A DNA stretch of 64,000 nt from Paraburkholderia aromaticivorans (lineage in GTDB: Bacteria > Pseudomonadota > Gammaproteobacteria > Burkholderiales > Burkholderiaceae), in contig NZ_CP051516.1 of the NCBI RefSeq assembly GCF_012689525.1, positions 1,364,001 to 1,428,000 on the forward strand, in the 5' to 3' direction. Positions 1-64,000 of this stretch are shown in pieces. The notes under the pieces were generated by a model. It saw only the letters and a program-made list of their open reading frames with translations, had not been told where the DNA came from and did not search any database. The position numbers and the translations under genes are program-made. Positions within the stretch are counted from its first letter, which is position 1; each line of letters starts with the position of its first letter.

Positions 1-17
1 GCGGACGTCAATACCGA

Positions 18-1541
18 TCAAACCGTCGCGACCGGAATCTTGCCGATCTTTGCTTGCCATTCCTTCGGGCCGGTCTGGTGAACGGAAGTGCCGTTCGAAT
101 CGACGGCCACCGTCACCGGCATGTCCTGCACGTCGAACTCGTAGATCGCTTCCATGCCGAGGTCTTCGAACGCGAGAACCTTCGCGCTGCGAATCGCCTT
201 CGACACGAGGTACGCCGCGCCACCCACGGCCATCAGATACGCGGCCTTGTGCTTCTTGATCGCTTCGATGGCGACCGGGCCGCGCTCTGCCTTGCCGATC
301 ATCGAGATCAGGCCGGTCTGCGACAGCATCGTCTCGGTGAACTTGTCCATGCGCGTTGCCGTGGTCGGGCCCGCGGGACCAACGGCTTCATCGCGCACCG
401 GATCGACCGGGCCGACGTAGTAAATCACGCGGTTCGTGAAGTCGACCGGCAACTTCTCGCCCTTGGCCAGCATATCGGCGATGCGCTTGTGAGCCGCGTC
501 GCGGCCCGTCAGCATCTTGCCCGACAGCAGCAGCGTCTGGCCCGGCGTCCACGCAGCGACTTCTTCCGGCGTGAGCGTGTTCAGATCGACGCGCTTGCTC
601 TTCTCGGTGTCCGGCTCCCACTGCACCTTCGGCCATGCGTCGAGGGACGGCGCTTCGAGCTTGGCAACGCCGGAGCCGTCCAGCGTGAAGTGCGCGTGAC
701 GCGTGGCCGCGCAGTTCGGGATGATCGCGACCGGCTTGGACGCGGCGTGCGTCGGCGCGGCCATGATCTTCACGTCGAGCACGGTGGCGAGGCCGCCGAG
801 ACCCTGCGCGCCGATGCCGAGCGCGTTGACCTTCTCATGCAGTTCAACACGTAACTCTTCGATCCAGTCCTGCGGGCCGCGTGCGATCACGTCCTGAATG
901 TCGATCGGATCCATCAGCGATTCCTTCGCCATCACCATCGCTTTCTCAGCGGTGCCGCCGATGCCGATGCCGAGCATGCCCGGCGGGCACCAGCCCGCGC
1001 CCATGGTCGGCACGGTCTTCAGAATCCAGTCGACGATCGAATCCGACGGATTCAGCATCGCGAACTTCGATTTGTTTTCCGAGCCGCCGCCCTTGGCCGC
1101 GACCTGCACGTCGACCGTATTGCCCGGCACGATCTCGTAGTGGATCACGGCCGGCGTGTTGTCTTTCGTGTTCTTGCGGCCACCTTCCGGCGGGCTCACG
1201 ATCGACGCGCGCAGCACGTTGTCCGGGTTCAGGTAACCGCGGCGCACGCCTTCGTTGATCATGTCGGTGACGCCCATCGTCGCACCGTCCCAACGCACGT
1301 CCATGCCGACCTTCACGAACACCGTGACGATGCCGGTGTCCTGGCAGATCGGGCGCTTGCCTTCGGCGCACATGCGGCTGTTGGTGAGAATCTGTGCGAT
1401 GGCATCTTTCGCGGCGGGGCTCTGTTCGAGCTCGTAGGCGCGGCCGAGTGCCTGGATGTAGTCGAGCGGATGGTAGTAGCTGATGTACTGAAGCGAATCA
1501 GCAATGCTCTGAATCAGATCTTCCTGTTTGATGACGGTCAT
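18..1541 (-). CDS. fumA: Class I fumarate hydratase (iron-sulfur type)
   Basis: This 507-residue protein is a class I, oxygen-sensitive 4Fe-4S fumarase that interconverts fumarate and malate in the TCA cycle in the cytoplasm. It has the single-chain class I layout: an N-terminal alpha domain with the cluster-binding CQDTG motif near residue 66 and a C-terminal beta domain with GPAGPTTATRMD and GKAERGP motifs. Its length is close to the family norm of about 500-550. The start ATG is at 1541-1539. It lies 55 nt downstream of a YqhA-like gene on the same strand, so the two may be cotranscribed. The family call is secure. The symbol is by class only, because E. coli has several class I paralogues; related tartrate dehydratases are usually split into two subunits. 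Confidence 0.93.
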   Translation of the reverse strand: MTVIKQEDLIQSIADSLQYISYYHPLDYIQALGRAYELEQSPAAKDAIAQILTNSRMCAEGKRPICQDTGIVTVFVKVGMDVRWDGATMGVTDMINEGVRRGYLNPDNVLRASIVSPPEGGRKNTKDNTPAVIHYEIVPGNTVDVQVAAKGGGSENKSKFAMLNPSDSIVDWILKTVPTMGAGWCPPGMLGIGIGGTAEKAMVMAKESLMDPIDIQDVIARGPQDWIEELRVELHEKVNALGIGAQGLGGLATVLDVKIMAAPTHAASKPVAIIPNCAATRHAHFTLDGSGVAKLEAPSLDAWPKVQWEPDTEKSKRVDLNTLTPEEVAAWTPGQTLLLSGKMLTGRDAAHKRIADMLAKGEKLPVDFTNRVIYYVGPVDPVRDEAVGPAGPTTATRMDKFTETMLSQTGLISMIGKAERGPVAIEAIKKHKAAYLMAVGGAAYLVSKAIRSAKVLAFEDLGMEAIYEFDVQDMPVTVAVDSNGTSVHQTGPKEWQAKIGKIPVATV

Positions 1542-1596
1542 GGCTAGCTCAGTGGGGACAGTGGCGCTTGTTTTCCGACACGCGGGGCAGTGCGGG

Positions 1597-2208
1597 TCAG
1601 TCGTGCGCCTTCAGGGGAGTGGAACCTTTGACGGAGCCCACGGCGTGCAGCACCGCGGGCTCTTCGAAATGCTTCGGATACGTATGCGTGGTGAGGCGGT
1701 CGACCAGCGCCATCACGAGCGCCGAGACGAGGAATGCGACGTGGATGATCACCTGCCACATGACCGTATGCGTCGAGTTCTGATCCGGGCTGATAAAGGT
1801 CTTCAGCAGATGGATCGATGAGATGCTGATTAGCGCCATCGACAATTTGACTTTGAGCACGCCGGCGTTCACGTGGTCGAGCCATTCCGGTTCGTCCGGA
1901 TGACCCTCGACGCCGAGGCGCGACACGAACGTCTCATACCCGCCGATGATCACCATGATCAGCAGGTTCGAGATCATGACCACGTCGATCAGGCCGAGCA
2001 CGACCAGCATGATGTTGGTTTCGTCGAGCGTCATGGACGCCGTGACGAGATGCCAGACTTCCTTGAGGAACAGCACGACGTAGACGGCTTGAGCGACAAT
2101 CAGGCCCAGATAGAGCGGCAACTGCAGCCAGCGGCTCATGAAAATGATGGCAGGGATCGGGCGCATCGGGCGGCGCTGATGGGCGGAGTCGGATCGCGGA
2201 GCGGACAT
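1597..2208 (-). CDS. YqhA/UPF0114 family inner-membrane protein
   Basis: A membrane protein of about 203 residues resembling the UPF0114 (YqhA, TIGR00645) family, whose function is unknown. Hydrophobic segments are visible around LYLGLIVAQAVYVVLFL, IMLVVLGLIDVVMISNLLIM and near the C terminus (VIIHVAFLVSALVMALV), with the family-typical GGYETFVSR between them. The open frame can begin at a TTG at 2214, but the ATG at 2208 is preferred; an internal ATG giving MRPIPAIIF would also fit, and no strong ribosome site separates them. It precedes the fumarase gene on the same strand by 55 nt. The role of the pairing is not known. Confidence 0.8.
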   Translation of the reverse strand: MSAPRSDSAHQRRPMRPIPAIIFMSRWLQLPLYLGLIVAQAVYVVLFLKEVWHLVTASMTLDETNIMLVVLGLIDVVMISNLLIMVIIGGYETFVSRLGVEGHPDEPEWLDHVNAGVLKVKLSMALISISSIHLLKTFISPDQNSTHTVMWQVIIHVAFLVSALVMALVDRLTTHTYPKHFEEPAVLHAVGSVKGSTPLKAHD

Positions 2209-2835
2209 GGGCAAGAGTCAGATGAAACGCAGGTGACGGAACATGGACTAAATGCGCGGACTAAATGCGCCGGCCCGGCATGCACGGCACTCGGTACACA
2301 CGCGGCGGATCGGGCACGCAAACCAGGCGCGGACGGCGCGGTGCAAGGCCAGGGAAGACCGGAAAAGCCCGCGTCAGGCGCGCCATTGTACAGCGTCAGG
2401 TGAACTTGCTGCGTTGCGGCGGGCAGGGTGGCGAGTGGGCCGGGGGCGCGTCGCGGTTGTCAGATTCAAGCGGGTATCGCGTCGCCAGCTCGCCAATTGG
2501 AGCAGGGATGGAGCGCGCGCGGAGCCGCTAGTCGGTCGCCCAACGCGGCGCGCGGGGATTGCGTGACCGCGAGCAAGGGGCGGTGACTTCCCACGGTTGA
2601 CTGCGCCAATGACAGCCAACCGTTGCGGACAGTCCGCAGCGGCTGGCTGCTTGCTCGGTCAAGCGGCGCTAACCGGTCCTGGCTGAACGGACGGCGACGG
2701 TGCGGCACCGGCGCCGTCCTTGCCGCGACGGATCAGATACGCACGTACCGGAATGGGAACGAATGGGCGACCGCCGTATAAACATCGATCCCCCTCCGCG
2801 GCTCGTGCGACGCCACGATCCGTCGTGCCGATTGC
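2209..2835. other. Intergenic region with a 13-bp tandem duplication and a 37-nt palindrome
   Basis: No convincing gene lies in this gap of about 620 bp between the 3' end of the ADP-ribosyltransferase gene and the start of the yqhA-like gene. Positions 2245-2270 hold two perfect head-to-tail copies of GGACTAAATGCGC. Positions 2613-2649 form a near-perfect palindrome of two 18-nt arms around one base, with one mismatch and one G:U pair. It could be a transcript-end hairpin for the gene to its right, but neither side has a clear U-tract. The short ORFs here look like chance frames in GC-rich DNA. Confidence 0.5.
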
Positions 2836-5727
2836 TCAAGCGTGTGACGGACCCGGAGCGTTCGGATCGCCGGCCGTCGGCGCCGGAGGCGAGTCTGGAT
2901 GCTGCGGAATCGGCGGCTGCAGCGGCGGATTGGTGGTCGGCTGAAGCGGCGTGTAGACCGGTTGCATTCCCGCGGGATAGACGAGTTCCTGATCGCCCGT
3001 GTGGAGGTTCTTCGCGTAGACCGGTTGCGTGAAAGGCACCTGCACGAGGCGCATGCCAATGCGAGGCGTTCCACCGGCGTCGTTCGGCGTAGCGGTGGCG
3101 ATTTCCTCGACTCTGAATATGGTGTTCGGCCTGAAAAGCCATTCGCTTTCCCCATCCGCCAGCGTGGTGACGCCCGTGATGAATGGCGTCGCCGATTGTG
3201 CCTGGATCTCGTAGAGCGCGACTGGATGATCGGGCCCATGCCCTGCCATCTGGTCTCTCAAAGCGGAATTCGCATATTCACTTCCCGTCGACGCGGACAT
3301 GAAAGCCGGCGAATTGGTCACGTAATCGCCCGGCTTAAACCTGGTCGCATAGTCCGGGGCGACGTCGGCGATGCGCAGCAGGCGACTCTGTCCTTCGGGT
3401 TTCGGCAGGGTGTTGAGGCCTTCCGCCAACAGGCGGGCATTCTCGCCAGTTTCAGCTTCATGGACACGGCTGTACAACTGCTGGTTCAGCTCGTAATTGA
3501 TGCCTTGATAGCTGGTGTCGGTCGAATAGCCGTCGCTGTCGCTGTCGCCGCCGACGTCGAGGTGGGTCCAGTCCCGGATGGCCCGTCGCTGCTCCGAGGG
3601 CAACGCGTTGAAAGCGTCCCGGTATCGCTGGATGAACGCGGGGTTATCGATCCCCCCGCCGGCGGCGGAATGCCATGTGTTTGGGTCCAGCGTTTCCAGC
3701 ATGGCGGGCGAAGGGTTGCCACCCGGCGGTGTGGAAACGTGGAATGTATCTGAGAACGGCGGATCTTCCAAAGCGATTGGAGGCGGCGGGCTTTGGCTTC
3801 CGGAAGACGGCGAGCTACCGTTATCCATGCCACCTTGCAGGCCGACATTCTGATGGATTTCCCACTTCCCGGTCGCGGGGTTGATACGAACAGGATAGCT
3901 GGGGCGGGTCGGGTTAGTGCGATCGTAGATGCGGTAGGTGCCGTTGGATTTGTCGTACTGGACGGGAAAGCCGCGGCCGTCGGCGAGGATGAACTTCTGA
4001 CCGTTGGCCGGATCGACATACACGCCTGGGGTACTGGAAGGACCGTACAATTGCGGCACCGTTTCAAGTTCATAGGCCGTGGGCATCCCGCCAGGCGTGA
4101 AGCGGTTCGATGCGGTGACGCCGCCTCTTGCCGGTTGACCCTGGGATGCGTTTCCGGTTGGTTCCGTCTGCGGCGTGGACACGGACGGATCACGGATTTG
4201 CGTCGCGTCGGCTACTGGATGTTCGCCCCCGCCAGGAACCGGCGGTTTCAGGCTGCCTTCGCCCTCCGGTTCGCGTCTGCCTATCAACAACCTGAAGAGC
4301 ATCGCTCCCATGTCCGTGTACCTTACCTGCTCATCGGTCAGGCCGCCGTGATCCGGGAACTCGGCATCGAGCAGTTGGTTGGCGAACCAGTCCAGCCCGG
4401 GGATCGGCGACAGGTCGGCGAGAAACCGGCCGACTCCGTACAGTATCTTGTCCGCGAGTCCGGGGATAGGTTCCCTGAGCATCGTGCGGTTCTGCAGGTC
4501 GAAGTCCTTCAATACCCCCTGGTAGCCGCTCGCGAGGTTTTGCAGGTAGTTTTTGTCGTAGCTGGGCGGATGGGCCGCCAGCTCGCTGAGTGTCCTGGCT
4601 GGACTAGCAGCGGTTAGATCGGGGCCGGGATGGGCCATCGTCGATAGCGCCTGCTGTTCAAGTTTCATGACGCGTTTGTGAATGTCCGAGCCCAGCTCGG
4701 ACATGCCCTGCTGGAAGGTGAGCAGATCGCGCACGCGACCCTCGGGCGACAGGGTTCGCGGCGTCGATCTGCCGCGCTCCTGTTGCGAGTAGCCATCGGG
4801 CGAGAGCAGCTTTTCCATCACCGACTGGTACGGAAACGTTTTCGCGTAGGCCGGCTTGCGCGTTTCCGTGTCCCATTGCGGGTCGTCGGAGTTGTGGTGC
4901 AACTGGATCGTGTCAGCGCTGTACTTTTCCGCGTCCTCGAGAATCTGGTTGACGCGCGCGGCGGATTCGGACCAGAGCTTATGCTGGGTCGCATAGACGT
5001 CCTGCGACTTCTGCAGGATCTGATTCTGCATTCCGGACTTGATGTTGCTCGCTTTGGCGAACGCCAGTTCGCGCTGCGCGGGTGTGGCGCCGACCGCGTT
5101 CATCCTGGCGTACTCGCTGCGCAAAGCGGCCATCTGATTCTGGCCGTCATCGCCCAGAATCGAAATGCCGGCCGGCGCGTTGAATACCGCGTTCATACGA
5201 AGCACCGGGTTGGCTTCGATACGCTGGAACTCCGCATTCACATCGCTCTGTAGCGAGTACAGCAGCTCGCCATACTGGCTGTCCGGCGCCGTGCGTAGCG
5301 CGTTGGCGCGCTGCGCGAACTGCTCGCGTTTGTCCTCGCTCATTTGCGCCAGTGAGCCCGCAAATTGGATCTCATCAAGATTCATCTCGGTCTGGGCCGG
5401 CGGCAGGCCGGTCATCGTCAACTTTGCCGTCTCCAGCGTGACTATTGTGTTGGTCCGGTCAGCGACCTCGTTGCGCGAGTGCGCGCCACCATCGTATCGG
5501 CTGACCATAGCCAAGGCGAACTGCGTCGCTGACATTGGGGCTGTGGGCGCAGCAGGTGGCGATTCGCTGGAGGACTGGCCTGCGGCGCGCGCTTGCCGGA
5601 TCGGCTCGCCAGGCGCTAGCGGCGGGCCGCCCTGCGAGTCGACGGCACATGCCGCAGAGGATTCACCCGGATCGGATTCAGGTGTTGATGTAACAGGTAC
5701 AGCGCCGTGGATTGAGCTGATTGACAT
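2836..5727 (-). CDS. Large putative secreted effector with C-terminal ADP-ribosyltransferase domain
   Basis: A protein of about 963 residues. The C-terminal third carries an R-S-E class mono-ADP-ribosyltransferase signature in order: an arginine in SRLLRIADVAP, the S-x-S motif in SPAFMSAST, and the E-x-E motif in GESEWLFRPNTIFRV. Known members (SpvB, HopU1, iota-type toxins) transfer ADP-ribose from NAD to host proteins. The N terminus is Ser/Pro/Ala-rich with no classical signal peptide, as expected of type III-type secretion. The middle is helical and polar, then has a Pro/Gly-rich linker and a module with GVYVDPANGQKF and GFPVQYDKSNG seen in big bacterial toxins. The frame opens at 5793, but the ATG at 5727 is preferred because AGGAT precedes it by a normal distance. 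It is a lone gene with no secretion apparatus, chaperone or immunity gene nearby. Activity and target are inferred. Confidence 0.72.
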   Translation of the reverse strand: MSISSIHGAVPVTSTPESDPGESSAACAVDSQGGPPLAPGEPIRQARAAGQSSSESPPAAPTAPMSATQFALAMVSRYDGGAHSRNEVADRTNTIVTLETAKLTMTGLPPAQTEMNLDEIQFAGSLAQMSEDKREQFAQRANALRTAPDSQYGELLYSLQSDVNAEFQRIEANPVLRMNAVFNAPAGISILGDDGQNQMAALRSEYARMNAVGATPAQRELAFAKASNIKSGMQNQILQKSQDVYATQHKLWSESAARVNQILEDAEKYSADTIQLHHNSDDPQWDTETRKPAYAKTFPYQSVMEKLLSPDGYSQQERGRSTPRTLSPEGRVRDLLTFQQGMSELGSDIHKRVMKLEQQALSTMAHPGPDLTAASPARTLSELAAHPPSYDKNYLQNLASGYQGVLKDFDLQNRTMLREPIPGLADKILYGVGRFLADLSPIPGLDWFANQLLDAEFPDHGGLTDEQVRYTDMGAMLFRLLIGRREPEGEGSLKPPVPGGGEHPVADATQIRDPSVSTPQTEPTGNASQGQPARGGVTASNRFTPGGMPTAYELETVPQLYGPSSTPGVYVDPANGQKFILADGRGFPVQYDKSNGTYRIYDRTNPTRPSYPVRINPATGKWEIHQNVGLQGGMDNGSSPSSGSQSPPPPIALEDPPFSDTFHVSTPPGGNPSPAMLETLDPNTWHSAAGGGIDNPAFIQRYRDAFNALPSEQRRAIRDWTHLDVGGDSDSDGYSTDTSYQGINYELNQQLYSRVHEAETGENARLLAEGLNTLPKPEGQSRLLRIADVAPDYATRFKPGDYVTNSPAFMSASTGSEYANSALRDQMAGHGPDHPVALYEIQAQSATPFITGVTTLADGESEWLFRPNTIFRVEEIATATPNDAGGTPRIGMRLVQVPFTQPVYAKNLHTGDQELVYPAGMQPVYTPLQPTTNPPLQPPIPQHPDSPPAPTAGDPNAPGPSHA

Positions 5728-6364
5728 GGTCTTATCCTGAAGAATGATGGTCATGAGGGTGTGCGAGGACAATCCGCTCACCGTCATGACCATGAAACCA
5801 TCGGCTCGCGTGAGTCACGTGGTACCGGGATATAGAAATTGACTCGCATTCGGATGGCACTGACTATTTCGATGCGCTACATCGATACCCCATCGCACTG
5901 AACCCGCAGAACCTTGTCGTCATCGGCTGTCGTGAAGGTCGCCGGGATTTCAGTCGAGCGGCATCGTGTCGTTAGACAGGGCGCCGCCTCGGCGCTCGCA
6001 GATTGCTATGGAAAACGACGACCCATCCCAGGAGTAACCCTAGGTCTTTCGACCCAAATCGCGATACCAGGCTCCTGTCGTAGGCAGGTAGCCATGACAT
6101 CGCCGGATTGCATCGGTTAACATTGAAGATGGGAAGCGGCAGGGCAAAGCGCATCTTGGCCGCCGTACCGCTTCGCGTAAGTAGCAGGTAAGTTGCGGCC
6201 TTTATTGTGTTAGAAAGTCGGCGAGCGTTCGCGTGCATGTTGCAGTGGAGTCAGGTTGACGACTATCGGAAACACCCGCCGCAACTTTCGGGCGCCAACC
6301 AACATGGCGCGCGATAGGCGCGCCGGCACAGGTTTTACGTTTCATCTTCACCAAGGGGTTGTCG
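5728..6364. other. Intergenic region between effector and acs, no gene seen
   Basis: About 640 bp between two divergently transcribed genes (effector to the left, acs to the right). I see no credible coding region; the 88-residue minus-strand frame at 5972-6238 has no family resemblance or ribosome site. I looked for a TTCG-N16-TTCG hrpII/PIP-type box and an HrpL-type box ahead of the effector and found neither. Promoters for both genes must lie here but cannot be placed with confidence. Confidence 0.5.
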
Positions 6365-8347
<1,983 letters not shown>

Positions 8348-8495
8348 GTCTGGGTTTGTCGGTGTGGACGGCAAGGGCGTGTCGAACGACACGCTCCTGC
8401 TCCGACGCAGATCGCCGTCACTGAAGTCACGTTGTTGAAGCCACTGGGCGGACAATCCCGATTGCTTGCCCGGCGGCTTTTTGATACATAGGCGC

Positions 8496-8882
<387 letters not shown>

Positions 8883-8886
8883 GCCG

Positions 8887-10905
8887 ATGAAGCTCACGAA
8901 CCGGCTGATCCGCTCTTACGCCCTTTACACACTCGGCTTTCTGCTCTTCATCTATGTGATGTGGCGCATCGAGCGCACCACCGGTCCTGGCGTGTGGATC
9001 GGCTATGTGTTCCTGTTCGTGCCGATCGCCGTGTATGCGGTGATCGGCCTGCTATCGCGCACTTCCGATCTGGTCGAATACTACGTGGCGGGGCGGCGCG
9101 TGCCGTCCGCGTTCAACGGCATGGCGACGGCGGCCGACTGGCTTTCGGCGGCCTCGTTCATCGGCCTCGCCGGGTCGATCTATGCGACCGGATATGACGG
9201 TCTCGCGTATCTGATGGGTTGGACCGGCGGCTATTGCCTCGTCGCGTTCCTGCTCGCGCCGTATGTGCGCAAGCTCGCGCGCTACACGATTCCGGATTTT
9301 CTCGGCACGCGTTTTTCGAGCAATGCCGTGCGCGGCCTCGCGGCGCTGGCGGCGATCCTGTGTTCATTCGTTTATCTGGTCGCGCAGATCCAGGGCGTCG
9401 GCCTGATTGCGACGCGGTTTATCGGCGTGGACTTCGCCGTCGGCATCTTCTGCGGACTCGCGGGCATTCTGGTGTGTTCGTTTCTCGGCGGCATGCGTGC
9501 CGTGACGTGGACGCAGGTCGCGCAGTACATCATCCTGATCGCGGCGATTCTGATTCCCGTGTCGATGATCGCGCACAAGGACGGCCTCGGCTGGGTGCCG
9601 CAATTCAACTACGGCCGCTTGATGGAGCGCGTTGAAGGTCTTGAGAAGCAGGTACGCGACGCGCCGCTCGAGCAGACCGTGCGCGACGACTATCGACGGC
9701 GTGCCGCGTTGATGCAGACGCGGCTCGACACGTTGCCGCAATCGTTCGTCGACGAGAAGCTGCGTCTCACGCAGGAAGTCGCCGATCTACGCCGCCATAA
9801 CGGCCCGCTGCGCGAGATCAAGGAGCGCGAGCGGGCGCTCGAACAGTTTCCACGCGATGCCGCCGCCGCGCAGATCGTCTGGACCCAGCGACGCGATGAA
9901 ATGCTGATGCGCGCAGCCGCACCGGTGCCGATGCATGAGCCGTTCCCCGCCGTGAGTGATGAAGACCGGCGCATCCACGAACGCAATTTTCTTTCGCTGC
10001 TGCTGTGCCTGTCGCTCGGCACGGCGAGCCTGCCGCATATTCTGACGCGCTATAACACGACCACCTCGGTGGCCTCGGCGCGACGCTCCGTCGGATGGAC
10101 GCTCTTCTTCGTCGCGCTGTTCTATCTGACGGTGCCGGTGCTGGCGGTGCTGATCAAGTACGAGATATTGACCAACCTCGTCGGCCATCACTTCTCCGAC
10201 TTGCCGCAGTGGCTCATGCAATGGCGCAAGGTCGAGCCGAGCCTGATCAGTCTCGCCGATACGAACGGCGACGGCATCGTGCGTTGGAGCGAGATCCAGA
10301 TGCAGCCCGACATGGTCGTGCTAGCCGCGCCGGAGATCGCGGGGCTGCCGTATGTGATGTCGGGGCTGATTGCGGCGGGCGCGCTGGCCGCGGCGCTCTC
10401 CACCGCGGACGGTTTGCTGCTCACCATCGCCAATGCCTTGTCGCACGATGTGTACTACCACATGGTCGATCCGAACGCGTCGAGTCAGCGGCGCGTGACG
10501 ATCTCGAAGATTCTGTTGTTGGGAGTGGCGCTGTTTGCGTCGTATGTGGCGTCGCTGAATACGGGGAACATTCTGTTTCTGGTGGGCGCGGCGTTTTCGC
10601 TGGCGGCGTCGAGCCTGTTTCCGGTGCTGGTGCTGGGCGTGTTCTGGAAGCGCACGACACGGCTCGGTGCGGTGGCGGGCATGGTGGCGGGGCTGGTGGT
10701 GTGCATCTATTACATCGTCTCCACGTACCCGTTCTTCACGCAGATGACGGGTTTCGCCGGCGCGCGGTGGTTCGGGATCGAGCCGATCAGCTCCGGCGTA
10801 TTCGGCGTGCCGGCCGGGTTTCTGGTGGCGATCGGCGTGAGCCTGATCGACCGGAAACCGGACGCTTATACGCGGGCGCTGGTGGACTATATCCGGCATC
10901 CTTAG
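8887..10905 (+). CDS. Sodium:solute symporter (VC_2705/ActP-like) with soluble insert and EF-hand-like loop
   Basis: A 672-residue inner-membrane symporter of the SSS family, probably for acetate or another short monocarboxylate given the upstream acs. The N-terminal part has family motifs (YYVAGRRVPSAFNGMA, ADWLSAASFIGLAG). It is longer than ActP (about 550) because of a charged, coiled-coil-like insert of roughly 120 residues (about 240-360) between membrane segments. At residues 458-469 it has DTNGDGIVRWSE, which matches the 12-residue EF-hand calcium loop (D1, N3, D5, G6, E12). The frame stays open back to 8785, but the ATG at 8887, four bases after the DUF4212 stop, is the natural start. 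Substrate and calcium binding are inferred. Confidence 0.88.
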   Translation: MKLTNRLIRSYALYTLGFLLFIYVMWRIERTTGPGVWIGYVFLFVPIAVYAVIGLLSRTSDLVEYYVAGRRVPSAFNGMATAADWLSAASFIGLAGSIYATGYDGLAYLMGWTGGYCLVAFLLAPYVRKLARYTIPDFLGTRFSSNAVRGLAALAAILCSFVYLVAQIQGVGLIATRFIGVDFAVGIFCGLAGILVCSFLGGMRAVTWTQVAQYIILIAAILIPVSMIAHKDGLGWVPQFNYGRLMERVEGLEKQVRDAPLEQTVRDDYRRRAALMQTRLDTLPQSFVDEKLRLTQEVADLRRHNGPLREIKERERALEQFPRDAAAAQIVWTQRRDEMLMRAAAPVPMHEPFPAVSDEDRRIHERNFLSLLLCLSLGTASLPHILTRYNTTTSVASARRSVGWTLFFVALFYLTVPVLAVLIKYEILTNLVGHHFSDLPQWLMQWRKVEPSLISLADTNGDGIVRWSEIQMQPDMVVLAAPEIAGLPYVMSGLIAAGALAAALSTADGLLLTIANALSHDVYYHMVDPNASSQRRVTISKILLLGVALFASYVASLNTGNILFLVGAAFSLAASSLFPVLVLGVFWKRTTRLGAVAGMVAGLVVCIYYIVSTYPFFTQMTGFAGARWFGIEPISSGVFGVPAGFLVAIGVSLIDRKPDAYTRALVDYIRHP

Positions 10906-10943
10906 GCCGGTTCGCGCATGGGTCTGGCGCGGCGCGCGAAGTT

Positions 10944-10952
10944 TGCTATAAT
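10944..10952 (+). promoter_or_regulatory. Extended -10 promoter of the tRNA-Ser gene
   Basis: TGCTATAAT is a perfect sigma-70 extended -10 element (TG at 10944-10945, TATAAT at 10947-10952) ending 14 bases before the mature tRNA. No good -35 is visible, which is normal for extended -10 promoters. Confidence 0.75.
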
Positions 10953-10965
10953 TCGGCTCCCCGCC

Positions 10966-11056
10966 GGAGAGATGGATGAGCGGTTTAAGTCGCACGCCTG
11001 GAAAGCGTGTATAGGTTAATAACCTATCCGGGGTTCGAATCCCCGTCTCTCCGCCA
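10966..11056 (+). tRNA. tRNA-Ser (anticodon GGA), CCA encoded
   Basis: A complete class II tRNA. The acceptor stem GGAGAGA pairs with TCTCTCC, followed by discriminator G and an encoded CCA. The anticodon stem CACGC/GCGTG frames loop CTGGAAA with anticodon GGA, which reads UCC/UCU serine codons. The long variable arm typical of serine tRNAs (ATAGGTTAATAACCTAT) and the TTCGAAT T-loop are present. A strong -10 lies just upstream and a terminator just downstream, so it is a single-gene unit. Confidence 0.97.
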
Positions 11057-11068
11057 GGAACGAATGAT

Positions 11069-11108
11069 AAGCCGTTGAATCCGCAAGGATTCAACGGCTT
11101 TTTGTTTT
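11069..11108 (+). terminator. Rho-independent terminator after tRNA-Ser
   Basis: A perfect 14-bp stem (11069-11082 with 11087-11100) around a GCAA tetraloop is followed by TTTTTGTTTT. This is a textbook intrinsic terminator placed 12 bases after the tRNA. Confidence 0.95.
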
Positions 11109-11249
11109 CTTGCCAGATTTTCGCGGAGACCGCCCCGGAAGTCGCGCGATGGATCGCAACCGCATGAAAGCGGCAGCCGCACCGTTGCGGCCTCCGCCAG
11201 TTTCCAAATCTCGCAGCCGCAAACATTCCGTAATCTGTAGAATGCCCGG

Positions 11250-12383
11250 ATGGAGACACATAGCATCCGAGACGCAAGCTCTTTGCGCTACGTGACCGGC
11301 CTCGATGGACTGCGAGCCATCTCGATGATGCTGGTCGTACTTTTCCACTACACGAGCTATTTTTCCAGTCGCCTCTCAGAATTGGGTGGCGCATGGTCCG
11401 GCATCGTGCGTGTTGCGTCGACCGGCTGGATCGGCGTGGACGTGTTTTTCGTGATCTCGGGCTTTCTCATCACCACGACGCTATTGAAACGGCCCGTCAA
11501 TTCAGTCGCGTCCTACTCGAAATTCATTCGGCGCCGGGCAATCCGGTTGCTGCCGGCCTACGTCGCGAGCCTGCTGATATTCACGCTTGTCGCGCTGCTG
11601 ATCGATCCGCATAGCAAGGTGTTGAAAAACGAGTATCTGCTATGGACATTCACGGCCAGTCTGCAGTCGCTGCTGGGCGACCGGGTCGCGCTGGCCGATC
11701 AACATTTCACCATGGCGCATTTCTGGACGCTGGCCGTGGAATGGCATTTCTATATCGTCTTCCCGATTCTCGTTGCCCGTTTCCATTCGTACTTTCGCCC
11801 GGCTGTGGCGCTCTTGCTGGTGGCGATATCGTTCAGGGTGGCGTGCCATTTTGCCGGGATTTCCGACAACGGTATCTATACCTTCACGCTTTGCCGGATC
11901 GACTCGATTGCAGTAGGTTGCCTGCTGGCACTGGTGCCTTCCCACCTTCGTTCCAGGCGCTCCGCAGCGGCAGGCGTCGTCGGCGTGGCGATGTTCATGG
12001 CGATCTGGATTGCGTTGGCATGTTCAGATGTCCCATTCAAAACCTTGGCGTGGCTTCAGACGTTCGGATATACGCTGCTAGCTGTGTCGGTCGCGTTGAT
12101 GATTTACCGGGTCATCCATTCCTCTCCGCGCTCGCGGATCGTGCGTGCGCTGGAATTCAAGCCGCTTGCTTCAATAGGACGCGCGAGCTATAGCCTATAC
12201 ATCTGGCACGTGCCTTTTTATCCTACCATCGTGCTGCTGGCGCAACGCAACTTCACGGACATCAGGCTTGCGTATCTGTTTGCGGTGCTGGCCGGCGTCG
12301 TGATGACGGCGGCGCTCGGCAGCCTCTCTTATCTGCTCGTCGAATCCCGATTCACCCGGGCGCGTCCAGCGGTGCTCGCCTGA
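11250..12383 (+). CDS. Acyltransferase 3 (OafA/NodX-type) family membrane protein
   Basis: A 377-residue multi-spanning membrane O-acyltransferase of the acyltransferase-3 family, which transfers acetyl or other acyl groups to cell-surface sugars. The N terminus shows GLDGLRAISMMLVVLFHY with the expected histidine, then DVFFVISGFLI and RRAIRLLPAY, all conserved in the family. Around ten hydrophobic segments fill the rest and no SGNH domain is fused. It stands alone between the tRNA-Ser terminator and an MFS gene, and its base composition is a little less GC-rich than its neighbours. The sugar or lipid target cannot be read from the sequence. Confidence 0.88.
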   Translation: METHSIRDASSLRYVTGLDGLRAISMMLVVLFHYTSYFSSRLSELGGAWSGIVRVASTGWIGVDVFFVISGFLITTTLLKRPVNSVASYSKFIRRRAIRLLPAYVASLLIFTLVALLIDPHSKVLKNEYLLWTFTASLQSLLGDRVALADQHFTMAHFWTLAVEWHFYIVFPILVARFHSYFRPAVALLLVAISFRVACHFAGISDNGIYTFTLCRIDSIAVGCLLALVPSHLRSRRSAAAGVVGVAMFMAIWIALACSDVPFKTLAWLQTFGYTLLAVSVALMIYRVIHSSPRSRIVRALEFKPLASIGRASYSLYIWHVPFYPTIVLLAQRNFTDIRLAYLFAVLAGVVMTAALGSLSYLLVESRFTRARPAVLA

Positions 12384-12503
12384 AGGCGGCGAGCCGTTTT
12401 GTCGCTGCCGGCGAGGTGTGCCGCGCAAGGCCGTAAACCAAAACAAATCATCTTGCTCTAAACTAGCGGCCGCCCAAGCCGCCCAGTCAAGAGCACGAAC
12501 GCC

Positions 12504-13766
12504 ATGCCTCCAGCGCCCGCCGAACCGCCCGGCTCCTCATCCGTTAGTTTGCCGAAACACCCCGCATTTCAACGTTTCTGGTGCACGCGCATCCTCTCGT
12601 CGCTGTCGTTCCAGATGCTCGCCGTGGCAATGGGCTGGCACATTTACGCGCTCACGCATAGCGCCTTCGCACTCGGCCTCGTCGGCCTCGCGCAATTTCT
12701 GCCGATGTTCGTGCTGACGCTCGTCGTCGGCCAGGTCGCCGACCGTTACGACCGCCGCCGCATCGCGGCCATCTGCCAAAGCCTCGAAAGCGTCGCTGCA
12801 TTGTTATTCGCCGTCGGCACCTTCGGCGGCTGGATCAGCGCACCCGTGATTTATGTGCTGGCCGCATGCGTCGGCGCGGCGCGCGCCTTCGAATCGCCCG
12901 CCGTCGCTTCGTTGTTGCCGGGCGTCGTGCCGCGCGGGCAGTTGCCCAAAGCGACGGCATGGGCCACGTCCGCGAATCAGACCGCGCAGATCGCGGGCCC
13001 GGCGCTGGGCGGTCTGCTCTACGGCATCGGCCCCGGCGCGGCCTATCTCGCCTGCACGCTGTCGTTCGCGGCCGCAGCCGCAGCCGTGTCAGGCATTTCG
13101 CTACAGACAAAGCCGGCGAACCGCGCACCCGTCACGCTTGAATCGGTGTTCTCGGGCATTGCCTTCATTCGCCGCGAGCCGGTGATTCTCGGCGCGTTGT
13201 CGCTCGATCTGTTCGCTGTGCTGTTCGGCGGCGCGACCGCGCTGTTGCCGATCTTCGCGCGCGATATCCTGCACACGGGGCCGCTCGGTCTCGGGCTGTT
13301 GCGTTCGGGCACCGCCGTCGGCGCACTCGCGGGCACCATCTGGCTCGCGCATTTCCCGCTGCGCAACCGACCGGGCGCGGCGATGTTCGGCGGCGTGATC
13401 GCGTTCGGCGCGGCCACGGTCGTGTTCGGTCTGTCGCATCAATTTTTCGTGTCGCTCGTCGCGCTGATGGTGCTCGGCGCCTCGGACACCATCAGCGTGG
13501 TCGTGCGTCTGTCGCTCGTGCAACTGCGTACACCGGATGAAATGCTGGGACGCGTCAGCGCGGTCAACTCGCTTTTCATTGGGACGTCGAATCAATTGGG
13601 CGAATTCGAATCCGGCGTGACGGCGGGGTGGTGGGGCGCGCAACCGGCGGTGCTGGTGGGCGGCGTGGCGACCATCGCGGTCGCCTTGCTTTGGATGCGC
13701 TTCTTCCCGGAACTCAGGCGCACGCGCTCGCTGGAGCGCGAAGAGGCACTCGCGCCGAGCCGTTGA
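12504..13766 (+). CDS. MFS transporter, DHA3 (EntS/macrolide-type) family
   Basis: A 420-residue major facilitator with about 12 membrane segments. The motifs VGQVADRYDRRRIAAICQ after the second segment and ARAFESPAVASLLPGVVPR in the central part are typical of the EntS-like DHA3 exporters, which expel siderophores or drugs. It runs toward the EamA gene on the opposite strand, with only 18 bp between the two stops. Nothing nearby reveals the substrate. Confidence 0.87.
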   Translation: MPPAPAEPPGSSSVSLPKHPAFQRFWCTRILSSLSFQMLAVAMGWHIYALTHSAFALGLVGLAQFLPMFVLTLVVGQVADRYDRRRIAAICQSLESVAALLFAVGTFGGWISAPVIYVLAACVGAARAFESPAVASLLPGVVPRGQLPKATAWATSANQTAQIAGPALGGLLYGIGPGAAYLACTLSFAAAAAAVSGISLQTKPANRAPVTLESVFSGIAFIRREPVILGALSLDLFAVLFGGATALLPIFARDILHTGPLGLGLLRSGTAVGALAGTIWLAHFPLRNRPGAAMFGGVIAFGAATVVFGLSHQFFVSLVALMVLGASDTISVVVRLSLVQLRTPDEMLGRVSAVNSLFIGTSNQLGEFESGVTAGWWGAQPAVLVGGVATIAVALLWMRFFPELRRTRSLEREEALAPSR

Positions 13767-13784
13767 TCGACGCAGCACGTTGCT

Positions 13785-14696
13785 TCAGGCCTGCGCGGCG
13801 CTCACACGCAGCGCGGTCCATCGCACGGTCGCCAGAATCGATGCCGCGACGATCAACGCACCGCCGACCCACGCGGTCATCGAAATTCGCTCACCCAACC
13901 AGATGCAGGCAAACAATGCCCCGAACGCCGGTTCGCTGCCCATCAGCAGCGAGACGCGTGTCGGGCTGCTGCGCTTGATCGCGAAGTTCTGCGCGAAGAA
14001 CGCGAACAGCGTGCACGCGATCACCAGATAGCCGACATAGCCCCAGAACGCCGCATGTCCCGCAATCGAGGGCACGGGCTGCCACTGCTGCGGCGCAAAC
14101 AGCCAGGCGGCCGCGGCGCTGCCGAATGCCACTACGCCAGACTGAACCGCTGTCACCGACAGCGGCGGCAGCGCCGAATCGCGCATCACGCGTTTGGTCA
14201 CACACACCGTCAACGCGCGCAGCAGCGCGGCGAGCAGAATCAGCGCATCGCCGGGATTGAGGCTCAGCGCACCGTCGCCGGCGAGCAGCCATGCGCCCAG
14301 CAGCGAAAGCGCCACTGCCAGCCATTCGACGCGGCTCGGCTTGCGCTTGAGCAGCAACCATTCGACGAGCGGCGTCAACGCCACGCACAAGCTGATCAGA
14401 AACGCGGCGTTGGCCGCGCGGGTCATCAGGATGCCGAAGGTTTCGCACAGAAAGATACCGAGAAGCAGCGCGCCGGCGACCAGCACGCCGCGCAGCATGC
14501 GGGCGTCGGCGGCGCGCAGGTGGCGCAGGGCCGGCGACAAAATCACGAAAGTGATGCCGAAGCGCAGCGCTAGCAAACCCAGCACCGGATAAAACACCAG
14601 TGCGCTTTTGACCACGCCGTAACTGGTGCCCCACACGACGGCGACGGCGAGCAGCATCAGATCGGACAACATGAGCAGGCGTTCTTGTTTCGACAT
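13785..14696 (-). CDS. EamA (DMT superfamily) transporter
   Basis: A membrane protein of about 303 residues with ten predicted hydrophobic segments in two EamA halves (VVWGTSYGVVKSAL near the start and GSEPAFGALFACIWLGE in the second half). Family members export metabolites such as amino acids or small drugs. The frame opens at 14768, but the ATG at 14696 with a GAGG site before it gives the normal N terminus MSKQERLLML. It is divergent from a LysR gene 126 bp away, which is its likely regulator. Confidence 0.88.
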   Translation of the reverse strand: MSKQERLLMLSDLMLLAVAVVWGTSYGVVKSALVFYPVLGLLALRFGITFVILSPALRHLRAADARMLRGVLVAGALLLGIFLCETFGILMTRAANAAFLISLCVALTPLVEWLLLKRKPSRVEWLAVALSLLGAWLLAGDGALSLNPGDALILLAALLRALTVCVTKRVMRDSALPPLSVTAVQSGVVAFGSAAAAWLFAPQQWQPVPSIAGHAAFWGYVGYLVIACTLFAFFAQNFAIKRSSPTRVSLLMGSEPAFGALFACIWLGERISMTAWVGGALIVAASILATVRWTALRVSAAQA

Positions 14697-14822
14697 GGAC
14701 GGACCTCGAGCTATTGAGGGCGTATTGTCGAACTTTGCGGCACGCGTGATAATCAGGTCTAGACGCACAGCGTTTATGTCGAAAATGCATTAATGCCTGG
14801 CCACACTCACGGACCCGGAACG

Positions 14823-15752
14823 ATGACCCCAACCGAGCTTTTCGCCTTGCTGCCTGACATGGCGGTTTTTGCGCGCGTCGTCGACGCCGGCAACTTCTCG
14901 GTGGCGGCGCGGCAACTCGGCAGCACGCCGTCGACGGTCAGCCGTCAGATCAAGCGGCTCGAAGACGCGCTGGCGACCCGGTTGCTCGAGCGCTCCACGC
15001 GCACGGTGCGGGTGACGGAATCGGGTGCCCAAGTGGTGCGATTCTGTCGCGACGTGGTGAGCGCCGCGTCGGGCGCGGTCGACGCCGCCGGGCAACTGGC
15101 CGGCAGACCGCAAGGCAAGGTGAGCGTGAGTGCGCCGACCCAGTTCGCGAAGTCCGTGATTCACCCGCTCATTGCCGGCCTCCTGCGCGCTTACGACGAA
15201 GTGGACCTGCAACTCCTGTTCACCGACCACGACGTCGACCCGCTCGCCGACGATGTCGATCTGGTGATCCGCCTGACCGAGCATCCACCGCAGGGACTCG
15301 CGGGGCGCCGATTGGGCGCGGTGCGCTGGCTGCTAGTGGCGACGCCGGCGTATTTGCGCGAGCGCGGCACACCGGCGCAGCCGCGCGATCTGCAGAAGCA
15401 CGCATGCATCTACCTCGGCGAGACTGCCGACGACAACCGCTGGCGCTTTCGCCGCGGCACGGAGACACAGAGCGTCGACGTGAAGGGTCGCTATATCGCC
15501 AATCATGCCGGCGCGCGACTCGAAGCCGCGCTGCAGGACTTCGGCATCGCGTGCGTACCGGAATTTGCAGCCGCGGAATCGCTGCAGAGCGGCGAGCTCG
15601 TGCAGGTCTTGCCCGACTGGAATCTCGAAGCGCGCGCCTACGTGGGCTGGGTGTGGCTGCTGTATCCACCGAATCGTTTCCTGCCTCCGAAGGTGAGAGC
15701 GTTGATCGACTACCTCGTCGAGCATCTTCACGACACGCTCGATATCGCGTGA
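14823..15752 (+). CDS. LysR-family transcriptional regulator (divergent from EamA gene)
   Basis: About 309 residues. The N-terminal winged helix-turn-helix (FARVVDAGNFSVAARQLGSTPSTVSRQIKRLE) is followed by a periplasmic-binding-like effector domain of the CrgA/DsdC-like group (QGKVSVSAPTQFAKSVI, HACIYLGE). An ATG ten codons upstream at 14793 is also possible. The divergent arrangement suggests control of the EamA exporter gene, with the operator in the shared 126-bp region. The effector molecule is unknown. Confidence 0.88.
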   Translation: MTPTELFALLPDMAVFARVVDAGNFSVAARQLGSTPSTVSRQIKRLEDALATRLLERSTRTVRVTESGAQVVRFCRDVVSAASGAVDAAGQLAGRPQGKVSVSAPTQFAKSVIHPLIAGLLRAYDEVDLQLLFTDHDVDPLADDVDLVIRLTEHPPQGLAGRRLGAVRWLLVATPAYLRERGTPAQPRDLQKHACIYLGETADDNRWRFRRGTETQSVDVKGRYIANHAGARLEAALQDFGIACVPEFAAAESLQSGELVQVLPDWNLEARAYVGWVWLLYPPNRFLPPKVRALIDYLVEHLHDTLDIA

Positions 15753-15845
15753 GAACCACCGCACGCGAGACGAAAGTGGAATCGCCCGCGTAATTCATGA
15801 TTCAATGCAGTCCCAGCGATTCGATCGATCACGAGGAGAACCAGC

Positions 15846-16937
15846 ATGAGCATGCGCGAAACCGGGCCGATTGCGGCGACTGTTTATCGTGGCGCTTCGA
15901 TTGAGAACACGCATCTGGCGCACGTCGCAGTGGTCGACGCGAGTGGCCGACTGCTGGCCTCATTCGGCGATCCGTCGCGCATGACGCTAGCGCGCTCCGC
16001 GGCGAAGCCCGCGCAAGCGTTGGCGGTGTTGGAGACCGGCGCATTGGAGCGTTTCGGTTTCGACGAAGCCGACCTTGCGCTGATGTGCGGCTCGCACAGC
16101 AGCGAGGCGCGCCACATCGAGCGGACGCGACAGATGCTGGCCAAGGCGCAGGCGAGCGAAGCCGACTTGCGCTGCGGCGGGCATCCACCGTTATCCGACG
16201 CCGTCTACATCGACTGGCTCAAACGCGACTTCAAGCCGAGTGGCGTGTGCAGCAATTGCTCCGGCAAACACGCGGGCATGCTGGCCGGCGCGCAATCGAT
16301 CGGCGCATCGATAGAGGGGTATGAGCGGCCCGACCATCCATTGCAGGTGCGAGTAAGACACACGGTCGCGGACGTCTGCGATTTACCCGACGACGCGGTG
16401 CACTGGGCGACAGACGGTTGCAATCTACCGACGCCGGCCTTTCCGCTGGACCGCCTCGCACGCCTGTTCGCGAAGCTAGCCGCCGCAGAAGACGAGGTCT
16501 CGTCGAACGCGCCGTCCGTCACAACGCGCACGACGGCGCTCGCCCGAATCTACCGCGCGATGACAACCTATCCGGAATGGGTAGCGGGCGAGGGCCGCTT
16601 CTGCACGCGGTTGATGCAGGCTTTCGACGGCGCGCTGGTCGGCAAGGTCGGCGCGGACGGCAGCTATGCGATAGGCGTCCGGGCATCGAAGCAGACAGAG
16701 AGGGCAGGCGCGCAAGGCGCGCTGGGCATCGCGGTAAAAATCGAGGACGGCAACGTTGGCGTACTGTATGCGGTGGTGGCGGAACTGCTAGCGTTGCTAG
16801 ACATAGGGACACCGAACCAGCGCGCAAAACTCGGAGCGTTCCACGCACCAAAGATGTTGAACACCATGGGCATCCCAACGAGCCGAATAACATTTTCGGT
16901 CGCACTCAAACGCGCACCGGACGCCGCCATTCAATGA
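15846..16937 (+). CDS. L-asparaginase II (Rhizobium-type, PF06089 family)
   Basis: A 363-residue enzyme of the thermolabile/Rhizobium-type asparaginase family, which hydrolyses asparagine to aspartate and ammonia. Family marks are RSAAKPAQALAVLETGA, MCGSHSSEARHIE, the cysteine-containing CSNCSGKHAGMLA and the late GKVGADGSYAIGVRASKQTE. The start ATG at 15846 has GAGGAG nine bases upstream. The last part of the gene uses less GC-rich codons than the region to its left. It lies just upstream of the IS-disrupted repeat and is otherwise unaccompanied. Confidence 0.9.
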   Translation: MSMRETGPIAATVYRGASIENTHLAHVAVVDASGRLLASFGDPSRMTLARSAAKPAQALAVLETGALERFGFDEADLALMCGSHSSEARHIERTRQMLAKAQASEADLRCGGHPPLSDAVYIDWLKRDFKPSGVCSNCSGKHAGMLAGAQSIGASIEGYERPDHPLQVRVRHTVADVCDLPDDAVHWATDGCNLPTPAFPLDRLARLFAKLAAAEDEVSSNAPSVTTRTTALARIYRAMTTYPEWVAGEGRFCTRLMQAFDGALVGKVGADGSYAIGVRASKQTERAGAQGALGIAVKIEDGNVGVLYAVVAELLALLDIGTPNQRAKLGAFHAPKMLNTMGIPTSRITFSVALKRAPDAAIQ

Positions 16938-17077
16938 ACAACCGCGACGGCGCGCGCAGCGCCGCCGAAAGAATGACAGCTTTGTCACCAGGGCGGAATG
17001 CGCGAGGGCACAGATTCCAGATGCACCACTACCGCGGCTGCGCGGGGGACCCGCTTCTAGGCTAGCGGTGTGAAGCC

Positions 17078-17111
17078 GCTTTCTTTGCCTACTTTCTTTG
17101 CGGCCCCTCCA
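17078..17111 (+). repeat. Left half of a palindromic repeat interrupted by the IS element
   Basis: CCTACTTTCTTTGC at 17088-17101 is the exact reverse complement of GCAAAGAAAGTAGG at 18771-18784 on the other side of the insertion sequence. The surrounding text (GCTTTCTTTGCCTACTT and, on the right, TGCCGCCCCGCACAGGGGC) resembles an intergenic palindromic repeat I recall from Burkholderia genomes. The insertion falls between the arms. Confidence 0.75.
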
Positions 17112-17179
17112 TGTCAGGCTAGTTGTCGCCTCACCCGAACCGATTAGTGTAAAGATGGGGGGCGGACAGCGAATGGAAG

Positions 17180-17680
17180 ATGAAACGCTATTCAGCGGAA
17201 ACCCGGGAGTGGGTAATCAAACAGATGATGCCGCCGTTTAATCGTGCGGTCGTTGAGCTGGCGGGAGCGACGGGCATCACCACGGTGACGCTACGGACCT
17301 GGCGGCAACATGCAAGGGATGCAGGGGTATTCATGCCGGGTAATGGCAGAACCAGCGATCAGTGGTCAAGCGCCGACAAGTTCAGGGTGGTGCTGGAGAC
17401 GGCGTCGCTCAACGAGGCCGAGACCTCCCAGTACTGTCGCAGCAAGGGCATCTATCCGGAGCAGATCCGGCAGTGGCGCGAGGCGTGCGAGCAGGCCAAC
17501 GTAGCGCCTGAAACAAAGCCAACGGCTGCCCAGCGCAATGAAGCAAAGGCCGCTCACAAACGCATCCGTGAGCTGGAGCGCCAGCTCAGGCGCAGCGATG
17601 CCGCGCGGGCGGAGGCAGCGGCGTTGCTGAACCTGCGAAAAAAAGCCGAAGCGATCTGGGGCAAGGAAGAGGAAGACTGA
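17180..17680 (+). CDS. IS3-family transposase OrfA (DNA-binding)
   Basis: A 166-residue protein with two helix-turn-helix-like units (VVELAGATGITTVTLRTWRQHA and SQYCRSKGIYPEQIRQWREA) and a basic, heptad-rich C terminus (KRIRELERQLRRSDAARAEA), the usual OrfA leucine-zipper region. The ATG at 17180 has GGAAG in front. At residues 154-155 (CGA AAA AAA GCC) the mRNA reads A AAA AAA G, a canonical -1 slippery heptamer. Slippage there leads into the orfB frame, so this gene probably yields both OrfA and an OrfAB fusion. Confidence 0.92.
   Translation: MKRYSAETREWVIKQMMPPFNRAVVELAGATGITTVTLRTWRQHARDAGVFMPGNGRTSDQWSSADKFRVVLETASLNEAETSQYCRSKGIYPEQIRQWREACEQANVAPETKPTAAQRNEAKAAHKRIRELERQLRRSDAARAEAAALLNLRKKAEAIWGKEEED
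17638..17645 (+). promoter_or_regulatory. Programmed -1 frameshift site (A AAA AAA G)
   Basis: Seven A residues (17638-17644) followed by G are phased as A AAA AAA G in the orfA frame. The -1 frame from here is open through 17707 into orfB with no stop, as required for an OrfAB transposase. Confidence 0.8.
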
Positions 17681-17706
17681 TCAGCAGCCCGGATCGCGAT
17701 GAAGCC

Positions 17707-18729
17707 ATGCAGTTGATCGATGAAGCGGTACAGCATGGGGCACGCCGCTCGCGTGCATGCGAGCAGTTGGGGCTCAGCGTGCGCAGTGTCCAGCGCTGGC
17801 GCCTGTCGCCGCAGGACGGGCGCACCCAGGTGAAGCGTGCGGCACCGCCCAACAAGCTCAGTGAGGCCGAGCGTCAGGCCGTGCTCGACGCAGCCAACCG
17901 CCCGGGCTACGCGAGTCTGACGCCGCACCAGATTGTGCCGAAACTGGCGGATGAAGGGATTTATCTGGCATCCGAATCGACGTTTTACCGGGTGCTGAAA
18001 GCGGCAGGACAAAGCCAGCGTCGAGGCCGTGCGCGAGCCCCGCGACGACGCACGCTCACGACGCATTGTGCGCAGGGTCCGAATCAGGTGTGGTGCTGGG
18101 ATATTACGTGGATGCCGACCACAGTCAGGGGCCGGTACTTCTACTGGTACATGATGAAGGACATCTACAGCCGCAAACTGGTGATGAACGAGGTCTGGGA
18201 GCAGGAGTCGGCCGAGCATGCGAGCGTCCTGCTGGCCAAGGGATGTTTGCGTGAAGGCCTCGCCGGGCGGCCGCTGGTGCTGCATTCGGATAACGGCAGT
18301 GCGATGAAAGGTGCCACCATGCGCGCGGCGATGATCGATCTCGGTGTGCAGCCTTCGTTCAGCCGGCCGCGCGTGAGCAACGACAACGCGTTTGCCGAGT
18401 CGCTATTCCGCACGGCAAAGTACTGTCCGTTGTGGCCCGAGCAGCCGTTCGACACGCTGGAGGCGGCTCGGGAATGGGTGCAGCGCTTCGTGCAGTGGTA
18501 CAACGAAGAGCACTGCCACAGCGGCCTGAAGTATGTCAGCCCGGGCCAGCGGCATCGCGGCGAAGCCAACGACCTGCTGGCCCGACGGCGTGCGCTGTAC
18601 CGCAGCGCGCGCATGCAAAACCCGGCGCGCTGGTCAGGGGCCATCCGCAACTGGCACCTGACAGACGCGGTCTATCTGAATCCGGAACGAACCTCGGCCT
18701 CAGCCAAAATGTACAGGCAGGCAGCGTAA
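17707..18729 (+). CDS. IS3-family transposase OrfB (DDE integrase domain)
   Basis: A 340-residue retroviral-type integrase. The catalytic triad is visible: D in WCWDITW, D in LHSDNGS and E in NDNAFAESLFRTAK, followed by the family-typical WVQRFVQWYNEEHCHSGLKYVSP. An N-terminal helix-turn-helix (GARRSRACEQLGLSVRSVQRWR) and an HTH_21-like segment precede the core. It can be made from its own ATG or, more likely for activity, as an OrfAB fusion by frameshifting. The frame is intact from end to end. Confidence 0.94.
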   Translation: MQLIDEAVQHGARRSRACEQLGLSVRSVQRWRLSPQDGRTQVKRAAPPNKLSEAERQAVLDAANRPGYASLTPHQIVPKLADEGIYLASESTFYRVLKAAGQSQRRGRARAPRRRTLTTHCAQGPNQVWCWDITWMPTTVRGRYFYWYMMKDIYSRKLVMNEVWEQESAEHASVLLAKGCLREGLAGRPLVLHSDNGSAMKGATMRAAMIDLGVQPSFSRPRVSNDNAFAESLFRTAKYCPLWPEQPFDTLEAAREWVQRFVQWYNEEHCHSGLKYVSPGQRHRGEANDLLARRRALYRSARMQNPARWSGAIRNWHLTDAVYLNPERTSASAKMYRQAA

Positions 18730-18760
18730 CGCGGTTCTGGCGACAACTACCTTGACACAC

Positions 18761-18812
18761 ACCGCGGCAAGCAAAGAAAGTAGGTGCCGCCCCGCACAGG
18801 GGCAACACTAAT
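18761..18812 (+). repeat. Right half of the palindromic repeat interrupted by the IS element
   Basis: GCAAAGAAAGTAGG at 18771-18784 pairs with 17088-17101. It continues into TGCCGCCCCGCACAGGGGC and CACTAATAGACC, which looks like the tail of the same repeat family. With the IS removed, the two arms would form a hairpin between the asparaginase and cheV genes, where convergent transcripts end. Confidence 0.7.
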
Positions 18813-18859
18813 AGACCACCACGACCTCAAGAAAAGGCCAACAAGCACAGACAAAAAAC

Positions 18860-19837
18860 TCAAGCAGCAACCTTCGCCCCCACAACCCCAATCGCATTCC
18901 GAATAGCATCCGCCAACTCCGAAGCAGCGAACTTCGCCACATACCCATTAGCCCCGGCATTCTTCACATGCGCCTCATTAGCGGCCCCGGTAAGAGAAGA
19001 ATGAATAATCACCGGAATATCCCTAGTCCGCTCATCAGCTTTGATCTGTCGAGTGAGCATAAACCCATCCATCTCAGGCATCTCAAGATCCGTCAAAACA
19101 AGCGCAATACTATCCTTGACACGAGTCCCATTAGCCTGCGCCTCGCGCGCAATCTGCTGCAAGGTATTCCAGGCCTCTTCCCCGGTCTTCGTCATCACAT
19201 AATCCGCCCCGATAGCACTCAAAGCCTGCTCGATGAGCTTACGAGCAAACCCGGAATCATCAGCCGCCAGAATCTTCGCCCCACGCGGAATCCCCAACGC
19301 CTCTCCAACGGATGTCGGATCCACACTAGGATGCTGTGACGGAAACACATCGCGCAACACCTGCTCGACATCGATCACCTGGGCCAACCGCGAATCACCG
19401 GTATTCCCATCGATCCGCGCAATGCTGGTAACCAGATTGCCCCCAGCCGCACCTTCGGCGGACAAAACCTGATTCCACTCCAGCCGCACGATATCGTCGA
19501 CCTCTTCAACGGCAAACGCCTGGGTCGACCGCGCAAACTCCGTCACCAGCAAAATATTCAGCCCGCGCGTCGGCTCACACCCCATCAGGCGCGGCAAGTC
19601 GATCACAGGAATGATCTGGCCGCGAATATCCACAGCGCCCATTACGAACGGCGACGAACCGGCGATCGGCGTAACCGTGGGCATCGTCGAGATTTCCCGC
19701 ACCTTGAAGACGTTGATGCCATAAAGCTCGTGCGCGTCGCTGCCTGGCACGGAGCCCAAGCGGTACAGCAACAATTCGAACTTGTTGGAACTCGTCAGAT
19801 TGCTGCGTTCATCGTTCGCGCGGTTGTCTACTGCCAT
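18860..19837 (-). CDS. cheV: Chemotaxis coupling protein CheV (CheW-REC fusion)
   Basis: A 325-residue cytoplasmic protein with an N-terminal CheW-like domain (about residues 18-165; FVMGAVDIRGQIIPVIDL) and a C-terminal receiver domain (about 186-315). The receiver has acidic residues D193-D194, phospho-acceptor D250 in LTDLEMPEMDGF, S280-S281 and K302. CheV couples chemoreceptors to CheA and tunes adaptation by phosphorylation. The ATG at 19837 has GGAGAG upstream. A strong sigma-28 promoter lies about 80 bases upstream on the same strand, placing the gene in the flagellar late-gene regulon although no other chemotaxis gene is nearby. Base composition is less GC-rich than flanking genes. Confidence 0.95.
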   Translation of the reverse strand: MAVDNRANDERSNLTSSNKFELLLYRLGSVPGSDAHELYGINVFKVREISTMPTVTPIAGSSPFVMGAVDIRGQIIPVIDLPRLMGCEPTRGLNILLVTEFARSTQAFAVEEVDDIVRLEWNQVLSAEGAAGGNLVTSIARIDGNTGDSRLAQVIDVEQVLRDVFPSQHPSVDPTSVGEALGIPRGAKILAADDSGFARKLIEQALSAIGADYVMTKTGEEAWNTLQQIAREAQANGTRVKDSIALVLTDLEMPEMDGFMLTRQIKADERTRDIPVIIHSSLTGAANEAHVKNAGANGYVAKFAASELADAIRNAIGVVGAKVAA

Positions 19838-19917
19838 CGAATCTCTCCAGGATTACGGTGCGTGTGATGCGCCATTCAACCGTGTCGTTCGATCCTGGCG
19901 CGCGCCCTACCTTTCTG

Positions 19918-19944
19918 TTATCGGCGCGGCGGACGGAAAGTTCA
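19918..19944 (-). promoter_or_regulatory. Sigma-28 (FliA) promoter of cheV
   Basis: Read on the minus strand this is TGAACTTT, an 11-base spacer, then GCCGATAA. The -10 matches the FliA consensus GCCGATAA in all eight positions, the -35 matches TAAAGTTT in six of eight, and the spacing is exactly the consensus 11. It would start a leader of about 75 bases ahead of cheV. Confidence 0.8.
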
Positions 19945-20250
19945 GCGATTCCGCTTTGTTTTCCTCGCATGCTCTGGTTAACACGCGACCAATATTGAGG
20001 GCGCGAAGGGGGCACGAGCACATCGGCCGCAATACAGGCCTGTCAAGGCATTCATATGAAGGTTACCTAACGTTACAGAAGCGACAGCGTCGTATCACAT
20101 GCCGCACGGCGCGCCTCCTAGAATTCACAGCGATTAAAGCGTGGCGCCGTCAGCGGCCCGCAAGCTGACTGCAAGGAAGCCGTGCAGTCGGCAGGGCGCC
20201 TGAGGCGCACACGCCTCGCTGTCGTTTCGCTTCCACCTCAAGGAGAACGT
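19945..20250. other. Intergenic region ahead of the DUF4142 gene
   Basis: About 300 bp between the divergent cheV and DUF4142 transcripts. No gene is seen; the overlapping small frames have no family resemblance. An AAGGAG site sits just before the DUF4142 ATG. No confident promoter can be assigned on the plus strand. Confidence 0.5.
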
Positions 20251-20820
20251 ATGATCCGCTTGCCTCTCGCCACTATCACCAGCGCCTGCATGGCTGGACT
20301 GCTCGTCGTCGCCGGCGCGGCCAACGCTCAAACAACGCCGGCAGCACCGGCAGCGGCCGCGGCAGACGCCGGCCGTCTGCATGCCGCCGACCAGACGTTC
20401 ATCGCGGACGGCACCAAGGCCGTCGCGACGCAACGCGACGCCGCGCGCATCGCGACCTCGCGCTCGACCGACCGCGACGTCAAGGCCTTCGCCGAACGCG
20501 TCTCCACCGACAACGCGAAGATCTCCGACGCGCTGCGGGCGGCCAGCCCGCGCGGCGTCGATGTGCCGAAGAACGATCCCGACGCAGCGATGCTTGCTAG
20601 CATCAACAACCTGCGTGGCGCCGACTTCGACAAGGCCTATATCGAACAGGTCGCGCTCGCCGGCGAACAGAAAGCGCTGTCGGCATTCCAGGCGGAAATC
20701 GCTTCGGGCCGCGACGAACAGTTGAAGGACGCGGCGAAGAAGGCATTGCCGACAATCCAGGAACACTACGCAATGGCGCAGGATCTTGCCAAGCGTAAGC
20801 ACCTGCCGACCGCGCAGTAA
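20251..20820 (+). CDS. DUF4142 (putative outer-envelope/periplasmic) protein with signal peptide
   Basis: A 189-residue exported protein. The N terminus is a clear signal peptide (basic start, hydrophobic core ACMAGLLVVAGA, cleavage after AANA). The mature part is an Ala/Asp-rich helical ferritin-like DUF4142 domain with ADQTFIADGTKA, RSTDRDVKAFAERV and a final HYAMAQDLAKR. Members are common in soil and plant bacteria, often stress-induced, and have no settled function. The frame opens at 20182, but AAGGAGAACGT directly precedes the ATG at 20251. Confidence 0.87.
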   Translation: MIRLPLATITSACMAGLLVVAGAANAQTTPAAPAAAAADAGRLHAADQTFIADGTKAVATQRDAARIATSRSTDRDVKAFAERVSTDNAKISDALRAASPRGVDVPKNDPDAAMLASINNLRGADFDKAYIEQVALAGEQKALSAFQAEIASGRDEQLKDAAKKALPTIQEHYAMAQDLAKRKHLPTAQ

Positions 20821-20989
20821 GCGGTTTAACGCGCGTCACGTTGCGGCGTGACGCGCGGCCGTCCGAATGCGCAGTTTTCGGCGATAATCGGCTTCGCTCT
20901 TTCGGGTCCGCTGCGTGCTTGGTCTTGCGTGACGCCCGCACTTCGAAAGCTCCCACGATTTTCACGCGCATTCGATCAAAGCTCTCCGC

Positions 20990-22714
20990 ATGAGCAAGCC
21001 TGCCAATCTGCCGCAACAGTTGGACCACATGTTCCGGCAAGCCGTCGCGCTTCAGCAGAACGGCGCATTCGCCGAGGCCGAAGAACTCTATCGCGAGATT
21101 CTCGAACTCAAGCCCCGTCACTTCGACGCGCTGCAATTGCTCGGTGCGTTGGCGCTGCAAGCGGGGCGCCTGCAAGAAGGCGTCGAGTTACTCAGAAAAG
21201 CGCTTGCCGTCAACGCGAAACAGGCGCCGCTTCATTCCAATCTCGCCTATGCGTTGAACGCCTTGCAGCGTTTCGACGAAGCCCTCGCGAGTGCCGATCG
21301 TGCACTGGCCTTGCAGCCCAAATTCCCCGACGCCTTGAACAACCGCGGCAACGCGCAAGCCGGCCTGAATCGGCCACTCGATGCGCTCGGCAGCTTCGAT
21401 CGCGCGATTGCGTCCAGCCCGGATTTCGCTCAGGCCTGGAACAATCGCGCGTGCGTGCTGCGCGATCTGGGCCGTCCCGCCGATGCGCTCGCAAGTTGCG
21501 ATCACGCGCTCGCGCTGCAACCGAATTATCCGGATGCGTGGAGCAATCGCGGCAACGCGTTCAGCGATCTGAACCAGCCGGAAGAAGCGGAACGCAGCTA
21601 CCGTCGCGCGCTCGAATTGGCGCCGGCATTCGCCGATGCCTGGAACAACCTCGGCCTCACGCAGATCGATCTCAACCAGCACGCGCAAGCGCTCGTGAGT
21701 TACGAACGCGCGCTTGCCGTGAATCCTGATGCTGCGGAAACACATTGGAATGAATCACTGTGCCTGCTGCAAATGGGACAGCTCGAAGCCGGCTGGCCAA
21801 AATATGAATGGCGCTGGGAGCGCAACCGCATCAAGGCAAGCCGGCGCAGTTTTGCGCAGCCGCGTTGGCACGGCGATTTTTCGATCGACGGCAAGACGAT
21901 TCTGCTACACGCGGAACAGGGCCTCGGTGACACGCTACAGTTTTGCCGCTACGCCGCGCTGGTGTCGAAACTCGGCGCGAAGGTCGTGCTCGAAGTGCCG
22001 TCCGAATTGATGCGTCTCATGTCCACGCTCGACGGTGTGGACCAGTTGATCGAAGCCGGCCAAACGCTGCCGTCGTTCGATTGTCATTGTCCGCTGCTGA
22101 GTCTGCCGCTCGCATTCAAGACCGGCCTCGACAGCATTCCATCGACAACGCCTTATCTCTTCGCGGATGCCGAAGCAGCTCGCCAATGGCGTGACCGGCT
22201 TCACGCGCAAGCAGACGGCCGCCTCAAAGTCGGACTCGTGTGGGCAGGCGGAAACCGTCCGCATGTCGCGGAACTTCGCAAGAACGATGCGCGTCGTTCG
22301 ATCGCATTCGCACGACTCGCGCCGCTTCTCGACGTGCCGAACGTGCAGTTCTTTAGCCTGCAAAAAGGATCGGCGGCGCAGCAGCTTAGAGACGCCGAGT
22401 CGGGCGGCCGCGTGATCGATTACACGGAAGAACTCGACGACTTTGCCGACACCGCGGCATTGGTGGCGAATCTCGATCTGGTGATTTCGGTGGATACGTC
22501 CACCGCGCATCTGGCCGGCGCGCTCGACCAGCCGGTCTGGATTCTGAACCGCTTCGACACCTGCTGGCGCTGGATGCTGGAGCGCGCCGACACGCCGTGG
22601 TATCCGCGTGCCCGGTTGTTCAGGCAACCGGCGCTCGGCGATTGGGACAGTGTGATCCAGGCCGCGCGCGACGCGCTGAACGCATGGGCAGCGGACGCGA
22701 CGCATCCACGATAA
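20990..22714 (+). CDS. TPR protein fused to a glycosyltransferase-like domain
   Basis: A 574-residue protein. Residues about 8-245 form a run of roughly seven tetratricopeptide repeats (for example FAEAEELYREILELKPRHFDAL and PEEAERSYRRALELAPAFADAW). The C-terminal half (about 290-565) resembles GT-B or glycosyltransferase-9/OGT-like domains: LLHAEQGLGDTLQFCRYAAL, KVGLVWAGG, FFSLQKG and DLVISVDTSTAHLAGAL. Such TPR-GT proteins are related to O-GlcNAc transferase architecture and in bacteria are often linked to glycosylation of flagellin or other proteins, but the acceptor here is unknown. It stands alone between DUF4142 and an aldo/keto reductase gene. Confidence 0.82.
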   Translation: MSKPANLPQQLDHMFRQAVALQQNGAFAEAEELYREILELKPRHFDALQLLGALALQAGRLQEGVELLRKALAVNAKQAPLHSNLAYALNALQRFDEALASADRALALQPKFPDALNNRGNAQAGLNRPLDALGSFDRAIASSPDFAQAWNNRACVLRDLGRPADALASCDHALALQPNYPDAWSNRGNAFSDLNQPEEAERSYRRALELAPAFADAWNNLGLTQIDLNQHAQALVSYERALAVNPDAAETHWNESLCLLQMGQLEAGWPKYEWRWERNRIKASRRSFAQPRWHGDFSIDGKTILLHAEQGLGDTLQFCRYAALVSKLGAKVVLEVPSELMRLMSTLDGVDQLIEAGQTLPSFDCHCPLLSLPLAFKTGLDSIPSTTPYLFADAEAARQWRDRLHAQADGRLKVGLVWAGGNRPHVAELRKNDARRSIAFARLAPLLDVPNVQFFSLQKGSAAQQLRDAESGGRVIDYTEELDDFADTAALVANLDLVISVDTSTAHLAGALDQPVWILNRFDTCWRWMLERADTPWYPRARLFRQPALGDWDSVIQAARDALNAWAADATHPR

Positions 22715-22823
22715 CGATCCCGCTCGCAGCCGCCAGGATCCCTGCGCGCTGGCCGACGCGATGTCGCGGACGCGCGTAGACTGAACGTCCGTTTATCGAC
22801 GGCTAAGCCATGGAGAGTCATCA

Positions 22824-23849
<1,026 letters not shown>

Positions 23850-23897
23850 GCGCTTTCGCCTGAAGGCACGCTGCTTGACACGCGCTCCGGCTCGGAC

Positions 23898-24479
23898 TCA
23901 TTTCGCGAGTTCGGCCGGGGCGGCGAACAGTTCGCGGTAGTAGCGGCGGCCGGTATCGAGATGCGGGCCGAACGCGAAACCTTGCGCGAGCATGGCGTCG
24001 AAGTCGGCGCGTTCGATTTTCATCACGTAGCTGTGCTCGGTGGTGACGAGGCGGCACGCGGCGCTTGTCGTCGCCGCCGCGCTGAACCACTTGCCCGCGC
24101 TTGCGTGGTCCGCCGGATAAGCGTGCTGGCCCGCTTCGACTTGCCAGCCGCCGTCCAGCAGAATCCACATCGCCTGATCCTCGGCAGTTGTCGCGCTGTC
24201 GTTGCATTGCGCGACGACTGTGCCGGCCTGCGCTTCCCATTCGTGCGAGTGGCCGATCACCCATCGCAGTTGATCCGTCGTCAGGCTTCTGAAAAACGGC
24301 GTGTGCTTCAGCAAATGAAGGTACGTGACCGAAGGTTTCATGGTCGTGCTCCTTGTCGCGACGGACGCGATGGACGTGACGGACATGCCGGAGGCGTCGG
24401 ACGATTGAGGTTGGGCATCGCATGCGCCGATGAGAGCCGGCAGCAGAACGGCGCATGCGATCAACGTGACGAACTTCAT
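23898..24479 (-). CDS. Putative lipoprotein with cyclic-nucleotide-binding-like domain
   Basis: About 193 residues from the ATG at 24479. The N terminus MKFVTLIACAVLLPALIGAC ends in a lipobox-like IGAC, predicting a lipidated envelope protein. After a Ser/Thr linker there is a domain that resembles a cNMP-binding/Crp-type beta-barrel (FFRSLTTDQLRWVIGHSHEWE, then GTVV and WILLDGGWQVEAG). A nucleotide-binding fold outside the cytoplasm would be unusual, so binding of cNMP is doubtful. A frame seven codons longer (24500) exists. It follows the SDR gene by 23 nt on the same strand and probably belongs to that operon. Confidence 0.68.
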   Translation of the reverse strand: MKFVTLIACAVLLPALIGACDAQPQSSDASGMSVTSIASVATRSTTMKPSVTYLHLLKHTPFFRSLTTDQLRWVIGHSHEWEAQAGTVVAQCNDSATTAEDQAMWILLDGGWQVEAGQHAYPADHASAGKWFSAAATTSAACRLVTTEHSYVMKIERADFDAMLAQGFAFGPHLDTGRRYYRELFAAPAELAK

Positions 24480-24502
24480 AGCGGTGCGTCTCGTCGCCAC
24501 CT

Positions 24503-25399
24503 TTAACGCCGAACCCGCGCTTCCAGCAAATCGCCCATGCCGATTCGCCTGGCAAATTCGATCCGCACACGCTCCGACACGTCGAGCACTTCGCGCGCGC
24601 CGTCGCCGACGAAGTCGATCACCGAACGCATCGGCCGCTCGCCTGAAGGCAGGCCGACGATCCGCACGATTTCATCGGCCACGGCTTGCGGATCGGCGTC
24701 GTCGGGCGTCAATTCGGACAGGCGCTGACCGATCTGATCCATCACGCCGTCGTAGCGTGCGTAGGCGGCGGCCCGTTCGGTGTCGGCCGGCTTGCCCGCG
24801 CTCGGGAAGTGGGCCGTGCCGCGCGTGAACGCACCAGGCACCACGATCGAGGTCTCGATGCCGAAGCGCGCGATCTCATAGGCGAGCGAAACCGCCAGCG
24901 AATCCATCGCGGCCTTCGCGGCGCCATACGGGCCGAGAAAGGGAGGAAATCCGCCCTTGGTCGTCGAACTGCTGACCCACAGCATCAAGCCCGCTTCCTG
25001 CTGGCGCAAATAGGGCAGCACGGCGCGGTTCACGCGCTGCGCGCCGAACAGGTTGGTGTCGAACACCTTCACCATTTCTTCGGGCGTGAAGGCTTCGCTC
25101 GGCCCGACCACCAGATGGCCGGCGTTCTGCATCACCACGTCGAGCCGTCCCTGTTCGCGGACGATCGTCGCCGCCGCGTCATCGGCCGATGCTTGCGACA
25201 ACACGTCGAGTTCGAGCGGATGCAACTGGATGCCCTTCGCTTTCGCGAGCGCGCGCATTTCATCGGCGCGCGGCTGATTGCGTCCTTCGACATCGCGCAT
25301 CGTCGCGTAGACGGTATGGCCGGCTTCGGCGAGCGACTGTGCGCTGAGTTTGCCGATACCCGTACCGGCGCCCGTCACGAGGATGATCTTCTTCTGCAT
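24503..25399 (-). CDS. SDR-family oxidoreductase
   Basis: A 298-residue short-chain dehydrogenase/reductase. The cofactor motif TGAGTGIGK is at residues 10-18, the NAG motif is in MQNAGHLV, and the active-site pair is YGAAKAAMD. A C-terminal extension of about 50 residues beyond the classical SDR size fits the group acting on larger or aromatic ketones. It is the second gene of a probable three-gene minus-strand operon (SDR, SDR, lipoprotein) regulated by a divergent LysR protein. The substrate is unknown. Confidence 0.92.
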   Translation of the reverse strand: MQKKIILVTGAGTGIGKLSAQSLAEAGHTVYATMRDVEGRNQPRADEMRALAKAKGIQLHPLELDVLSQASADDAAATIVREQGRLDVVMQNAGHLVVGPSEAFTPEEMVKVFDTNLFGAQRVNRAVLPYLRQQEAGLMLWVSSSTTKGGFPPFLGPYGAAKAAMDSLAVSLAYEIARFGIETSIVVPGAFTRGTAHFPSAGKPADTERAAAYARYDGVMDQIGQRLSELTPDDADPQAVADEIVRIVGLPSGERPMRSVIDFVGDGAREVLDVSERVRIEFARRIGMGDLLEARVRR

Positions 25400-25471
25400 T
25401 TTTCTTCTCCGATTCGATGAGAGTACGGCGGCCCGTCAGAGCCTGCCCACAGCAAATGCGTATCGAACGCG

Positions 25472-26215
25472 TCAGGCAATGCCGCCGTTGGCGCGCAGAA
25501 TCTGGCCGTTGACCCAGCCCGCGTCCGGCCCGGCGAGGAACGCCACCACCGACGCGATGTCGTTCGGCTGGCCGAGGCGTTGCAGCGGCGGCATCTTCGC
25601 GAAGGTCTGGATCTGTTCTTCGGTCTTGCCGTCGAGGAACAGCGACGTCGCGATCGGACCCGGCGCCACGGCATTGACGGTGATGTTGCGGCCGCGCAGT
25701 TCCTTGGCGAACACATGCGTGAAGGCTTCGACGGCTGCCTTCGTCGCGTTGTAGATCGCGTAGCCCGGCATGTTCAGCGCCAGCGTGGTGCTCGAAAAGT
25801 TGACGATGCGTCCGCCATCGTTCAGGCGCGCGGCTGCTTCGCGCAAGGTGTTGAAGGTGCCGCGCACGTTGATGTCGAAGGTCTGGTCGTAGAGCGCGTC
25901 GCTGGTGTCGGCGAGCGGCACGGTCTTGAGCACGCCCGCGTTGTTGACCAGCACGTCCACCTTGCCGAGCTGCTGTTCGGTGATCTCGAACAGGCGGCGC
26001 ACGTCGTCGGCGATCGACACATCGGCCTTCACCGCGATGGCTTTGGCGCCGGCCGCCGTGAGTTCGGCGACGAGCTTATCGGCTTCGGCCGAGCTGGAGG
26101 CGTAATTGACCGCGACGGCGAAACCGTCCTTGGCCAGACGTTGTGCGACCGCTGCGCCGATGCCGCGCGATGCGCCGGTGACGATTGCGACCCGGGCGTT
26201 GTTGAGCGTGTTCAT
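25472..26215 (-). CDS. SDR-family oxidoreductase (3-oxoacyl-ACP reductase-like)
   Basis: A 247-residue classical SDR with the TGASRGIGAAVA cofactor loop, VLVNNAGVL, the YNATKAAVE catalytic Tyr-Lys and a conserved VAPGPIATSLF region. The ATG at 26215 is preferred over the open frame to 26257, since it gives the standard short N terminus. It is the promoter-proximal gene of the minus-strand operon and lies 151 bp from the divergent LysR gene at 26367, the expected regulator. Confidence 0.93.
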   Translation of the reverse strand: MNTLNNARVAIVTGASRGIGAAVAQRLAKDGFAVAVNYASSSAEADKLVAELTAAGAKAIAVKADVSIADDVRRLFEITEQQLGKVDVLVNNAGVLKTVPLADTSDALYDQTFDINVRGTFNTLREAAARLNDGGRIVNFSSTTLALNMPGYAIYNATKAAVEAFTHVFAKELRGRNITVNAVAPGPIATSLFLDGKTEEQIQTFAKMPPLQRLGQPNDIASVVAFLAGPDAGWVNGQILRANGGIA

Positions 26216-26366
26216 GATTCGTTTCCTTGAGTCTGTTGGGTGAGTGAGGTGAATCATGGACGCTTTCCTCGCCTGGATAATCAGGCTAGACTGGGCATCA
26301 TAATTCCATTTGCTTTAACAATTGGCGCGCGGGCCGCCCGACTGGCGTCAGAAAAAGGCACCGACC

Positions 26367-27278
26367 ATGGATCGTTTCGAGGAAATGCGGGTTTTCATCC
26401 GGATCGCCGAGCGGCAAAGCTTCACGCGCGCCTCGGACGATCTGCAGATTCCGCGCGCCACTGTGACCAACCTGATGAAGCGCATGGAGCAGCGGCTCGG
26501 CGCGCGGCTGCTCGAACGCACCACGCGCACGGTGCGTCTCACGCACGACGGCGAGGCGTACTACCGCCGCTGCGTGCGTCTGATTGCCGATATGGAGGAA
26601 GCCGAAGGCTCGTTTTCGAACCTCGCGCCGAAGGGTTTGTTGCGGGTGAATTTGCAGGGCACACTGGCGCGGCACTTCGTGGTGCCGGCGCTGCCGGCGT
26701 TTCTCGCGCGCTTTCCCGGCATCGAACTGACCATCGGCGAAGACGACCGGCTCGTCGATCTGGTGCGGGAGGGTGTGGATTGCGTGCTGCGCGCGGGCAA
26801 TCTGCAGGATTCGTCGATGGTGGGGCGCCGCGTCGCGCAATTGCCGCAAGTGACGGTCGCGAGTCCGGCGTATCTCGCCGCGTATGGCGAGCCGGCCGAG
26901 CCGTCGGCGCTGTCCACGCATCGGGCGGTCAATTACGTGTCGAGCGCGACGGGCAAGGCCGTGCCGCTCGAATTCAGCGTGGCGGGCCGCGAGGTGGCGA
27001 TGGTCCTGCCGTCGGCGGTGTCGGTGACCGGCACCGAACTCTATACCGGCTCGGCGCTTGCCGGGCTCGGCGTCGTGCAGGTGCCGCACTACCGGGTGGC
27101 GGCCGAACTGGCGGCCGGGCGGCTGAAAATCATCCTCGCGGACTTTCCGCCGCCGCCCATGCCGGTGTCCGTGCTGTATCCGCAGAACCGTCAGTTGTCG
27201 TCGCGCGTGAGGGTGTTCGCGCAGTGGCTGCGCGATATTTTCGAGGCGGCCGCGGCGACGTCAGGCGGCGCGCCGTGA
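26367..27278 (+). CDS. LysR-family regulator (divergent from the SDR operon)
   Basis: A protein of 303 residues beginning MDRFEEMRVFIRIAERQSF, with helix-turn-helix SDDLQIPRATVTNLMKRMEQ and a C-terminal effector-binding domain. The tail GVVQVPHYRVAAELAAG belongs to the CrgA-like group, whose members often control a divergent oxidoreductase. The frame extends upstream to 26322, but this ATG gives the usual LysR N terminus. Its stop is 10 bp from the end of the converging VOC gene. Confidence 0.9.
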   Translation: MDRFEEMRVFIRIAERQSFTRASDDLQIPRATVTNLMKRMEQRLGARLLERTTRTVRLTHDGEAYYRRCVRLIADMEEAEGSFSNLAPKGLLRVNLQGTLARHFVVPALPAFLARFPGIELTIGEDDRLVDLVREGVDCVLRAGNLQDSSMVGRRVAQLPQVTVASPAYLAAYGEPAEPSALSTHRAVNYVSSATGKAVPLEFSVAGREVAMVLPSAVSVTGTELYTGSALAGLGVVQVPHYRVAAELAAGRLKIILADFPPPPMPVSVLYPQNRQLSSRVRVFAQWLRDIFEAAAATSGGAP

Positions 27279-27288
27279 GAGCGCGCGC

Positions 27289-27738
27289 TCAGGCCGCCGC
27301 GCGGCGCGGGCCGAAGATGTTGATCAGATTGCCCTCGGGATCGCGCAACATGGTCGAACTGCGCTCGGCGTTGAGCGGCTGGTCGGCCCACAGCAATTCC
27401 ACGCCGTGTTGCCTGAGCGCGGCCGTCGCGGCGGCCAGGTCGTCGGTTTCGAACACGATGGCCTTGTAGCCGAGCACGTCGAGATGATGGGGCGGCGCCG
27501 TGCGATCCACCCATTGATGCTCGGCGTACGGTCGCGACACCAGTTCGATGCGGACGCCTGCCGCTTCGATCATCGCGAAGTCCGCGCCGACCGCGTCGAA
27601 GCGGCCACGCTCGGTCACCGTGAAGCCCAACACCGTTTCGTACCAGGCGATCGAGGCATTCAGATCGCCGGTGGCAAGCGCCACGTTATTGAGGCGCAGA
27701 CCTTGAACGGGCGACCGTGTGCCGAAACTGTTTTGCAT
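27289..27738 (-). CDS. VOC-family (glyoxalase/dioxygenase fold) protein
   Basis: A 149-residue single-domain vicinal-oxygen-chelate protein: LNNVALATGDLNASIAWYETVLGF at the N-terminal half and the metal-site segment MLRDPEGNLINIFGP at the end. Family members include glyoxalases, extradiol dioxygenases and fosfomycin-type resistance enzymes, so the exact reaction is open. The same frame is open upstream through the neighbouring gene, but the ATG at 27738 is the real start. It lies 32 nt downstream of the glutathionyl-hydroquinone reductase gene, which suggests a shared role in aromatic or quinone detoxification. Confidence 0.87.
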   Translation of the reverse strand: MQNSFGTRSPVQGLRLNNVALATGDLNASIAWYETVLGFTVTERGRFDAVGADFAMIEAAGVRIELVSRPYAEHQWVDRTAPPHHLDVLGYKAIVFETDDLAAATAALRQHGVELLWADQPLNAERSSTMLRDPEGNLINIFGPRRAAA

Positions 27739-27770
27739 GATGTCTTCTACTCCTGAACTGGATGCGGCTG

Positions 27771-28781
27771 CTAACGAACAGCGGCGGTTGATGAGCCGGA
27801 TTCCCCGAACCGCGCCCGATCGTGCGGCGCGGAGAAATCCTGAACCGGGCCGAGCGGCACGATGCCGGTCGGATTGATGCCGCGATGACTCTCGTAGTAA
27901 TGCCGCTTGATGTGCGCGAAATCGACCGTCTGCGCGATGCCGGGCAACTGGTAAATGTCGCGCGTGTAGGCGGACAGATTCGGATAATCGGCGATGCGGC
28001 GCAGATTGCACTTGAAGTGGCCGACATAGACGGCGTCGAAGCGGATCAACGTCGTGAACAGCCGGATATCGGCTTCGGTGAGTTGCGCGCCGGTCAGATA
28101 GCGCTGCGTCGCGAGTTGCGCGTCGAGCCAGTCGAGCGTCTCGAAGAGCGGCGTGACGGCTTCTTCGTAGGCGTGCTGCGTGGTGGAAAAGCCTGCCTTG
28201 TAGACACCATTGTTCAGCGTGTCGTAAACGCGCGCGTTGATCGCGTCGATTTGCGGACGCAACGGCGCCGGATAAAAATCGCCGGCTTTCGCGCCGATGC
28301 CGTCGAACGCCGAATTCAGCATGCGAATGATTTCCGACGATTCGTTGCTGACGATCGTGGCGCGTTGCTTGTCCCACAGGATCGGCACCGTGACGCGGCC
28401 GCTGTAGTGAGGATCGGCAGCGGTGTAGACCTGGTGGAGCAGCTTCGCGTGATTGACGCTGTCGGGCACGACACCGGGGCCGTCCGCGAAGGTCCAGCCG
28501 TTTTCCAGCATCAGCCAGTGCACGACCGAGACGTCGATCATCGCTTCGAGGCCTTTGAGCGCCCGCACGATCAAGGTTCGATGCGCCCACGGGCAGGCGA
28601 GGCTCACGTACAGGTGGTAGCGTCCCGCTTGCGCTTCGAAGCCGCCGCTGCCACTCGGACCCGGCGAGCCATCGGCCGTGACCCAATTGCGGAACGCCGC
28701 GTCCTTGCGCACGAAACGGCCGCCGGTCGACCTGGTGTCGTACCAGCGGTCCTGCCATTGTCCGTCCACTAAAAGTCCCAT
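27771..28781 (-). CDS. Glutathionyl-hydroquinone reductase (GST xi/ECM4-YqjG family)
   Basis: A 336-residue glutathione transferase-like enzyme. The catalytic cysteine is in the family hallmark LACPWAHRTLI; also conserved are ESSEIIRMLNSAFD and the late segment HYYESHRGINPTGIVPLGP. These enzymes reduce glutathionyl-hydroquinones and take part in quinone detoxification and chloroaromatic degradation. The ATG at 28781 with AAGGAG upstream is chosen, though the frame opens at 28910. It forms an operon with the VOC gene and is divergent from a LysR gene at 29011. Confidence 0.94.
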   Translation of the reverse strand: MGLLVDGQWQDRWYDTRSTGGRFVRKDAAFRNWVTADGSPGPSGSGGFEAQAGRYHLYVSLACPWAHRTLIVRALKGLEAMIDVSVVHWLMLENGWTFADGPGVVPDSVNHAKLLHQVYTAADPHYSGRVTVPILWDKQRATIVSNESSEIIRMLNSAFDGIGAKAGDFYPAPLRPQIDAINARVYDTLNNGVYKAGFSTTQHAYEEAVTPLFETLDWLDAQLATQRYLTGAQLTEADIRLFTTLIRFDAVYVGHFKCNLRRIADYPNLSAYTRDIYQLPGIAQTVDFAHIKRHYYESHRGINPTGIVPLGPVQDFSAPHDRARFGESGSSTAAVR

Positions 28782-29010
28782 GTCGCTGCTCCTTAATCGT
28801 GCGCGCTGTCGTGCCACGACCGTGCGCAATGAATGTTCCAGACGCGGCGCCGGCCGCGTTTGCAGTGGTTCATCAGTGGCTCGTGCGGTTTTTCCGAAAG
28901 CCCACGCCAACCGCGCTTGCCGTCCATGCTGCCGTCATATCGCTATAGTGGACTAGCATCGGCGCTTTGCCGTACCATGCTTTCGTCGAACTCGTTCGAA
29001 GGAATGGAAC

Positions 29011-29934
29011 ATGTTGTCGGAAGACGAACTGGCTTTGCTCGACGCGATTCGCGAGACCGGCAGCCTGTCGCGCGCGGCGGCGCGCCTCGGCAAGGCGCCG
29101 TCCACGATCTCGCATGCCGCCCGGCAACTGGAGACGCGCTTCGACGCGCTGCTGTTCGACCGGCGCCGCTACCGGCTGCAACTCACGCCCGCCGGCCAGC
29201 TTCTCGCCGACGAAGCCGCGCGTCTGATGCTCGACATGTCGCGCATGACGCAGCGCGTGAAGCAGATCGCGAGCGGCTGGGAAGACCGTCTTTGGATAGT
29301 CACGGACGAAATCATCGAATTCGAACTGCTGATGCCGGTGGTGCGCGCCTTCGATGCGCTCGACTCCGGCGTCAAGCTGCGCTTCACGCACGAAGTTTTG
29401 AGCGGCACCTGGGAGGCGCTGCGCGACGGCCGCGCGGATCTGATCGTGGGCGCGACCAACGAGCCGCCGGCGATTCCCGGCCTGCGCTGGTTCGAACTCG
29501 GCGTGATGGAATGGGTGTTCGCGGTGTCGCCGCGCCATCCGCTGGCGGCCGTCGAGGGGCCGCTCGGCCGCGAACGAATCCTGGAACATCGCGCGGTGGC
29601 GGTGGCGGATTCATCGCGTACGACGGCGGGTCGTGCTTATGGTTTGATCGGCGGACAGGCGTCGCTGGCTGTCCCGTCGATGCGCGCGAAAATCCTGGCG
29701 CAGCGCGACGGCCTGGGCGTGGGCTGGCTACCGCGTCAGCGTGTCGCGTCGCTATTGAAGCAGGGCGAGCTGATCGAGAAGGCGACGGCCGATCCGCGCG
29801 AACCGAACGTGCTGTATGTCGCGTGGCGCGGCGATCATGAAGGGCGCGCATTGCAATGGTGGCTCGACCAGTTGCGGCAACCGCGGCTAGCCAAACGCCT
29901 CGTGCGCGGCGTGGATATGACGATCGGCGCGTGA
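29011..29934 (+). CDS. LysR-family regulator (divergent from the quinone reductase operon)
   Basis: A 307-residue LysR protein. The N-terminal helix-turn-helix is IRETGSLSRAAARLGKAPSTISHAARQLE, and the effector domain is of the YafC/AllS-like type with RLWIVTDEIIEFE. The ATG has GGAA a few bases upstream. The 229-bp divergent spacer to the glutathionyl-hydroquinone reductase gene is the probable control region. The inducer is unknown, perhaps a quinone. Confidence 0.9.
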   Translation: MLSEDELALLDAIRETGSLSRAAARLGKAPSTISHAARQLETRFDALLFDRRRYRLQLTPAGQLLADEAARLMLDMSRMTQRVKQIASGWEDRLWIVTDEIIEFELLMPVVRAFDALDSGVKLRFTHEVLSGTWEALRDGRADLIVGATNEPPAIPGLRWFELGVMEWVFAVSPRHPLAAVEGPLGRERILEHRAVAVADSSRTTAGRAYGLIGGQASLAVPSMRAKILAQRDGLGVGWLPRQRVASLLKQGELIEKATADPREPNVLYVAWRGDHEGRALQWWLDQLRQPRLAKRLVRGVDMTIGA

Positions 29935-30061
29935 TGCTGGCGCCGTTGGTCCGCGACTGAGCGGTGCTTTTTATGCAGGCCGCGCCGCTTCTCGTGGGAT
30001 CATACGTGCCGTGCTGGGCGATTCTGCTTTCCGCACGGTACGAAACGAGAGGAGCAGGGCG

Positions 30062-30379
30062 ATGATCGATGGACTGGTGGGCGGGCGGTTGTACGGCGAG
30101 GCGCAGATTCGCACGGGGCAGAACGGCAGGCGTTTTGTGACCTGCAAAGTGCGCGCGGCCACCAACGACGGCGACACGATTTTCGTCAACGTAATCGCCT
30201 TCGACGACGACGTGCAAACCGCGCTGCTCGCGTTGAGCGACGCGGACAGTGTCGCGCTGAGCGGCACCTTGACGCCCAAGGTCTGGACCGACAAGAACGG
30301 GCTCGTCAAACCGGCCGTGGATATGGTCGCCCACAAGATACTGACGGCTTACGAAGGCCGCCGCGAAGCGGATGAATGA
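30062..30379 (+). CDS. Small SSB-like OB-fold protein
   Basis: A 105-residue protein resembling the OB fold of single-stranded DNA-binding proteins (GGRLYGEAQIRTGQNGRRFVTCKVRA, FVNVIAFDDDV, VALSGTLTPKVW). It lacks the long disordered tail and acidic DDxIPF tip of canonical SSB, so it is unlikely to be the housekeeping protein; such short stand-alone forms occur as accessory or plasmid-like SSB paralogues. The ATG at 30062 gives the best start. Its last 31 bases overlap the end of the convergent LysR gene. Confidence 0.75.
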   Translation: MIDGLVGGRLYGEAQIRTGQNGRRFVTCKVRAATNDGDTIFVNVIAFDDDVQTALLALSDADSVALSGTLTPKVWTDKNGLVKPAVDMVAHKILTAYEGRREADE

Positions 30380-31275
30380 GTTGTGCCCGGCGGCTCGCCG
30401 CCGGCATCCCTGAGATACTCGACGAAGCGGTCCGTTACAGGCTCCGCGTCGCCGCTCCGGCGCAACAACAGCACTTGCGACATCAGCGTTTCGCTCATTA
30501 GCGGCAAAAAGCAGACGCGCGGGTCCTGCATCTGACGCAACGTGTACGGCACCAGCGCAACGCCCATGCCGAAGCCGACCATCGTCACGACGGTCTGCCA
30601 CAAGCGCGCCTCGTGGCGAATCAACGGACTGAATCCCGCTCCCACGCACTGCGCGATGATCAGATCGTGATAATGCGGCGACACGGTGCGCGGAAACAGA
30701 ATGAACGGCTCCTGCGCCAACGCCCGCAGATCGACCTTGCGTTTGCGCGCCAGCGGATGAGCGGCGGGTAGACAGCACAGGAACGGCTCGGAAAAGATCG
30801 GCGTGGAAATGACGTCGGTCGGGAAATTGCCCCAATGCGCGCAGCCCATGTCGATCTGCATGCGCTGGATCGCGTGCACCTGCTCGCTGGTGTTCATCTC
30901 CTTCAGGACGATTTCGACGCCGGGGTAATCGGCCTCGAAGCGCTTCACCGCCTGCGGCATACCGCGATACAGCATCGAATTCACGAAGCCGATCCGCAAG
31001 CGGCCGGCGAGGCCATTCGCCGAGCGAACCGTCATGCGTTCCGCCTCGTTCGCCTGCAATAAGAGGCGGCGCGCTTCACCGAGCAGCACCTGGCCGGCAT
31101 TGGTCAGCGACACCGTTTTGTTGGTGCGCGCGAGTAACTGCACGCCGAGCTGCTCCTCGAATTTGCGAATGTCGAAACTGAGCGCCGGCTGCGAAATGAA
31201 CAGCCGCTTGGCCGCGCGGCCGAAATGCAGCTCCTCGGCGACCGCCACGAAATAGCGCAATTGCTTCAGGTCCAC
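30349..31275 (-). CDS. LysR-family regulator (divergent from acyl-CoA dehydrogenase operon)
   Basis: A 308-residue LysR regulator of the BenM/CatM/HcaR-like group: MDLKQLRYFVAVAEELHFGRAAKRLFISQPALS is typical, followed by a full effector-binding domain. It is divergent from the acyl-CoA dehydrogenase / CoA-transferase / MHS transporter operon with a 163-bp spacer, so it most likely activates that operon in response to its substrate. Its 3' end overlaps the SSB-like gene by 31 bases tail to tail. Confidence 0.92.
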   Translation of the reverse strand: MDLKQLRYFVAVAEELHFGRAAKRLFISQPALSFDIRKFEEQLGVQLLARTNKTVSLTNAGQVLLGEARRLLLQANEAERMTVRSANGLAGRLRIGFVNSMLYRGMPQAVKRFEADYPGVEIVLKEMNTSEQVHAIQRMQIDMGCAHWGNFPTDVISTPIFSEPFLCCLPAAHPLARKRKVDLRALAQEPFILFPRTVSPHYHDLIIAQCVGAGFSPLIRHEARLWQTVVTMVGFGMGVALVPYTLRQMQDPRVCFLPLMSETLMSQVLLLRRSGDAEPVTDRFVEYLRDAGGEPPGTTHSSASRRPS

Positions 31276-31322
31276 GGCTGTCTCCTGATCGTGATCGATA
31301 AGCTGCGTCTATCGTACCGGAT

Positions 31323-31344
31323 ATAAGTTGTATTAGACGATTAT
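31323..31344. promoter_or_regulatory. Candidate LysR operator
   Basis: An interrupted ATAA ... TTAT inverted repeat of 22 bases in an AT-rich patch of the LysR / acyl-CoA dehydrogenase divergent spacer. It contains T-N11-A phrasing usual for LysR sites. The call is by position and pattern only. Confidence 0.35.
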
Positions 31345-31438
31345 CGACGCCGCTCCTATGCTGCTTCCACTTGCACTACGTGCATGGGACCAGAGTAACG
31401 CGCCAAAGCGCGAACTCTGGTCGACACAGGAGACAAGC

Positions 31439-33205
31439 ATGAGCGAAATCACCGCGCAGCCGGCACACGGCTCGTCCAATATTCCCGACAGCCGGGGCAT
31501 CAATTTCTTCACCAGCGATCCCGACTTCGAGCGCCTGCTCAAGCTGCATCTCGGCGACACGCTGTTTCACGAACTCGAAAGCCAGCTCGTCTCGCTAGGC
31601 CAGCGCGCTTCCGACGAACTCGACGTGTGGGCGCTATCCGCCGACAAGAATCCGCCGCAATTGCACCATCGCACGCGGCGCGGCGAGGCGCTGCAAAGCA
31701 TCGACAAGCATCCGGATTACGTCGCGCTGGAACGCGTGGCTTACGCGGAGTTGGGGCTTGCCGCGATGAGTCACGAGACTCGCGACGGCAAAAAATCGCC
31801 GCCGCCGCTCGTGAAATACGCGCTGACCTTCCTGTTCGTACAGGCGGAATTCGGTCTGTGCTGTCCCGTGAGCATGACTGATTCGCTCACGCGCACGCTG
31901 CGCAAATTCGGCGCGCCGGAACTGGTCGCACGTTTTCTGCCGATGCTCGCCTCGCGCGATTTCGACACGCTGTTTCAGGGCGCCATGTTCATGACGGAAC
32001 AGGCGGCGGGCTCGGACGTCGCGCGCATTGCGACGCGCGCGTCGCTCGAAACCGATGCGAACGGTGACGAAACGTGGCGTCTGTATGGCGACAAATGGTT
32101 CTGCTCGAACGCCGACGCCGATCTCGCGATGGTGCTCGCGCGGCCGGACACGGCGCCTGCCGGCATCAACGGACTCGGACTGTTCCTGTTGCCGAAGACG
32201 CTGCCGGATGGCTCGCGCAACAGCTACCGGATCGTGCGTCTGAAGGACAAGCTCGGCAGCCGTTCAATGGCGAGCGGCGAGATCGTGCTGGAAGGCGCGG
32301 TCGCGTATCTGATCGGCGAAGTGGGGCGCGGTTTTCATCAGATGGCCGACATGATCAACATGTCGCGTCTGTCGAACGGCGTGCGCGCCGCGGGTTTGAT
32401 GCGCCGCGCGCTGACCGAGGCGCTGCACATCGCCCGTAATCGCGAAGCGTTCGGCCGCAAGCTGATCGACATGCCGTTGATGCAGCGTCAATTGCTCAAG
32501 ATGATGCTGCCCGCCGAGCAGGCGCGCTCGATGTTCATGCGCATTGCGCTGCTGCTGGAGCCGGCCGACGCCGGCGACCGGCAGGCGGCGAAATGCGTGC
32601 GCATCCTCACGCCGCTCATCAAGTTTCGTGCGTGCCGCGACGCGCGCCGCGTGACCGGTGACGCGATGGAAGTGCGCGGCGGCACTGGCTATATCGAAGA
32701 ATGGAGCGACGCGCGTCTCGTGCGCGACGCGCATCTCGGCTCGATCTGGGAAGGCACCAGCAACATCGTCGCGCTCGACATCGCGCGGGCGGCGAAACGC
32801 GACGGCGCCCTGGAACCGTTGCGTACGTATCTGCAAGATCTGCTCGGCGCAGCGGGATTGCCGGCGGCCAGTCTCGCGTTGCTGCGCGCGACGCTCGCGC
32901 GGGCGTGCGATGCGCTGGCGAGCGTCGCGGATTCGGGCCGCGACGAAGGGGTTCGGCAAGCGGGCACCGCGTTGTATCACGCGAGCACCGCTGTGTTGAT
33001 GGCTTGCGAGGGCGTACGTCTCGCGCCGGATTACCGGCGTCTTGCGCTCGCGCATCTAGTGGTGCGGCACAAGCTGTTGCCATTCGATCCGCTGGCATTG
33101 CAAACGTCTTCAGATGAAAGCGGTGTGGTCGATGCGCTGGTCAAAGGCCACAAGGTCACGCTCGAACAGGCGCTGCAACTGCTGCCGGCAAGGAGCATGC
33201 AATGA
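31439..33205 (+). CDS. Acyl-CoA dehydrogenase family protein (AidB-like)
   Basis: A 588-residue flavoprotein. FAD/substrate motifs include MTEQAAGSDVARI, GDKWFCSNADADLAMVLAR and VRGGTGYIEEWSDARLVRDAHLGSIWEGTSNI; the last is close to the AidB / isovaleryl-CoA dehydrogenase type. The size is larger than the usual 380-residue enzymes and close to AidB (541). Because it overlaps a CoA-transferase gene by 4 bp and precedes a transporter, a catabolic acyl-CoA oxidation role is more likely than alkylation defence. The ATG at 31439 is preceded by AGGAG; the longer open frame from 31358 is disfavoured. Confidence 0.9.
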   Translation: MSEITAQPAHGSSNIPDSRGINFFTSDPDFERLLKLHLGDTLFHELESQLVSLGQRASDELDVWALSADKNPPQLHHRTRRGEALQSIDKHPDYVALERVAYAELGLAAMSHETRDGKKSPPPLVKYALTFLFVQAEFGLCCPVSMTDSLTRTLRKFGAPELVARFLPMLASRDFDTLFQGAMFMTEQAAGSDVARIATRASLETDANGDETWRLYGDKWFCSNADADLAMVLARPDTAPAGINGLGLFLLPKTLPDGSRNSYRIVRLKDKLGSRSMASGEIVLEGAVAYLIGEVGRGFHQMADMINMSRLSNGVRAAGLMRRALTEALHIARNREAFGRKLIDMPLMQRQLLKMMLPAEQARSMFMRIALLLEPADAGDRQAAKCVRILTPLIKFRACRDARRVTGDAMEVRGGTGYIEEWSDARLVRDAHLGSIWEGTSNIVALDIARAAKRDGALEPLRTYLQDLLGAAGLPAASLALLRATLARACDALASVADSGRDEGVRQAGTALYHASTAVLMACEGVRLAPDYRRLALAHLVVRHKLLPFDPLALQTSSDESGVVDALVKGHKVTLEQALQLLPARSMQ

Positions 33206-34407
33206 CCGCACCGCTTCCGAACGATGGCAAGCAAGGCGCGTTGCAAGGCCTCAAGGTCATCGACCTGAGCCGCGTGCTCGGCGGTCCGTACTGCACACAG
33301 GCGCTCGCCGATCACGGCGCGCAGGTGATCAAGCTCGAACCGCCGGGCGGCGACGAAACGCGCGGCTGGGGGCCGCCGTTCTACGGCGACACCGCGTGGT
33401 ACTTCGCGGGCGTGAATCGCAACAAGCAGGGCATCGCGGTCGATCTCTCACGCGACGAAGGCCGCGCGATCCTGTGGAAGCTGTTGGAAGACGCCGACGT
33501 GCTGGTCGAAAACTTCAAACCCGGCACGCTTGCGCGCTGGGGCATGGACTACGAGCGCGATCTGCGCGAGCGTTTCCCGAAGCTGATTCATTGCGCCGTG
33601 TCGGGCTTCGGTCCCGATGGTCCACTCGGCGGCTTGCCCGGTTACGACGCCGCGATTCAGGCGATGACCGGCCTGATGAGCGTGAACGGCGAGCGCGACG
33701 GACCTGCCACCCGAGTCGGCTTGCCGGTCGTCGACATGGTCACCGGACTGAACGCGCTCGCCGGCATTCTGCTCGCGCTCGCCGAGCGCGCGAAGAGCGG
33801 CCGTGGCCAGTCGATCGATATCGCGTTGTACGACTGCGGCGTCTCGCTGCTGCATCCGCATCTGCCCAACTATTTTGGTTCGGGCCGCACGCCGCAACGC
33901 AGCGGCAACGCGCATCCCAACATCACGCCGTACGACAGCTATCGCACCGCGACCGCGCCGATCTTTCTCGCGGTGGGCAACGACCGGCAGTTCGCGAAAC
34001 TGTGCGCGCATCTCGGCGCGCCCGAACTCGCCGACGATCCGCGTTACGTCGACAACCGCAGCCGCTGCGCGCATCGCGAGCCGCTGAAGGCCGCGCTCGA
34101 AAGCCTGCTCGCGGCGCACGAGTGCGAGCCGCTCGCGCATGCGCTCATCAACGCGGGCGTGCCGTGCGGACCGGTGCAAACCGTTGATGTCGTGGCGCGC
34201 CATCCGCATACCTTGCATCGCGGCCTGGTGGTCGAGATGGGCGAGTATCGCGGCACCGCGTCGCCGATCAAGTTGTCGCGCACGCCGGCCACATATCGCA
34301 GCGCGCCACCGTCGCTCGGCGCCGACACGCGCGACGTGCTCGACGCATTGGGCATCGACGCCACCACCCAGCAGCGTCTATTGGAAGCGGGTGTGCTCAG
34401 AGCTTAA
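33202..34407 (+). CDS. CaiB/BaiF-type (class III) CoA-transferase
   Basis: A 401-residue class III CoA-transferase that moves CoA between organic acids. Family marks are KVIDLSRVLGGPYCTQALADHGAQVIKLE at the start, NRNKQGIAVDLSRDEGR, and the catalytic aspartate region VGLPVVDMVTGLNALAGIL. Its ATG overlaps the dehydrogenase stop as ATGA, a sign of translational coupling. Together with the dehydrogenase and MHS carrier it would import, activate and oxidise a small organic acid. Confidence 0.94.
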   Translation: MTAPLPNDGKQGALQGLKVIDLSRVLGGPYCTQALADHGAQVIKLEPPGGDETRGWGPPFYGDTAWYFAGVNRNKQGIAVDLSRDEGRAILWKLLEDADVLVENFKPGTLARWGMDYERDLRERFPKLIHCAVSGFGPDGPLGGLPGYDAAIQAMTGLMSVNGERDGPATRVGLPVVDMVTGLNALAGILLALAERAKSGRGQSIDIALYDCGVSLLHPHLPNYFGSGRTPQRSGNAHPNITPYDSYRTATAPIFLAVGNDRQFAKLCAHLGAPELADDPRYVDNRSRCAHREPLKAALESLLAAHECEPLAHALINAGVPCGPVQTVDVVARHPHTLHRGLVVEMGEYRGTASPIKLSRTPATYRSAPPSLGADTRDVLDALGIDATTQQRLLEAGVLRA

Positions 34408-34476
34408 ACACCGCAGTTCCCGGCGACGGCACGAAGAAGCCGCGCCATCCAGAAGAAAGACCTTGGAGACAGAGAC

Positions 34477-35790
34477 ATGAATCGCGAGTCAAACGACCAC
34501 GCCGCAGCCCGGCAACCCACACGCGCCGCAGCCGCGGCTTTTGTCGGCACCACCATCGAGTGGTACGACTTTTATATCTACGCCACGGCGTCCGCGCTGA
34601 TATTCGGCAAGCTGTTCTTTCCCGGCAGCGATCCGTTTTTCGCCACGTTGGCTTCGTTCGGCACCTTCGCGGTCGGCTTCTTCGCGCGACCGTTCGGCGG
34701 GCTGGTGTTCGGCCATTTGGGCGACCGCATCGGCCGCAAGAAAGCGCTCGTAGCGACGCTAGCGATCATGGGCATCGGCACCGTCGGCATCGGTTTCCTG
34801 CCGACCTATGCGAGCGCCGGCGTGTGGGCGCCGGTGCTGCTCGTGCTGCTGCGGGTCGCGCAAGGCATTGCGATCGGCGGCGAGTGGGGCGGCGCGGTGC
34901 TGATGGCGAGCGAACATGCACCGCAGGGACGGCGCACGTTCTTCGCGTCGTTCGCGCAACTCGGCAGTCCGGCGGGCTTGATCCTGTCGCTGCTCGCGTT
35001 CCGCGCGGTGGCCTCGATGGACAAGGACGCGTTTCTCAGCTGGGGATGGCGCCTGCCGTTTCTCGCGAGCGCGGTACTGCTGGTGGTCGGCCTGCTGATC
35101 CGCGTGGGTGTCGACGAATCGCCGGAATTCAAGGCGCTCAAGGCGCAACGGCGCGTGGCCGCGCTGCCCGTCGCCGAGGTCGTGCGCGACGCGTGGCGCA
35201 CGCTGTTGCTGTGCCTCGGCGCGAACGTGATCGGCGTGGCCGGCGCATGGTTCGTCAACACCTTCATGCTCAATTACACGACGCAAACGCTCGGCCTCGA
35301 CCGTTCGTTGATTCTCGATTGTCTGTTCGTGGTCGCGTTCATCCAGTTGTTCACGCAACTCGGTTCCGGATGGTTCGCGCAACGCATCGGCACAGGGCGG
35401 TTTCTGAAGGGCGCGGCCGCGTTGGCGATGCTGTCGCCTTATCCGATGTTCGCGCTCGTTTCGACCGGGCGGCCGGTGGCGATCGTGATCGGCATTGCGC
35501 TGGCGGTGATGTGCATGTCGAGCTCCTACGCAGTCATGGCAGGCTTCATGTCGACCGCGTTCCCGGTGCGCGTCAGATACTCGGCGATTTCGCTGTCGTA
35601 TCAGGTGTGTGCCGCGTTGGCCGGCGGTCTGACGCCGCTGATCGGGACGTTGCTCGCGCATCGCTATCCGGGCGCATGGTGGCCGCTGGCCGTGTTCTAT
35701 AGTGTTCTGGCCGGCGTATCGCTGGTGTGCATCAGCACGCTGGAGCGCCGCAAGCGCGGCGCGACGCACGGCGTCGTTGAAGCGGCCTAG
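34477..35790 (+). CDS. MFS transporter, metabolite:H+ symporter (MHS) family
   Basis: A 437-residue permease of the MHS branch of MFS (KgtP, ShiA, ProP relatives), with the signature GTTIEWYDFYIYATASALIF-like opening, FFARPFGGLVFGHLGDRIGRKKAL after segment two and RVAQGIAIGGEWGGAVLM. It is third in the catabolic operon, 69 nt after the CoA-transferase gene, and is probably the uptake system for the acid handled by the first two enzymes. Confidence 0.93.
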   Translation: MNRESNDHAAARQPTRAAAAAFVGTTIEWYDFYIYATASALIFGKLFFPGSDPFFATLASFGTFAVGFFARPFGGLVFGHLGDRIGRKKALVATLAIMGIGTVGIGFLPTYASAGVWAPVLLVLLRVAQGIAIGGEWGGAVLMASEHAPQGRRTFFASFAQLGSPAGLILSLLAFRAVASMDKDAFLSWGWRLPFLASAVLLVVGLLIRVGVDESPEFKALKAQRRVAALPVAEVVRDAWRTLLLCLGANVIGVAGAWFVNTFMLNYTTQTLGLDRSLILDCLFVVAFIQLFTQLGSGWFAQRIGTGRFLKGAAALAMLSPYPMFALVSTGRPVAIVIGIALAVMCMSSSYAVMAGFMSTAFPVRVRYSAISLSYQVCAALAGGLTPLIGTLLAHRYPGAWWPLAVFYSVLAGVSLVCISTLERRKRGATHGVVEAA

Positions 35791-35945
35791 ACGTTTGCCG
35801 GGACGGGCCATGCGGGAAACACAAGGTAATTTGTCGTTCGTGGTTAACCCCACGTCATAGCCGGCGCACTTAATGTCATCCTCAACCGCGCGAAAGCCGC
35901 CTACCATCAAGGTGCGGCAAAAAATGACGACGGGGGGAAGCCATC

Positions 35946-37502
35946 ATGAATCGCTATCGTTCACTGGGCGTCGTGACCGGCGCGGCGCAACTCGCCAGCG
36001 CCGATGTGCTGTGCCGGTTGACCGCCGCCTGGGACCGGCCGGGCGCGGCGCGGCCCTACGATCTGATTCTCGAGCAGCAGTCCTGGCATGGGCCGGCCGC
36101 GCAGAGCGAGGCGAACGCCCAGTTCAAGATTCACGTGTTCGACACGATGCGCGCGTTCGAAAAGCGCGGCGTCGAGGCAATCGTGCTGCCATGTTTCCTG
36201 AGCCATACCTTCATCGATGAACTCGCGGCGAACGTCGCCGTGCCGGTCGTCAACATCATGACGGCGCTATTGGCGCACGTGCGCCAGGCGTTTCCGTCGG
36301 TGCGCCGGATCGGCGTGCTGACTTCGGACGCCATCCGCGATAACGGCCTCTTCGAGCGTTATTTCGACGCCGCGCGGTTCGACGTGCTGCATCCGCGCAA
36401 CGAAGCGGGCGTCGATTGCGTGACGAGCGCCGTCTACAGCGATGAAGGCATCAGGAACGGCCGTCTCTATGGACGCCCGGTCGAGTTGTTGCGCGCGGCG
36501 TGCGCGGACCTCATCGCACAGGGCGCGGAAATCATTCTGCCGGGGCTCGCCGAAATCGCGCTGGTCGCGCGCTCGCTCGGCCGACTCGAAGTGCCGCTCG
36601 TCGACGCCAATCTGGTCTACGCGCGCTATGTCGCGGCAGCCCAATTTTCGCAGCAGGAGCGGCGCTTCAAGGTGGGCGTGCTGGGCGGCGTCGGGCCGGC
36701 GGCGACGGTCGACTTCCTGGGCAAGCTGGTGCGCAATACGCCCGCCGCGTGCGATCAGGACCACATCAAGATCATGGTCGAGCAGAATCCGCAGATTCCG
36801 GATCGCACGGCCGCGCTGCTCGGCAACGGCGCCGATCCGACGCTCGCGCTGTATGCCGCCTGCAAGACGCTCGAGGACGGCGGCGCGGACCTCATCGCGA
36901 TTCCGTGCAACACGGCGCATGCGTTCGTCGAGCGGATCCAGCCTTCGCTCAGCATTCCGATTGTGAATATGCTGACCTGTACCGTGGATTATCTGCACGA
37001 GAGTTTTCCGGGGCTGCGCGAAGTCGGCGTGCTCGCCACCTCGGGGACGCTGGCGAGCCGCGTTTATGAACGGTCGCTTGAAACGCGAGGGTTCGTGCAG
37101 GTTGCGCCCGGCGAGGCGGCACAGGCGCGGCTGATGAACGCCATCTACGGACCGAAGGGGGCGAAGGCGGGCTTCACGTCGGGCGAGTGCTGCGACGATC
37201 TCGCCGCTGCCGTCGACGATCTGGTCGCACAAGGCGTGCAGGTGATCGTGCTGGGCTGTACCGAGTTGCCGCTGTTGCTGCGCGCTGCGACGCTGGCGTG
37301 CGCGGGTGGATTGGTCGTCAGGCTTGTCGATCCGACCGAGGTGCTGGCGAAGCGGTGCGTGGCGTATGCGCTGGGGGAAAGCGGTGCGCTGGATGCGACG
37401 CCGGGGGCTACGGTGCCTTCAGCGGGCCGATCGGCGCGGAAAGCGTTTGCCGTTAAGAGCGATGCGCTCATCCCGACCTTTCGGCGCCTTGCAAAAGCCT
37501 AG
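35946..37502 (+). CDS. Tandem Asp/Glu racemase-family protein, first domain degenerate
   Basis: A 518-residue protein with two complete aspartate/glutamate racemase folds. The second (about 240-480) is canonical: GVLGGVGPAATVDF, first cysteine C321 in IPCNTAHAF and second C438 in VLGCTELPLL. The first domain (about 1-235) keeps one cysteine, C83 in LPCFLSHTF, but where the second should be it reads LPGLAEIAL (residues 198-206), so it lacks one of the two acid-base residues. It also has GVVTGAAQLAS instead of the glycine-rich GGMG opening. Thus the first half may be regulatory or use another chemistry. Such enzymes racemise free aspartate or glutamate. It has no obvious operon partner. Confidence 0.85.
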   Translation: MNRYRSLGVVTGAAQLASADVLCRLTAAWDRPGAARPYDLILEQQSWHGPAAQSEANAQFKIHVFDTMRAFEKRGVEAIVLPCFLSHTFIDELAANVAVPVVNIMTALLAHVRQAFPSVRRIGVLTSDAIRDNGLFERYFDAARFDVLHPRNEAGVDCVTSAVYSDEGIRNGRLYGRPVELLRAACADLIAQGAEIILPGLAEIALVARSLGRLEVPLVDANLVYARYVAAAQFSQQERRFKVGVLGGVGPAATVDFLGKLVRNTPAACDQDHIKIMVEQNPQIPDRTAALLGNGADPTLALYAACKTLEDGGADLIAIPCNTAHAFVERIQPSLSIPIVNMLTCTVDYLHESFPGLREVGVLATSGTLASRVYERSLETRGFVQVAPGEAAQARLMNAIYGPKGAKAGFTSGECCDDLAAAVDDLVAQGVQVIVLGCTELPLLLRAATLACAGGLVVRLVDPTEVLAKRCVAYALGESGALDATPGATVPSAGRSARKAFAVKSDALIPTFRRLAKA

Positions 37503-37666
37503 CGCGATAGCGCCTCTTTACGCTTCCCACGCCGCTTCGAGCGGCGCTAAACCCCGCTCGTCCCGATCGGCACAACGCTTGCTGCCGTGCTGAGCGGCGC
37601 GCGTTTTTCGCTGCCGGTCACCGCATGACGCGCTTCCAAGTCACCAGCGTGCCGCGTCATGGAAAA

Positions 37667-37682
37667 CTGTATAAATATACAG
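37667..37682. promoter_or_regulatory. LexA (SOS) box upstream of the double uvrA
   Basis: CTGTATAAATATACAG matches the CTGT-N8-ACAG LexA consensus with the preferred TATA-rich core and is nearly palindromic. It sits just before a TATAGT -10-like element (37683-37688), so bound LexA would block the promoter of the gene starting at about 37714-37765. Confidence 0.92.
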
Positions 37683-37713
37683 TATAGTATCCCGTTGCGA
37701 GCTGGGCTTCGGC

Positions 37714-40700
37714 GTGCGTTCCCGCCAGCCAGCCGCACCGAACTTGCGCGGTCGCGAGGCGTCCGTGAGAGGTGGTTCACTCATTCAGACGGTCGGAAAA
37801 AAATTGGCATCTAACGGCACAAACGGCACTATCAAGATTCGCGGCGCACGCCAGCACAACCTCAAGAACGTCGACCTCGACGTACGAACCGGCGAAATGA
37901 CGGTCGTCACCGGCCCGTCCGGTTCCGGCAAGTCGAGCCTCGTGTTCGACACGCTTTACGCGGAAGGGCAACGGCGCTACGTCGAAACATTCAGCGCTTA
38001 CGCCCGGCAGTTTCTCGACCGCATGGACCGGCCGCAAGTCGACCGCGTCGACGGCGTGCCGCCGGCGATTGCGATCGACCAGACCAATCCGGTGCGCAGT
38101 TCGCGTTCCACCGTCGGCACCATGACGGAGCTCAACGATCACCTGAAGCTGCTCTACGCGCGTGCCGCCGAACTGTTCGACCGCAAGACGGCTCATCAGG
38201 TGCGCCACGACACGCCGGAAACGATCTACGCCGAGTTGCTAAACCGTACGGCGGAGAGCGAGCCTCGGCTCGTCGTCACGTTCCCGGTCGAGTTGCCGGA
38301 ATCCGCGTCGGAGCAGGAAGTGGAGCAATGGTTGTCGGCCAGCGGATACACGCGCGTGCAGGCGCAGCGCGAAGTCGATTCGCCCACCGGCAAGCGCAAG
38401 CTGCTCGACGTGGTGGCCGACCGTTTCCGGCTGCGTTCCGTGGACAAGCAGCGGGTGGTTGAGGCGATCGAGGCGTCGCTCAAGCGCGGTGGCGGGCGCG
38501 TCAATATTTATGTGCTGCCGGCGTCATCGGAAGGGCCGGAAAGTCAGGAGGCCGAACCGCAAATCTGGCGTTTCTCCACCGGCTTGCACAGTCCGGAAAG
38601 CGATCTGCGCTACGCCGACCCGCAGCCCGCGCTGTTCTCGTTCAACTCGGCCTACGGCGCGTGCGAAGTCTGCCGGGGCTTCGGCCGCGTGATCGGCGTC
38701 GACCTCGGGCTGGTGATTCCGGACGCGCGCAAGACGCTGCGCGACGGCGCGATCAAGCCCATGCAAACGCCCGCATGGAAGGAGTGCCAGGACGATCTGA
38801 TGCGCTACGCGGCGAAAGCCGATATCCGCCGCGGCACGCCGTGGGGCGAACTGACGGACGCCGAGCGCGACTGGGTCATCAACGGCTCGCCGGACTGGAA
38901 CGGCAAGTGGCAAAGCCACTGGTACGGCGTCAAACGCTTCTTCGAGTATCTCGAATCGAAAGCGTACAAGATGCATATTCGCGTGCTGCTGTCCAAGTAC
39001 CGCAGCTATACGCCGTGCGAAACCTGCGGCGGCGCGCGCCTGAAAACGGAATCGCTGTTGTGGCGTCTCGGCAGCAAGGCGAATGCGGACGACGTGCTGC
39101 CGGCCGAGAAGCGCTTCCTGCCGCGCGGCGTTGACTGGACGCGCGGGCAACTCGAGGCGTTGCCGGGCCTGACCGTGCATGATTTGATGCTGATGCCGAT
39201 CGAGCGCATCCGGCGCTTCTTCGACGAAATCAGCTTGCCGAGCGCCTTGCTCGACGACGCGCTGAAACTGCTGCTCGCCGAAGTGCGCACGCGCCTCAAG
39301 TATCTGTGCGACGTGGGCCTCGGTTATCTGACGCTCGACCGGCAAAGCCGCACGTTGTCGGGCGGCGAAGTGCAGCGGATCAACCTGACCACGGCGCTTG
39401 GCACGTCGCTCACCAAGACATTGTTCGTGCTCGACGAGCCGAGCATCGGCTTGCATCCGCGCGATCTGAACCGCATCGTCGAAGCCATGCACCGTTTGCG
39501 CGATGCGGGCAATACGCTGGTGGTGGTCGAACACGATCCCTCCGTGATGCTCGCGGCGGATCGTCTGATCGACATGGGTCCGGGGCCGGGCGAACGCGGC
39601 GGTTCGATCATCTACGACGGCGCGCCCGAAGCGATCCGTTCGTCTGGCACACTCACCGGCGAGTATCTCAGTGGGCGCCGGCATGTGGCCGATGCGGCGC
39701 ATTGGTCGCAGCGTCCGGTGGATGCAACCACGCCGCGCATCGTCCTCGAAGGCGCGACGGAACACAATCTCCGCGATGTCACGGTGGAGATTCCACTGGA
39801 GCGGCTCGTCTGCGTGACGGGGGTGTCGGGGTCCGGCAAATCCACGCTGCTGCAAGACGTGTTGCATCCGGCCATGGCGCGGCACTTCGGTCTCGCGACC
39901 GAATCGCCGGGCGCATTCAGAAGCCTGAGCGGCGCCGATCAGGTCACCGACGTCGTGTTCGTCGACCAGTCGCCGATCGGCAAGACGGCGCGCTCGAATC
40001 CGGCGAGTTACGTCGGCGCGTTCGACGAAATCCGCAAACTGTTCGCCAAGGCGCCGCTCGCGCAGCAACGCGGTTACGGCCCTGGCATGTTCAGTTTCAA
40101 TTCGGGCGACGGCCGCTGCCCGACCTGCGGCGGCTCGGGTTTCGAACATATCGAAATGCAGTTTTTGAGCGACGTTTACCTGCGGTGCCCCGATTGCGAC
40201 GGGCGCCGTTATCGCGCGGAACTGCTCGAAGTGAAGATCGAGCGGGGTGAACCGGCGCGCGCGCTGAGCATTGCCGACGTGCTGGAATTGACGGTGAGCG
40301 AAGCCACCACGTATTTCGCCAAAGATGCCGAAGTATTGCGCGTGCTGCAGCCAATCGTCGACGTGGGCCTCGAATATGTGAAGCTCGGCCAGCCGGTGCC
40401 CACGCTGTCGGGCGGTGAGGCGCAGCGGCTCAAGCTCGCCGGTTTCCTCGCGGAATCGGCGCAGGCGCGCACCGCGCGCAGCGCGAAGCAGCCTGTCGCG
40501 AAGCGTCTGTTCATGTTCGACGAGCCGACCACCGGCCTGCATTTCGACGACATCGCCAAGCTGATGCAGGCGTTCGGCAAGCTGCTCGCGAGCGGTCATT
40601 CGCTGATCGTGATCGAGCATAATCTCGACGTGATCCGCGCGGCCGACTGGCTGATCGACCTCGGTCCCGAGGGCGGCGACGGCGGCGGCCGCGTGCTGTG

Positions 40701-43698
40701 CGTCGGCACGCCGGAAGATGTCAAAACATGTCCGGAATCGCATACCGGCGCAGCGCTGTTGCAATACGACCGCGCCATGAACGCGGCGGCCGGACCGGCG
40801 TCGCAAGGTATTCCGCTGCAAAAGGCGCTGAGCGCCGCGCGTGCGCGCCGGGCGATCGAAGGCGAGGACGTGGTGCGCATCGTCAATGCGCGCGAGCACA
40901 ACCTGAAAGCGCTGGACGTGGACATTCCGCACGGCAAATTCAACGTGATTACCGGCGTGTCCGGTTCGGGCAAGTCCACGCTCGCATTCGACATTCTGTT
41001 CCACGAAGGGCAGCGCCGTTACCTCGAATCGCTGAATGCCTACGCGCGGTCCATCGTGCAGCCGGCGGGGCGTCCCGAGGTCGACGCGGTGTACGGCATT
41101 CCGCCGACCGTCGCGATCGAACAGCGGCTCTCACGCGGCGGCCGCAAGAGTACCGTGGCAACTACGTCCGAGGTGTGGCACTTCCTGCGTCTGCTGTATG
41201 TGAAGCTCGGTTTGCAGCATTGCATCCACGACGGCACGCCGGTCACGTCGCAAAGCGTCGAGTCGATCGCGGCGCAGTTGTTGCGCGATCACAAAGGGCA
41301 GCATGTCGGTTTTCTGGCGCCGCTGGTCGTGAACCGTAAGGGCGTCTATACCGATCTGGCGAAGTGGGCGAAAGCGCGCGGCAATACTCATCTGCGCGTG
41401 GATGGTGAGTTCGTGCCGGTGGACCCGTGGCCGAAGCTCGACCGCTTCCGTGAGCATACGATCGAACTGCCGGTGGCCGATCTCGTCGTGTCGGCGGATA
41501 ACGAAGCCGAGCTGCGTCAGGCACTCGACCAGACACTGGAAGTCGGCAAGGGCGTGATGCATATGCTGGCGCCCTTGGACGGTTTGCACGACGCGATCAG
41601 CGGTGGCCATCCCACGGCAAAGCTCGGCGCCGTGAAGGTGTTGTCCACCAAGCGCGCGTGTCCGGTGTGCGGCACGAGCTATCCCGAACTCGATCCACGC
41701 ATGTTCTCATACAACAGCAAGCATGGCTGGTGTACGACCTGTGTCGGCACGGGCCTCGCGCTCACGCGTGAACAACGCGCGGTGTACGACGATACGATCG
41801 TCGTCGACGACAATCGCGGCCGTGAACAAAGCCTGCCGTCGGAAGAGCAGGAACCCGAAGGTCTTGTGGACGAACCATGTCCGGATTGCGCCGGTACGCG
41901 TCTGAACCCCACCGCGCGTGCCGTCACGTTCGACGCGCAGGCGATTGTCGATGTCGCGCAGTGGACCGTGTCCGACACGCGCGCGTGGATCGGCACGCTG
42001 GAAATGACCGGTCGCGACGCGGAAATCGCGCGTGACGTGGTCAGCGAAATCGGCAGTCGCCTGCAGTTCCTCGAAGAAGTGGGACTCGGCTATCTGAGTC
42101 TCGATCGCGCGGCGCCGAGCCTGTCAGGCGGCGAAGCGCAGCGCATCCGGCTTGCCGCGCAACTCGGCAGCAACCTGCAAGGCGTGTGCTATGTGCTCGA
42201 CGAACCGACCATCGGTCTGCATCCGCGTGACAATCAGATTCTGCTGAACGCTTTACGCAAGCTCGGTGAAAAGGGCAATACGCTGGTGGTCGTCGAGCAC
42301 GACGAGGACACGATTCGGCGTGCTGATCACATCATCGACATCGGGCCGGGCGCGGGCAAACGCGGCGGCACGCTGGTCGCGCAGGGTAGTGTGGCCGACC
42401 TGTCGGCGCAGCCCGATTCGCTGACCGGACAGTTTCTCGCGCAGCCCATCGTGCACCCGTTGCAGCCGCGCCGCGAAGTGGTCGCGCCGGGCAAGCGCAC
42501 GGCCGCGGTGCCGGAAAACTGGCTGACTGTGCACGGCGGCAAGCTGCATAACTTGCGCAACGTTACGGTCGGCATTCCGCTCTCGCGGCTGGTGGCGGTC
42601 ACCGGCGTCAGCGGTTCCGGCAAGTCGACGCTCGCACGCGACGTGCTGATGACCAACCTGCTGGATGCCGTCGGACGTTCGGTTTTGTCATCGCCGGCCA
42701 CGCGGCGCGCGCGTGCGGCGGCCGAGGAAAAGCCCGCAGCGAACCGGCGTTCCAGCGTGCTGGCGCGCACGGCGCCGCGCGCGCCGCTGAACGTGACGCA
42801 TGCGTGGCAAGGGTGCGATGCGATCACGGGCTGGGAAACCATCGACCGCGTACTGGAAGTCGATCAGACACCGATCGGCAAGACGCCGCGTTCGTGTCCG
42901 GCCACTTACATCGGCGTGTGGGACGCGATCCGCAAGCTGTTCGCCGGCACGCTCGAAGCGCGCGCGCGTGGCTATACGGCCTCGCGTTTCTCGTTCAACA
43001 CCGGCGAAGGCCGTTGCCCGGCTTGCGAGGGGCAGGGTGTGCGCACCATCGGAATGAGTTTTCTGCCCGACGTGAAGGTGCCTTGCGACGTGTGTCACGG
43101 GCAGCGCTTCAATCCCGAGACGCTCGCGGTCACGTGGCGCGGCAAGAATATCGGCGACGTACTGACCATGGAAATCGACGAAGCCGTCGAGTTCTTCGCG
43201 CCTATCACGAACATCGCTCATCCATTGCAGTTGATGAAAGACGTCGGGCTCGGCTATCTCACGCTGGGTCAACCTTCGCCCACGTTGTCGGGCGGCGAGG
43301 CGCAGCGTATCAAGCTCGTCACCGAATTGAGCAAGGTGCGCGACGACATCACGCGGCGTGGGCAAAAGCCGCCGCATACTTTGTATGTGCTGGACGAACC
43401 GACCGTGGGCCTGCATATGGCGGACGTCGCCAAGCTGATCCGCGTGCTGCATCGTCTCGCGGACGGCGGCCATAGTGTCGTCGTCATCGAGCACGATCTG
43501 GATGTGATCGCCGAGGCGGACTGGATCATCGACCTCGGTCCGGAAGGCGGCGTGGGCGGCGGGTCGATCGTCGCCGCTACGGATCCCGAAGGACTGGCGC
43601 GCGTTGTGGCGAGTCATACGGGGTCCGCATTGCGGCCGGTTCTCGCGCGATCGCGTGAGAACAGCGCTGTCGTGGCAGGCGAGGGCACGAACGGTTAA
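37714..43698 (+). CDS. uvrA: Double-length UvrA-family excision-repair ATPase
   Basis: A cytosolic DNA-damage sensor of nucleotide excision repair; this chain of about 1,994 residues holds two full UvrA units. Four Walker A motifs occur (GPSGSGKSS at 67-75, GVSGSGKST near 702, 1081 and 1631) with four LSGGE signature motifs and the DEPSIGLHPRD, DEPTTGLHF, DEPTIGLHPRD and DEPTVGLHM switch regions. Zinc-binding CxxC pairs are seen in all modules (CETCGGARL, CPTCGGSGF, CPDCAGTRL, CPACEGQGV). It would act as an intramolecular version of the normal UvrA dimer. The start is uncertain: GTG 37714 opens the frame, GTG 37765 has GAGG before it, and TTG 37804 would give an N terminus like single UvrA proteins. 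A LexA box upstream predicts SOS induction. Confidence 0.93.
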   Translation: MRSRQPAAPNLRGREASVRGGSLIQTVGKKLASNGTNGTIKIRGARQHNLKNVDLDVRTGEMTVVTGPSGSGKSSLVFDTLYAEGQRRYVETFSAYARQFLDRMDRPQVDRVDGVPPAIAIDQTNPVRSSRSTVGTMTELNDHLKLLYARAAELFDRKTAHQVRHDTPETIYAELLNRTAESEPRLVVTFPVELPESASEQEVEQWLSASGYTRVQAQREVDSPTGKRKLLDVVADRFRLRSVDKQRVVEAIEASLKRGGGRVNIYVLPASSEGPESQEAEPQIWRFSTGLHSPESDLRYADPQPALFSFNSAYGACEVCRGFGRVIGVDLGLVIPDARKTLRDGAIKPMQTPAWKECQDDLMRYAAKADIRRGTPWGELTDAERDWVINGSPDWNGKWQSHWYGVKRFFEYLESKAYKMHIRVLLSKYRSYTPCETCGGARLKTESLLWRLGSKANADDVLPAEKRFLPRGVDWTRGQLEALPGLTVHDLMLMPIERIRRFFDEISLPSALLDDALKLLLAEVRTRLKYLCDVGLGYLTLDRQSRTLSGGEVQRINLTTALGTSLTKTLFVLDEPSIGLHPRDLNRIVEAMHRLRDAGNTLVVVEHDPSVMLAADRLIDMGPGPGERGGSIIYDGAPEAIRSSGTLTGEYLSGRRHVADAAHWSQRPVDATTPRIVLEGATEHNLRDVTVEIPLERLVCVTGVSGSGKSTLLQDVLHPAMARHFGLATESPGAFRSLSGADQVTDVVFVDQSPIGKTARSNPASYVGAFDEIRKLFAKAPLAQQRGYGPGMFSFNSGDGRCPTCGGSGFEHIEMQFLSDVYLRCPDCDGRRYRAELLEVKIERGEPARALSIADVLELTVSEATTYFAKDAEVLRVLQPIVDVGLEYVKLGQPVPTLSGGEAQRLKLAGFLAESAQARTARSAKQPVAKRLFMFDEPTTGLHFDDIAKLMQAFGKLLASGHSLIVIEHNLDVIRAADWLIDLGPEGGDGGGRVLCVGTPEDVKTCPESHTGAALLQYDRAMNAAAGPASQGIPLQKALSAARARRAIEGEDVVRIVNAREHNLKALDVDIPHGKFNVITGVSGSGKSTLAFDILFHEGQRRYLESLNAYARSIVQPAGRPEVDAVYGIPPTVAIEQRLSRGGRKSTVATTSEVWHFLRLLYVKLGLQHCIHDGTPVTSQSVESIAAQLLRDHKGQHVGFLAPLVVNRKGVYTDLAKWAKARGNTHLRVDGEFVPVDPWPKLDRFREHTIELPVADLVVSADNEAELRQALDQTLEVGKGVMHMLAPLDGLHDAISGGHPTAKLGAVKVLSTKRACPVCGTSYPELDPRMFSYNSKHGWCTTCVGTGLALTREQRAVYDDTIVVDDNRGREQSLPSEEQEPEGLVDEPCPDCAGTRLNPTARAVTFDAQAIVDVAQWTVSDTRAWIGTLEMTGRDAEIARDVVSEIGSRLQFLEEVGLGYLSLDRAAPSLSGGEAQRIRLAAQLGSNLQGVCYVLDEPTIGLHPRDNQILLNALRKLGEKGNTLVVVEHDEDTIRRADHIIDIGPGAGKRGGTLVAQGSVADLSAQPDSLTGQFLAQPIVHPLQPRREVVAPGKRTAAVPENWLTVHGGKLHNLRNVTVGIPLSRLVAVTGVSGSGKSTLARDVLMTNLLDAVGRSVLSSPATRRARAAAEEKPAANRRSSVLARTAPRAPLNVTHAWQGCDAITGWETIDRVLEVDQTPIGKTPRSCPATYIGVWDAIRKLFAGTLEARARGYTASRFSFNTGEGRCPACEGQGVRTIGMSFLPDVKVPCDVCHGQRFNPETLAVTWRGKNIGDVLTMEIDEAVEFFAPITNIAHPLQLMKDVGLGYLTLGQPSPTLSGGEAQRIKLVTELSKVRDDITRRGQKPPHTLYVLDEPTVGLHMADVAKLIRVLHRLADGGHSVVVIEHDLDVIAEADWIIDLGPEGGVGGGSIVAATDPEGLARVVASHTGSALRPVLARSRENSAVVAGEGTNG

Positions 43699-43705
43699 TG
43701 CAGCA

Positions 43706-43732
43706 GAGCGGCGCGATCATGTCGCGCCGCTC
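43706..43732 (+). terminator. Hairpin terminator after uvrA
   Basis: A perfect 11-bp stem (GAGCGGCGCGA with TCGCGCCGCTC) around a 5-nt loop begins eight bases past the stop codon. The following sequence is pyrimidine-rich but has only a weak T-tract. Confidence 0.6.
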
Positions 43733-44683
43733 CTGCTTGCTCGTTTGTTGAACCGGCAAGAGTTTGCCGACTCATGATTCATGTCACTCTGGCGAGGGCA
43801 TCCGCTCTGCGCGAAATTGCCTTGCATGGCACGCCAAGGTCGCGCCGACATCGCTCGCACTCAGCTTTATTCGAGTTGTTGGCTTTATGTAATCAATTGG
43901 AATTTATTTGTAATTCAATACAAGACGCAATTGAGATGCGCATTTAGAGTGTCGTAAATACCGCTAAATTTTTTTTTAAAGGCTTCTGGCCTTCTGCTAT
44001 CGTCTCGCCTTCGGCGGCGGTCACACCCCGGCACCGATCAACACAACAAACGTCCTTCCCGCGATCCACGCAAGTCACGCTGCGAGGGCGTCGAAACGCC
44101 TGCCCAGCGGGACTTTCGCGTTGCGGATCAGACGTTCGGCCAGCAGTTTTTTGTGCATCAATGCACGCCGAACGTGCAGCGAATTCCCAATTGTCGGGCA
44201 GAAACAGCCGAATGCTTATCTGTTCCACATACGCTTATTCTTTTAAAGCGGCGCGAATTCGGCATGAGTTAGAGTTACTTCTCTAAACTAAGTATGTTGT
44301 CATCAAAAAAAGTTTGACCGTACATTTTTTGTCCTGCTATCGTTGCCACCCATGAAACGCATGTGACGTACGCGCAAAAAGTTCCAGGCGCTACGAGTTA
44401 TAGAGATCAGGTTGTCTCCAGCGTTCATGCAAGGCAGAAGCGAACGGCTCAAGTTTAATCTATTAGTAGTTCTACTTATATCGGTTATTCGGCTCGCATG
44501 ACACACGGCCACCGTCTCCTGAAGACGCGTCCGTGTCGTCGGATCGGAGCCGGGTAGTGTCACGTCCGTTTTGGACTCCGAATCAAAGACCACTGGTCGC
44601 CAGATGGTTGAAGTGAATGCTGTTTGCGGCAGGTAAGCGCACTGCAGTTACAGAAATGGACGGTTCACGCCGGAGGAGTAAAG
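43733..44683. other. Gene-free, AT-rich region between uvrA and the TonB operon
   Basis: About 950 bp, distinctly less GC-rich than the rest of the window, including a run of nine T (around 43971-43979). I do not accept the minus-strand frames at 43944-44228 and 44303-44593 as genes: no family resemblance, no ribosome site. Two dyad symmetries could be operators: TTAGAG-N6-CTCTAA at 44269-44286 and AGTAGTTCTACT at 44465-44476. The promoter of tonB must lie here. No convincing Fur box was seen. Confidence 0.5.
44462..44476. promoter_or_regulatory. Candidate operator ATTAGTAGT / AGTAGTTCTACT upstream of tonB
   Basis: The octamer TTAGTAGT here recurs in the two other control regions of this locus: reversed at 48620-48627 before the XRE-cupin gene and forward at 49535-49542 before the TonB receptor. 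At this site it forms part of a dyad. It could be a shared regulator site, but the match is short and chosen after the fact. Confidence 0.3.
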
Positions 44684-45394
44684 GTGGGTACGAAAGTCGA
44701 AGGGCATTTTCCGGCAGCAGCGGCCCGTATGGAGAGGCCGGGGCGCCCGCGTGAGTTTGGGCGTAAGCAGCAAAACCCAGTACGCCGCTTTGGCGGCATT
44801 GCAGTTGTTCTGCTTTTGCACATCGTGCTGATTTATGCACTGATCAATGGCCTTGCCACCAAGGTCGTGCAGGTCATTCAGCATCCTATCGAAACGAAAA
44901 TCATCGAACCGGTGAAGCCGCCGCCTCCGCCGCCGTTGCCCACGGTGCAATTGCCGCCGCCGAAATTCGCGCCTCCGCCGCCGCCGTTCGTGCCGCCGCC
45001 GGAAGTGCAGGTGCAAGCGCCCCCGCAGCCGACCATTACGCATCAGGCCGCACCGGTGGTGTCGGCGCCTGCCGTGGCCCCGCCCGCACCGCCGGCGCCG
45101 CCCGCGCCGACGAAGCCTGTGAGCACCGAAGTCGGAGTCGTGTGTCCGAACTCGGATCAGATCCGTTCGTCGATCCGCTATCCGAAGGAAGCGCAGGAAA
45201 ACAACGTGACGGGTGATGTTCTCATTGAATTCGTTGTCGACCCGCAAGGCCATATTACGAACGAACGCGTTGCCAAATCCTCGGACGACTCCTCACTGGA
45301 TCGTGCCGCATTCAACGCAGTCAAGCAGTTTACGTGCGTTTCCCAAGGCCAGGCTGTCCGTGTGCAAGTTCCGTTCTCGTTTAACCTGAACTGA
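44684..45394 (+). CDS. tonB: TonB energy-transducing protein
   Basis: A 236-residue inner-membrane-anchored periplasmic protein. The order is a basic N terminus, one membrane anchor (IAVVLLLHIVLIYALINGLA), a long proline-rich rigid segment (about residues 75-150) and a C-terminal TonB domain (IRSSIRYPKEAQENNVTGDV, then VRVQVPFSFNLN). Two cysteines, in GVVCPNSDQ and QFTCVSQGQ, frame the C-terminal domain and may form a disulfide. The frame opens at 44624, but GGAGGAG precedes GTG 44684 at ideal spacing. It leads an operon with exbB, two exbD genes and a TPR gene, and would power the nearby TonB receptor. Confidence 0.93.
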   Translation: MGTKVEGHFPAAAARMERPGRPREFGRKQQNPVRRFGGIAVVLLLHIVLIYALINGLATKVVQVIQHPIETKIIEPVKPPPPPPLPTVQLPPPKFAPPPPPFVPPPEVQVQAPPQPTITHQAAPVVSAPAVAPPAPPAPPAPTKPVSTEVGVVCPNSDQIRSSIRYPKEAQENNVTGDVLIEFVVDPQGHITNERVAKSSDDSSLDRAAFNAVKQFTCVSQGQAVRVQVPFSFNLN

Positions 45395-45470
45395 ATTCAC
45401 AGGCTGTTCGGTACCGGTAGCGATTTATCAGTCTTGGTTTAGAAGTTGTACTAATGAACTTGGAGCAGGC

Positions 45471-46379
45471 ATGAAGAAGCGTACTCTCGCCGCACTGGCG
45501 GCAAGCATGTTGATCGCCGTAACCACGGTGGATACCTTTGTTGCACCGCAAATGGCCCATGCGCAGGCTAGCGACGCCACGGCGTCGGCTGCCGCCGCAC
45601 CGGCGACCGCCGCGCCGCAAACCGCGAGCGCGGCCGCCGACGAAGCAGTGCCGCCGCCGGCGCCGGCTACGTCCGAAACCGTCAGCAACCCGTACGGCCT
45701 TAGCGCCCTCTGGAAGAACGGCGACTTCGTCGCGCGTTTCGTGCTGATTCTGCTGGTGCTCATGTCGATGGGCAGCTGGTACATCATGATCACCAAGTTC
45801 TTCGAGCAGTTCCGTGCGAACCGCCGCGCGAAAAGCGCCGACGAGCAGCTGTGGACCGCGCCGTCGCTGGGTGAAGGCGCGAAGCTGCTCGACGAGACGT
45901 CGCCGTTCCGCTTCATCGCAGAAACGGCTATCGAGGCGGGCGAGCATCACGACGAAGCACTGCTCGAAGCCGTGGACCGCAACACGTGGATCGATACCTC
46001 GGTGGAGCGTGCGATCACCAACGTGTCGAATCGTCTGCAAGACGGTTTGGCGTTCCTCGGCACGGTGGGTTCGACGGCGCCGTTCGTCGGGCTGTTCGGT
46101 ACGGTGTGGGGGATTTATCACGCGCTGACGGCCATCGGCATTGCCGGCCAGGCTTCGATCGACAAGGTCGCGGGTCCGGTGGGCGAGGCGCTGATCATGA
46201 CGGCGATCGGTCTCGCGGTGGCGGTGCCCGCGGTGCTCGGCTACAACTTCCTGGTTCGCCGCAACAAGTCGGTGATGGAACGTGTCCGCGCATTCGGCGC
46301 GCAGCTGCATACCGTCCTGTTGGCCGGCAGCCGCCGCCCGGCGCGCGCCGTGGCTCGTGAAGCGTCGCTGGTTCAATAA
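45471..46379 (+). CDS. exbB: ExbB proton-channel subunit
   Basis: A 302-residue inner-membrane protein of the TonB-ExbB-ExbD motor. The N terminus is a cleavable-looking signal sequence (MKKRTLAALAASMLIAVTTV ... MAHAQA) followed by an Ala/Pro-rich periplasmic extension to about residue 72. Then come three membrane helices with the family core GLAFLGTVGSTAPFVGLFGT and ALIMTAIGLAVAVPAVLGYN. It is longer than E. coli ExbB because of the N-terminal extension, as in many environmental Gram-negatives. It lies between tonB and exbD. Confidence 0.95.
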   Translation: MKKRTLAALAASMLIAVTTVDTFVAPQMAHAQASDATASAAAAPATAAPQTASAAADEAVPPPAPATSETVSNPYGLSALWKNGDFVARFVLILLVLMSMGSWYIMITKFFEQFRANRRAKSADEQLWTAPSLGEGAKLLDETSPFRFIAETAIEAGEHHDEALLEAVDRNTWIDTSVERAITNVSNRLQDGLAFLGTVGSTAPFVGLFGTVWGIYHALTAIGIAGQASIDKVAGPVGEALIMTAIGLAVAVPAVLGYNFLVRRNKSVMERVRAFGAQLHTVLLAGSRRPARAVAREASLVQ

Positions 46380-46391
46380 GCGGAGTCCGTC

Positions 46392-46814
46392 ATGGCAATG
46401 AGCGTTGGGCAGGACGACAACGACGAGGTCATCTCCAGTATCAACACCACGCCGCTCGTCGACGTGATGCTGGTTCTGCTGATCATCTTTCTGATCACGA
46501 TTCCGGTCGTGACGCATACGGTGCCGGTGCAATTGCCGAAGGAGACGATCCAGCCGCTGCAGACCACGCCCAAAAGTATCGTCATCGCGGTCAACCGCGA
46601 CGGCGACTTCTTCTGGAACGAGAAGCAGGTCGACGCGCCGACGCTGCTGGCACGCCTGAAAACCGTGTCGGTCATGACGCCGCAACCGGAAGTGCATGTT
46701 CGCGGCGACCAGAGCGCGCGTTATGAATTCATCGGCCGGGTCATTACCGAGTGCGAGCGCGCCGGTATCGCCAAGGTTTCGTTTATCACTGAGCCGCCCG
46801 CGCGCGGCGGCTGA
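46392..46814 (+). CDS. exbD: ExbD subunit, first copy
   Basis: A 140-residue single-span protein with the proton-path aspartate in NTTPLVDVMLVLLIIFLIT and a periplasmic domain (EVHVRGDQSARYEFIGRVI). It starts 12 nt after exbB. With ExbB it forms the proton-driven motor that energises TonB. A second, distinct exbD follows, so the motor could contain mixed ExbD subunits. Confidence 0.95.
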   Translation: MAMSVGQDDNDEVISSINTTPLVDVMLVLLIIFLITIPVVTHTVPVQLPKETIQPLQTTPKSIVIAVNRDGDFFWNEKQVDAPTLLARLKTVSVMTPQPEVHVRGDQSARYEFIGRVITECERAGIAKVSFITEPPARGG

Positions 46815-46821
46815 TTTTGCG

Positions 46822-46855
46822 TGGGATCGGACTAAGCGCTAAAGCGCCAAGTCCG
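46822..46855 (+). other. Hairpin between the two exbD genes
   Basis: A 9-bp perfect outer stem (GATCGGACT with AGTCCGATC) encloses an inner GCGCT/AGCGC stem. No T-tract follows, and a purine-rich ribosome site for the second exbD (CAGGAG) lies just after. It is more likely an mRNA-processing or stability element than a terminator. Confidence 0.55.
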
Positions 46856-46872
46856 ATCGACAGGAGCCGAAA

Positions 46873-47301
46873 ATGGGAATGAACGTATCGTCGGGCGGCG
46901 GCAGCGAACCGGACGTGATGGTCGACATCAACACCACGCCGCTGATCGACGTGATGCTGGTGTTGCTGATCATGCTGATCATCACGATCCCGATCCAGAC
47001 GCACGCCATCAAGATGAACCTGCCGGTCGGCAATCCGCCGCCGCCGATCACGCAGCCTGAAGTGGTGCAGATCGATATCGACTTCGACGGCACCACGACC
47101 TGGAACGGCCAGCCGGTGCCGAACCGCGCGGCGCTCGAATCGAGGCTCGCGCAAGTGGCTGCCGAACCGGTTCAGGCTGAAATCCATCTGCGGCCGAACA
47201 AGCTGGTGCCGTACAAGGATGTCGCGGAGGTCATGGCGTCCGCGCAACGACTGGGCGCGACCAAGATCGGCCTGATCGGCAATGAGCAGTACATGCAATA
47301 G
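46873..47301 (+). CDS. exbD: ExbD subunit, second copy
   Basis: A 142-residue ExbD paralogue with the conserved NTTPLIDVMLVLLIMLIIT helix and a periplasmic domain ending AQRLGATKIGLIGNEQYMQ. It is clearly diverged from the first copy (PVGNPPPPITQPE in place of PKETIQPLQTTPK), so it is not a recent duplication. AGGAG precedes its ATG. It is followed nine nt later by the TPR gene. Two-ExbD operons are known in Xanthomonas, where the second copy is needed only for some substrates. Confidence 0.94.
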   Translation: MGMNVSSGGGSEPDVMVDINTTPLIDVMLVLLIMLIITIPIQTHAIKMNLPVGNPPPPITQPEVVQIDIDFDGTTTWNGQPVPNRAALESRLAQVAAEPVQAEIHLRPNKLVPYKDVAEVMASAQRLGATKIGLIGNEQYMQ

Positions 47302-47310
47302 GGAAGGGCA

Positions 47311-48495
47311 ATGCAAACGATTCATCACCGGTTCAAGCGCGCCGTCATCGCGGCCGCTCTCGTGCTGCCGCTCGCCGCTCATGCCGCCGATACCTTGCGG
47401 CCGGATGTGGCGAAGCCGCTGAATGCCGCACAGGATCTGTATCGCGCGCACAAGTACAAGGACGCGCTGACGAAGATCGATCAGGCGGCGGCTGTGCCCG
47501 GCAAGACGCCGTACGAAAGCACCCTGATCGAGGAGATGCGTGGCGCGGCAGCGGCGGCGGCGGGTGAAACCGGCGTGGCTGCCCAGGCTTACGAAACGTT
47601 GCTGAGTTCCGGCAAGCTGAGCGGCGCCGACGAGCAGCGCACGTCGGCGGCATTGGCCGGCATCTACTTCCAGCAGAAGAACTATGCGCAGGCGGCGAAG
47701 GTGGCGCAGCGTTATCTGAAGTCGGGTGGCAGCGATCCGGACATGCGCACGCTGCTGGTTCAGTCTTACTACCTGTCGAACGATTGCGCGAGCGTGGTGA
47801 GCCTGCTCAAGCCCGGCATCGATGCGCAGGTGCATGCCGGTCGCGCGCCTGACGAATCGCAACTGCAATTGCTCGGCACGTGTGCGCAACGCGTGAAGGA
47901 CGATGCCACGTACCGCAGCACGCTCGAAAAGCTGGTGGCCTATCATCCGAAGCAGTCTTACTGGGACGATCTGTTCTCGGCGATTCGCAATAAGCCGGGC
48001 TATTCGTCGAAGCTCGATATCGACACGTATCGCCTGCGTCGCGCCACCGGCTCGCTGTCGACCGCCGACGACTACATGGAAATGACCCAGTTGGCGATCG
48101 TGGCGGGCACCGCCGCGGAAGGCAAGCAGGTCATCGATCAAGGCTTTACTTCGGGCGTACTGGGACGTGACGCGCAGGCGGATCGCGAGAAACGCCTGCA
48201 GGCACTCGCGGCCAAGCGTGCGCAAGCGCCCGCCGATCCGGCGAACCCCGTTGCCCCCGTCGATATGGGTTTCAACCAGGTTTTCGCGGGGCAGGCGAAG
48301 CAGGGTCTGGCGGCGATGGATGCCGCGATCGCCCAGGGTGGAATCGACCATCCGGACCAGGCGCAGTTGCATCTCGGTGTGGCGTACTACACCGCGGGCG
48401 ACAAGGCTCGCGCGGTGCAAACCTTCCGTGCGGTGAAAGGCACCGATGGCTCCGCCGACCTCGCGCGTTTGTGGGTGCTGGTGGCGTCGAAATAA
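47311..48495 (+). CDS. Exported TPR protein of the TonB operon
   Basis: A 394-residue protein with a signal peptide (cleavage near AAHAAD) and a helical-repeat body of TPR-like units (QDLYRAHKYKDALTKIDQAAA, LAGIYFQQKNYAQAAKVAQRYLKSG, QLHLGVAYYTAGDKARAVQTFRAV). It is the last gene of the tonB-exbB-exbD-exbD operon. Periplasmic TPR proteins tied to TonB systems (TtpA in Vibrio) support energy transfer to certain receptors; the same role is inferred here. Confidence 0.85.
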   Translation: MQTIHHRFKRAVIAAALVLPLAAHAADTLRPDVAKPLNAAQDLYRAHKYKDALTKIDQAAAVPGKTPYESTLIEEMRGAAAAAAGETGVAAQAYETLLSSGKLSGADEQRTSAALAGIYFQQKNYAQAAKVAQRYLKSGGSDPDMRTLLVQSYYLSNDCASVVSLLKPGIDAQVHAGRAPDESQLQLLGTCAQRVKDDATYRSTLEKLVAYHPKQSYWDDLFSAIRNKPGYSSKLDIDTYRLRRATGSLSTADDYMEMTQLAIVAGTAAEGKQVIDQGFTSGVLGRDAQADREKRLQALAAKRAQAPADPANPVAPVDMGFNQVFAGQAKQGLAAMDAAIAQGGIDHPDQAQLHLGVAYYTAGDKARAVQTFRAVKGTDGSADLARLWVLVASK

Positions 48496-48792
48496 GAGCA
48501 CTCCGTTCCCTTTAAGTTCTCGCAGATGAGGCGCGTCCCCTCGCGGCGGACACGAGGGAGCGCGCTCGTCCCAATTAATGTGGGACCCTCCCCGATATCG
48601 ATGTGGGGTTGCAGTCGCAACTACTAAATGGATTGTTGAGCATTGGGAAAGTCTTCTGGATAACCAATTGATGCGGTTATCCATGGCGGACTGTCAACTG
48701 GCCTATCAGAGACGTTTAGAGAGAACGTTGCGCTCCATGAAACATAATTTGCATATATCAAACTATTTTTGACTACGGGATTCTGTCTTGCT
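48496..48792. other. Intergenic region between the TPR gene and the XRE-cupin gene
   Basis: About 300 bp. Inverted repeats near 48532-48566 (GCGCG-TCCCCTCG / CGAGGG-A-GCGCG) may end the TonB-operon transcript, though no T-tract follows. GTTGC-AGTC-GCAAC at 48609-48622 is a dyad, and TTAGTAGT (reverse strand, 48620-48627) is shared with other control regions of the locus. The last 60 bases are AT-rich and probably hold the regulator promoter. No gene is seen. Confidence 0.45.
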
Positions 48793-49368
48793 ATGGTCTT
48801 GCCACTTAATAACAAGGCACATGTTGCAATCTCTATAGGAAGCAAAATCCGCGCGCTGCGCCAACGGCTCAGTCGCACGCTGGATGAAGTGGCAACGACC
48901 GCGGGCATTTCCAAGCCCTTTTTGTCGCAGGTGGAACGGGGTCACGCAACACCTTCGATTACGTCGCTAGTCGGTATTGCGCGAGCTTTGGGTGTCACGG
49001 TGCAGTACTTCGTCGATACGCCGACCGAAGACAAGTCGGTGCGTAGAGGAAGTGAGTTGAAGTACTTCGGATTTGACGGAACCGCCAATCTGTTTGGAAG
49101 GCTGACGAACCTGTCGGTCGGCGGCAAGCTGGAAGTGATCCTCGTCAGGATGCCGGTGGGACAGAACCCGTCGGAAGTCACAACGCATGCCGGTGAAGAA
49201 TTCTTGTATGTGATGAGCGGCCAGATCTCGCTCACGCTGGAAGGCACAACGTTCGTATTGCAGGCAGGCGACACCGCGCATTACGAGTCTACCGTGCCGC
49301 ACTCCTGGTCCAATACCGCGCGTGAAGAAGCGGTGGTCGTGTGGGTGGGGACGCCAAGATTATTTTAG
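48793..49368 (+). CDS. XRE-cupin transcriptional regulator
   Basis: A 191-residue protein with a lambda-type helix-turn-helix (IGSKIRALRQRLSRTLDEVATTAGISKPFLSQVE, about residues 15-50) and a C-terminal cupin domain (HAGEEFLYVMSGQISLTLEGTTF, then YESTVPHSWSN). Regulators of this type (PuuR, SutR) bind a small metabolite in the cupin and control uptake and catabolic operons. It lies between the TonB operon and the receptor gene, all on one strand, and is the obvious local regulator. The ATG at 48793 is chosen over a TTG at 48769. Its effector may be the imported peptide or a breakdown product. Confidence 0.9.
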   Translation: MVLPLNNKAHVAISIGSKIRALRQRLSRTLDEVATTAGISKPFLSQVERGHATPSITSLVGIARALGVTVQYFVDTPTEDKSVRRGSELKYFGFDGTANLFGRLTNLSVGGKLEVILVRMPVGQNPSEVTTHAGEEFLYVMSGQISLTLEGTTFVLQAGDTAHYESTVPHSWSNTAREEAVVVWVGTPRLF

Positions 49369-49671
49369 CGCCGTGGGCCATGCTTTAGAAAAAATAGATC
49401 ACTCGATATTTGTAAGCATTACTTAAGTGTATACCCGCGATTTGGGAAGCCCGGACTACACGTGGCGAAATCCACTCGCGTAGCAGTAGAAATGGCATCA
49501 ATTGGAAAGCGCTGCGCATTCCGATTGCAATAAATTAGTAGTCCGACACTGACTTATTTGATGTTGCTTTAACGGAACGCGGCGCAAGATCGCCGTATAT
49601 CGAGTAGAGCGGTTCACGAGACCACTCTTCACATACTGCTGTGGCCTTACTGACGAGCGAGAAGGGGAAAA
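49369..49671. other. Control region of the TonB-dependent receptor gene
   Basis: About 300 bp, AT-rich in the middle, with TTAGTAGT at 49535-49542 (also seen upstream of tonB and of the XRE gene). AGAAGGGGAAAA gives a strong ribosome site before the receptor ATG. No gene and no Fur-like box were seen, which argues against a simple iron-regulated siderophore receptor. Confidence 0.5.
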
Positions 49672-52416
49672 ATGAAACAAAGGGCATTGGCGCTGGCCAT
49701 TAGAAGAATAGTCTGGGCTGAACTGGCGTTGTCGGCCGTAATCGCCGTACCGGCGTTTGCACAAAGCCAGCCGGCCACCACCGGCACGGCGGCAGGCGCG
49801 ACGACGACGGAAAGCACCCCGGCAACGGGCACGGCTGCCACGCCGTCCGCGGATAGCAACACCGCGACGCCGACGGGCAAAGGGGTTCAGCAACTCAAGA
49901 AATTTGAAGTGACCGGGTCGCTGATCCGCACGTCGGACAAGGTCGGCAACACGGAAGTTCAGACCATCACGACCAAGGAAATCCAGCAAAGCGGTTATAC
50001 GACCGTGGCCGACTTCCTGCGCGGCACGTCCGCGAACTCGGGGAGCAGTTGGGGCCAAACGACGATGAACAGCTCCGCGCAAGGCGGTGGCGGCATTGCA
50101 TTGCGCGGTCTGAGCGAGAAGTACACGCTGGTGCTGGTGGACGGGCAACGGGTGGCGAATTACGGCAAGGCGGTGAACTTCACCGACACGTTCTTCGACG
50201 TGAATTCGATCCCGCTCAACATGATCGACCACATCGACATCGTGAAGACCGGTGCGGTCTCGGTGTACGGGTCGGATGCCATTGCGGGCGTGGTCAACAT
50301 CATCACGAAGAAGGAATTCCAGGGTCTGCAGATCGATGGCCAGCTCGGCAAGGCGCAGCATCCAGGCGACGGGCAGGGTAACTTCAGCGTGCTCGGCGGT
50401 ATCGGCGATCTGAATAGCGACCGCTTCAACGTAACGGCCGCCGCGAGTTACTACCGCGACACCGGCTCGTCGCTCGGCGATCGCGACATGACGGCGGGTC
50501 AGGACTTCAGCCAGTTCCCGGGCGGCCTCGCGGGCCCGCTCGGTCCGAACCAGCAGTCGTACTGGACCACGGCCGACGGCACCCACATGGCGCTCAGCCC
50601 CTGCCCTCCGGGCAGCGTGTCGGCGAACGGCGCGTCCACGTGTAAATCGAATCCGGCCAGCGCCACTTCGCTGGTGCCGGCGATCACGCGCCTGAACGCG
50701 AAAGTGCGCGGCACCTTCAAGATCAACGACGATGTGCAGGCTTATGCCGACCTTTGGGTGAGCCGCAACGAGACCGTGCAGAACGAAGGTTCGGCGGTGT
50801 TGAGCAGCCAGACCAACGCGTTCAACCCGGCCACCGGTTCGGCCTTGCCGCTGTCGCGCACGGTCTCGGGCACGAACCCGTACAACCCGTTCGGCGTGCC
50901 CACGCTGATCAACTACACGTTCCCGAACACCGTGTCGGCGGATACGGTGTCGACGTTCTGGCGTGCATCGACCGGTGTGAAGGGCTCGTTCACCACCGCC
51001 AAATTCGGCGATTGGGATTGGTCCGCGGATTACGGCCATTCGCAGAGCACGGTCGACACGACCTACGGCAACGCGCTGAATGTTGCAGGCGTCGAGAACA
51101 TTCTGCAAAACGGCGTGTTCAATTTCTCGAACCCGTCGGCCACGCCGAATGGTTTGAACGGCGTGTTCCAGAACGACTACGATCAGGCGATCTCGAAGCT
51201 CGACAGCGTCACGGCGAAGACCTCGACGGGCAACCTGTTCAATCTGCCAGGTGGCCCGGTCGGTGTCGGTTTCGGTACGGAATTCCGTCACGAAAGCAAC
51301 CTGATCAACTCGCGCACGTATAGCGCGCTTGGGATTACCGCGCCGGCCAACGTGCAGATGGTCGACGGCGAGCGCAATGTGGCTGCCGTCTACTATCAGG
51401 TCGATATTCCGATCATCCACAACCTGACGTTTACGCAGGCGGGCCGCTACGACCACTACAGCGACTTCGGTGGCGCGTTCTCGCCGAGCTTCGCATTGCG
51501 CTTCCAGCCGGTGCGGTCTGTCACGGCGTTCGCATCGTATAGCCGCGGCTTCCGTGCGCCGACGCTGGTCGAAAACTCGCAGGCAACCTATCTGGCTCAC
51601 CAGAACCTGGTTGACCCGAACGACCCGAGCGGCACGCCGACCAAGCACTTCACGACGGAACAGGTCAACGGCAATCCGGCGCTGCAGCCTGAGCACACCA
51701 AGAACTACAACATCGGCTTCCAGCTTTCACCGGACTCGTCGACGGATATCGGTGCGGCGTTCTACAAGATCCACATTGACGGCGTGATCGGCACGGACGA
51801 TCCGAACGCGGTGATGGATGCGAACAACCCGTCGAGCGTGATCCGCAATCCGGACGGCACGGTGGCCTTCATCAAGGAACAGTTCGTCAACCTCGGTTCG
51901 CTCGACACCGACGGCTTCGACATGAACTTCCGCAAGTCGGTGGGCACGAAGTACGGCACGTTCACGCTGGCAGGCGACTGGGCCTACGTGTGGCACTTCA
52001 AGCTGAATAGCCCGGGTGCGCCGACGCAGGACTTCGCTGGCAACAACCTCGCGCTGTTGCAGCCGTTCGGTGCGTCCAATCCGCGCTGGAAGGGTAATAC
52101 CAGCCTCTCGTGGGATTACCGCAAGCTGACCACCACGCTGACGTGGCAGTACACCGGCCCGTACACCAACGCGGTGGCGTCCGAGTTCGGCGACGGCGGC
52201 ACGCTGTCGGTGGCGTCGTACAGCCAGTTCAACCTGATGGCCACGTATCGCGGCTTCAAGAACTGGACGATCTACGGCGGTATCAACAACATCTTCGATC
52301 GCAAGCCGCCGTTCGACGTCGAGTGGCAGGCCACCCCGGATATCACGGGCTACGACCAGTCGCTTTACACTAACATCGGCCGCTTCTTCCAGGTCGGTGC
52401 GTCGTACCGCTTCTGA
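49672..52416 (+). CDS. TonB-dependent outer-membrane receptor
   Basis: A 914-residue outer-membrane transporter. A signal peptide (residues 1-31, ending VPAFAQ) is followed by a Thr/Ala-rich linker, a TonB-box-like segment (KKFEVTGSLIRT), a plug domain (about 75-205; GGGIALRGLSEKYTLVLVDGQR, VYGSDAIAGVVNIITKK) and a large 22-strand barrel ending in the usual terminal aromatic (ASYRF). Two cysteines (PCPPGS ... STCKSN) may close a surface loop. The plug is of the environmental type often used for peptides and plant compounds rather than a classic ferri-siderophore receptor. It stands between its own TonB system and a peptide ABC importer, so a peptide-like ligand is likely. Confidence 0.92.
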   Translation: MKQRALALAIRRIVWAELALSAVIAVPAFAQSQPATTGTAAGATTTESTPATGTAATPSADSNTATPTGKGVQQLKKFEVTGSLIRTSDKVGNTEVQTITTKEIQQSGYTTVADFLRGTSANSGSSWGQTTMNSSAQGGGGIALRGLSEKYTLVLVDGQRVANYGKAVNFTDTFFDVNSIPLNMIDHIDIVKTGAVSVYGSDAIAGVVNIITKKEFQGLQIDGQLGKAQHPGDGQGNFSVLGGIGDLNSDRFNVTAAASYYRDTGSSLGDRDMTAGQDFSQFPGGLAGPLGPNQQSYWTTADGTHMALSPCPPGSVSANGASTCKSNPASATSLVPAITRLNAKVRGTFKINDDVQAYADLWVSRNETVQNEGSAVLSSQTNAFNPATGSALPLSRTVSGTNPYNPFGVPTLINYTFPNTVSADTVSTFWRASTGVKGSFTTAKFGDWDWSADYGHSQSTVDTTYGNALNVAGVENILQNGVFNFSNPSATPNGLNGVFQNDYDQAISKLDSVTAKTSTGNLFNLPGGPVGVGFGTEFRHESNLINSRTYSALGITAPANVQMVDGERNVAAVYYQVDIPIIHNLTFTQAGRYDHYSDFGGAFSPSFALRFQPVRSVTAFASYSRGFRAPTLVENSQATYLAHQNLVDPNDPSGTPTKHFTTEQVNGNPALQPEHTKNYNIGFQLSPDSSTDIGAAFYKIHIDGVIGTDDPNAVMDANNPSSVIRNPDGTVAFIKEQFVNLGSLDTDGFDMNFRKSVGTKYGTFTLAGDWAYVWHFKLNSPGAPTQDFAGNNLALLQPFGASNPRWKGNTSLSWDYRKLTTTLTWQYTGPYTNAVASEFGDGGTLSVASYSQFNLMATYRGFKNWTIYGGINNIFDRKPPFDVEWQATPDITGYDQSLYTNIGRFFQVGASYRF

Positions 52417-52461
52417 AGTCCTTGATGCTTGTGATGCACCCGCAGTCTGTCTAGTCGGCTG

Positions 52462-52506
52462 GCCGCTCCGGCTTCCATCATTGGTGCCGGAGCGGCGCAA
52501 TTTTGT
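52462..52506 (+). terminator. Terminator after the TonB receptor gene
   Basis: A perfect 11-bp stem (GCCGCTCCGGC with GCCGGAGCGGC) around a 13-nt loop is followed by GCAATTTTGTT. It lies 45 bases beyond the receptor stop and should end most transcripts there. Confidence 0.85.
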
Positions 52507-52611
52507 TAGCGACGTACTTTGGAGTGCCCGCGTGCACAATGCTCGTTCAGGACCACGGCGAGCGGCGGCGGCCAGTCAGCTGCGGCGCAGCGCTAGCGGG
52601 GAAAGCTACGG

Positions 52612-52680
52612 GAGCGACGGCGTCAGGCCGTCGCTCGCGCCGATTCGATTTACCGCGCGCCGGCCTGAAGCCGGCGCGCG
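52612..52680 (+). promoter_or_regulatory. Two strong hairpins just before yejA
   Basis: Hairpin one: GAGCGACGGC pairs with GCCGTCGCTC (52612-52636, 5-nt loop). Hairpin two: an 11-bp stem of CGCGCGCCGGC with GCCGGCGCGCG (52654-52680, loop CTGAA), followed by TTCTT. The second ends only 18 bases before the yejA ATG, whose ribosome site is weak. They may be terminators or attenuators controlling entry into the yej-tld operon. Confidence 0.6.
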
Positions 52681-52698
52681 TTCTTACGCATTCCGAAG

Positions 52699-54636
52699 AT
52701 GAGACTTGTGAAGTTTCGCTGGCCGCGCCGCGTGCGGACTGCTGCGGCCGTGGTTGTGGCAATGCGGCGGCCTGGCACCGCCGCGCGAATCGCGCTGTGC
52801 GCAGGGGCGTGTCTGGCATTGAGCGCGGTCTGCGCGCAGGCGCGGCCCTCGATTGCGCAATACGACGAGCCCAAGTATCCCGCCGGCTTCACGCACTTCG
52901 ACTACGCGGATCCCACGGCGCCGAGCGACGGCAAGCTCAGCTTCCAGAACTTCGACGAACTGCAGAGCTACGATTCGCTGAATCCGTTTCTCGTTCGCGG
53001 TGCGCCCGCGCCGGACATTCTGCATCTGATGTTCGATACGCTGATGCAGCGCAGCTGGGACGAACTCGCCTCCGAGTATCCGCTGATCGCCGACGATGTC
53101 GAGGTCGCGCCGGACCTCAGTTCGGCCACCTTCCACCTCAATCCTGCCGCGCGCTTTTCGAACGGCGATCCGATCACCGCAGCGGACGTCAAATACTCGT
53201 TCGACACATTGACGAGCCCGAAGGCCTCGCCGCTCTTCAATGCGCAGTTCTCGGTCATCAAAAGCGCGAGCGTGATCGACAAAAACACGATCCGCTTTGA
53301 ATTCAGGCACGCCGAGCGCGACGCACCGCTGATCGCCGGCGATTTGCCGATCTTCTCGCCGAAGTGGGGCATGCGCGCGGACGGCACGCGTCTACCGTTC
53401 GACCAGATCGCGAACGAGCCGCCGATTGCGAGCGGCCCGTATCTGATCGAGTCGCGTAAGAACGACAAGCAGATCACCTATCGCCGCAACCCCGATTACT
53501 GGGCCGCGAATCTGCCGTCGCGGCGCGGCATGTTCCGCTTCGCGCGCATCACCTTCAAACTGTATCGCGATCACTACACGCAACTGGAAGCGTTCAAGGC
53601 CGGCGATGCCGACGCGATTGTCGAATACAGCGCGACGCAATGGGCGCGTAAATACGTCGGCAAGAACTTCGACAATGGATTGCTGAAAAGGGGGGAATTC
53701 TCCGACGGCCCCGCGCAGATGCAAGGCATGCTGATGAACCTGCGCAAGCCGATGTTTCAGGATCCGCGCGTGCGCCACGCGCTGACGATGGCATTCGACT
53801 ACGACTGGATGAACCGCCAGATGTTCTACGGTCAATACCGGCGCACCAGCAGCTATTTCGCAGCGAGCCCGTTCGGCGCGACCGGCATGCCCGGTCCGAA
53901 GGAACTGGCCTTGCTTGAACCATTGAGAGCCAGCGTGCCGCCGGAAGTGTTCGGTCCCATGCTCAGGCAACCCACGACGATCGCACCGGATTCGTTGCGC
54001 GGCAACTTGCGCGTGGCGCGTGATCTGCTGGCGCAAGCCGGCTGGCACTATCGCGACGGCGCCTTGCGCGACGCCAACGGCACGCCGATGACGATCGAGA
54101 TCATGGACGATCAGCCCGGCATGGATCGCCTGATCCTGCCGTATATGCAGGCGCTCGGCATGCTCGGCATTCAGGCGCATATGCGCGAGATCGATAGCGC
54201 GTTGTACCAGAAGCGGCTGGATAACTTCGAGTACGACATGACCACGTTCATCTATCCGCCGGTGACGATTCCCGGCGCGGAATTGACGCGCCGCTTCGGC
54301 AGCGCGGCGGCCTTGGAGGTCGGCTCGGAAAACTATCCGGGTATCCGCTCCAAAGCGGTCGACTCGCTCATTCACTCGGCGCTCTCCGCCGACAATCTCG
54401 ACGACCTGGAAGCGGCGACCCGCGCACTGGATCGCGTGCTGATCTATTCGTTCTACCTGGTGCCGGAATATTACGCACCGGGCGCGCGAATCGGCTACAA
54501 GTCGACGCTCGGCCATCCTGCCAAAGTGCCGATGTCGTATCTTTACGAAGACTGGGTGATCGACTACTGGTACACGAAAACGCCGGCCGCCCAGACCGCA
54601 TCTTCCACCGCGGCTACGGCCGCTACGGCTCACTGA
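52699..54636 (+). CDS. yejA: YejA-like peptide ABC transporter substrate-binding protein
   Basis: A 645-residue SBP_bac_5-type periplasmic binding protein of the YejA group: the family opening YPAGFTHFDYADPTAPSDGKL, the lid region NPAARFSNGDPITAADVKYSF and the late YYAPGARIGYKSTLGHPAKVP. A signal sequence lies at residues about 22-50 (hydrophobic IALCAGACLALSAVCA, then AQAR); an internal ATG at 52762 may be the true start. In E. coli YejA delivers peptides and microcin C to YejBEF. Here it heads an overlapping operon with permeases, ATPase, TldD/TldE, two GNATs and an RND pump. Confidence 0.9.
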   Translation: MRLVKFRWPRRVRTAAAVVVAMRRPGTAARIALCAGACLALSAVCAQARPSIAQYDEPKYPAGFTHFDYADPTAPSDGKLSFQNFDELQSYDSLNPFLVRGAPAPDILHLMFDTLMQRSWDELASEYPLIADDVEVAPDLSSATFHLNPAARFSNGDPITAADVKYSFDTLTSPKASPLFNAQFSVIKSASVIDKNTIRFEFRHAERDAPLIAGDLPIFSPKWGMRADGTRLPFDQIANEPPIASGPYLIESRKNDKQITYRRNPDYWAANLPSRRGMFRFARITFKLYRDHYTQLEAFKAGDADAIVEYSATQWARKYVGKNFDNGLLKRGEFSDGPAQMQGMLMNLRKPMFQDPRVRHALTMAFDYDWMNRQMFYGQYRRTSSYFAASPFGATGMPGPKELALLEPLRASVPPEVFGPMLRQPTTIAPDSLRGNLRVARDLLAQAGWHYRDGALRDANGTPMTIEIMDDQPGMDRLILPYMQALGMLGIQAHMREIDSALYQKRLDNFEYDMTTFIYPPVTIPGAELTRRFGSAAALEVGSENYPGIRSKAVDSLIHSALSADNLDDLEAATRALDRVLIYSFYLVPEYYAPGARIGYKSTLGHPAKVPMSYLYEDWVIDYWYTKTPAAQTASSTAATAATAH

Positions 54637-54644
54637 GGCACAGC

Positions 54645-55697
54645 ATGCTTGCCTACATTCTCAGACGATTGTTGTTGATGGTGCCGACCCTGCTCGGCGT
54701 GGTCACGTTGACCTTTGTCGTCACACAGTTCGTGCCGGGTGGGCCGGTCGAACAGGTGATGACGCAACTCCGCCACGGCGCTGGCCGTGGCGGAGAGGCG
54801 GGGGCGGGCGGCGGCGGTTATCACGGCAGCCAGGGCGTCGATCCGCAGCAGATCGAGCAGATCAAGAAGCAGTTCGGCTTCGACAAGCCGCCGCTCGAAC
54901 GCTATCTGCTGATGCTCAAGCGCTACGCGACATTCGATCTCGGCCAGTCCTACTATCAGCACGACAGCGTGTGGGACGTCATCAAATCGAAGCTGCCGGT
55001 GTCGATCACACTCGGCTTATGGACAGTGCTGCTCACGTATCTGATATCGGTGCCGTTGGGGATCGCGAAAGCGGTGCGCAACGGCTCACGCTTCGATACC
55101 GTCACGAGCGTGCTGGTGCTCGCCGGCTATGCCATTCCCGGTTTCGTGCTCGGCGTGCTGTTGTTGATGTTCTTCGGCGGCGGCACATTCTGGCAGGTGT
55201 TTCCGATGCGCGGCCTCACGTCGGATAACTTCAACGATCTCAGCGCGTTCGGCAAGGTGCTCGACTATCTGTGGCACATCGTGTTGCCGGTCACGGCTTC
55301 GGTGGTGGGCAACTTCGCGATCGTCACCATTCTGACCAAGAACACGTTCCTCGAGGAAATCGGCCGGCAGTATGTACTGACCGCGCGCGCCAAGGGCGCG
55401 CCGGAGCGCGACGTGCTGTGGAAACACGTGCTGCGCAATGCCGCGATTCCGCTGCTCACCGGTTTGCCGGCGGCCTTCGTCGGCGCGTTTCTGAACGGCA
55501 ATCTGCTGATCGAAACGCTGTTCTCGCTCGACGGCATGGGCCAACTGTCGTACGACTCCGTGATTCGCCGCGATTATCCGGTCGTGCTCGGTTCGTTGTT
55601 TCTGTTCACGCTGATTGCCCTCGTAACCAAACTCATTGCTGACGTCTGCTATGTCCTCGTCGACCCCCGCATCCAATTCAACCGCCTGGACCGCTGA
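54645..55697 (+). CDS. yejB: YejB-like peptide ABC transporter permease
   Basis: A 350-residue inner-membrane permease of the oligopeptide/microcin type: RRLLLMVPTLLGVVTLTFVVTQFVPGGPVEQ at the start, a glycine-rich hydrophilic insert (about 45-65), the EAA-like loop (YVLTARAKGAPERDVLWKHVLRN) and the C-terminal signature CYVLVDPRIQFNRLDR. It begins 8 nt after yejA. It pairs with the YejE-like permease, and its last 47 bases overlap that gene. Confidence 0.94.
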   Translation: MLAYILRRLLLMVPTLLGVVTLTFVVTQFVPGGPVEQVMTQLRHGAGRGGEAGAGGGGYHGSQGVDPQQIEQIKKQFGFDKPPLERYLLMLKRYATFDLGQSYYQHDSVWDVIKSKLPVSITLGLWTVLLTYLISVPLGIAKAVRNGSRFDTVTSVLVLAGYAIPGFVLGVLLLMFFGGGTFWQVFPMRGLTSDNFNDLSAFGKVLDYLWHIVLPVTASVVGNFAIVTILTKNTFLEEIGRQYVLTARAKGAPERDVLWKHVLRNAAIPLLTGLPAAFVGAFLNGNLLIETLFSLDGMGQLSYDSVIRRDYPVVLGSLFLFTLIALVTKLIADVCYVLVDPRIQFNRLDR

Positions 55698-56766
55698 CGC
55701 GGCCGGCGCGGCGCACGCGGCGTCGCCGTCTCCGTGGCGGCGTACGTGGCTGCGTTTCAGGCAGCAGCGTCTCGGCTACTGGAGCCTCGTGATCTTCGTG
55801 TCGCTGTTCGCCATCAGCCTGCTCGGCGAGGTGTTGTCCAACGACCGTCCGTTGCTCGTCCGTTACGCCGGGCACTACTATTTTCCGATCGTGAAGGACT
55901 ATCCAGAGACGCTGTTCGGCGGCGATTTCCCGGCGCGTGCCAATTACCTCGATCCGTATATCCGTTCGCGGCTCGAATCGAACGGCAACTTCGCGATCTA
56001 TCCGCCGAATCATTTTCACTACGACACGATCGACTATTTCGCCGCGCATCCGTATCCGGCGCCGCCCACCGCGAACAACTGGCTCGGCACGGATCAGTTC
56101 GGGCGCGACGTGCTGGCGCGGCTGCTGTACGGCTTCCGCTTGTCGGTGCTGATGGCGCTGGCGCTCACGGTATCCGGTGTCGTGGTCGGCGTGCTGACCG
56201 GCGCGGTGCAGGGCTTTTACGGCGGACGCACCGACCTGATCGGCCAGCGCCTGATCGAAATCTGGAGTTCGATGCCCGATCTGTACCTGCTGATCATCTT
56301 CGCGTCGATCTTCGAACCCACGCTGTGGCTACTCTTCATTCTGCTGTCGATGTTCGGCTGGCTCGTGTTGTCCGATTACGTGCGCGCCGAATTTCTGCGC
56401 AACCGTTCGCTCGATTACGTCAGGGCTGCGCGCACCATGGGCCTCACTAACTGGCAGATCATGTGGCGTCATGTCTTACCGAATAGTTTGACGCCGGTGA
56501 TCACCTTCCTGCCATTCCGCATGAGCGCCGCGATTCTCTCGCTGACCAGCCTCGACTTTCTCGGCCTCGGCGTGCCGCCGCCGACGCCGAGCCTCGGCGA
56601 ACTGCTGCAGGAAGGTAAGAATAATCTCGACGCATGGTGGATCTCGATGTCGGCGTTTGCCGCGCTGGTGATCACGCTGCTGCTGTTGACCTTCATGGGC
56701 GACGCATTGCGCAATGCGCTCGACACGCGTTCGCGCGGTTCTGCTTTCGGCGGAGGTCCGCGATGA
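55651..56766 (+). CDS. yejE: YejE-like peptide ABC transporter permease
   Basis: A 371-residue permease with the family N-terminal domain (WRRTWLRFRQQRLGYWSLVIFV), the YejE-type periplasmic segment (YYFPIVKDYPETLFGGDFPARANY) and the LGTDQFGRDVLARLLYG and ARTMGLTNWQIMWRHVLPN motifs of the Opp/Dpp/Yej group. The only plausible start, ATG 55651, overlaps the end of yejB by 47 bases in another frame. This strong translational coupling should hold the two permeases at equal levels. Confidence 0.93.
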   Translation: MSSSTPASNSTAWTADAAGAAHAASPSPWRRTWLRFRQQRLGYWSLVIFVSLFAISLLGEVLSNDRPLLVRYAGHYYFPIVKDYPETLFGGDFPARANYLDPYIRSRLESNGNFAIYPPNHFHYDTIDYFAAHPYPAPPTANNWLGTDQFGRDVLARLLYGFRLSVLMALALTVSGVVVGVLTGAVQGFYGGRTDLIGQRLIEIWSSMPDLYLLIIFASIFEPTLWLLFILLSMFGWLVLSDYVRAEFLRNRSLDYVRAARTMGLTNWQIMWRHVLPNSLTPVITFLPFRMSAAILSLTSLDFLGLGVPPPTPSLGELLQEGKNNLDAWWISMSAFAALVITLLLLTFMGDALRNALDTRSRGSAFGGGPR

Positions 56767-58430
56767 CCACCACTCAGGCGCCGATCGCTCGGCCGTTGCT
56801 GGAAATCGACCGTTTCTCCGTGCGTTTCGGCGGCAAGGTCGCTGTGCATGAACTCAGCCTCTCCATTGCACGCGGCGAGCGCGTGGCACTTGTCGGCGAA
56901 TCGGGTTCGGGCAAGAGCGTCACCGCGCTGTCCATTCTGAGGCTCGTCGAGCATGCCGAGTTGAGCGGCCGCATGTTGCTCGATGGCGAGGACCTACTGC
57001 AGAAAACCGAACAGCAGATGCGCGGTCTGCGCGGCGCGGATGTCGCAATGGTGTTTCAGGAACCGATGACGGCGCTCAACCCGCTCTTCACGGTCGGCAA
57101 GCAGATCGCCGAGAGTCTACGTCTGCACGAAGGTTTGCGGCCGAATGCGGCGCGTGAGCGCGGCATCGAGTTGCTCAGGCGCACGGGCATTCCTGAACCG
57201 GAGCGGCGCATCGACAGTTTTCCGCACCAATTGTCCGGCGGCCAGCGGCAGCGCGCGATGATCGCCATGGCGCTTGCTTGCCGTCCGCGTTTGCTGCTCG
57301 CCGACGAACCGACCACCGCGCTCGACGTCACCGTTCGCCAGCAGATCGTCGATCTGTTGATTTCGTTGCAGGAACAGGAGGCGGCCGAACGCGGCATGGC
57401 CGTGCTGCTGATCACGCACGACCTGAATCTGGTGAAGCGTTTTGCGCAGCGCGTCGCGGTGATGGAGAAGGGCGTGCTGGTTGAAACCAATACGACCGAG
57501 GCGTTGTTCGCGAGTCCACAGCATCCGTACACGCAGCGGCTGCTCGACAGCGATCCGCAACGCGCGGTCGAGCCGGTCGAGGAGGGCGCGCGCCGGCTGC
57601 TCGAAGTACAAGGCTTGGCCGTCGATTACCGCACGTCGGCAAAAGGCTGGCGGTCCATGTTCGGGCGCTCCACGTTCCGCGCGGTGCATAACGTCGATCT
57701 GAGCTTGCGGCGCGGTGAAACGCTCGGCATCGTCGGTGAATCGGGCTCGGGTAAATCGACGCTAGCCGCCACCGTGCTCGGCCTGCAGCAGCCGGCCGCC
57801 GGTCATATTCATATCGACGGCTTGCCGCTGTCCTCGCTCAAGACGGCGAGTTCGCGCCGCGCGCTGTATTCGCGCATGCAAGTCGTGTTTCAGGACCCGT
57901 TCGGCTCGCTGTCGCCACGCATGACGGTGGAGCAGATCATCGGCGAGGGTTTGGCTGTACATCGGCCGGAAGTGGATGCGAAGGCGCGGCGCGCGCGCGT
58001 CGGCACTCTGCTCGAAGAGGTCGGCATGCCCGCCGACGCGATGCTGCGCTATCCGCATGAATTCTCCGGCGGCCAGCGTCAACGCATTGCGATTGCGCGC
58101 GCGCTCGCGGTCGAGCCGGAATTGCTGGTGCTCGACGAACCGACCAGCGCGCTCGATGTCTCGATCCAGAAACAGGTGTTGAATCTGCTGACAAATCTGC
58201 AGAAAAAGTACAAGCTAAGCTATTTGTTCATTACGCACGATCTGGCGGTGATGCGAGCCATGGCGCATCGCGTGATCGTGATGAAGTCGGGACGCATCGT
58301 CGAAGCCGGCGACACACTCGATGTGTTGCATGCGCCGTCGCATCCTTATACCCAGTCGCTGCTGGCCTCGTCGCTCAATGGGCAGAAGCCTGGCGCCGCC
58401 GCAATTCATACGGGACACGCCAATGATTGA
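56763..58430 (+). CDS. yejF: YejF-like peptide ABC transporter ATPase (double ABC)
   Basis: A 555-residue cytosolic ATPase with two ABC modules in one chain. Module 1: Walker A GESGSGKS near residue 45, signature LSGGQRQR, Walker B LLLADEPT. Module 2: GESGSGKST near residue 330, FSGGQRQR, LLVLDEPT. Each carries the oligopeptide-ATPase tail (HPYTQRLL, HPYTQSLL). ATG 56763 overlaps the yejE stop as ATGA. It energises the YejBE channel. Eight bases of its end overlap tldD, so peptide uptake and proteolysis are coupled at the translational level. Confidence 0.95.
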   Translation: MTTTQAPIARPLLEIDRFSVRFGGKVAVHELSLSIARGERVALVGESGSGKSVTALSILRLVEHAELSGRMLLDGEDLLQKTEQQMRGLRGADVAMVFQEPMTALNPLFTVGKQIAESLRLHEGLRPNAARERGIELLRRTGIPEPERRIDSFPHQLSGGQRQRAMIAMALACRPRLLLADEPTTALDVTVRQQIVDLLISLQEQEAAERGMAVLLITHDLNLVKRFAQRVAVMEKGVLVETNTTEALFASPQHPYTQRLLDSDPQRAVEPVEEGARRLLEVQGLAVDYRTSAKGWRSMFGRSTFRAVHNVDLSLRRGETLGIVGESGSGKSTLAATVLGLQQPAAGHIHIDGLPLSSLKTASSRRALYSRMQVVFQDPFGSLSPRMTVEQIIGEGLAVHRPEVDAKARRARVGTLLEEVGMPADAMLRYPHEFSGGQRQRIAIARALAVEPELLVLDEPTSALDVSIQKQVLNLLTNLQKKYKLSYLFITHDLAVMRAMAHRVIVMKSGRIVEAGDTLDVLHAPSHPYTQSLLASSLNGQKPGAAAIHTGHAND

Positions 58431-59859
58431 CGAACGTTGGGCGCAGGCCGCCCAAACGCTGAAGAGCCGCGCGGCGTTCTGGTCGCTGCGCATTGTCGAC
58501 GAACAGATCGACGACCACGAGATCCGCAACGACATCGCGCAGCCGCTGCGCACGGTGCGCGATCGCGGTGCGATGCTGATCGCGTGGGTAGGCGCGGGCG
58601 CGGGTTACGCCGCGACCGCGAATCTCTCGGCGGCCGGTTTGCAGGCGGCGCTCGATATGGCCACCGCACGCGCTGAGGCGAGCGCGGCCTTGTCGCTGAT
58701 CGACCATCGCGAAGTCGCACGCCCGGTTGCGAGCGGCCAGTATGTGTCGCCGAATGCGCAACGCGCGTTGCCGAGCCGCGCCGAATGGCTCGAGCTTCTC
58801 AGCGCGGAATGCGCGGGCGCGAATCTCGACGCGAAAATTGTCGAACGTGTGGCGGCGGTGCAGATCACGCACACCGATCAACTCTATATCACCGGCGACG
58901 GTGTACGGATCGACCAGCAGTTCCGCTTCGTGATGCCGCAATTGAGCGTCGCCGCGCACGCGAACGGCGATACGCAAGTGCGCACGCTCGGCGGCAACTA
59001 CGGCACGCTCGGACAGGGCGGCATGGAAGTGCTGGCGCGCTTCGGCTTCGAAGGCTCGGGCGCGCGCGTCGCTAACGAAGCGCTGCAATTGCTGGCCGCG
59101 CCGAATTGCCCGTCGGGCAAGCGCGATCTGTTGCTGATGCCTGATCAGATGATGCTGCAGATTCACGAATCGATCGGCCATCCGCTCGAACTGGATCGCA
59201 TTCTCGGCGACGAGCGCAATTTCGCGGGCTGGAGCTTCGTCAAGCAGGACATGTTCGGTTCGTATCGCTACGGTTCGGAACTACTGAACGTCACCTTCGA
59301 TCCGGAACTGCGCGAAGAAGCCGCATCCTACGCGTTCGACGACGACGGCACCGAAGCGCACAAGGAATATCTGATTCGCAACGGCGTGCTGGAGCGTCCG
59401 CTCGGCGGCGCGCTATCGCAACAGCGCGCACGCATGCCCGGTGTCGCGAACTCGCGCGCGTCGAACTGGAACCGGCCGCCGATCGACCGCATGGCGAATC
59501 TGAATATCGAGCCCGGCGAGAGTTCGCTGGAGGAGATGATCGGCAATATCGAACACGGCATTCTGATGCGCACCAACACGTCCTGGTCGATCGACGATCA
59601 TCGCAACAAATTCCAGTTCGGCTGCGAGTTCGGCCAGTTGATCGAAAACGGCAAGCTCACCCAGGTCGTCAAACAGCCGAATTACCGCGGCATTTCGGCG
59701 AATTTCTGGCGCAGTCTGAGCGCGGTGGGCAATGCCGCCACGCGCGAAGTGTATGGCACGTCCATGTGCGGCAAGGGTGAACCGGCGCAGATCATTCGCG
59801 TCGGTCATGCGTCGCCGGCTTGCGTGTTCAGCAATATCGACGTGTTCGGGGGCGCATGA
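58423..59859 (+). CDS. tldD: TldD-type zinc metalloprotease subunit
   Basis: A 478-residue member of the TldD/PmbA family. The metal site HESIGH (HExxxH) is at residues 248-253, and a likely third ligand is C449 in GTSMCGKGEP, as in E. coli TldD. TldD acts with TldE as a cytosolic heterodimeric protease that trims microcin B17 and degrades unstructured peptides. It is an extra, operon-linked copy by context; whether the genome also has a housekeeping tldD cannot be seen here. The start ATG 58423 lies inside the end of yejF. The gene is in the importer operon, which suggests it cleaves what YejABEF brings in. Confidence 0.93.
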   Translation: MIDERWAQAAQTLKSRAAFWSLRIVDEQIDDHEIRNDIAQPLRTVRDRGAMLIAWVGAGAGYAATANLSAAGLQAALDMATARAEASAALSLIDHREVARPVASGQYVSPNAQRALPSRAEWLELLSAECAGANLDAKIVERVAAVQITHTDQLYITGDGVRIDQQFRFVMPQLSVAAHANGDTQVRTLGGNYGTLGQGGMEVLARFGFEGSGARVANEALQLLAAPNCPSGKRDLLLMPDQMMLQIHESIGHPLELDRILGDERNFAGWSFVKQDMFGSYRYGSELLNVTFDPELREEAASYAFDDDGTEAHKEYLIRNGVLERPLGGALSQQRARMPGVANSRASNWNRPPIDRMANLNIEPGESSLEEMIGNIEHGILMRTNTSWSIDDHRNKFQFGCEFGQLIENGKLTQVVKQPNYRGISANFWRSLSAVGNAATREVYGTSMCGKGEPAQIIRVGHASPACVFSNIDVFGGA

Positions 59860-61220
59860 TGAGCCAGTTCATCTCTTCGCGCGCCGCTACGTCGGTGGAT
59901 TGGGAGCGGCATTTCACTTTGCTCGCCGATGCGATTGAGCGTCTGCAGCAAGGCGGCGAAACCACGCTCAGTTCATTTGCCGGCGAGCAGTCCGACTTCA
60001 TCCGTTTCAATTCGGGCAAGGTGCGGCAGACCGGCAGTGTGTCGCAAGGCAAGCTGACTCTGCGTTTGATCGACGGCGCACGTCAGGCCTATTCCACGCT
60101 GACCGTATGCGGCGATCTGCAACAGGATCTCGACGAAGTGAGCGCCGCGCTTGCCACTTTGCGCGAAGGTCTGCGCGATGCGGCGGACGATCCGCATCTA
60201 CTGTTCGACACGTCGAAATGGCAGCGCACCACGCAGCGCTCCGGCAAGTTGCCGAATCCTGATGGCCTCGCGCGCATCGTCGCGGAATGCGCGCAAGGGC
60301 TCGACTTCGTGGGCTTCTATGCGGGCGGCACCATCGTGCGCGGTTTCGCGTCGACGAACGGCAGCCGCGGCTGGTATGAAGTGGACAACTTCAATTTCAG
60401 CTGGTCGCTGTACGACCCGAGCGGCCGCGCGATCAAAACCACCTACGCCGGCGACGACTGGAGCGATGCCGTGTTCGCGCGCAAAGTCGAGCAGGCCGCA
60501 ACCCGCCTTGCCGTGCTCGCGCGCACGCCGCGCGCGTTGGCGCCGGGCCGTTACCGCTCCTATCTGACGCCCGCCGCGTTGGCGGAACTGCTCGGCGTCA
60601 CCGCATGGAGCGGCTTTTCCGCCCGCGCCCAGGCGAGTTCGCGCAGTGAGTTGTACAAGCTGCATGTGGGAGAAGTCGTAGTCGACCCGCGCGTAACGAT
60701 CAGCGAAGATCTCAGTCTCGGCATCACGCCAGGTTTCAACGACGACGGCTACCTGCGCGACAGCGTCCCGTTGATCGAGGCCGGCCGCAGTGCCGAACGC
60801 CTGACCAACGCACGCAGCGCGCGTGAATACGGTTTGACGCCCAACGGCGCGCTGGCCAACGAGTCGCCGGCCGCGCTCTCCATGCAAGCGGGCGATCTGC
60901 CGGAAGAAGACGTGCTCGCCAGGCTCGATACCGGGCTCTATATCGGCAACCTCTGGTATGTGAACTTCTCGGACCGCATGAATTGCCGCCTGACCGGCAT
61001 GACGCGCTTCGCGACGTTCTGGGTCGAGAACGGAGAAATCGTCGCGCCGCTCGAAGCCATGCGTTTCGACGACAGCCTTTACCGTTTGCTCGGCAGCGAA
61101 CTCGAACAACTCGGCGCGCAAGCCGAACTGCTGTTGAGCGATTCGACGTGGGGCGAGCGCGCCACGGGCGGCATGCAATTGCCGGGCATTCTCGTGAGGT
61201 CATTCGAATTGACGCTATGA
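59856..61220 (+). CDS. tldE: TldE/PmbA-type protease partner subunit
   Basis: A 454-residue TldD/PmbA-family protein without an HExxxH site, as expected of the TldE partner that shapes the substrate channel. Conserved stretches are TTLSSFAGEQSDFIRFNSGKVRQTG, RGFASTNGSRGWYEVDNFNFSWSLY and SVPLIEAGRSAERLTNARSAREYG. Two ATGs in a row (59856 and 59859) overlap the tldD stop, so the subunits are translationally coupled for one-to-one assembly. It is followed four bases later by the first GNAT gene. Confidence 0.9.
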   Translation: MMSQFISSRAATSVDWERHFTLLADAIERLQQGGETTLSSFAGEQSDFIRFNSGKVRQTGSVSQGKLTLRLIDGARQAYSTLTVCGDLQQDLDEVSAALATLREGLRDAADDPHLLFDTSKWQRTTQRSGKLPNPDGLARIVAECAQGLDFVGFYAGGTIVRGFASTNGSRGWYEVDNFNFSWSLYDPSGRAIKTTYAGDDWSDAVFARKVEQAATRLAVLARTPRALAPGRYRSYLTPAALAELLGVTAWSGFSARAQASSRSELYKLHVGEVVVDPRVTISEDLSLGITPGFNDDGYLRDSVPLIEAGRSAERLTNARSAREYGLTPNGALANESPAALSMQAGDLPEEDVLARLDTGLYIGNLWYVNFSDRMNCRLTGMTRFATFWVENGEIVAPLEAMRFDDSLYRLLGSELEQLGAQAELLLSDSTWGERATGGMQLPGILVRSFELTL

Positions 61221-61224
61221 GCCT

Positions 61225-61806
61225 ATGGATCAACACGAAAATACAAAATCAAAACCTGAGAGCTTGCCAGAGGGCCTGACGCTGCGCGCACTGCGCGTGG
61301 CCGACACGGAACAGTTTCACGCAATGCTGCAATTGCCCGTGGCGATGAACGGCAATCCGCAGGTGCCGTTTCGGACCATTGCCAGCACGCGCGAGTACCT
61401 GGAAAAATTCGACGCCCCTGGAATCGCGATCGCGGCGATGGTCGGCGACACGCTGGTCGGTCAGGCGAGCCTCAGCCCATTCAAGGGACGCCGCGCGCAT
61501 GCCGCATCGCTTGGCATTAGCGTGCACGACGCATGGCAGCGGCGCGGCATCGGTCGTGCCTTGATGGCCGAACTGCTCGATCTGGCCGACAACTGGCTCG
61601 GTCTGCGCCGCCTCGAATTGCATGTCTACACCGACAACCACGCGGCACTCGCGCTATATCGCCAGTTCGGCTTCGAGATCGAAGCGCATCAGCGCGGTGC
61701 GGTATTGCGTCGCGGCGTGCTGATCGACTGTTATTTCATGGCGCGGCTGCGCGAGCCGGCGCCGTGGATGTCGCCGCCATCGGGCGCCCCTCTCGCAGCG
61801 GAATAA
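61225..61806 (+). CDS. GNAT acetyltransferase, first of a tandem pair
   Basis: A 193-residue GNAT-fold N-acetyltransferase. The acetyl-CoA loop is QRRGIGRALMAELLDLADN, followed by NHAALALYRQFGFEIEAHQRG, the standard motif-B region. It is related to the YhhY/RimL-like groups. GNATs of the RimL/MccE type protect against microcin C by acetylating its processed aminoacyl-nucleotide; that precedent, and the linkage to YejABEF and TldD/E here, suggests acetylation of a peptide fragment. It starts four bases after tldE. Confidence 0.87.
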   Translation: MDQHENTKSKPESLPEGLTLRALRVADTEQFHAMLQLPVAMNGNPQVPFRTIASTREYLEKFDAPGIAIAAMVGDTLVGQASLSPFKGRRAHAASLGISVHDAWQRRGIGRALMAELLDLADNWLGLRRLELHVYTDNHAALALYRQFGFEIEAHQRGAVLRRGVLIDCYFMARLREPAPWMSPPSGAPLAAE

Positions 61807-61810
61807 GACC

Positions 61811-62359
61811 ATGAAAGAAACAAGGTTGCCGGACGACGCCTCACACGACGAATATATTATGGTGCGCGCGCTCGAATCGTCGGACATGGATGCGTTCGCC
61901 GAGATCATGAGCTTGCCCGGTGTGCGGCGCGGCACGCTGTCGGTCGGCTATCGCAGTCCTGAGCAACTCGCGGCGTGGTACGAGCGGCGCCTCAAAGGCG
62001 GCGTGAACGTCTGCGCGATTATCGACGGGCGCGTGGTGGGCCACGCCGGTCTCGAGGTCCACCGGCCGAGCCGCGCGCACTGCGCGCATCTAGGTCTGGC
62101 CGTGCACGACGCGTATCATGGCCGCGGTGTCGGCGCCGCGCTTTTGCAAGGCTTGATCGATTGCGCGGATGCGTCACTCGGTTTGCGCCGCATCGACCTC
62201 ACGGTGTTTTCCGACAACGCGCCGGCCATCGCGCTGTATCGCAAGTTCGGCTTTGTCGAAGAAGGCCGTTCGCGCGGTTTTGCCCTGCGCGACGGCATCC
62301 TGGCCGACGTGCTGCATATGGCCCGCCTCGTCGACGCACCGCGCCTCCAGACAATCTGA
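61811..62359 (+). CDS. GNAT acetyltransferase, second of a tandem pair
   Basis: A 182-residue GNAT enzyme with the acetyl-CoA loop GRGVGAALLQGLIDCADA and the NAPAIALYRKFGFVEEGRSRG region. It clearly resembles the preceding gene (same length class, same C-terminal pattern ending MARL) and probably arose by an old tandem duplication; sequence divergence implies distinct substrates. It starts four bases after the first GNAT gene and ends 13 bases before the RND gene. Confidence 0.87.
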   Translation: MKETRLPDDASHDEYIMVRALESSDMDAFAEIMSLPGVRRGTLSVGYRSPEQLAAWYERRLKGGVNVCAIIDGRVVGHAGLEVHRPSRAHCAHLGLAVHDAYHGRGVGAALLQGLIDCADASLGLRRIDLTVFSDNAPAIALYRKFGFVEEGRSRGFALRDGILADVLHMARLVDAPRLQTI

Positions 62360-62372
62360 ACGGATTCATTGA

Positions 62373-64000
62373 GTGCCATTTTTCTTCATCGACCGCCCGG
62401 TCTTCGCATGGATCGTCGCGCTCGCCATTGTCGTGGCGGGCGCGCTGGCTATTCCTCAACTGCCGGTGGCGCAGTATCCGCGCCTTGCGCCGCCGCGCAT
62501 CGTGATATCCGCCGTGTATCCGGGGGCGTCGACTGAAGTCGTGGACGAGAGCGTCGGCAGCATCATCGAGGAGAGTCTCGATGGCGCTGACAATATGCTG
62601 TACTACCAAACGACCAGCGACAACCTGGGCGAGCTCGAAATCGACGCGACCTTCGCGCCCGGCACCAATCCGGATCTCGCGCTGGTCGACATCCAGAACC
62701 GGCTCAAGCAGGTCGAGCCGCGTTTGCCGCAGCAGGTGGTCCAGCAGGGCATCAGCGTGTTCAAGGCGGCCAACACGTTCCTGATGCTCGTCGCGCTCGC
62801 GTCCACCGACGGCACGCGCGACTCCGTGCAATTGAGCGACTATCTGAGCCGCTACGTGTTGCGCGAACTGAAGCGCGCGCCGGGTGTGGGCTCGGCCCAA
62901 CTCTGGGACGCCGACGAAGCGCTGCGCATCTGGCTCGATCCGATGAAGCTGCGCGAATACGGCCTCGGCGCCGCCGAGGTGAACGCCGCCATCGCCGCAC
63001 AGAACGCGACCGTCACGGCGGGCACGCTCGGCGACGCGCCGTTCGTGCCGGGCCAGCAATTGACGGCCTCGGTGAGCGTGAAAGGCCAGTTGATCTCGCC
63101 GGCCGAATTCAGTCAGATCGTGCTGAAGGCGCGGCCGGACGGCTCGGCTGTGCGCCTGCGCGACGTCGCGCGAGTCGAACTCGGGCGTGACAACTACTCG
63201 TACTATTCGCGCCTGAACGGCAAGGCTGCGGCAACGGTCGGGATTCAGCTCGGGCCGCGTGGCAACGCGCTCGAAACGTCGAACGCGATTCGCGCGCGGC
63301 TTGCCGAGTTGGCAAAAGGATTGCCTTCGGGCGTCTCCATCGAAATCCCGTTCGACAACGCGCATTTTGTGCAGATCGCCATTCACGAGGTACTCGTCAC
63401 GCTCGCGGAAGCGGTAGTGCTGGTGTTCTTCGTGATGTGGCTGTTCCTGCGCGATCTGCGCTATACGCTGGTACCAACCGTGGTGATTCCGGTCACGCTG
63501 ATGGGCGCGTTTCTCGCCATGTATGCGTGCGGTCTGTCGATCAACGTGTTCACGATGTTCGGGCTCGTGCTCGCCATCGGTATTCTCGTCGACGACGCGA
63601 TCGTGGTGGTGGAGAGCGTGCATCGCGTGATGGAGGAAGAGGGCTTGCCGCCACGCGAGGCCACGCGCAAGGCCATGTCGCAGATCGGCGGCGCGATCGT
63701 CGGCGTGACGGCGGTGTTGACGGCGGTGTTCGTGCCGATGGCGTTCTTTCCCGGCGGCGTCGGCGGGATCTACCGGCAATTCGCGGTGGCGATGATCGCG
63801 TCGATGCTGGTGTCGTCGTTCATGGCCTTGTCGTTGACGCCCGCGTTGTGCGCGAATCTGCTGAAGGCGCACACGCAATCGGTGCGTCAACGCGATGCGC
63901 GCCGCGGCATTCCCGGTCTCGCGGCGCGTGCGGCGAGCCGCTTCACGTCCGGCTTCGATCGCGCCGCAAGTGGTTATCGCGGCTTGACGGCGCGCACGTT
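62373..64000 (+). CDS. RND efflux pump (HAE1/AcrB type), cut by window end
   Basis: The first 542 residues of an inner-membrane RND pump. It opens MPFFFIDRPVFAWIVALAIV and contains the first periplasmic domain, FVMWLFLRDLRYTLVPTVVIPV, and the proton-relay segment GILVDDAIVVVESVHRVME with its aspartate pair. GTG 62373 starts the frame. Unlike most RND loci, no membrane fusion protein gene precedes it; one may lie downstream, outside the window. Its place directly after tldD-tldE-GNAT-GNAT suggests export of the peptide or its toxic products. Confidence 0.93.
   Translation, partial: MPFFFIDRPVFAWIVALAIVVAGALAIPQLPVAQYPRLAPPRIVISAVYPGASTEVVDESVGSIIEESLDGADNMLYYQTTSDNLGELEIDATFAPGTNPDLALVDIQNRLKQVEPRLPQQVVQQGISVFKAANTFLMLVALASTDGTRDSVQLSDYLSRYVLRELKRAPGVGSAQLWDADEALRIWLDPMKLREYGLGAAEVNAAIAAQNATVTAGTLGDAPFVPGQQLTASVSVKGQLISPAEFSQIVLKARPDGSAVRLRDVARVELGRDNYSYYSRLNGKAAATVGIQLGPRGNALETSNAIRARLAELAKGLPSGVSIEIPFDNAHFVQIAIHEVLVTLAEAVVLVFFVMWLFLRDLRYTLVPTVVIPVTLMGAFLAMYACGLSINVFTMFGLVLAIGILVDDAIVVVESVHRVMEEEGLPPREATRKAMSQIGGAIVGVTAVLTAVFVPMAFFPGGVGGIYRQFAVAMIASMLVSSFMALSLTPALCANLLKAHTQSVRQRDARRGIPGLAARAASRFTSGFDRAASGYRGLTART

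Follow-up and report, generated by a model that had tools for sequence, protein, structure and literature searches.

Introduction

How do bacteria bring peptides from outside the cell into the cytoplasm, and what becomes of them there? Several described systems join an outer membrane receptor to later steps of such a route. In the SppR-SppABCD system of Pseudomonas aeruginosa a TonB receptor reportedly adjoins an ABC importer of peptide type, as in the locus described here. Methanobactin uptake pairs a TonB receptor (MbnT) with a YejA-like binding protein (MbnE), and lasso-peptide isopeptidase loci pair a TonB receptor with an enzyme of the cytoplasm by which a natural peptide is opened; the first arrangement recurs here, and one like the second is predicted. 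TldD/TldE, the peptidase that matures microcin B17, has few known natural substrates. The YejABEF importer is associated with microcin C and phazolicin, and YejBEF-YepA has a reported role with muropeptides (PMC9790009). But how do the peptides imported by Yej cross the outer membrane? These entry routes are poorly known; a Tn-seq screen in S. meliloti left the outer membrane route of phazolicin unrevealed (PMC10128002). Judging by titles and the first lines of abstracts, the literature naming TldD with YejABEF concerns microcins, RiPPs or related antibiotics, that naming TldD with a TonB-dependent receptor and an ABC transporter concerns biofilm, and on the same basis the receptor-Yej-TldDE combination is not described in the full-text literature searched. 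The locus presented here, found in a window of 64,000 nt from the soil bacterium Paraburkholderia aromaticivorans (the whole stretch of DNA analysed), could help to fill this gap.

Gene content and layout of the locus

The locus spans positions 44624-64000 of the window and lies on the + strand throughout, in the order tonB-exbB-exbD-exbD-TPR, XRE-cupin regulator, TonB receptor, YejABEF, TldD/TldE, two GNATs and RND permease. Pfam domains identify the energy set as tonB (44624..45394, TonB_C; its true start is probably further in, at 44729-44825), exbB (45471..46379, MotA_ExbB, TolQ/ExbB family), exbD1 (46392..46814) and exbD2 (46873..47301), both with ExbD, and a TPR protein (47311..48495) that travels with the TonB/ExbBDD set in 45 of 58 yej-positive loci of the genus. 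A regulator with HTH_3 and Cupin_2 domains follows (48769..49368; PuuR-like, below cut-off), and then a receptor of 914 aa (49672..52416) whose Plug and TonB barrel domains, with tonB-exbB-exbD nearby, are those of a TonB-dependent transporter with its own energy set. The importer consists of yejA (52699..54636), an SBP_bac_5 binding protein of YejA/MbnE type, the permeases yejB (54645..55697) and yejE (55651..56766), each with BPD_transp_1, and the double ABC ATPase yejF (56763..58430). PmbA_TldD is found in both the tldD-type metallopeptidase (58423..59859, motifs HESIGH ... GTSMCGKG) and its tldE-type partner (59856..61220). GNAT 1 (61225..61806), GNAT 2 (61811..62359) and an AcrB-type RND permease (62373..64000, ACR_tran), which runs on to window-equivalent 65585, complete the set. 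Successive intergenic distances between yejA and the RND gene measure 8, -47, -4, -8, -4, 4, 4 and 13 nt; these measurements and the Pfam assignments bear out the original prediction of the named genes on a single strand, with gaps from yejA to the pump of 13 nt or less. The receptor is separated from yejA by 282 nt and may therefore belong to a separate transcript. Its AlphaFold model, from 20 alignment rows, has a mean pLDDT of 47.2.

Are the importer and the peptidase what their names suggest? YejA matches E. coli YejA chains with 338-340 bits over residues 52-636, nearly its whole length, and MbnE (5icq) with 329 bits. The NCBIfam models for YejB, YejE and YejF are the best matches of the three remaining subunits, under their cut-offs (432.5/445, 394.6/439 and 618.9/834). 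This supports a Yej-like transporter, for which peptide transport is predicted. The HESIGH and Cys motifs, aligned with E. coli TldD (5nj5), are kept in the TldD of 72/72 genus loci, and the tldE-type partner adjoins tldD in all 72. Neither curated TldD cut-off is reached (83.6 vs 513 bits for the TldD model, 94.4 vs 635 for the archaeal one); by these scores the locus TldD is a subfamily separate from E. coli TldD. The predicted Yej-type importer and TldD/TldE pair thus hold up, with best-matching models that are Yej, though under cut-off, and with TldD catalytic residues intact.

Conservation and variants

This TldD subfamily occurs in 72 of 117 genus genomes, and the genus sample comprises 72 fetched loci beside the window's own. 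yejBEF adjoins tldDE in 58 of the 72, with a median gap between ATPase and TldD of -4 nt. Among these 58, yejA is visible in 57 (the piece of L142 is cut), the receptor in 57 (the 58th is cut by a contig end), the GNATs in 54, the RND gene in 54 and ExbD in 48. Pieces of 20 kb were used, reaching ~10.5 kb upstream of tldD, with four shorter ones cut by contig ends (L142, L165, L170, L173), so that the TonB and ExbB counts, and the 48/58 for ExbD too, are lower bounds. The other 14 tldDE loci, with no yej in the piece, show no receptor, GNAT or RND gene. Counted over the 117 genomes, locus-type YejB (E<=1e-180) and TldD are both present in 62, TldD alone in 10, YejB alone in 5 and neither in 40, an odds ratio of 49.6 uncorrected for kinship. 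The genome of the window carries an ordinary yejABEF elsewhere (the closest other copy, YejB 72%) and only one other TldD match (25%, 488 aa); the 10-12 kb stretches around these copies contain no locus-type neighbours. Receptor, Yej and TldDE are tied together in 59/117 sampled genomes of one genus, which makes both the entry routes of Yej peptides and the substrates of TldD/TldE testable.

The picture changes outside the genus. The homologous places were the best 80 of 544 confirmed, and the order/class loci leave aside G841 (two fragments) and G1031. The small gene caller, for which the genes of the window served as training set, missed TldD in 8 of the 60 fetched order/class loci, so counts are over 52: a peptide-type permease lies near tldD in 7, and the TldD subfamily mostly stands alone. 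Within the genus the locus is one conserved unit; outside it only 2/7 importer-tldDE loci also show a receptor or ExbD. Relatives with yej-tldDE and no receptor, TonB operon or GNATs would speak against the original prediction, and here the record is mixed: the GNATs are missing in 4/58 genus loci, and in a Trinickia locus (L030) no receptor is seen although the piece starts at tonB. Among distant loci that pair an importer with tldDE, some show no receptor, L040, L044 and L073 for example. In P. sprentiae, P. largidicola and Caballeronia, receptor, TonB and yej occur together with no tldDE in the vicinity, so TldDE need not be part of the set. A comparable set is found on a P. aeruginosa plasmid, and other Burkholderiales have comparable sets with Opp-like importers, often without a visible receptor. 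Pseudomonas chromosomal loci were rejected as importer-linked: their tldDE lies beside betIBA-looking genes, their pieces gave no match to a Yej permease, and they were treated as free-standing. In P. megapolitana, a receptor that shares 61-66% identity with the 12 genus receptors nearest to it has two YcaO-TfuA pairs and a ThiF gene at a distance of ~4 kb. This is a single case, and the YcaO neighbourhood lies on the opposite strand, separated by small genes. The idea that YcaO is a regular neighbour was rejected (such YcaO, E<=1e-30, in 2/117 genus genomes, one being this P. megapolitana cluster), and the full-text literature search found no paper with YcaO, TfuA and a TonB-dependent receptor together.

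Receptor exchange

Is the receptor as constant as its neighbours? By sequence identity, it alone is swapped among the genes compared, and nine other genes follow TldD: the Spearman correlation with TldD identity is 0.33 for the receptor and 0.78-0.94 for the nine. In 571 pairs with TldD >=90% identical, receptors fall below 65% identity in 54%; the same pairs give 0% for tldE, yejA/B/E/F, rnd and xre, and 3% and 9% for the GNATs. On the backbone tree, receptor type switches at least 16 times. The tree was made by a quick method and leaves 10 of its 55 inner branches open; if the well supported ones alone are counted, each of the two commonest receptor types still requires at least 6 changes. 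The receptor alignment was made without three short receptors (L104, L106, L150), for the segment comparison 7, 8 and 4 receptors were chosen from the 55, with 2 others forming a side group, and junctions were mapped with 3, 4 and 2 receptors. In the window receptor, residues 1-75 are nearest to type-B receptors and residues 76-914 to type-A; by this comparison it is a recombinant with an upstream junction near 49.9 kb (49812..49932, a resolution of 120 nt). The putative downstream junction zone, the spacer plus the start of yejA (52420..52930), is poorly resolved in the window and clearer in L118 and L126. Across related species all but the outer receptor tends to stay the same, a pattern suggestive of a single machine that has been fitted to many peptides. 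Such swaps on a constant chassis provide natural strain pairs differing mainly in one receptor.

Regulation and accessory genes

A 19-bp inverted repeat (49504..49522), with 8/9 arm positions pairing, lies upstream of the receptor as a putative operator; with the mismatch limit applied, chance alone would give 0.42 matches per window. Since the repeat is not strictly conserved and erodes in many relatives, its candidacy as the XRE operator remains a lead. Fur control was rejected: no conserved Fur-like site precedes the receptor (best 9-13/19 over 44 spacers, against a Fur consensus), and the window's best match of 13/19 was reached by 7/200 shuffles, with four regions tested.

The GNATs had been predicted to resemble RimL or MccE, a resemblance the data do not support. 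Neither appears among the model matches of GNAT 1 and GNAT 2; both match PRK10140 best, below cut-off, and GNAT 2 (41% identical to GNAT 1) has PA1377 as its closest structure in a search made with GNAT 2 alone. A reading specific to microcin C was dropped because the GNATs show no MccE/RimL kinship. The RND permease, 1070 aa in L004 (window-equivalent 62373-65585), passes RND_permease_1 with 1327.9 vs 1250 bits. No adaptor or outer membrane factor lies beside it; the next called gene is an AraC-type regulator.

Proposed pathway and alternatives

How might these parts work together? The gene set, its conservation, the catalytic residues and the receptor exchange, as read from sequence, make it somewhat probable that the locus is a pathway dedicated to importing and degrading natural-product-like peptides, with a receptor specificity that can be exchanged. 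The TonB-energised receptor would capture a peptide, or a natural product resembling one, YejA would pass it to YejBEF for pumping into the cytoplasm, and the TldD/TldE pair would hydrolyse it. Fragments that carry an amine and are harmful or hard to use may then be acetylated by GNAT 1 and GNAT 2, and unusable material may leave through the RND permease, which would depend on an adaptor and an outer channel encoded at another site. Importer and peptidase would form the constant chassis, and specificity would change when recombination places a different receptor cassette between yejA and the promoter/signal-peptide segment that belongs to the locus. Here we infer the peptide nature of the ligand, its natural-product likeness, the order of steps and the roles of the GNATs and RND permease. 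A bolder version is possible, and we offer it tentatively: general-purpose peptide antibiotic piracy, in which a vertically kept import-cut-acetylate-export chassis takes rivals' ribosomal natural products and is re-aimed by receptor-cassette recombination, some cassettes being common to the producers' RiPP clusters.

Could the ligand instead be a metallophore? The receptors might take foreign metal-binding peptides (siderophore or chalkophore), with a YejA like MbnE and TldDE freeing the metal. The best receptor models are of hemin and siderophore type, the nearest structures are CirA, FepA-type and BtuB receptors, YejA also matches methanobactin-binding MbnE, and siderophore receptors show a like diversity. 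The receptor matches, however, are weak and below cut-offs, no conserved Fur-like site precedes the receptor, and the window's locus genes as annotated include no reductase, sigma or anti-sigma factor. We consider this reading unlikely. Ordinary scavenging, in which a broad peptide diet is served, phages or bacteriocins using the receptor drive its diversity, and the GNATs and RND permease are passengers, fits two observations: of the genes compared, the one for the surface protein alone undergoes exchange, and GNATs and RND are absent from some loci. It sits poorly with the other yejABEF already in the genome, with the retention of each of these supposed passengers in 54/58 loci and with an RND identity that tracks TldD, and so seems rather improbable.

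Much the same genes could be read as immunity, the locus taking in and destroying rivals' peptide antibiotics while the GNATs neutralise the warhead. An RND gene at the end of the locus, a weak match of the GNATs to models that include the detoxifying ArsN1 and the receptor relative near a RiPP-like cluster point this way. But an active importer would admit the toxin, losing uptake would be cheaper protection, and P. megapolitana is one case, which leaves immunity quite improbable. The slightest chance goes to maturation of a self-peptide, with TldDE trimming the cell's own product as in microcin B17 and the importer recapturing it. In B. stagnalis an insulinase-type gene, three radical-SAM genes and a 55-aa ORF lie within 12 kb downstream of tldE; the window's locus genes include no modification gene, a weak counterpoint, given that the scan of the genus loci relied on a small set of profiles blind to such genes. 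If the dedicated import-and-degrade pathway is the right reading, the receptors could act as probes for undiscovered peptide products.

Comparison with known systems

SppR-SppABCD is not known to include TldDE, the GNAT pair or an RND permease, and we know of no TldDE in the methanobactin system MbnT-MbnE, whose metal ligand is unlike the one proposed here. Lasso-peptide isopeptidase loci use a different enzyme family and are not known to include Yej. E. coli TldD/TldE shares with this locus the HExxxH and Cys motifs and the pairing of genes; the locus TldD differs in its separate subfamily. The described YejABEF systems belong to the same protein family and share the gene order yejA-B-E-F, but here a second copy is joined to a receptor, a TonB set, a peptidase, GNATs and a pump.

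Layout of the locus

On the forward strand of this 10.84-Mb genome (four contigs), tonB (44624), exbB, two exbD genes, a TPR gene, an XRE-cupin regulator and a TonB receptor (914 aa, 49672-52416) are followed by genes for a YejA-type binding protein, YejB, YejE, YejF, a TldD-type peptidase, its TldE-type partner, two GNATs and an RND permease. The receptor-yejA spacer measures 282 nt, and the intergenic distances from yejA through the RND gene are 8, -47, -4, -8, -4, 4, 4 and 13 nt; the gene calls thus bear out the original prediction of this set on one strand with gaps of at most 13 nt from yejA to the pump. The RND gene ends beyond the window edge, at window-equivalent position 65585, and encodes a complete permease of the AcrB type (1327.9 bits; cut-off 1250) with the GILVDDA and K relay motifs. 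The gene directly after it encodes an AraC-type regulator, not an adaptor. Directly upstream of tonB, a UvrA-like gene (37714-43698, 1994 aa) holds two UvrA units in a single frame; in L130, a locus of another genome, tldDE stands by itself, flanked on one side by this uvrA-type gene and on the other by the AraC-type gene that here follows the RND gene. Upstream of the receptor, the block TATTTGTAAGCATTACT (49405-49423) recurs in several relatives with differing receptor types; it is a poor Fur site and perhaps part of a promoter or operator.

What could the GNATs modify? They share 41% identity, and the nearest model for both is PRK10140/AaaT, an amino-acid acetylating enzyme; ArsN1a ranks second for GNAT2 and third for GNAT1, behind PseH, and the RiPP acetyltransferase model HaaN matches both weakly. 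PA1377 is the closest structure to GNAT2. All these family scores fall below cut-off, so the GNATs are putative acetyltransferases of an amino acid or peptide amine; a literature search over titles and abstract starts found nothing on amino-acid acetylation by PRK10140/AaaT. The peptidase aligns with E. coli TldD across HESIGH and the Cys motif, both of which occur in TldD of 72/72 genus loci. YejA has structure matches to E. coli YejA (338-340 bits), 7z8e, 4ony and MbnE, and an undecapeptide is reported in the crystal of the E. coli protein (PMC10924461). In S. meliloti, phazolicin is reported to enter via both YejABEF and BacA, and its outer-membrane route was not revealed by Tn-seq (PMC10128002).

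Conservation and spread

How constant is this set among relatives? With membership set at E<=1e-70 and the own genome included in every count, the TldD subfamily occurs in 72/117 genus genomes, 37/399 of the order sample, 27/369 of the class and 10/398 of the phylum. In the 72 genus loci fetched in addition to the window's own, tldE always directly follows tldD, and yejBEF lies ahead of them in 58, with yejA seen in 57. These 58 loci hold a receptor in 57 (one locus cut by a contig end, L142, accounts for both the missing yejA and the missing receptor), at least one GNAT in 54, RND in 54, the XRE gene in 49 and ExbD in 48; within the fetched pieces, the 14 loci lacking yej have none of the five (0/14). 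Among the 14, L130 is an additional copy, its genome carrying the full locus too, and three of the remaining 13 genomes (G398, G439, G449) carry locus-type YejB on a different contig. Across the genus, locus-type YejB and the TldD subfamily occur together in 62 genomes, TldD only in 10, YejB only in five and neither in 40, one truncated YejB being counted from the locus scan.

Partial sets are also found. Plasmids of P. sprentiae, P. largidicola and Caballeronia carry the receptor, TonB set and yejABEF without tldDE in 29-kb stretches; on the P. sprentiae plasmid the receptor adjoins a second ABC importer for peptides, made up of a binding protein, two permeases and two ATPases (L237 724-6261). 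In a Trinickia locus (L030), the TonB set, yej, tldDE and RND are present and the receptor is absent from the piece, which starts at tonB. Beyond the genus, a peptide-type permease lies near tldDE in only 7/52 scorable order/class loci, so the wider TldD family is mostly free-standing; the predicted co-occurrence of receptor, yej, tldDE and GNAT is supported within the genus and mostly not seen outside it.

The genome's second yejABEF has a YejB 72% identical to that of the locus and shares its 12-kb stretch with what looks like a glutamyl-tRNA synthetase gene; another tldD elsewhere is 25% identical to the locus tldD. A profile search of the stretches around both turned up neither receptor nor GNAT nor RND. 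The import locus is a dedicated set, distinct from these copies.

Exchange of the receptor

Pairwise identities among 59 yej+ loci, window included, show that tldE, yejA, yejB, yejE, yejF, xre, gnat1, gnat2 and rnd track TldD identity (Spearman 0.78-0.94); for the receptor the value is 0.33. In 54% of the 571 pairs whose TldD identity is 90% or more, receptors are less than 65% identical; the same measure gives 0% for tldE, yejA, yejB, yejE, yejF, xre and rnd, and 3% and 9% for the two GNATs, with 437-577 pairs depending on the gene. Seven receptor types form at 70% (26, 18, 8, 2, 2, 1 and 1 members). On a 58-row backbone tree of yejB, yejE, yejF, tldD and tldE, receptor type needs at least 16 changes, against a possible minimum of six and a mean of 27.5 for shuffled labels, so the type is inherited in part, with frequent exchange; GNAT presence changes three times. 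On these comparisons the receptor is the exchangeable part of the locus. The TonB set also varies in some loci.

The window's kind of receptor is itself a mosaic. Measured on chosen rows, type B being sister loci and type A loci with another layout, residues 1-30 are 92% identical to type B and 65% to type A, residues 31-75 84% and 30%, residues 76-240 66% and 94%, and residues 241-914 52% and 92%. At the DNA level the upstream switch falls between 49812 and 49932. The downstream joint is less sharp: the post-receptor spacer matches both groups poorly, and from about 52930 the window is about equally near both (81-95% and 72-98% in most blocks). In two relatives that carry this kind of receptor (L118, L126), type-B loci are clearly the nearer group on the yej side (mostly 86-97% vs 74-90%) and likewise nearer on the upstream side. 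The pattern is consistent with a receptor cassette having been exchanged by homologous recombination downstream of a promoter and signal peptide that stay constant.

Neighbouring clusters and possible ligands

Which ligands might these receptors serve? On a 125-kb plasmid of P. megapolitana, a receptor that shares 61-66% identity with its 12 nearest counterparts in the genus, with a GNAT next after it, lies about 4 kb from a putative thioamidated RiPP cluster on the opposite strand (L239 1-18000). This cluster comprises two YcaO-TfuA pairs, a ThiF-rhodanese protein, a ThiS/MoaD-like protein, an aKG-HExxH-like protein (below cut-off), two MFS genes and a 54-aa candidate precursor; YcaO-TfuA pairs are reported to make thioamides in RiPPs (PMC8120280). 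Sampled genome G445, whose YcaO is 100% identical at matching coordinates and which is therefore probably P. megapolitana, carries the import locus too (L141, two receptors). In the import locus of B. stagnalis, a GNAT gene precedes tonB, and neither GNAT nor RND comes after tldE; at most 12 kb beyond the locus, on a plasmid, an insulinase-type gene, three B12-type radical-SAM genes and a 55-aa ORF (L091 22803-30648) possibly form a RiPP cluster. Both neighbourhoods point to RiPP-like ligands, and neither proves them.

Comparison with other systems

Four plasmid records, three of them from P. aeruginosa, closely match tldDE in DNA or protein. P. aeruginosa plasmid CP124675 (480 kb; L092 12456-29404) carries tldDE, an ABC exporter, tonB-exbB-exbD, a receptor and yejABEF in an order that differs from the window's. 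Its receptor is 29% identical to the window's, and its YejB is equally distant from the window's (53%) and the other Paraburkholderia copy (54%); this set is another assembly of the same idea. A mercury operon adjoins it. In other Burkholderiales, tldDE adjoins Opp-like importers (about 30% YejB identity), with receptor and exbBDD in L042, L047 and L175 and without a visible receptor in L040, L044, L073 and L178. A different GNAT lies upstream of tldD on the same strand in 9/52 scorable order/class loci, at 7-402 nt in seven and at 1282 and 4034 nt in two; in L047 (9419-9871) and similar Burkholderiales loci, this family weakly matches HaaN and streptothricin acetyltransferase.

Within the literature searched, to which this claim is limited, we found no earlier description of a receptor-to-peptidase locus. 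The parts belong to known families; their arrangement is a novel variation, in which one locus covers the path from receptor to peptidase and the receptors can be exchanged.
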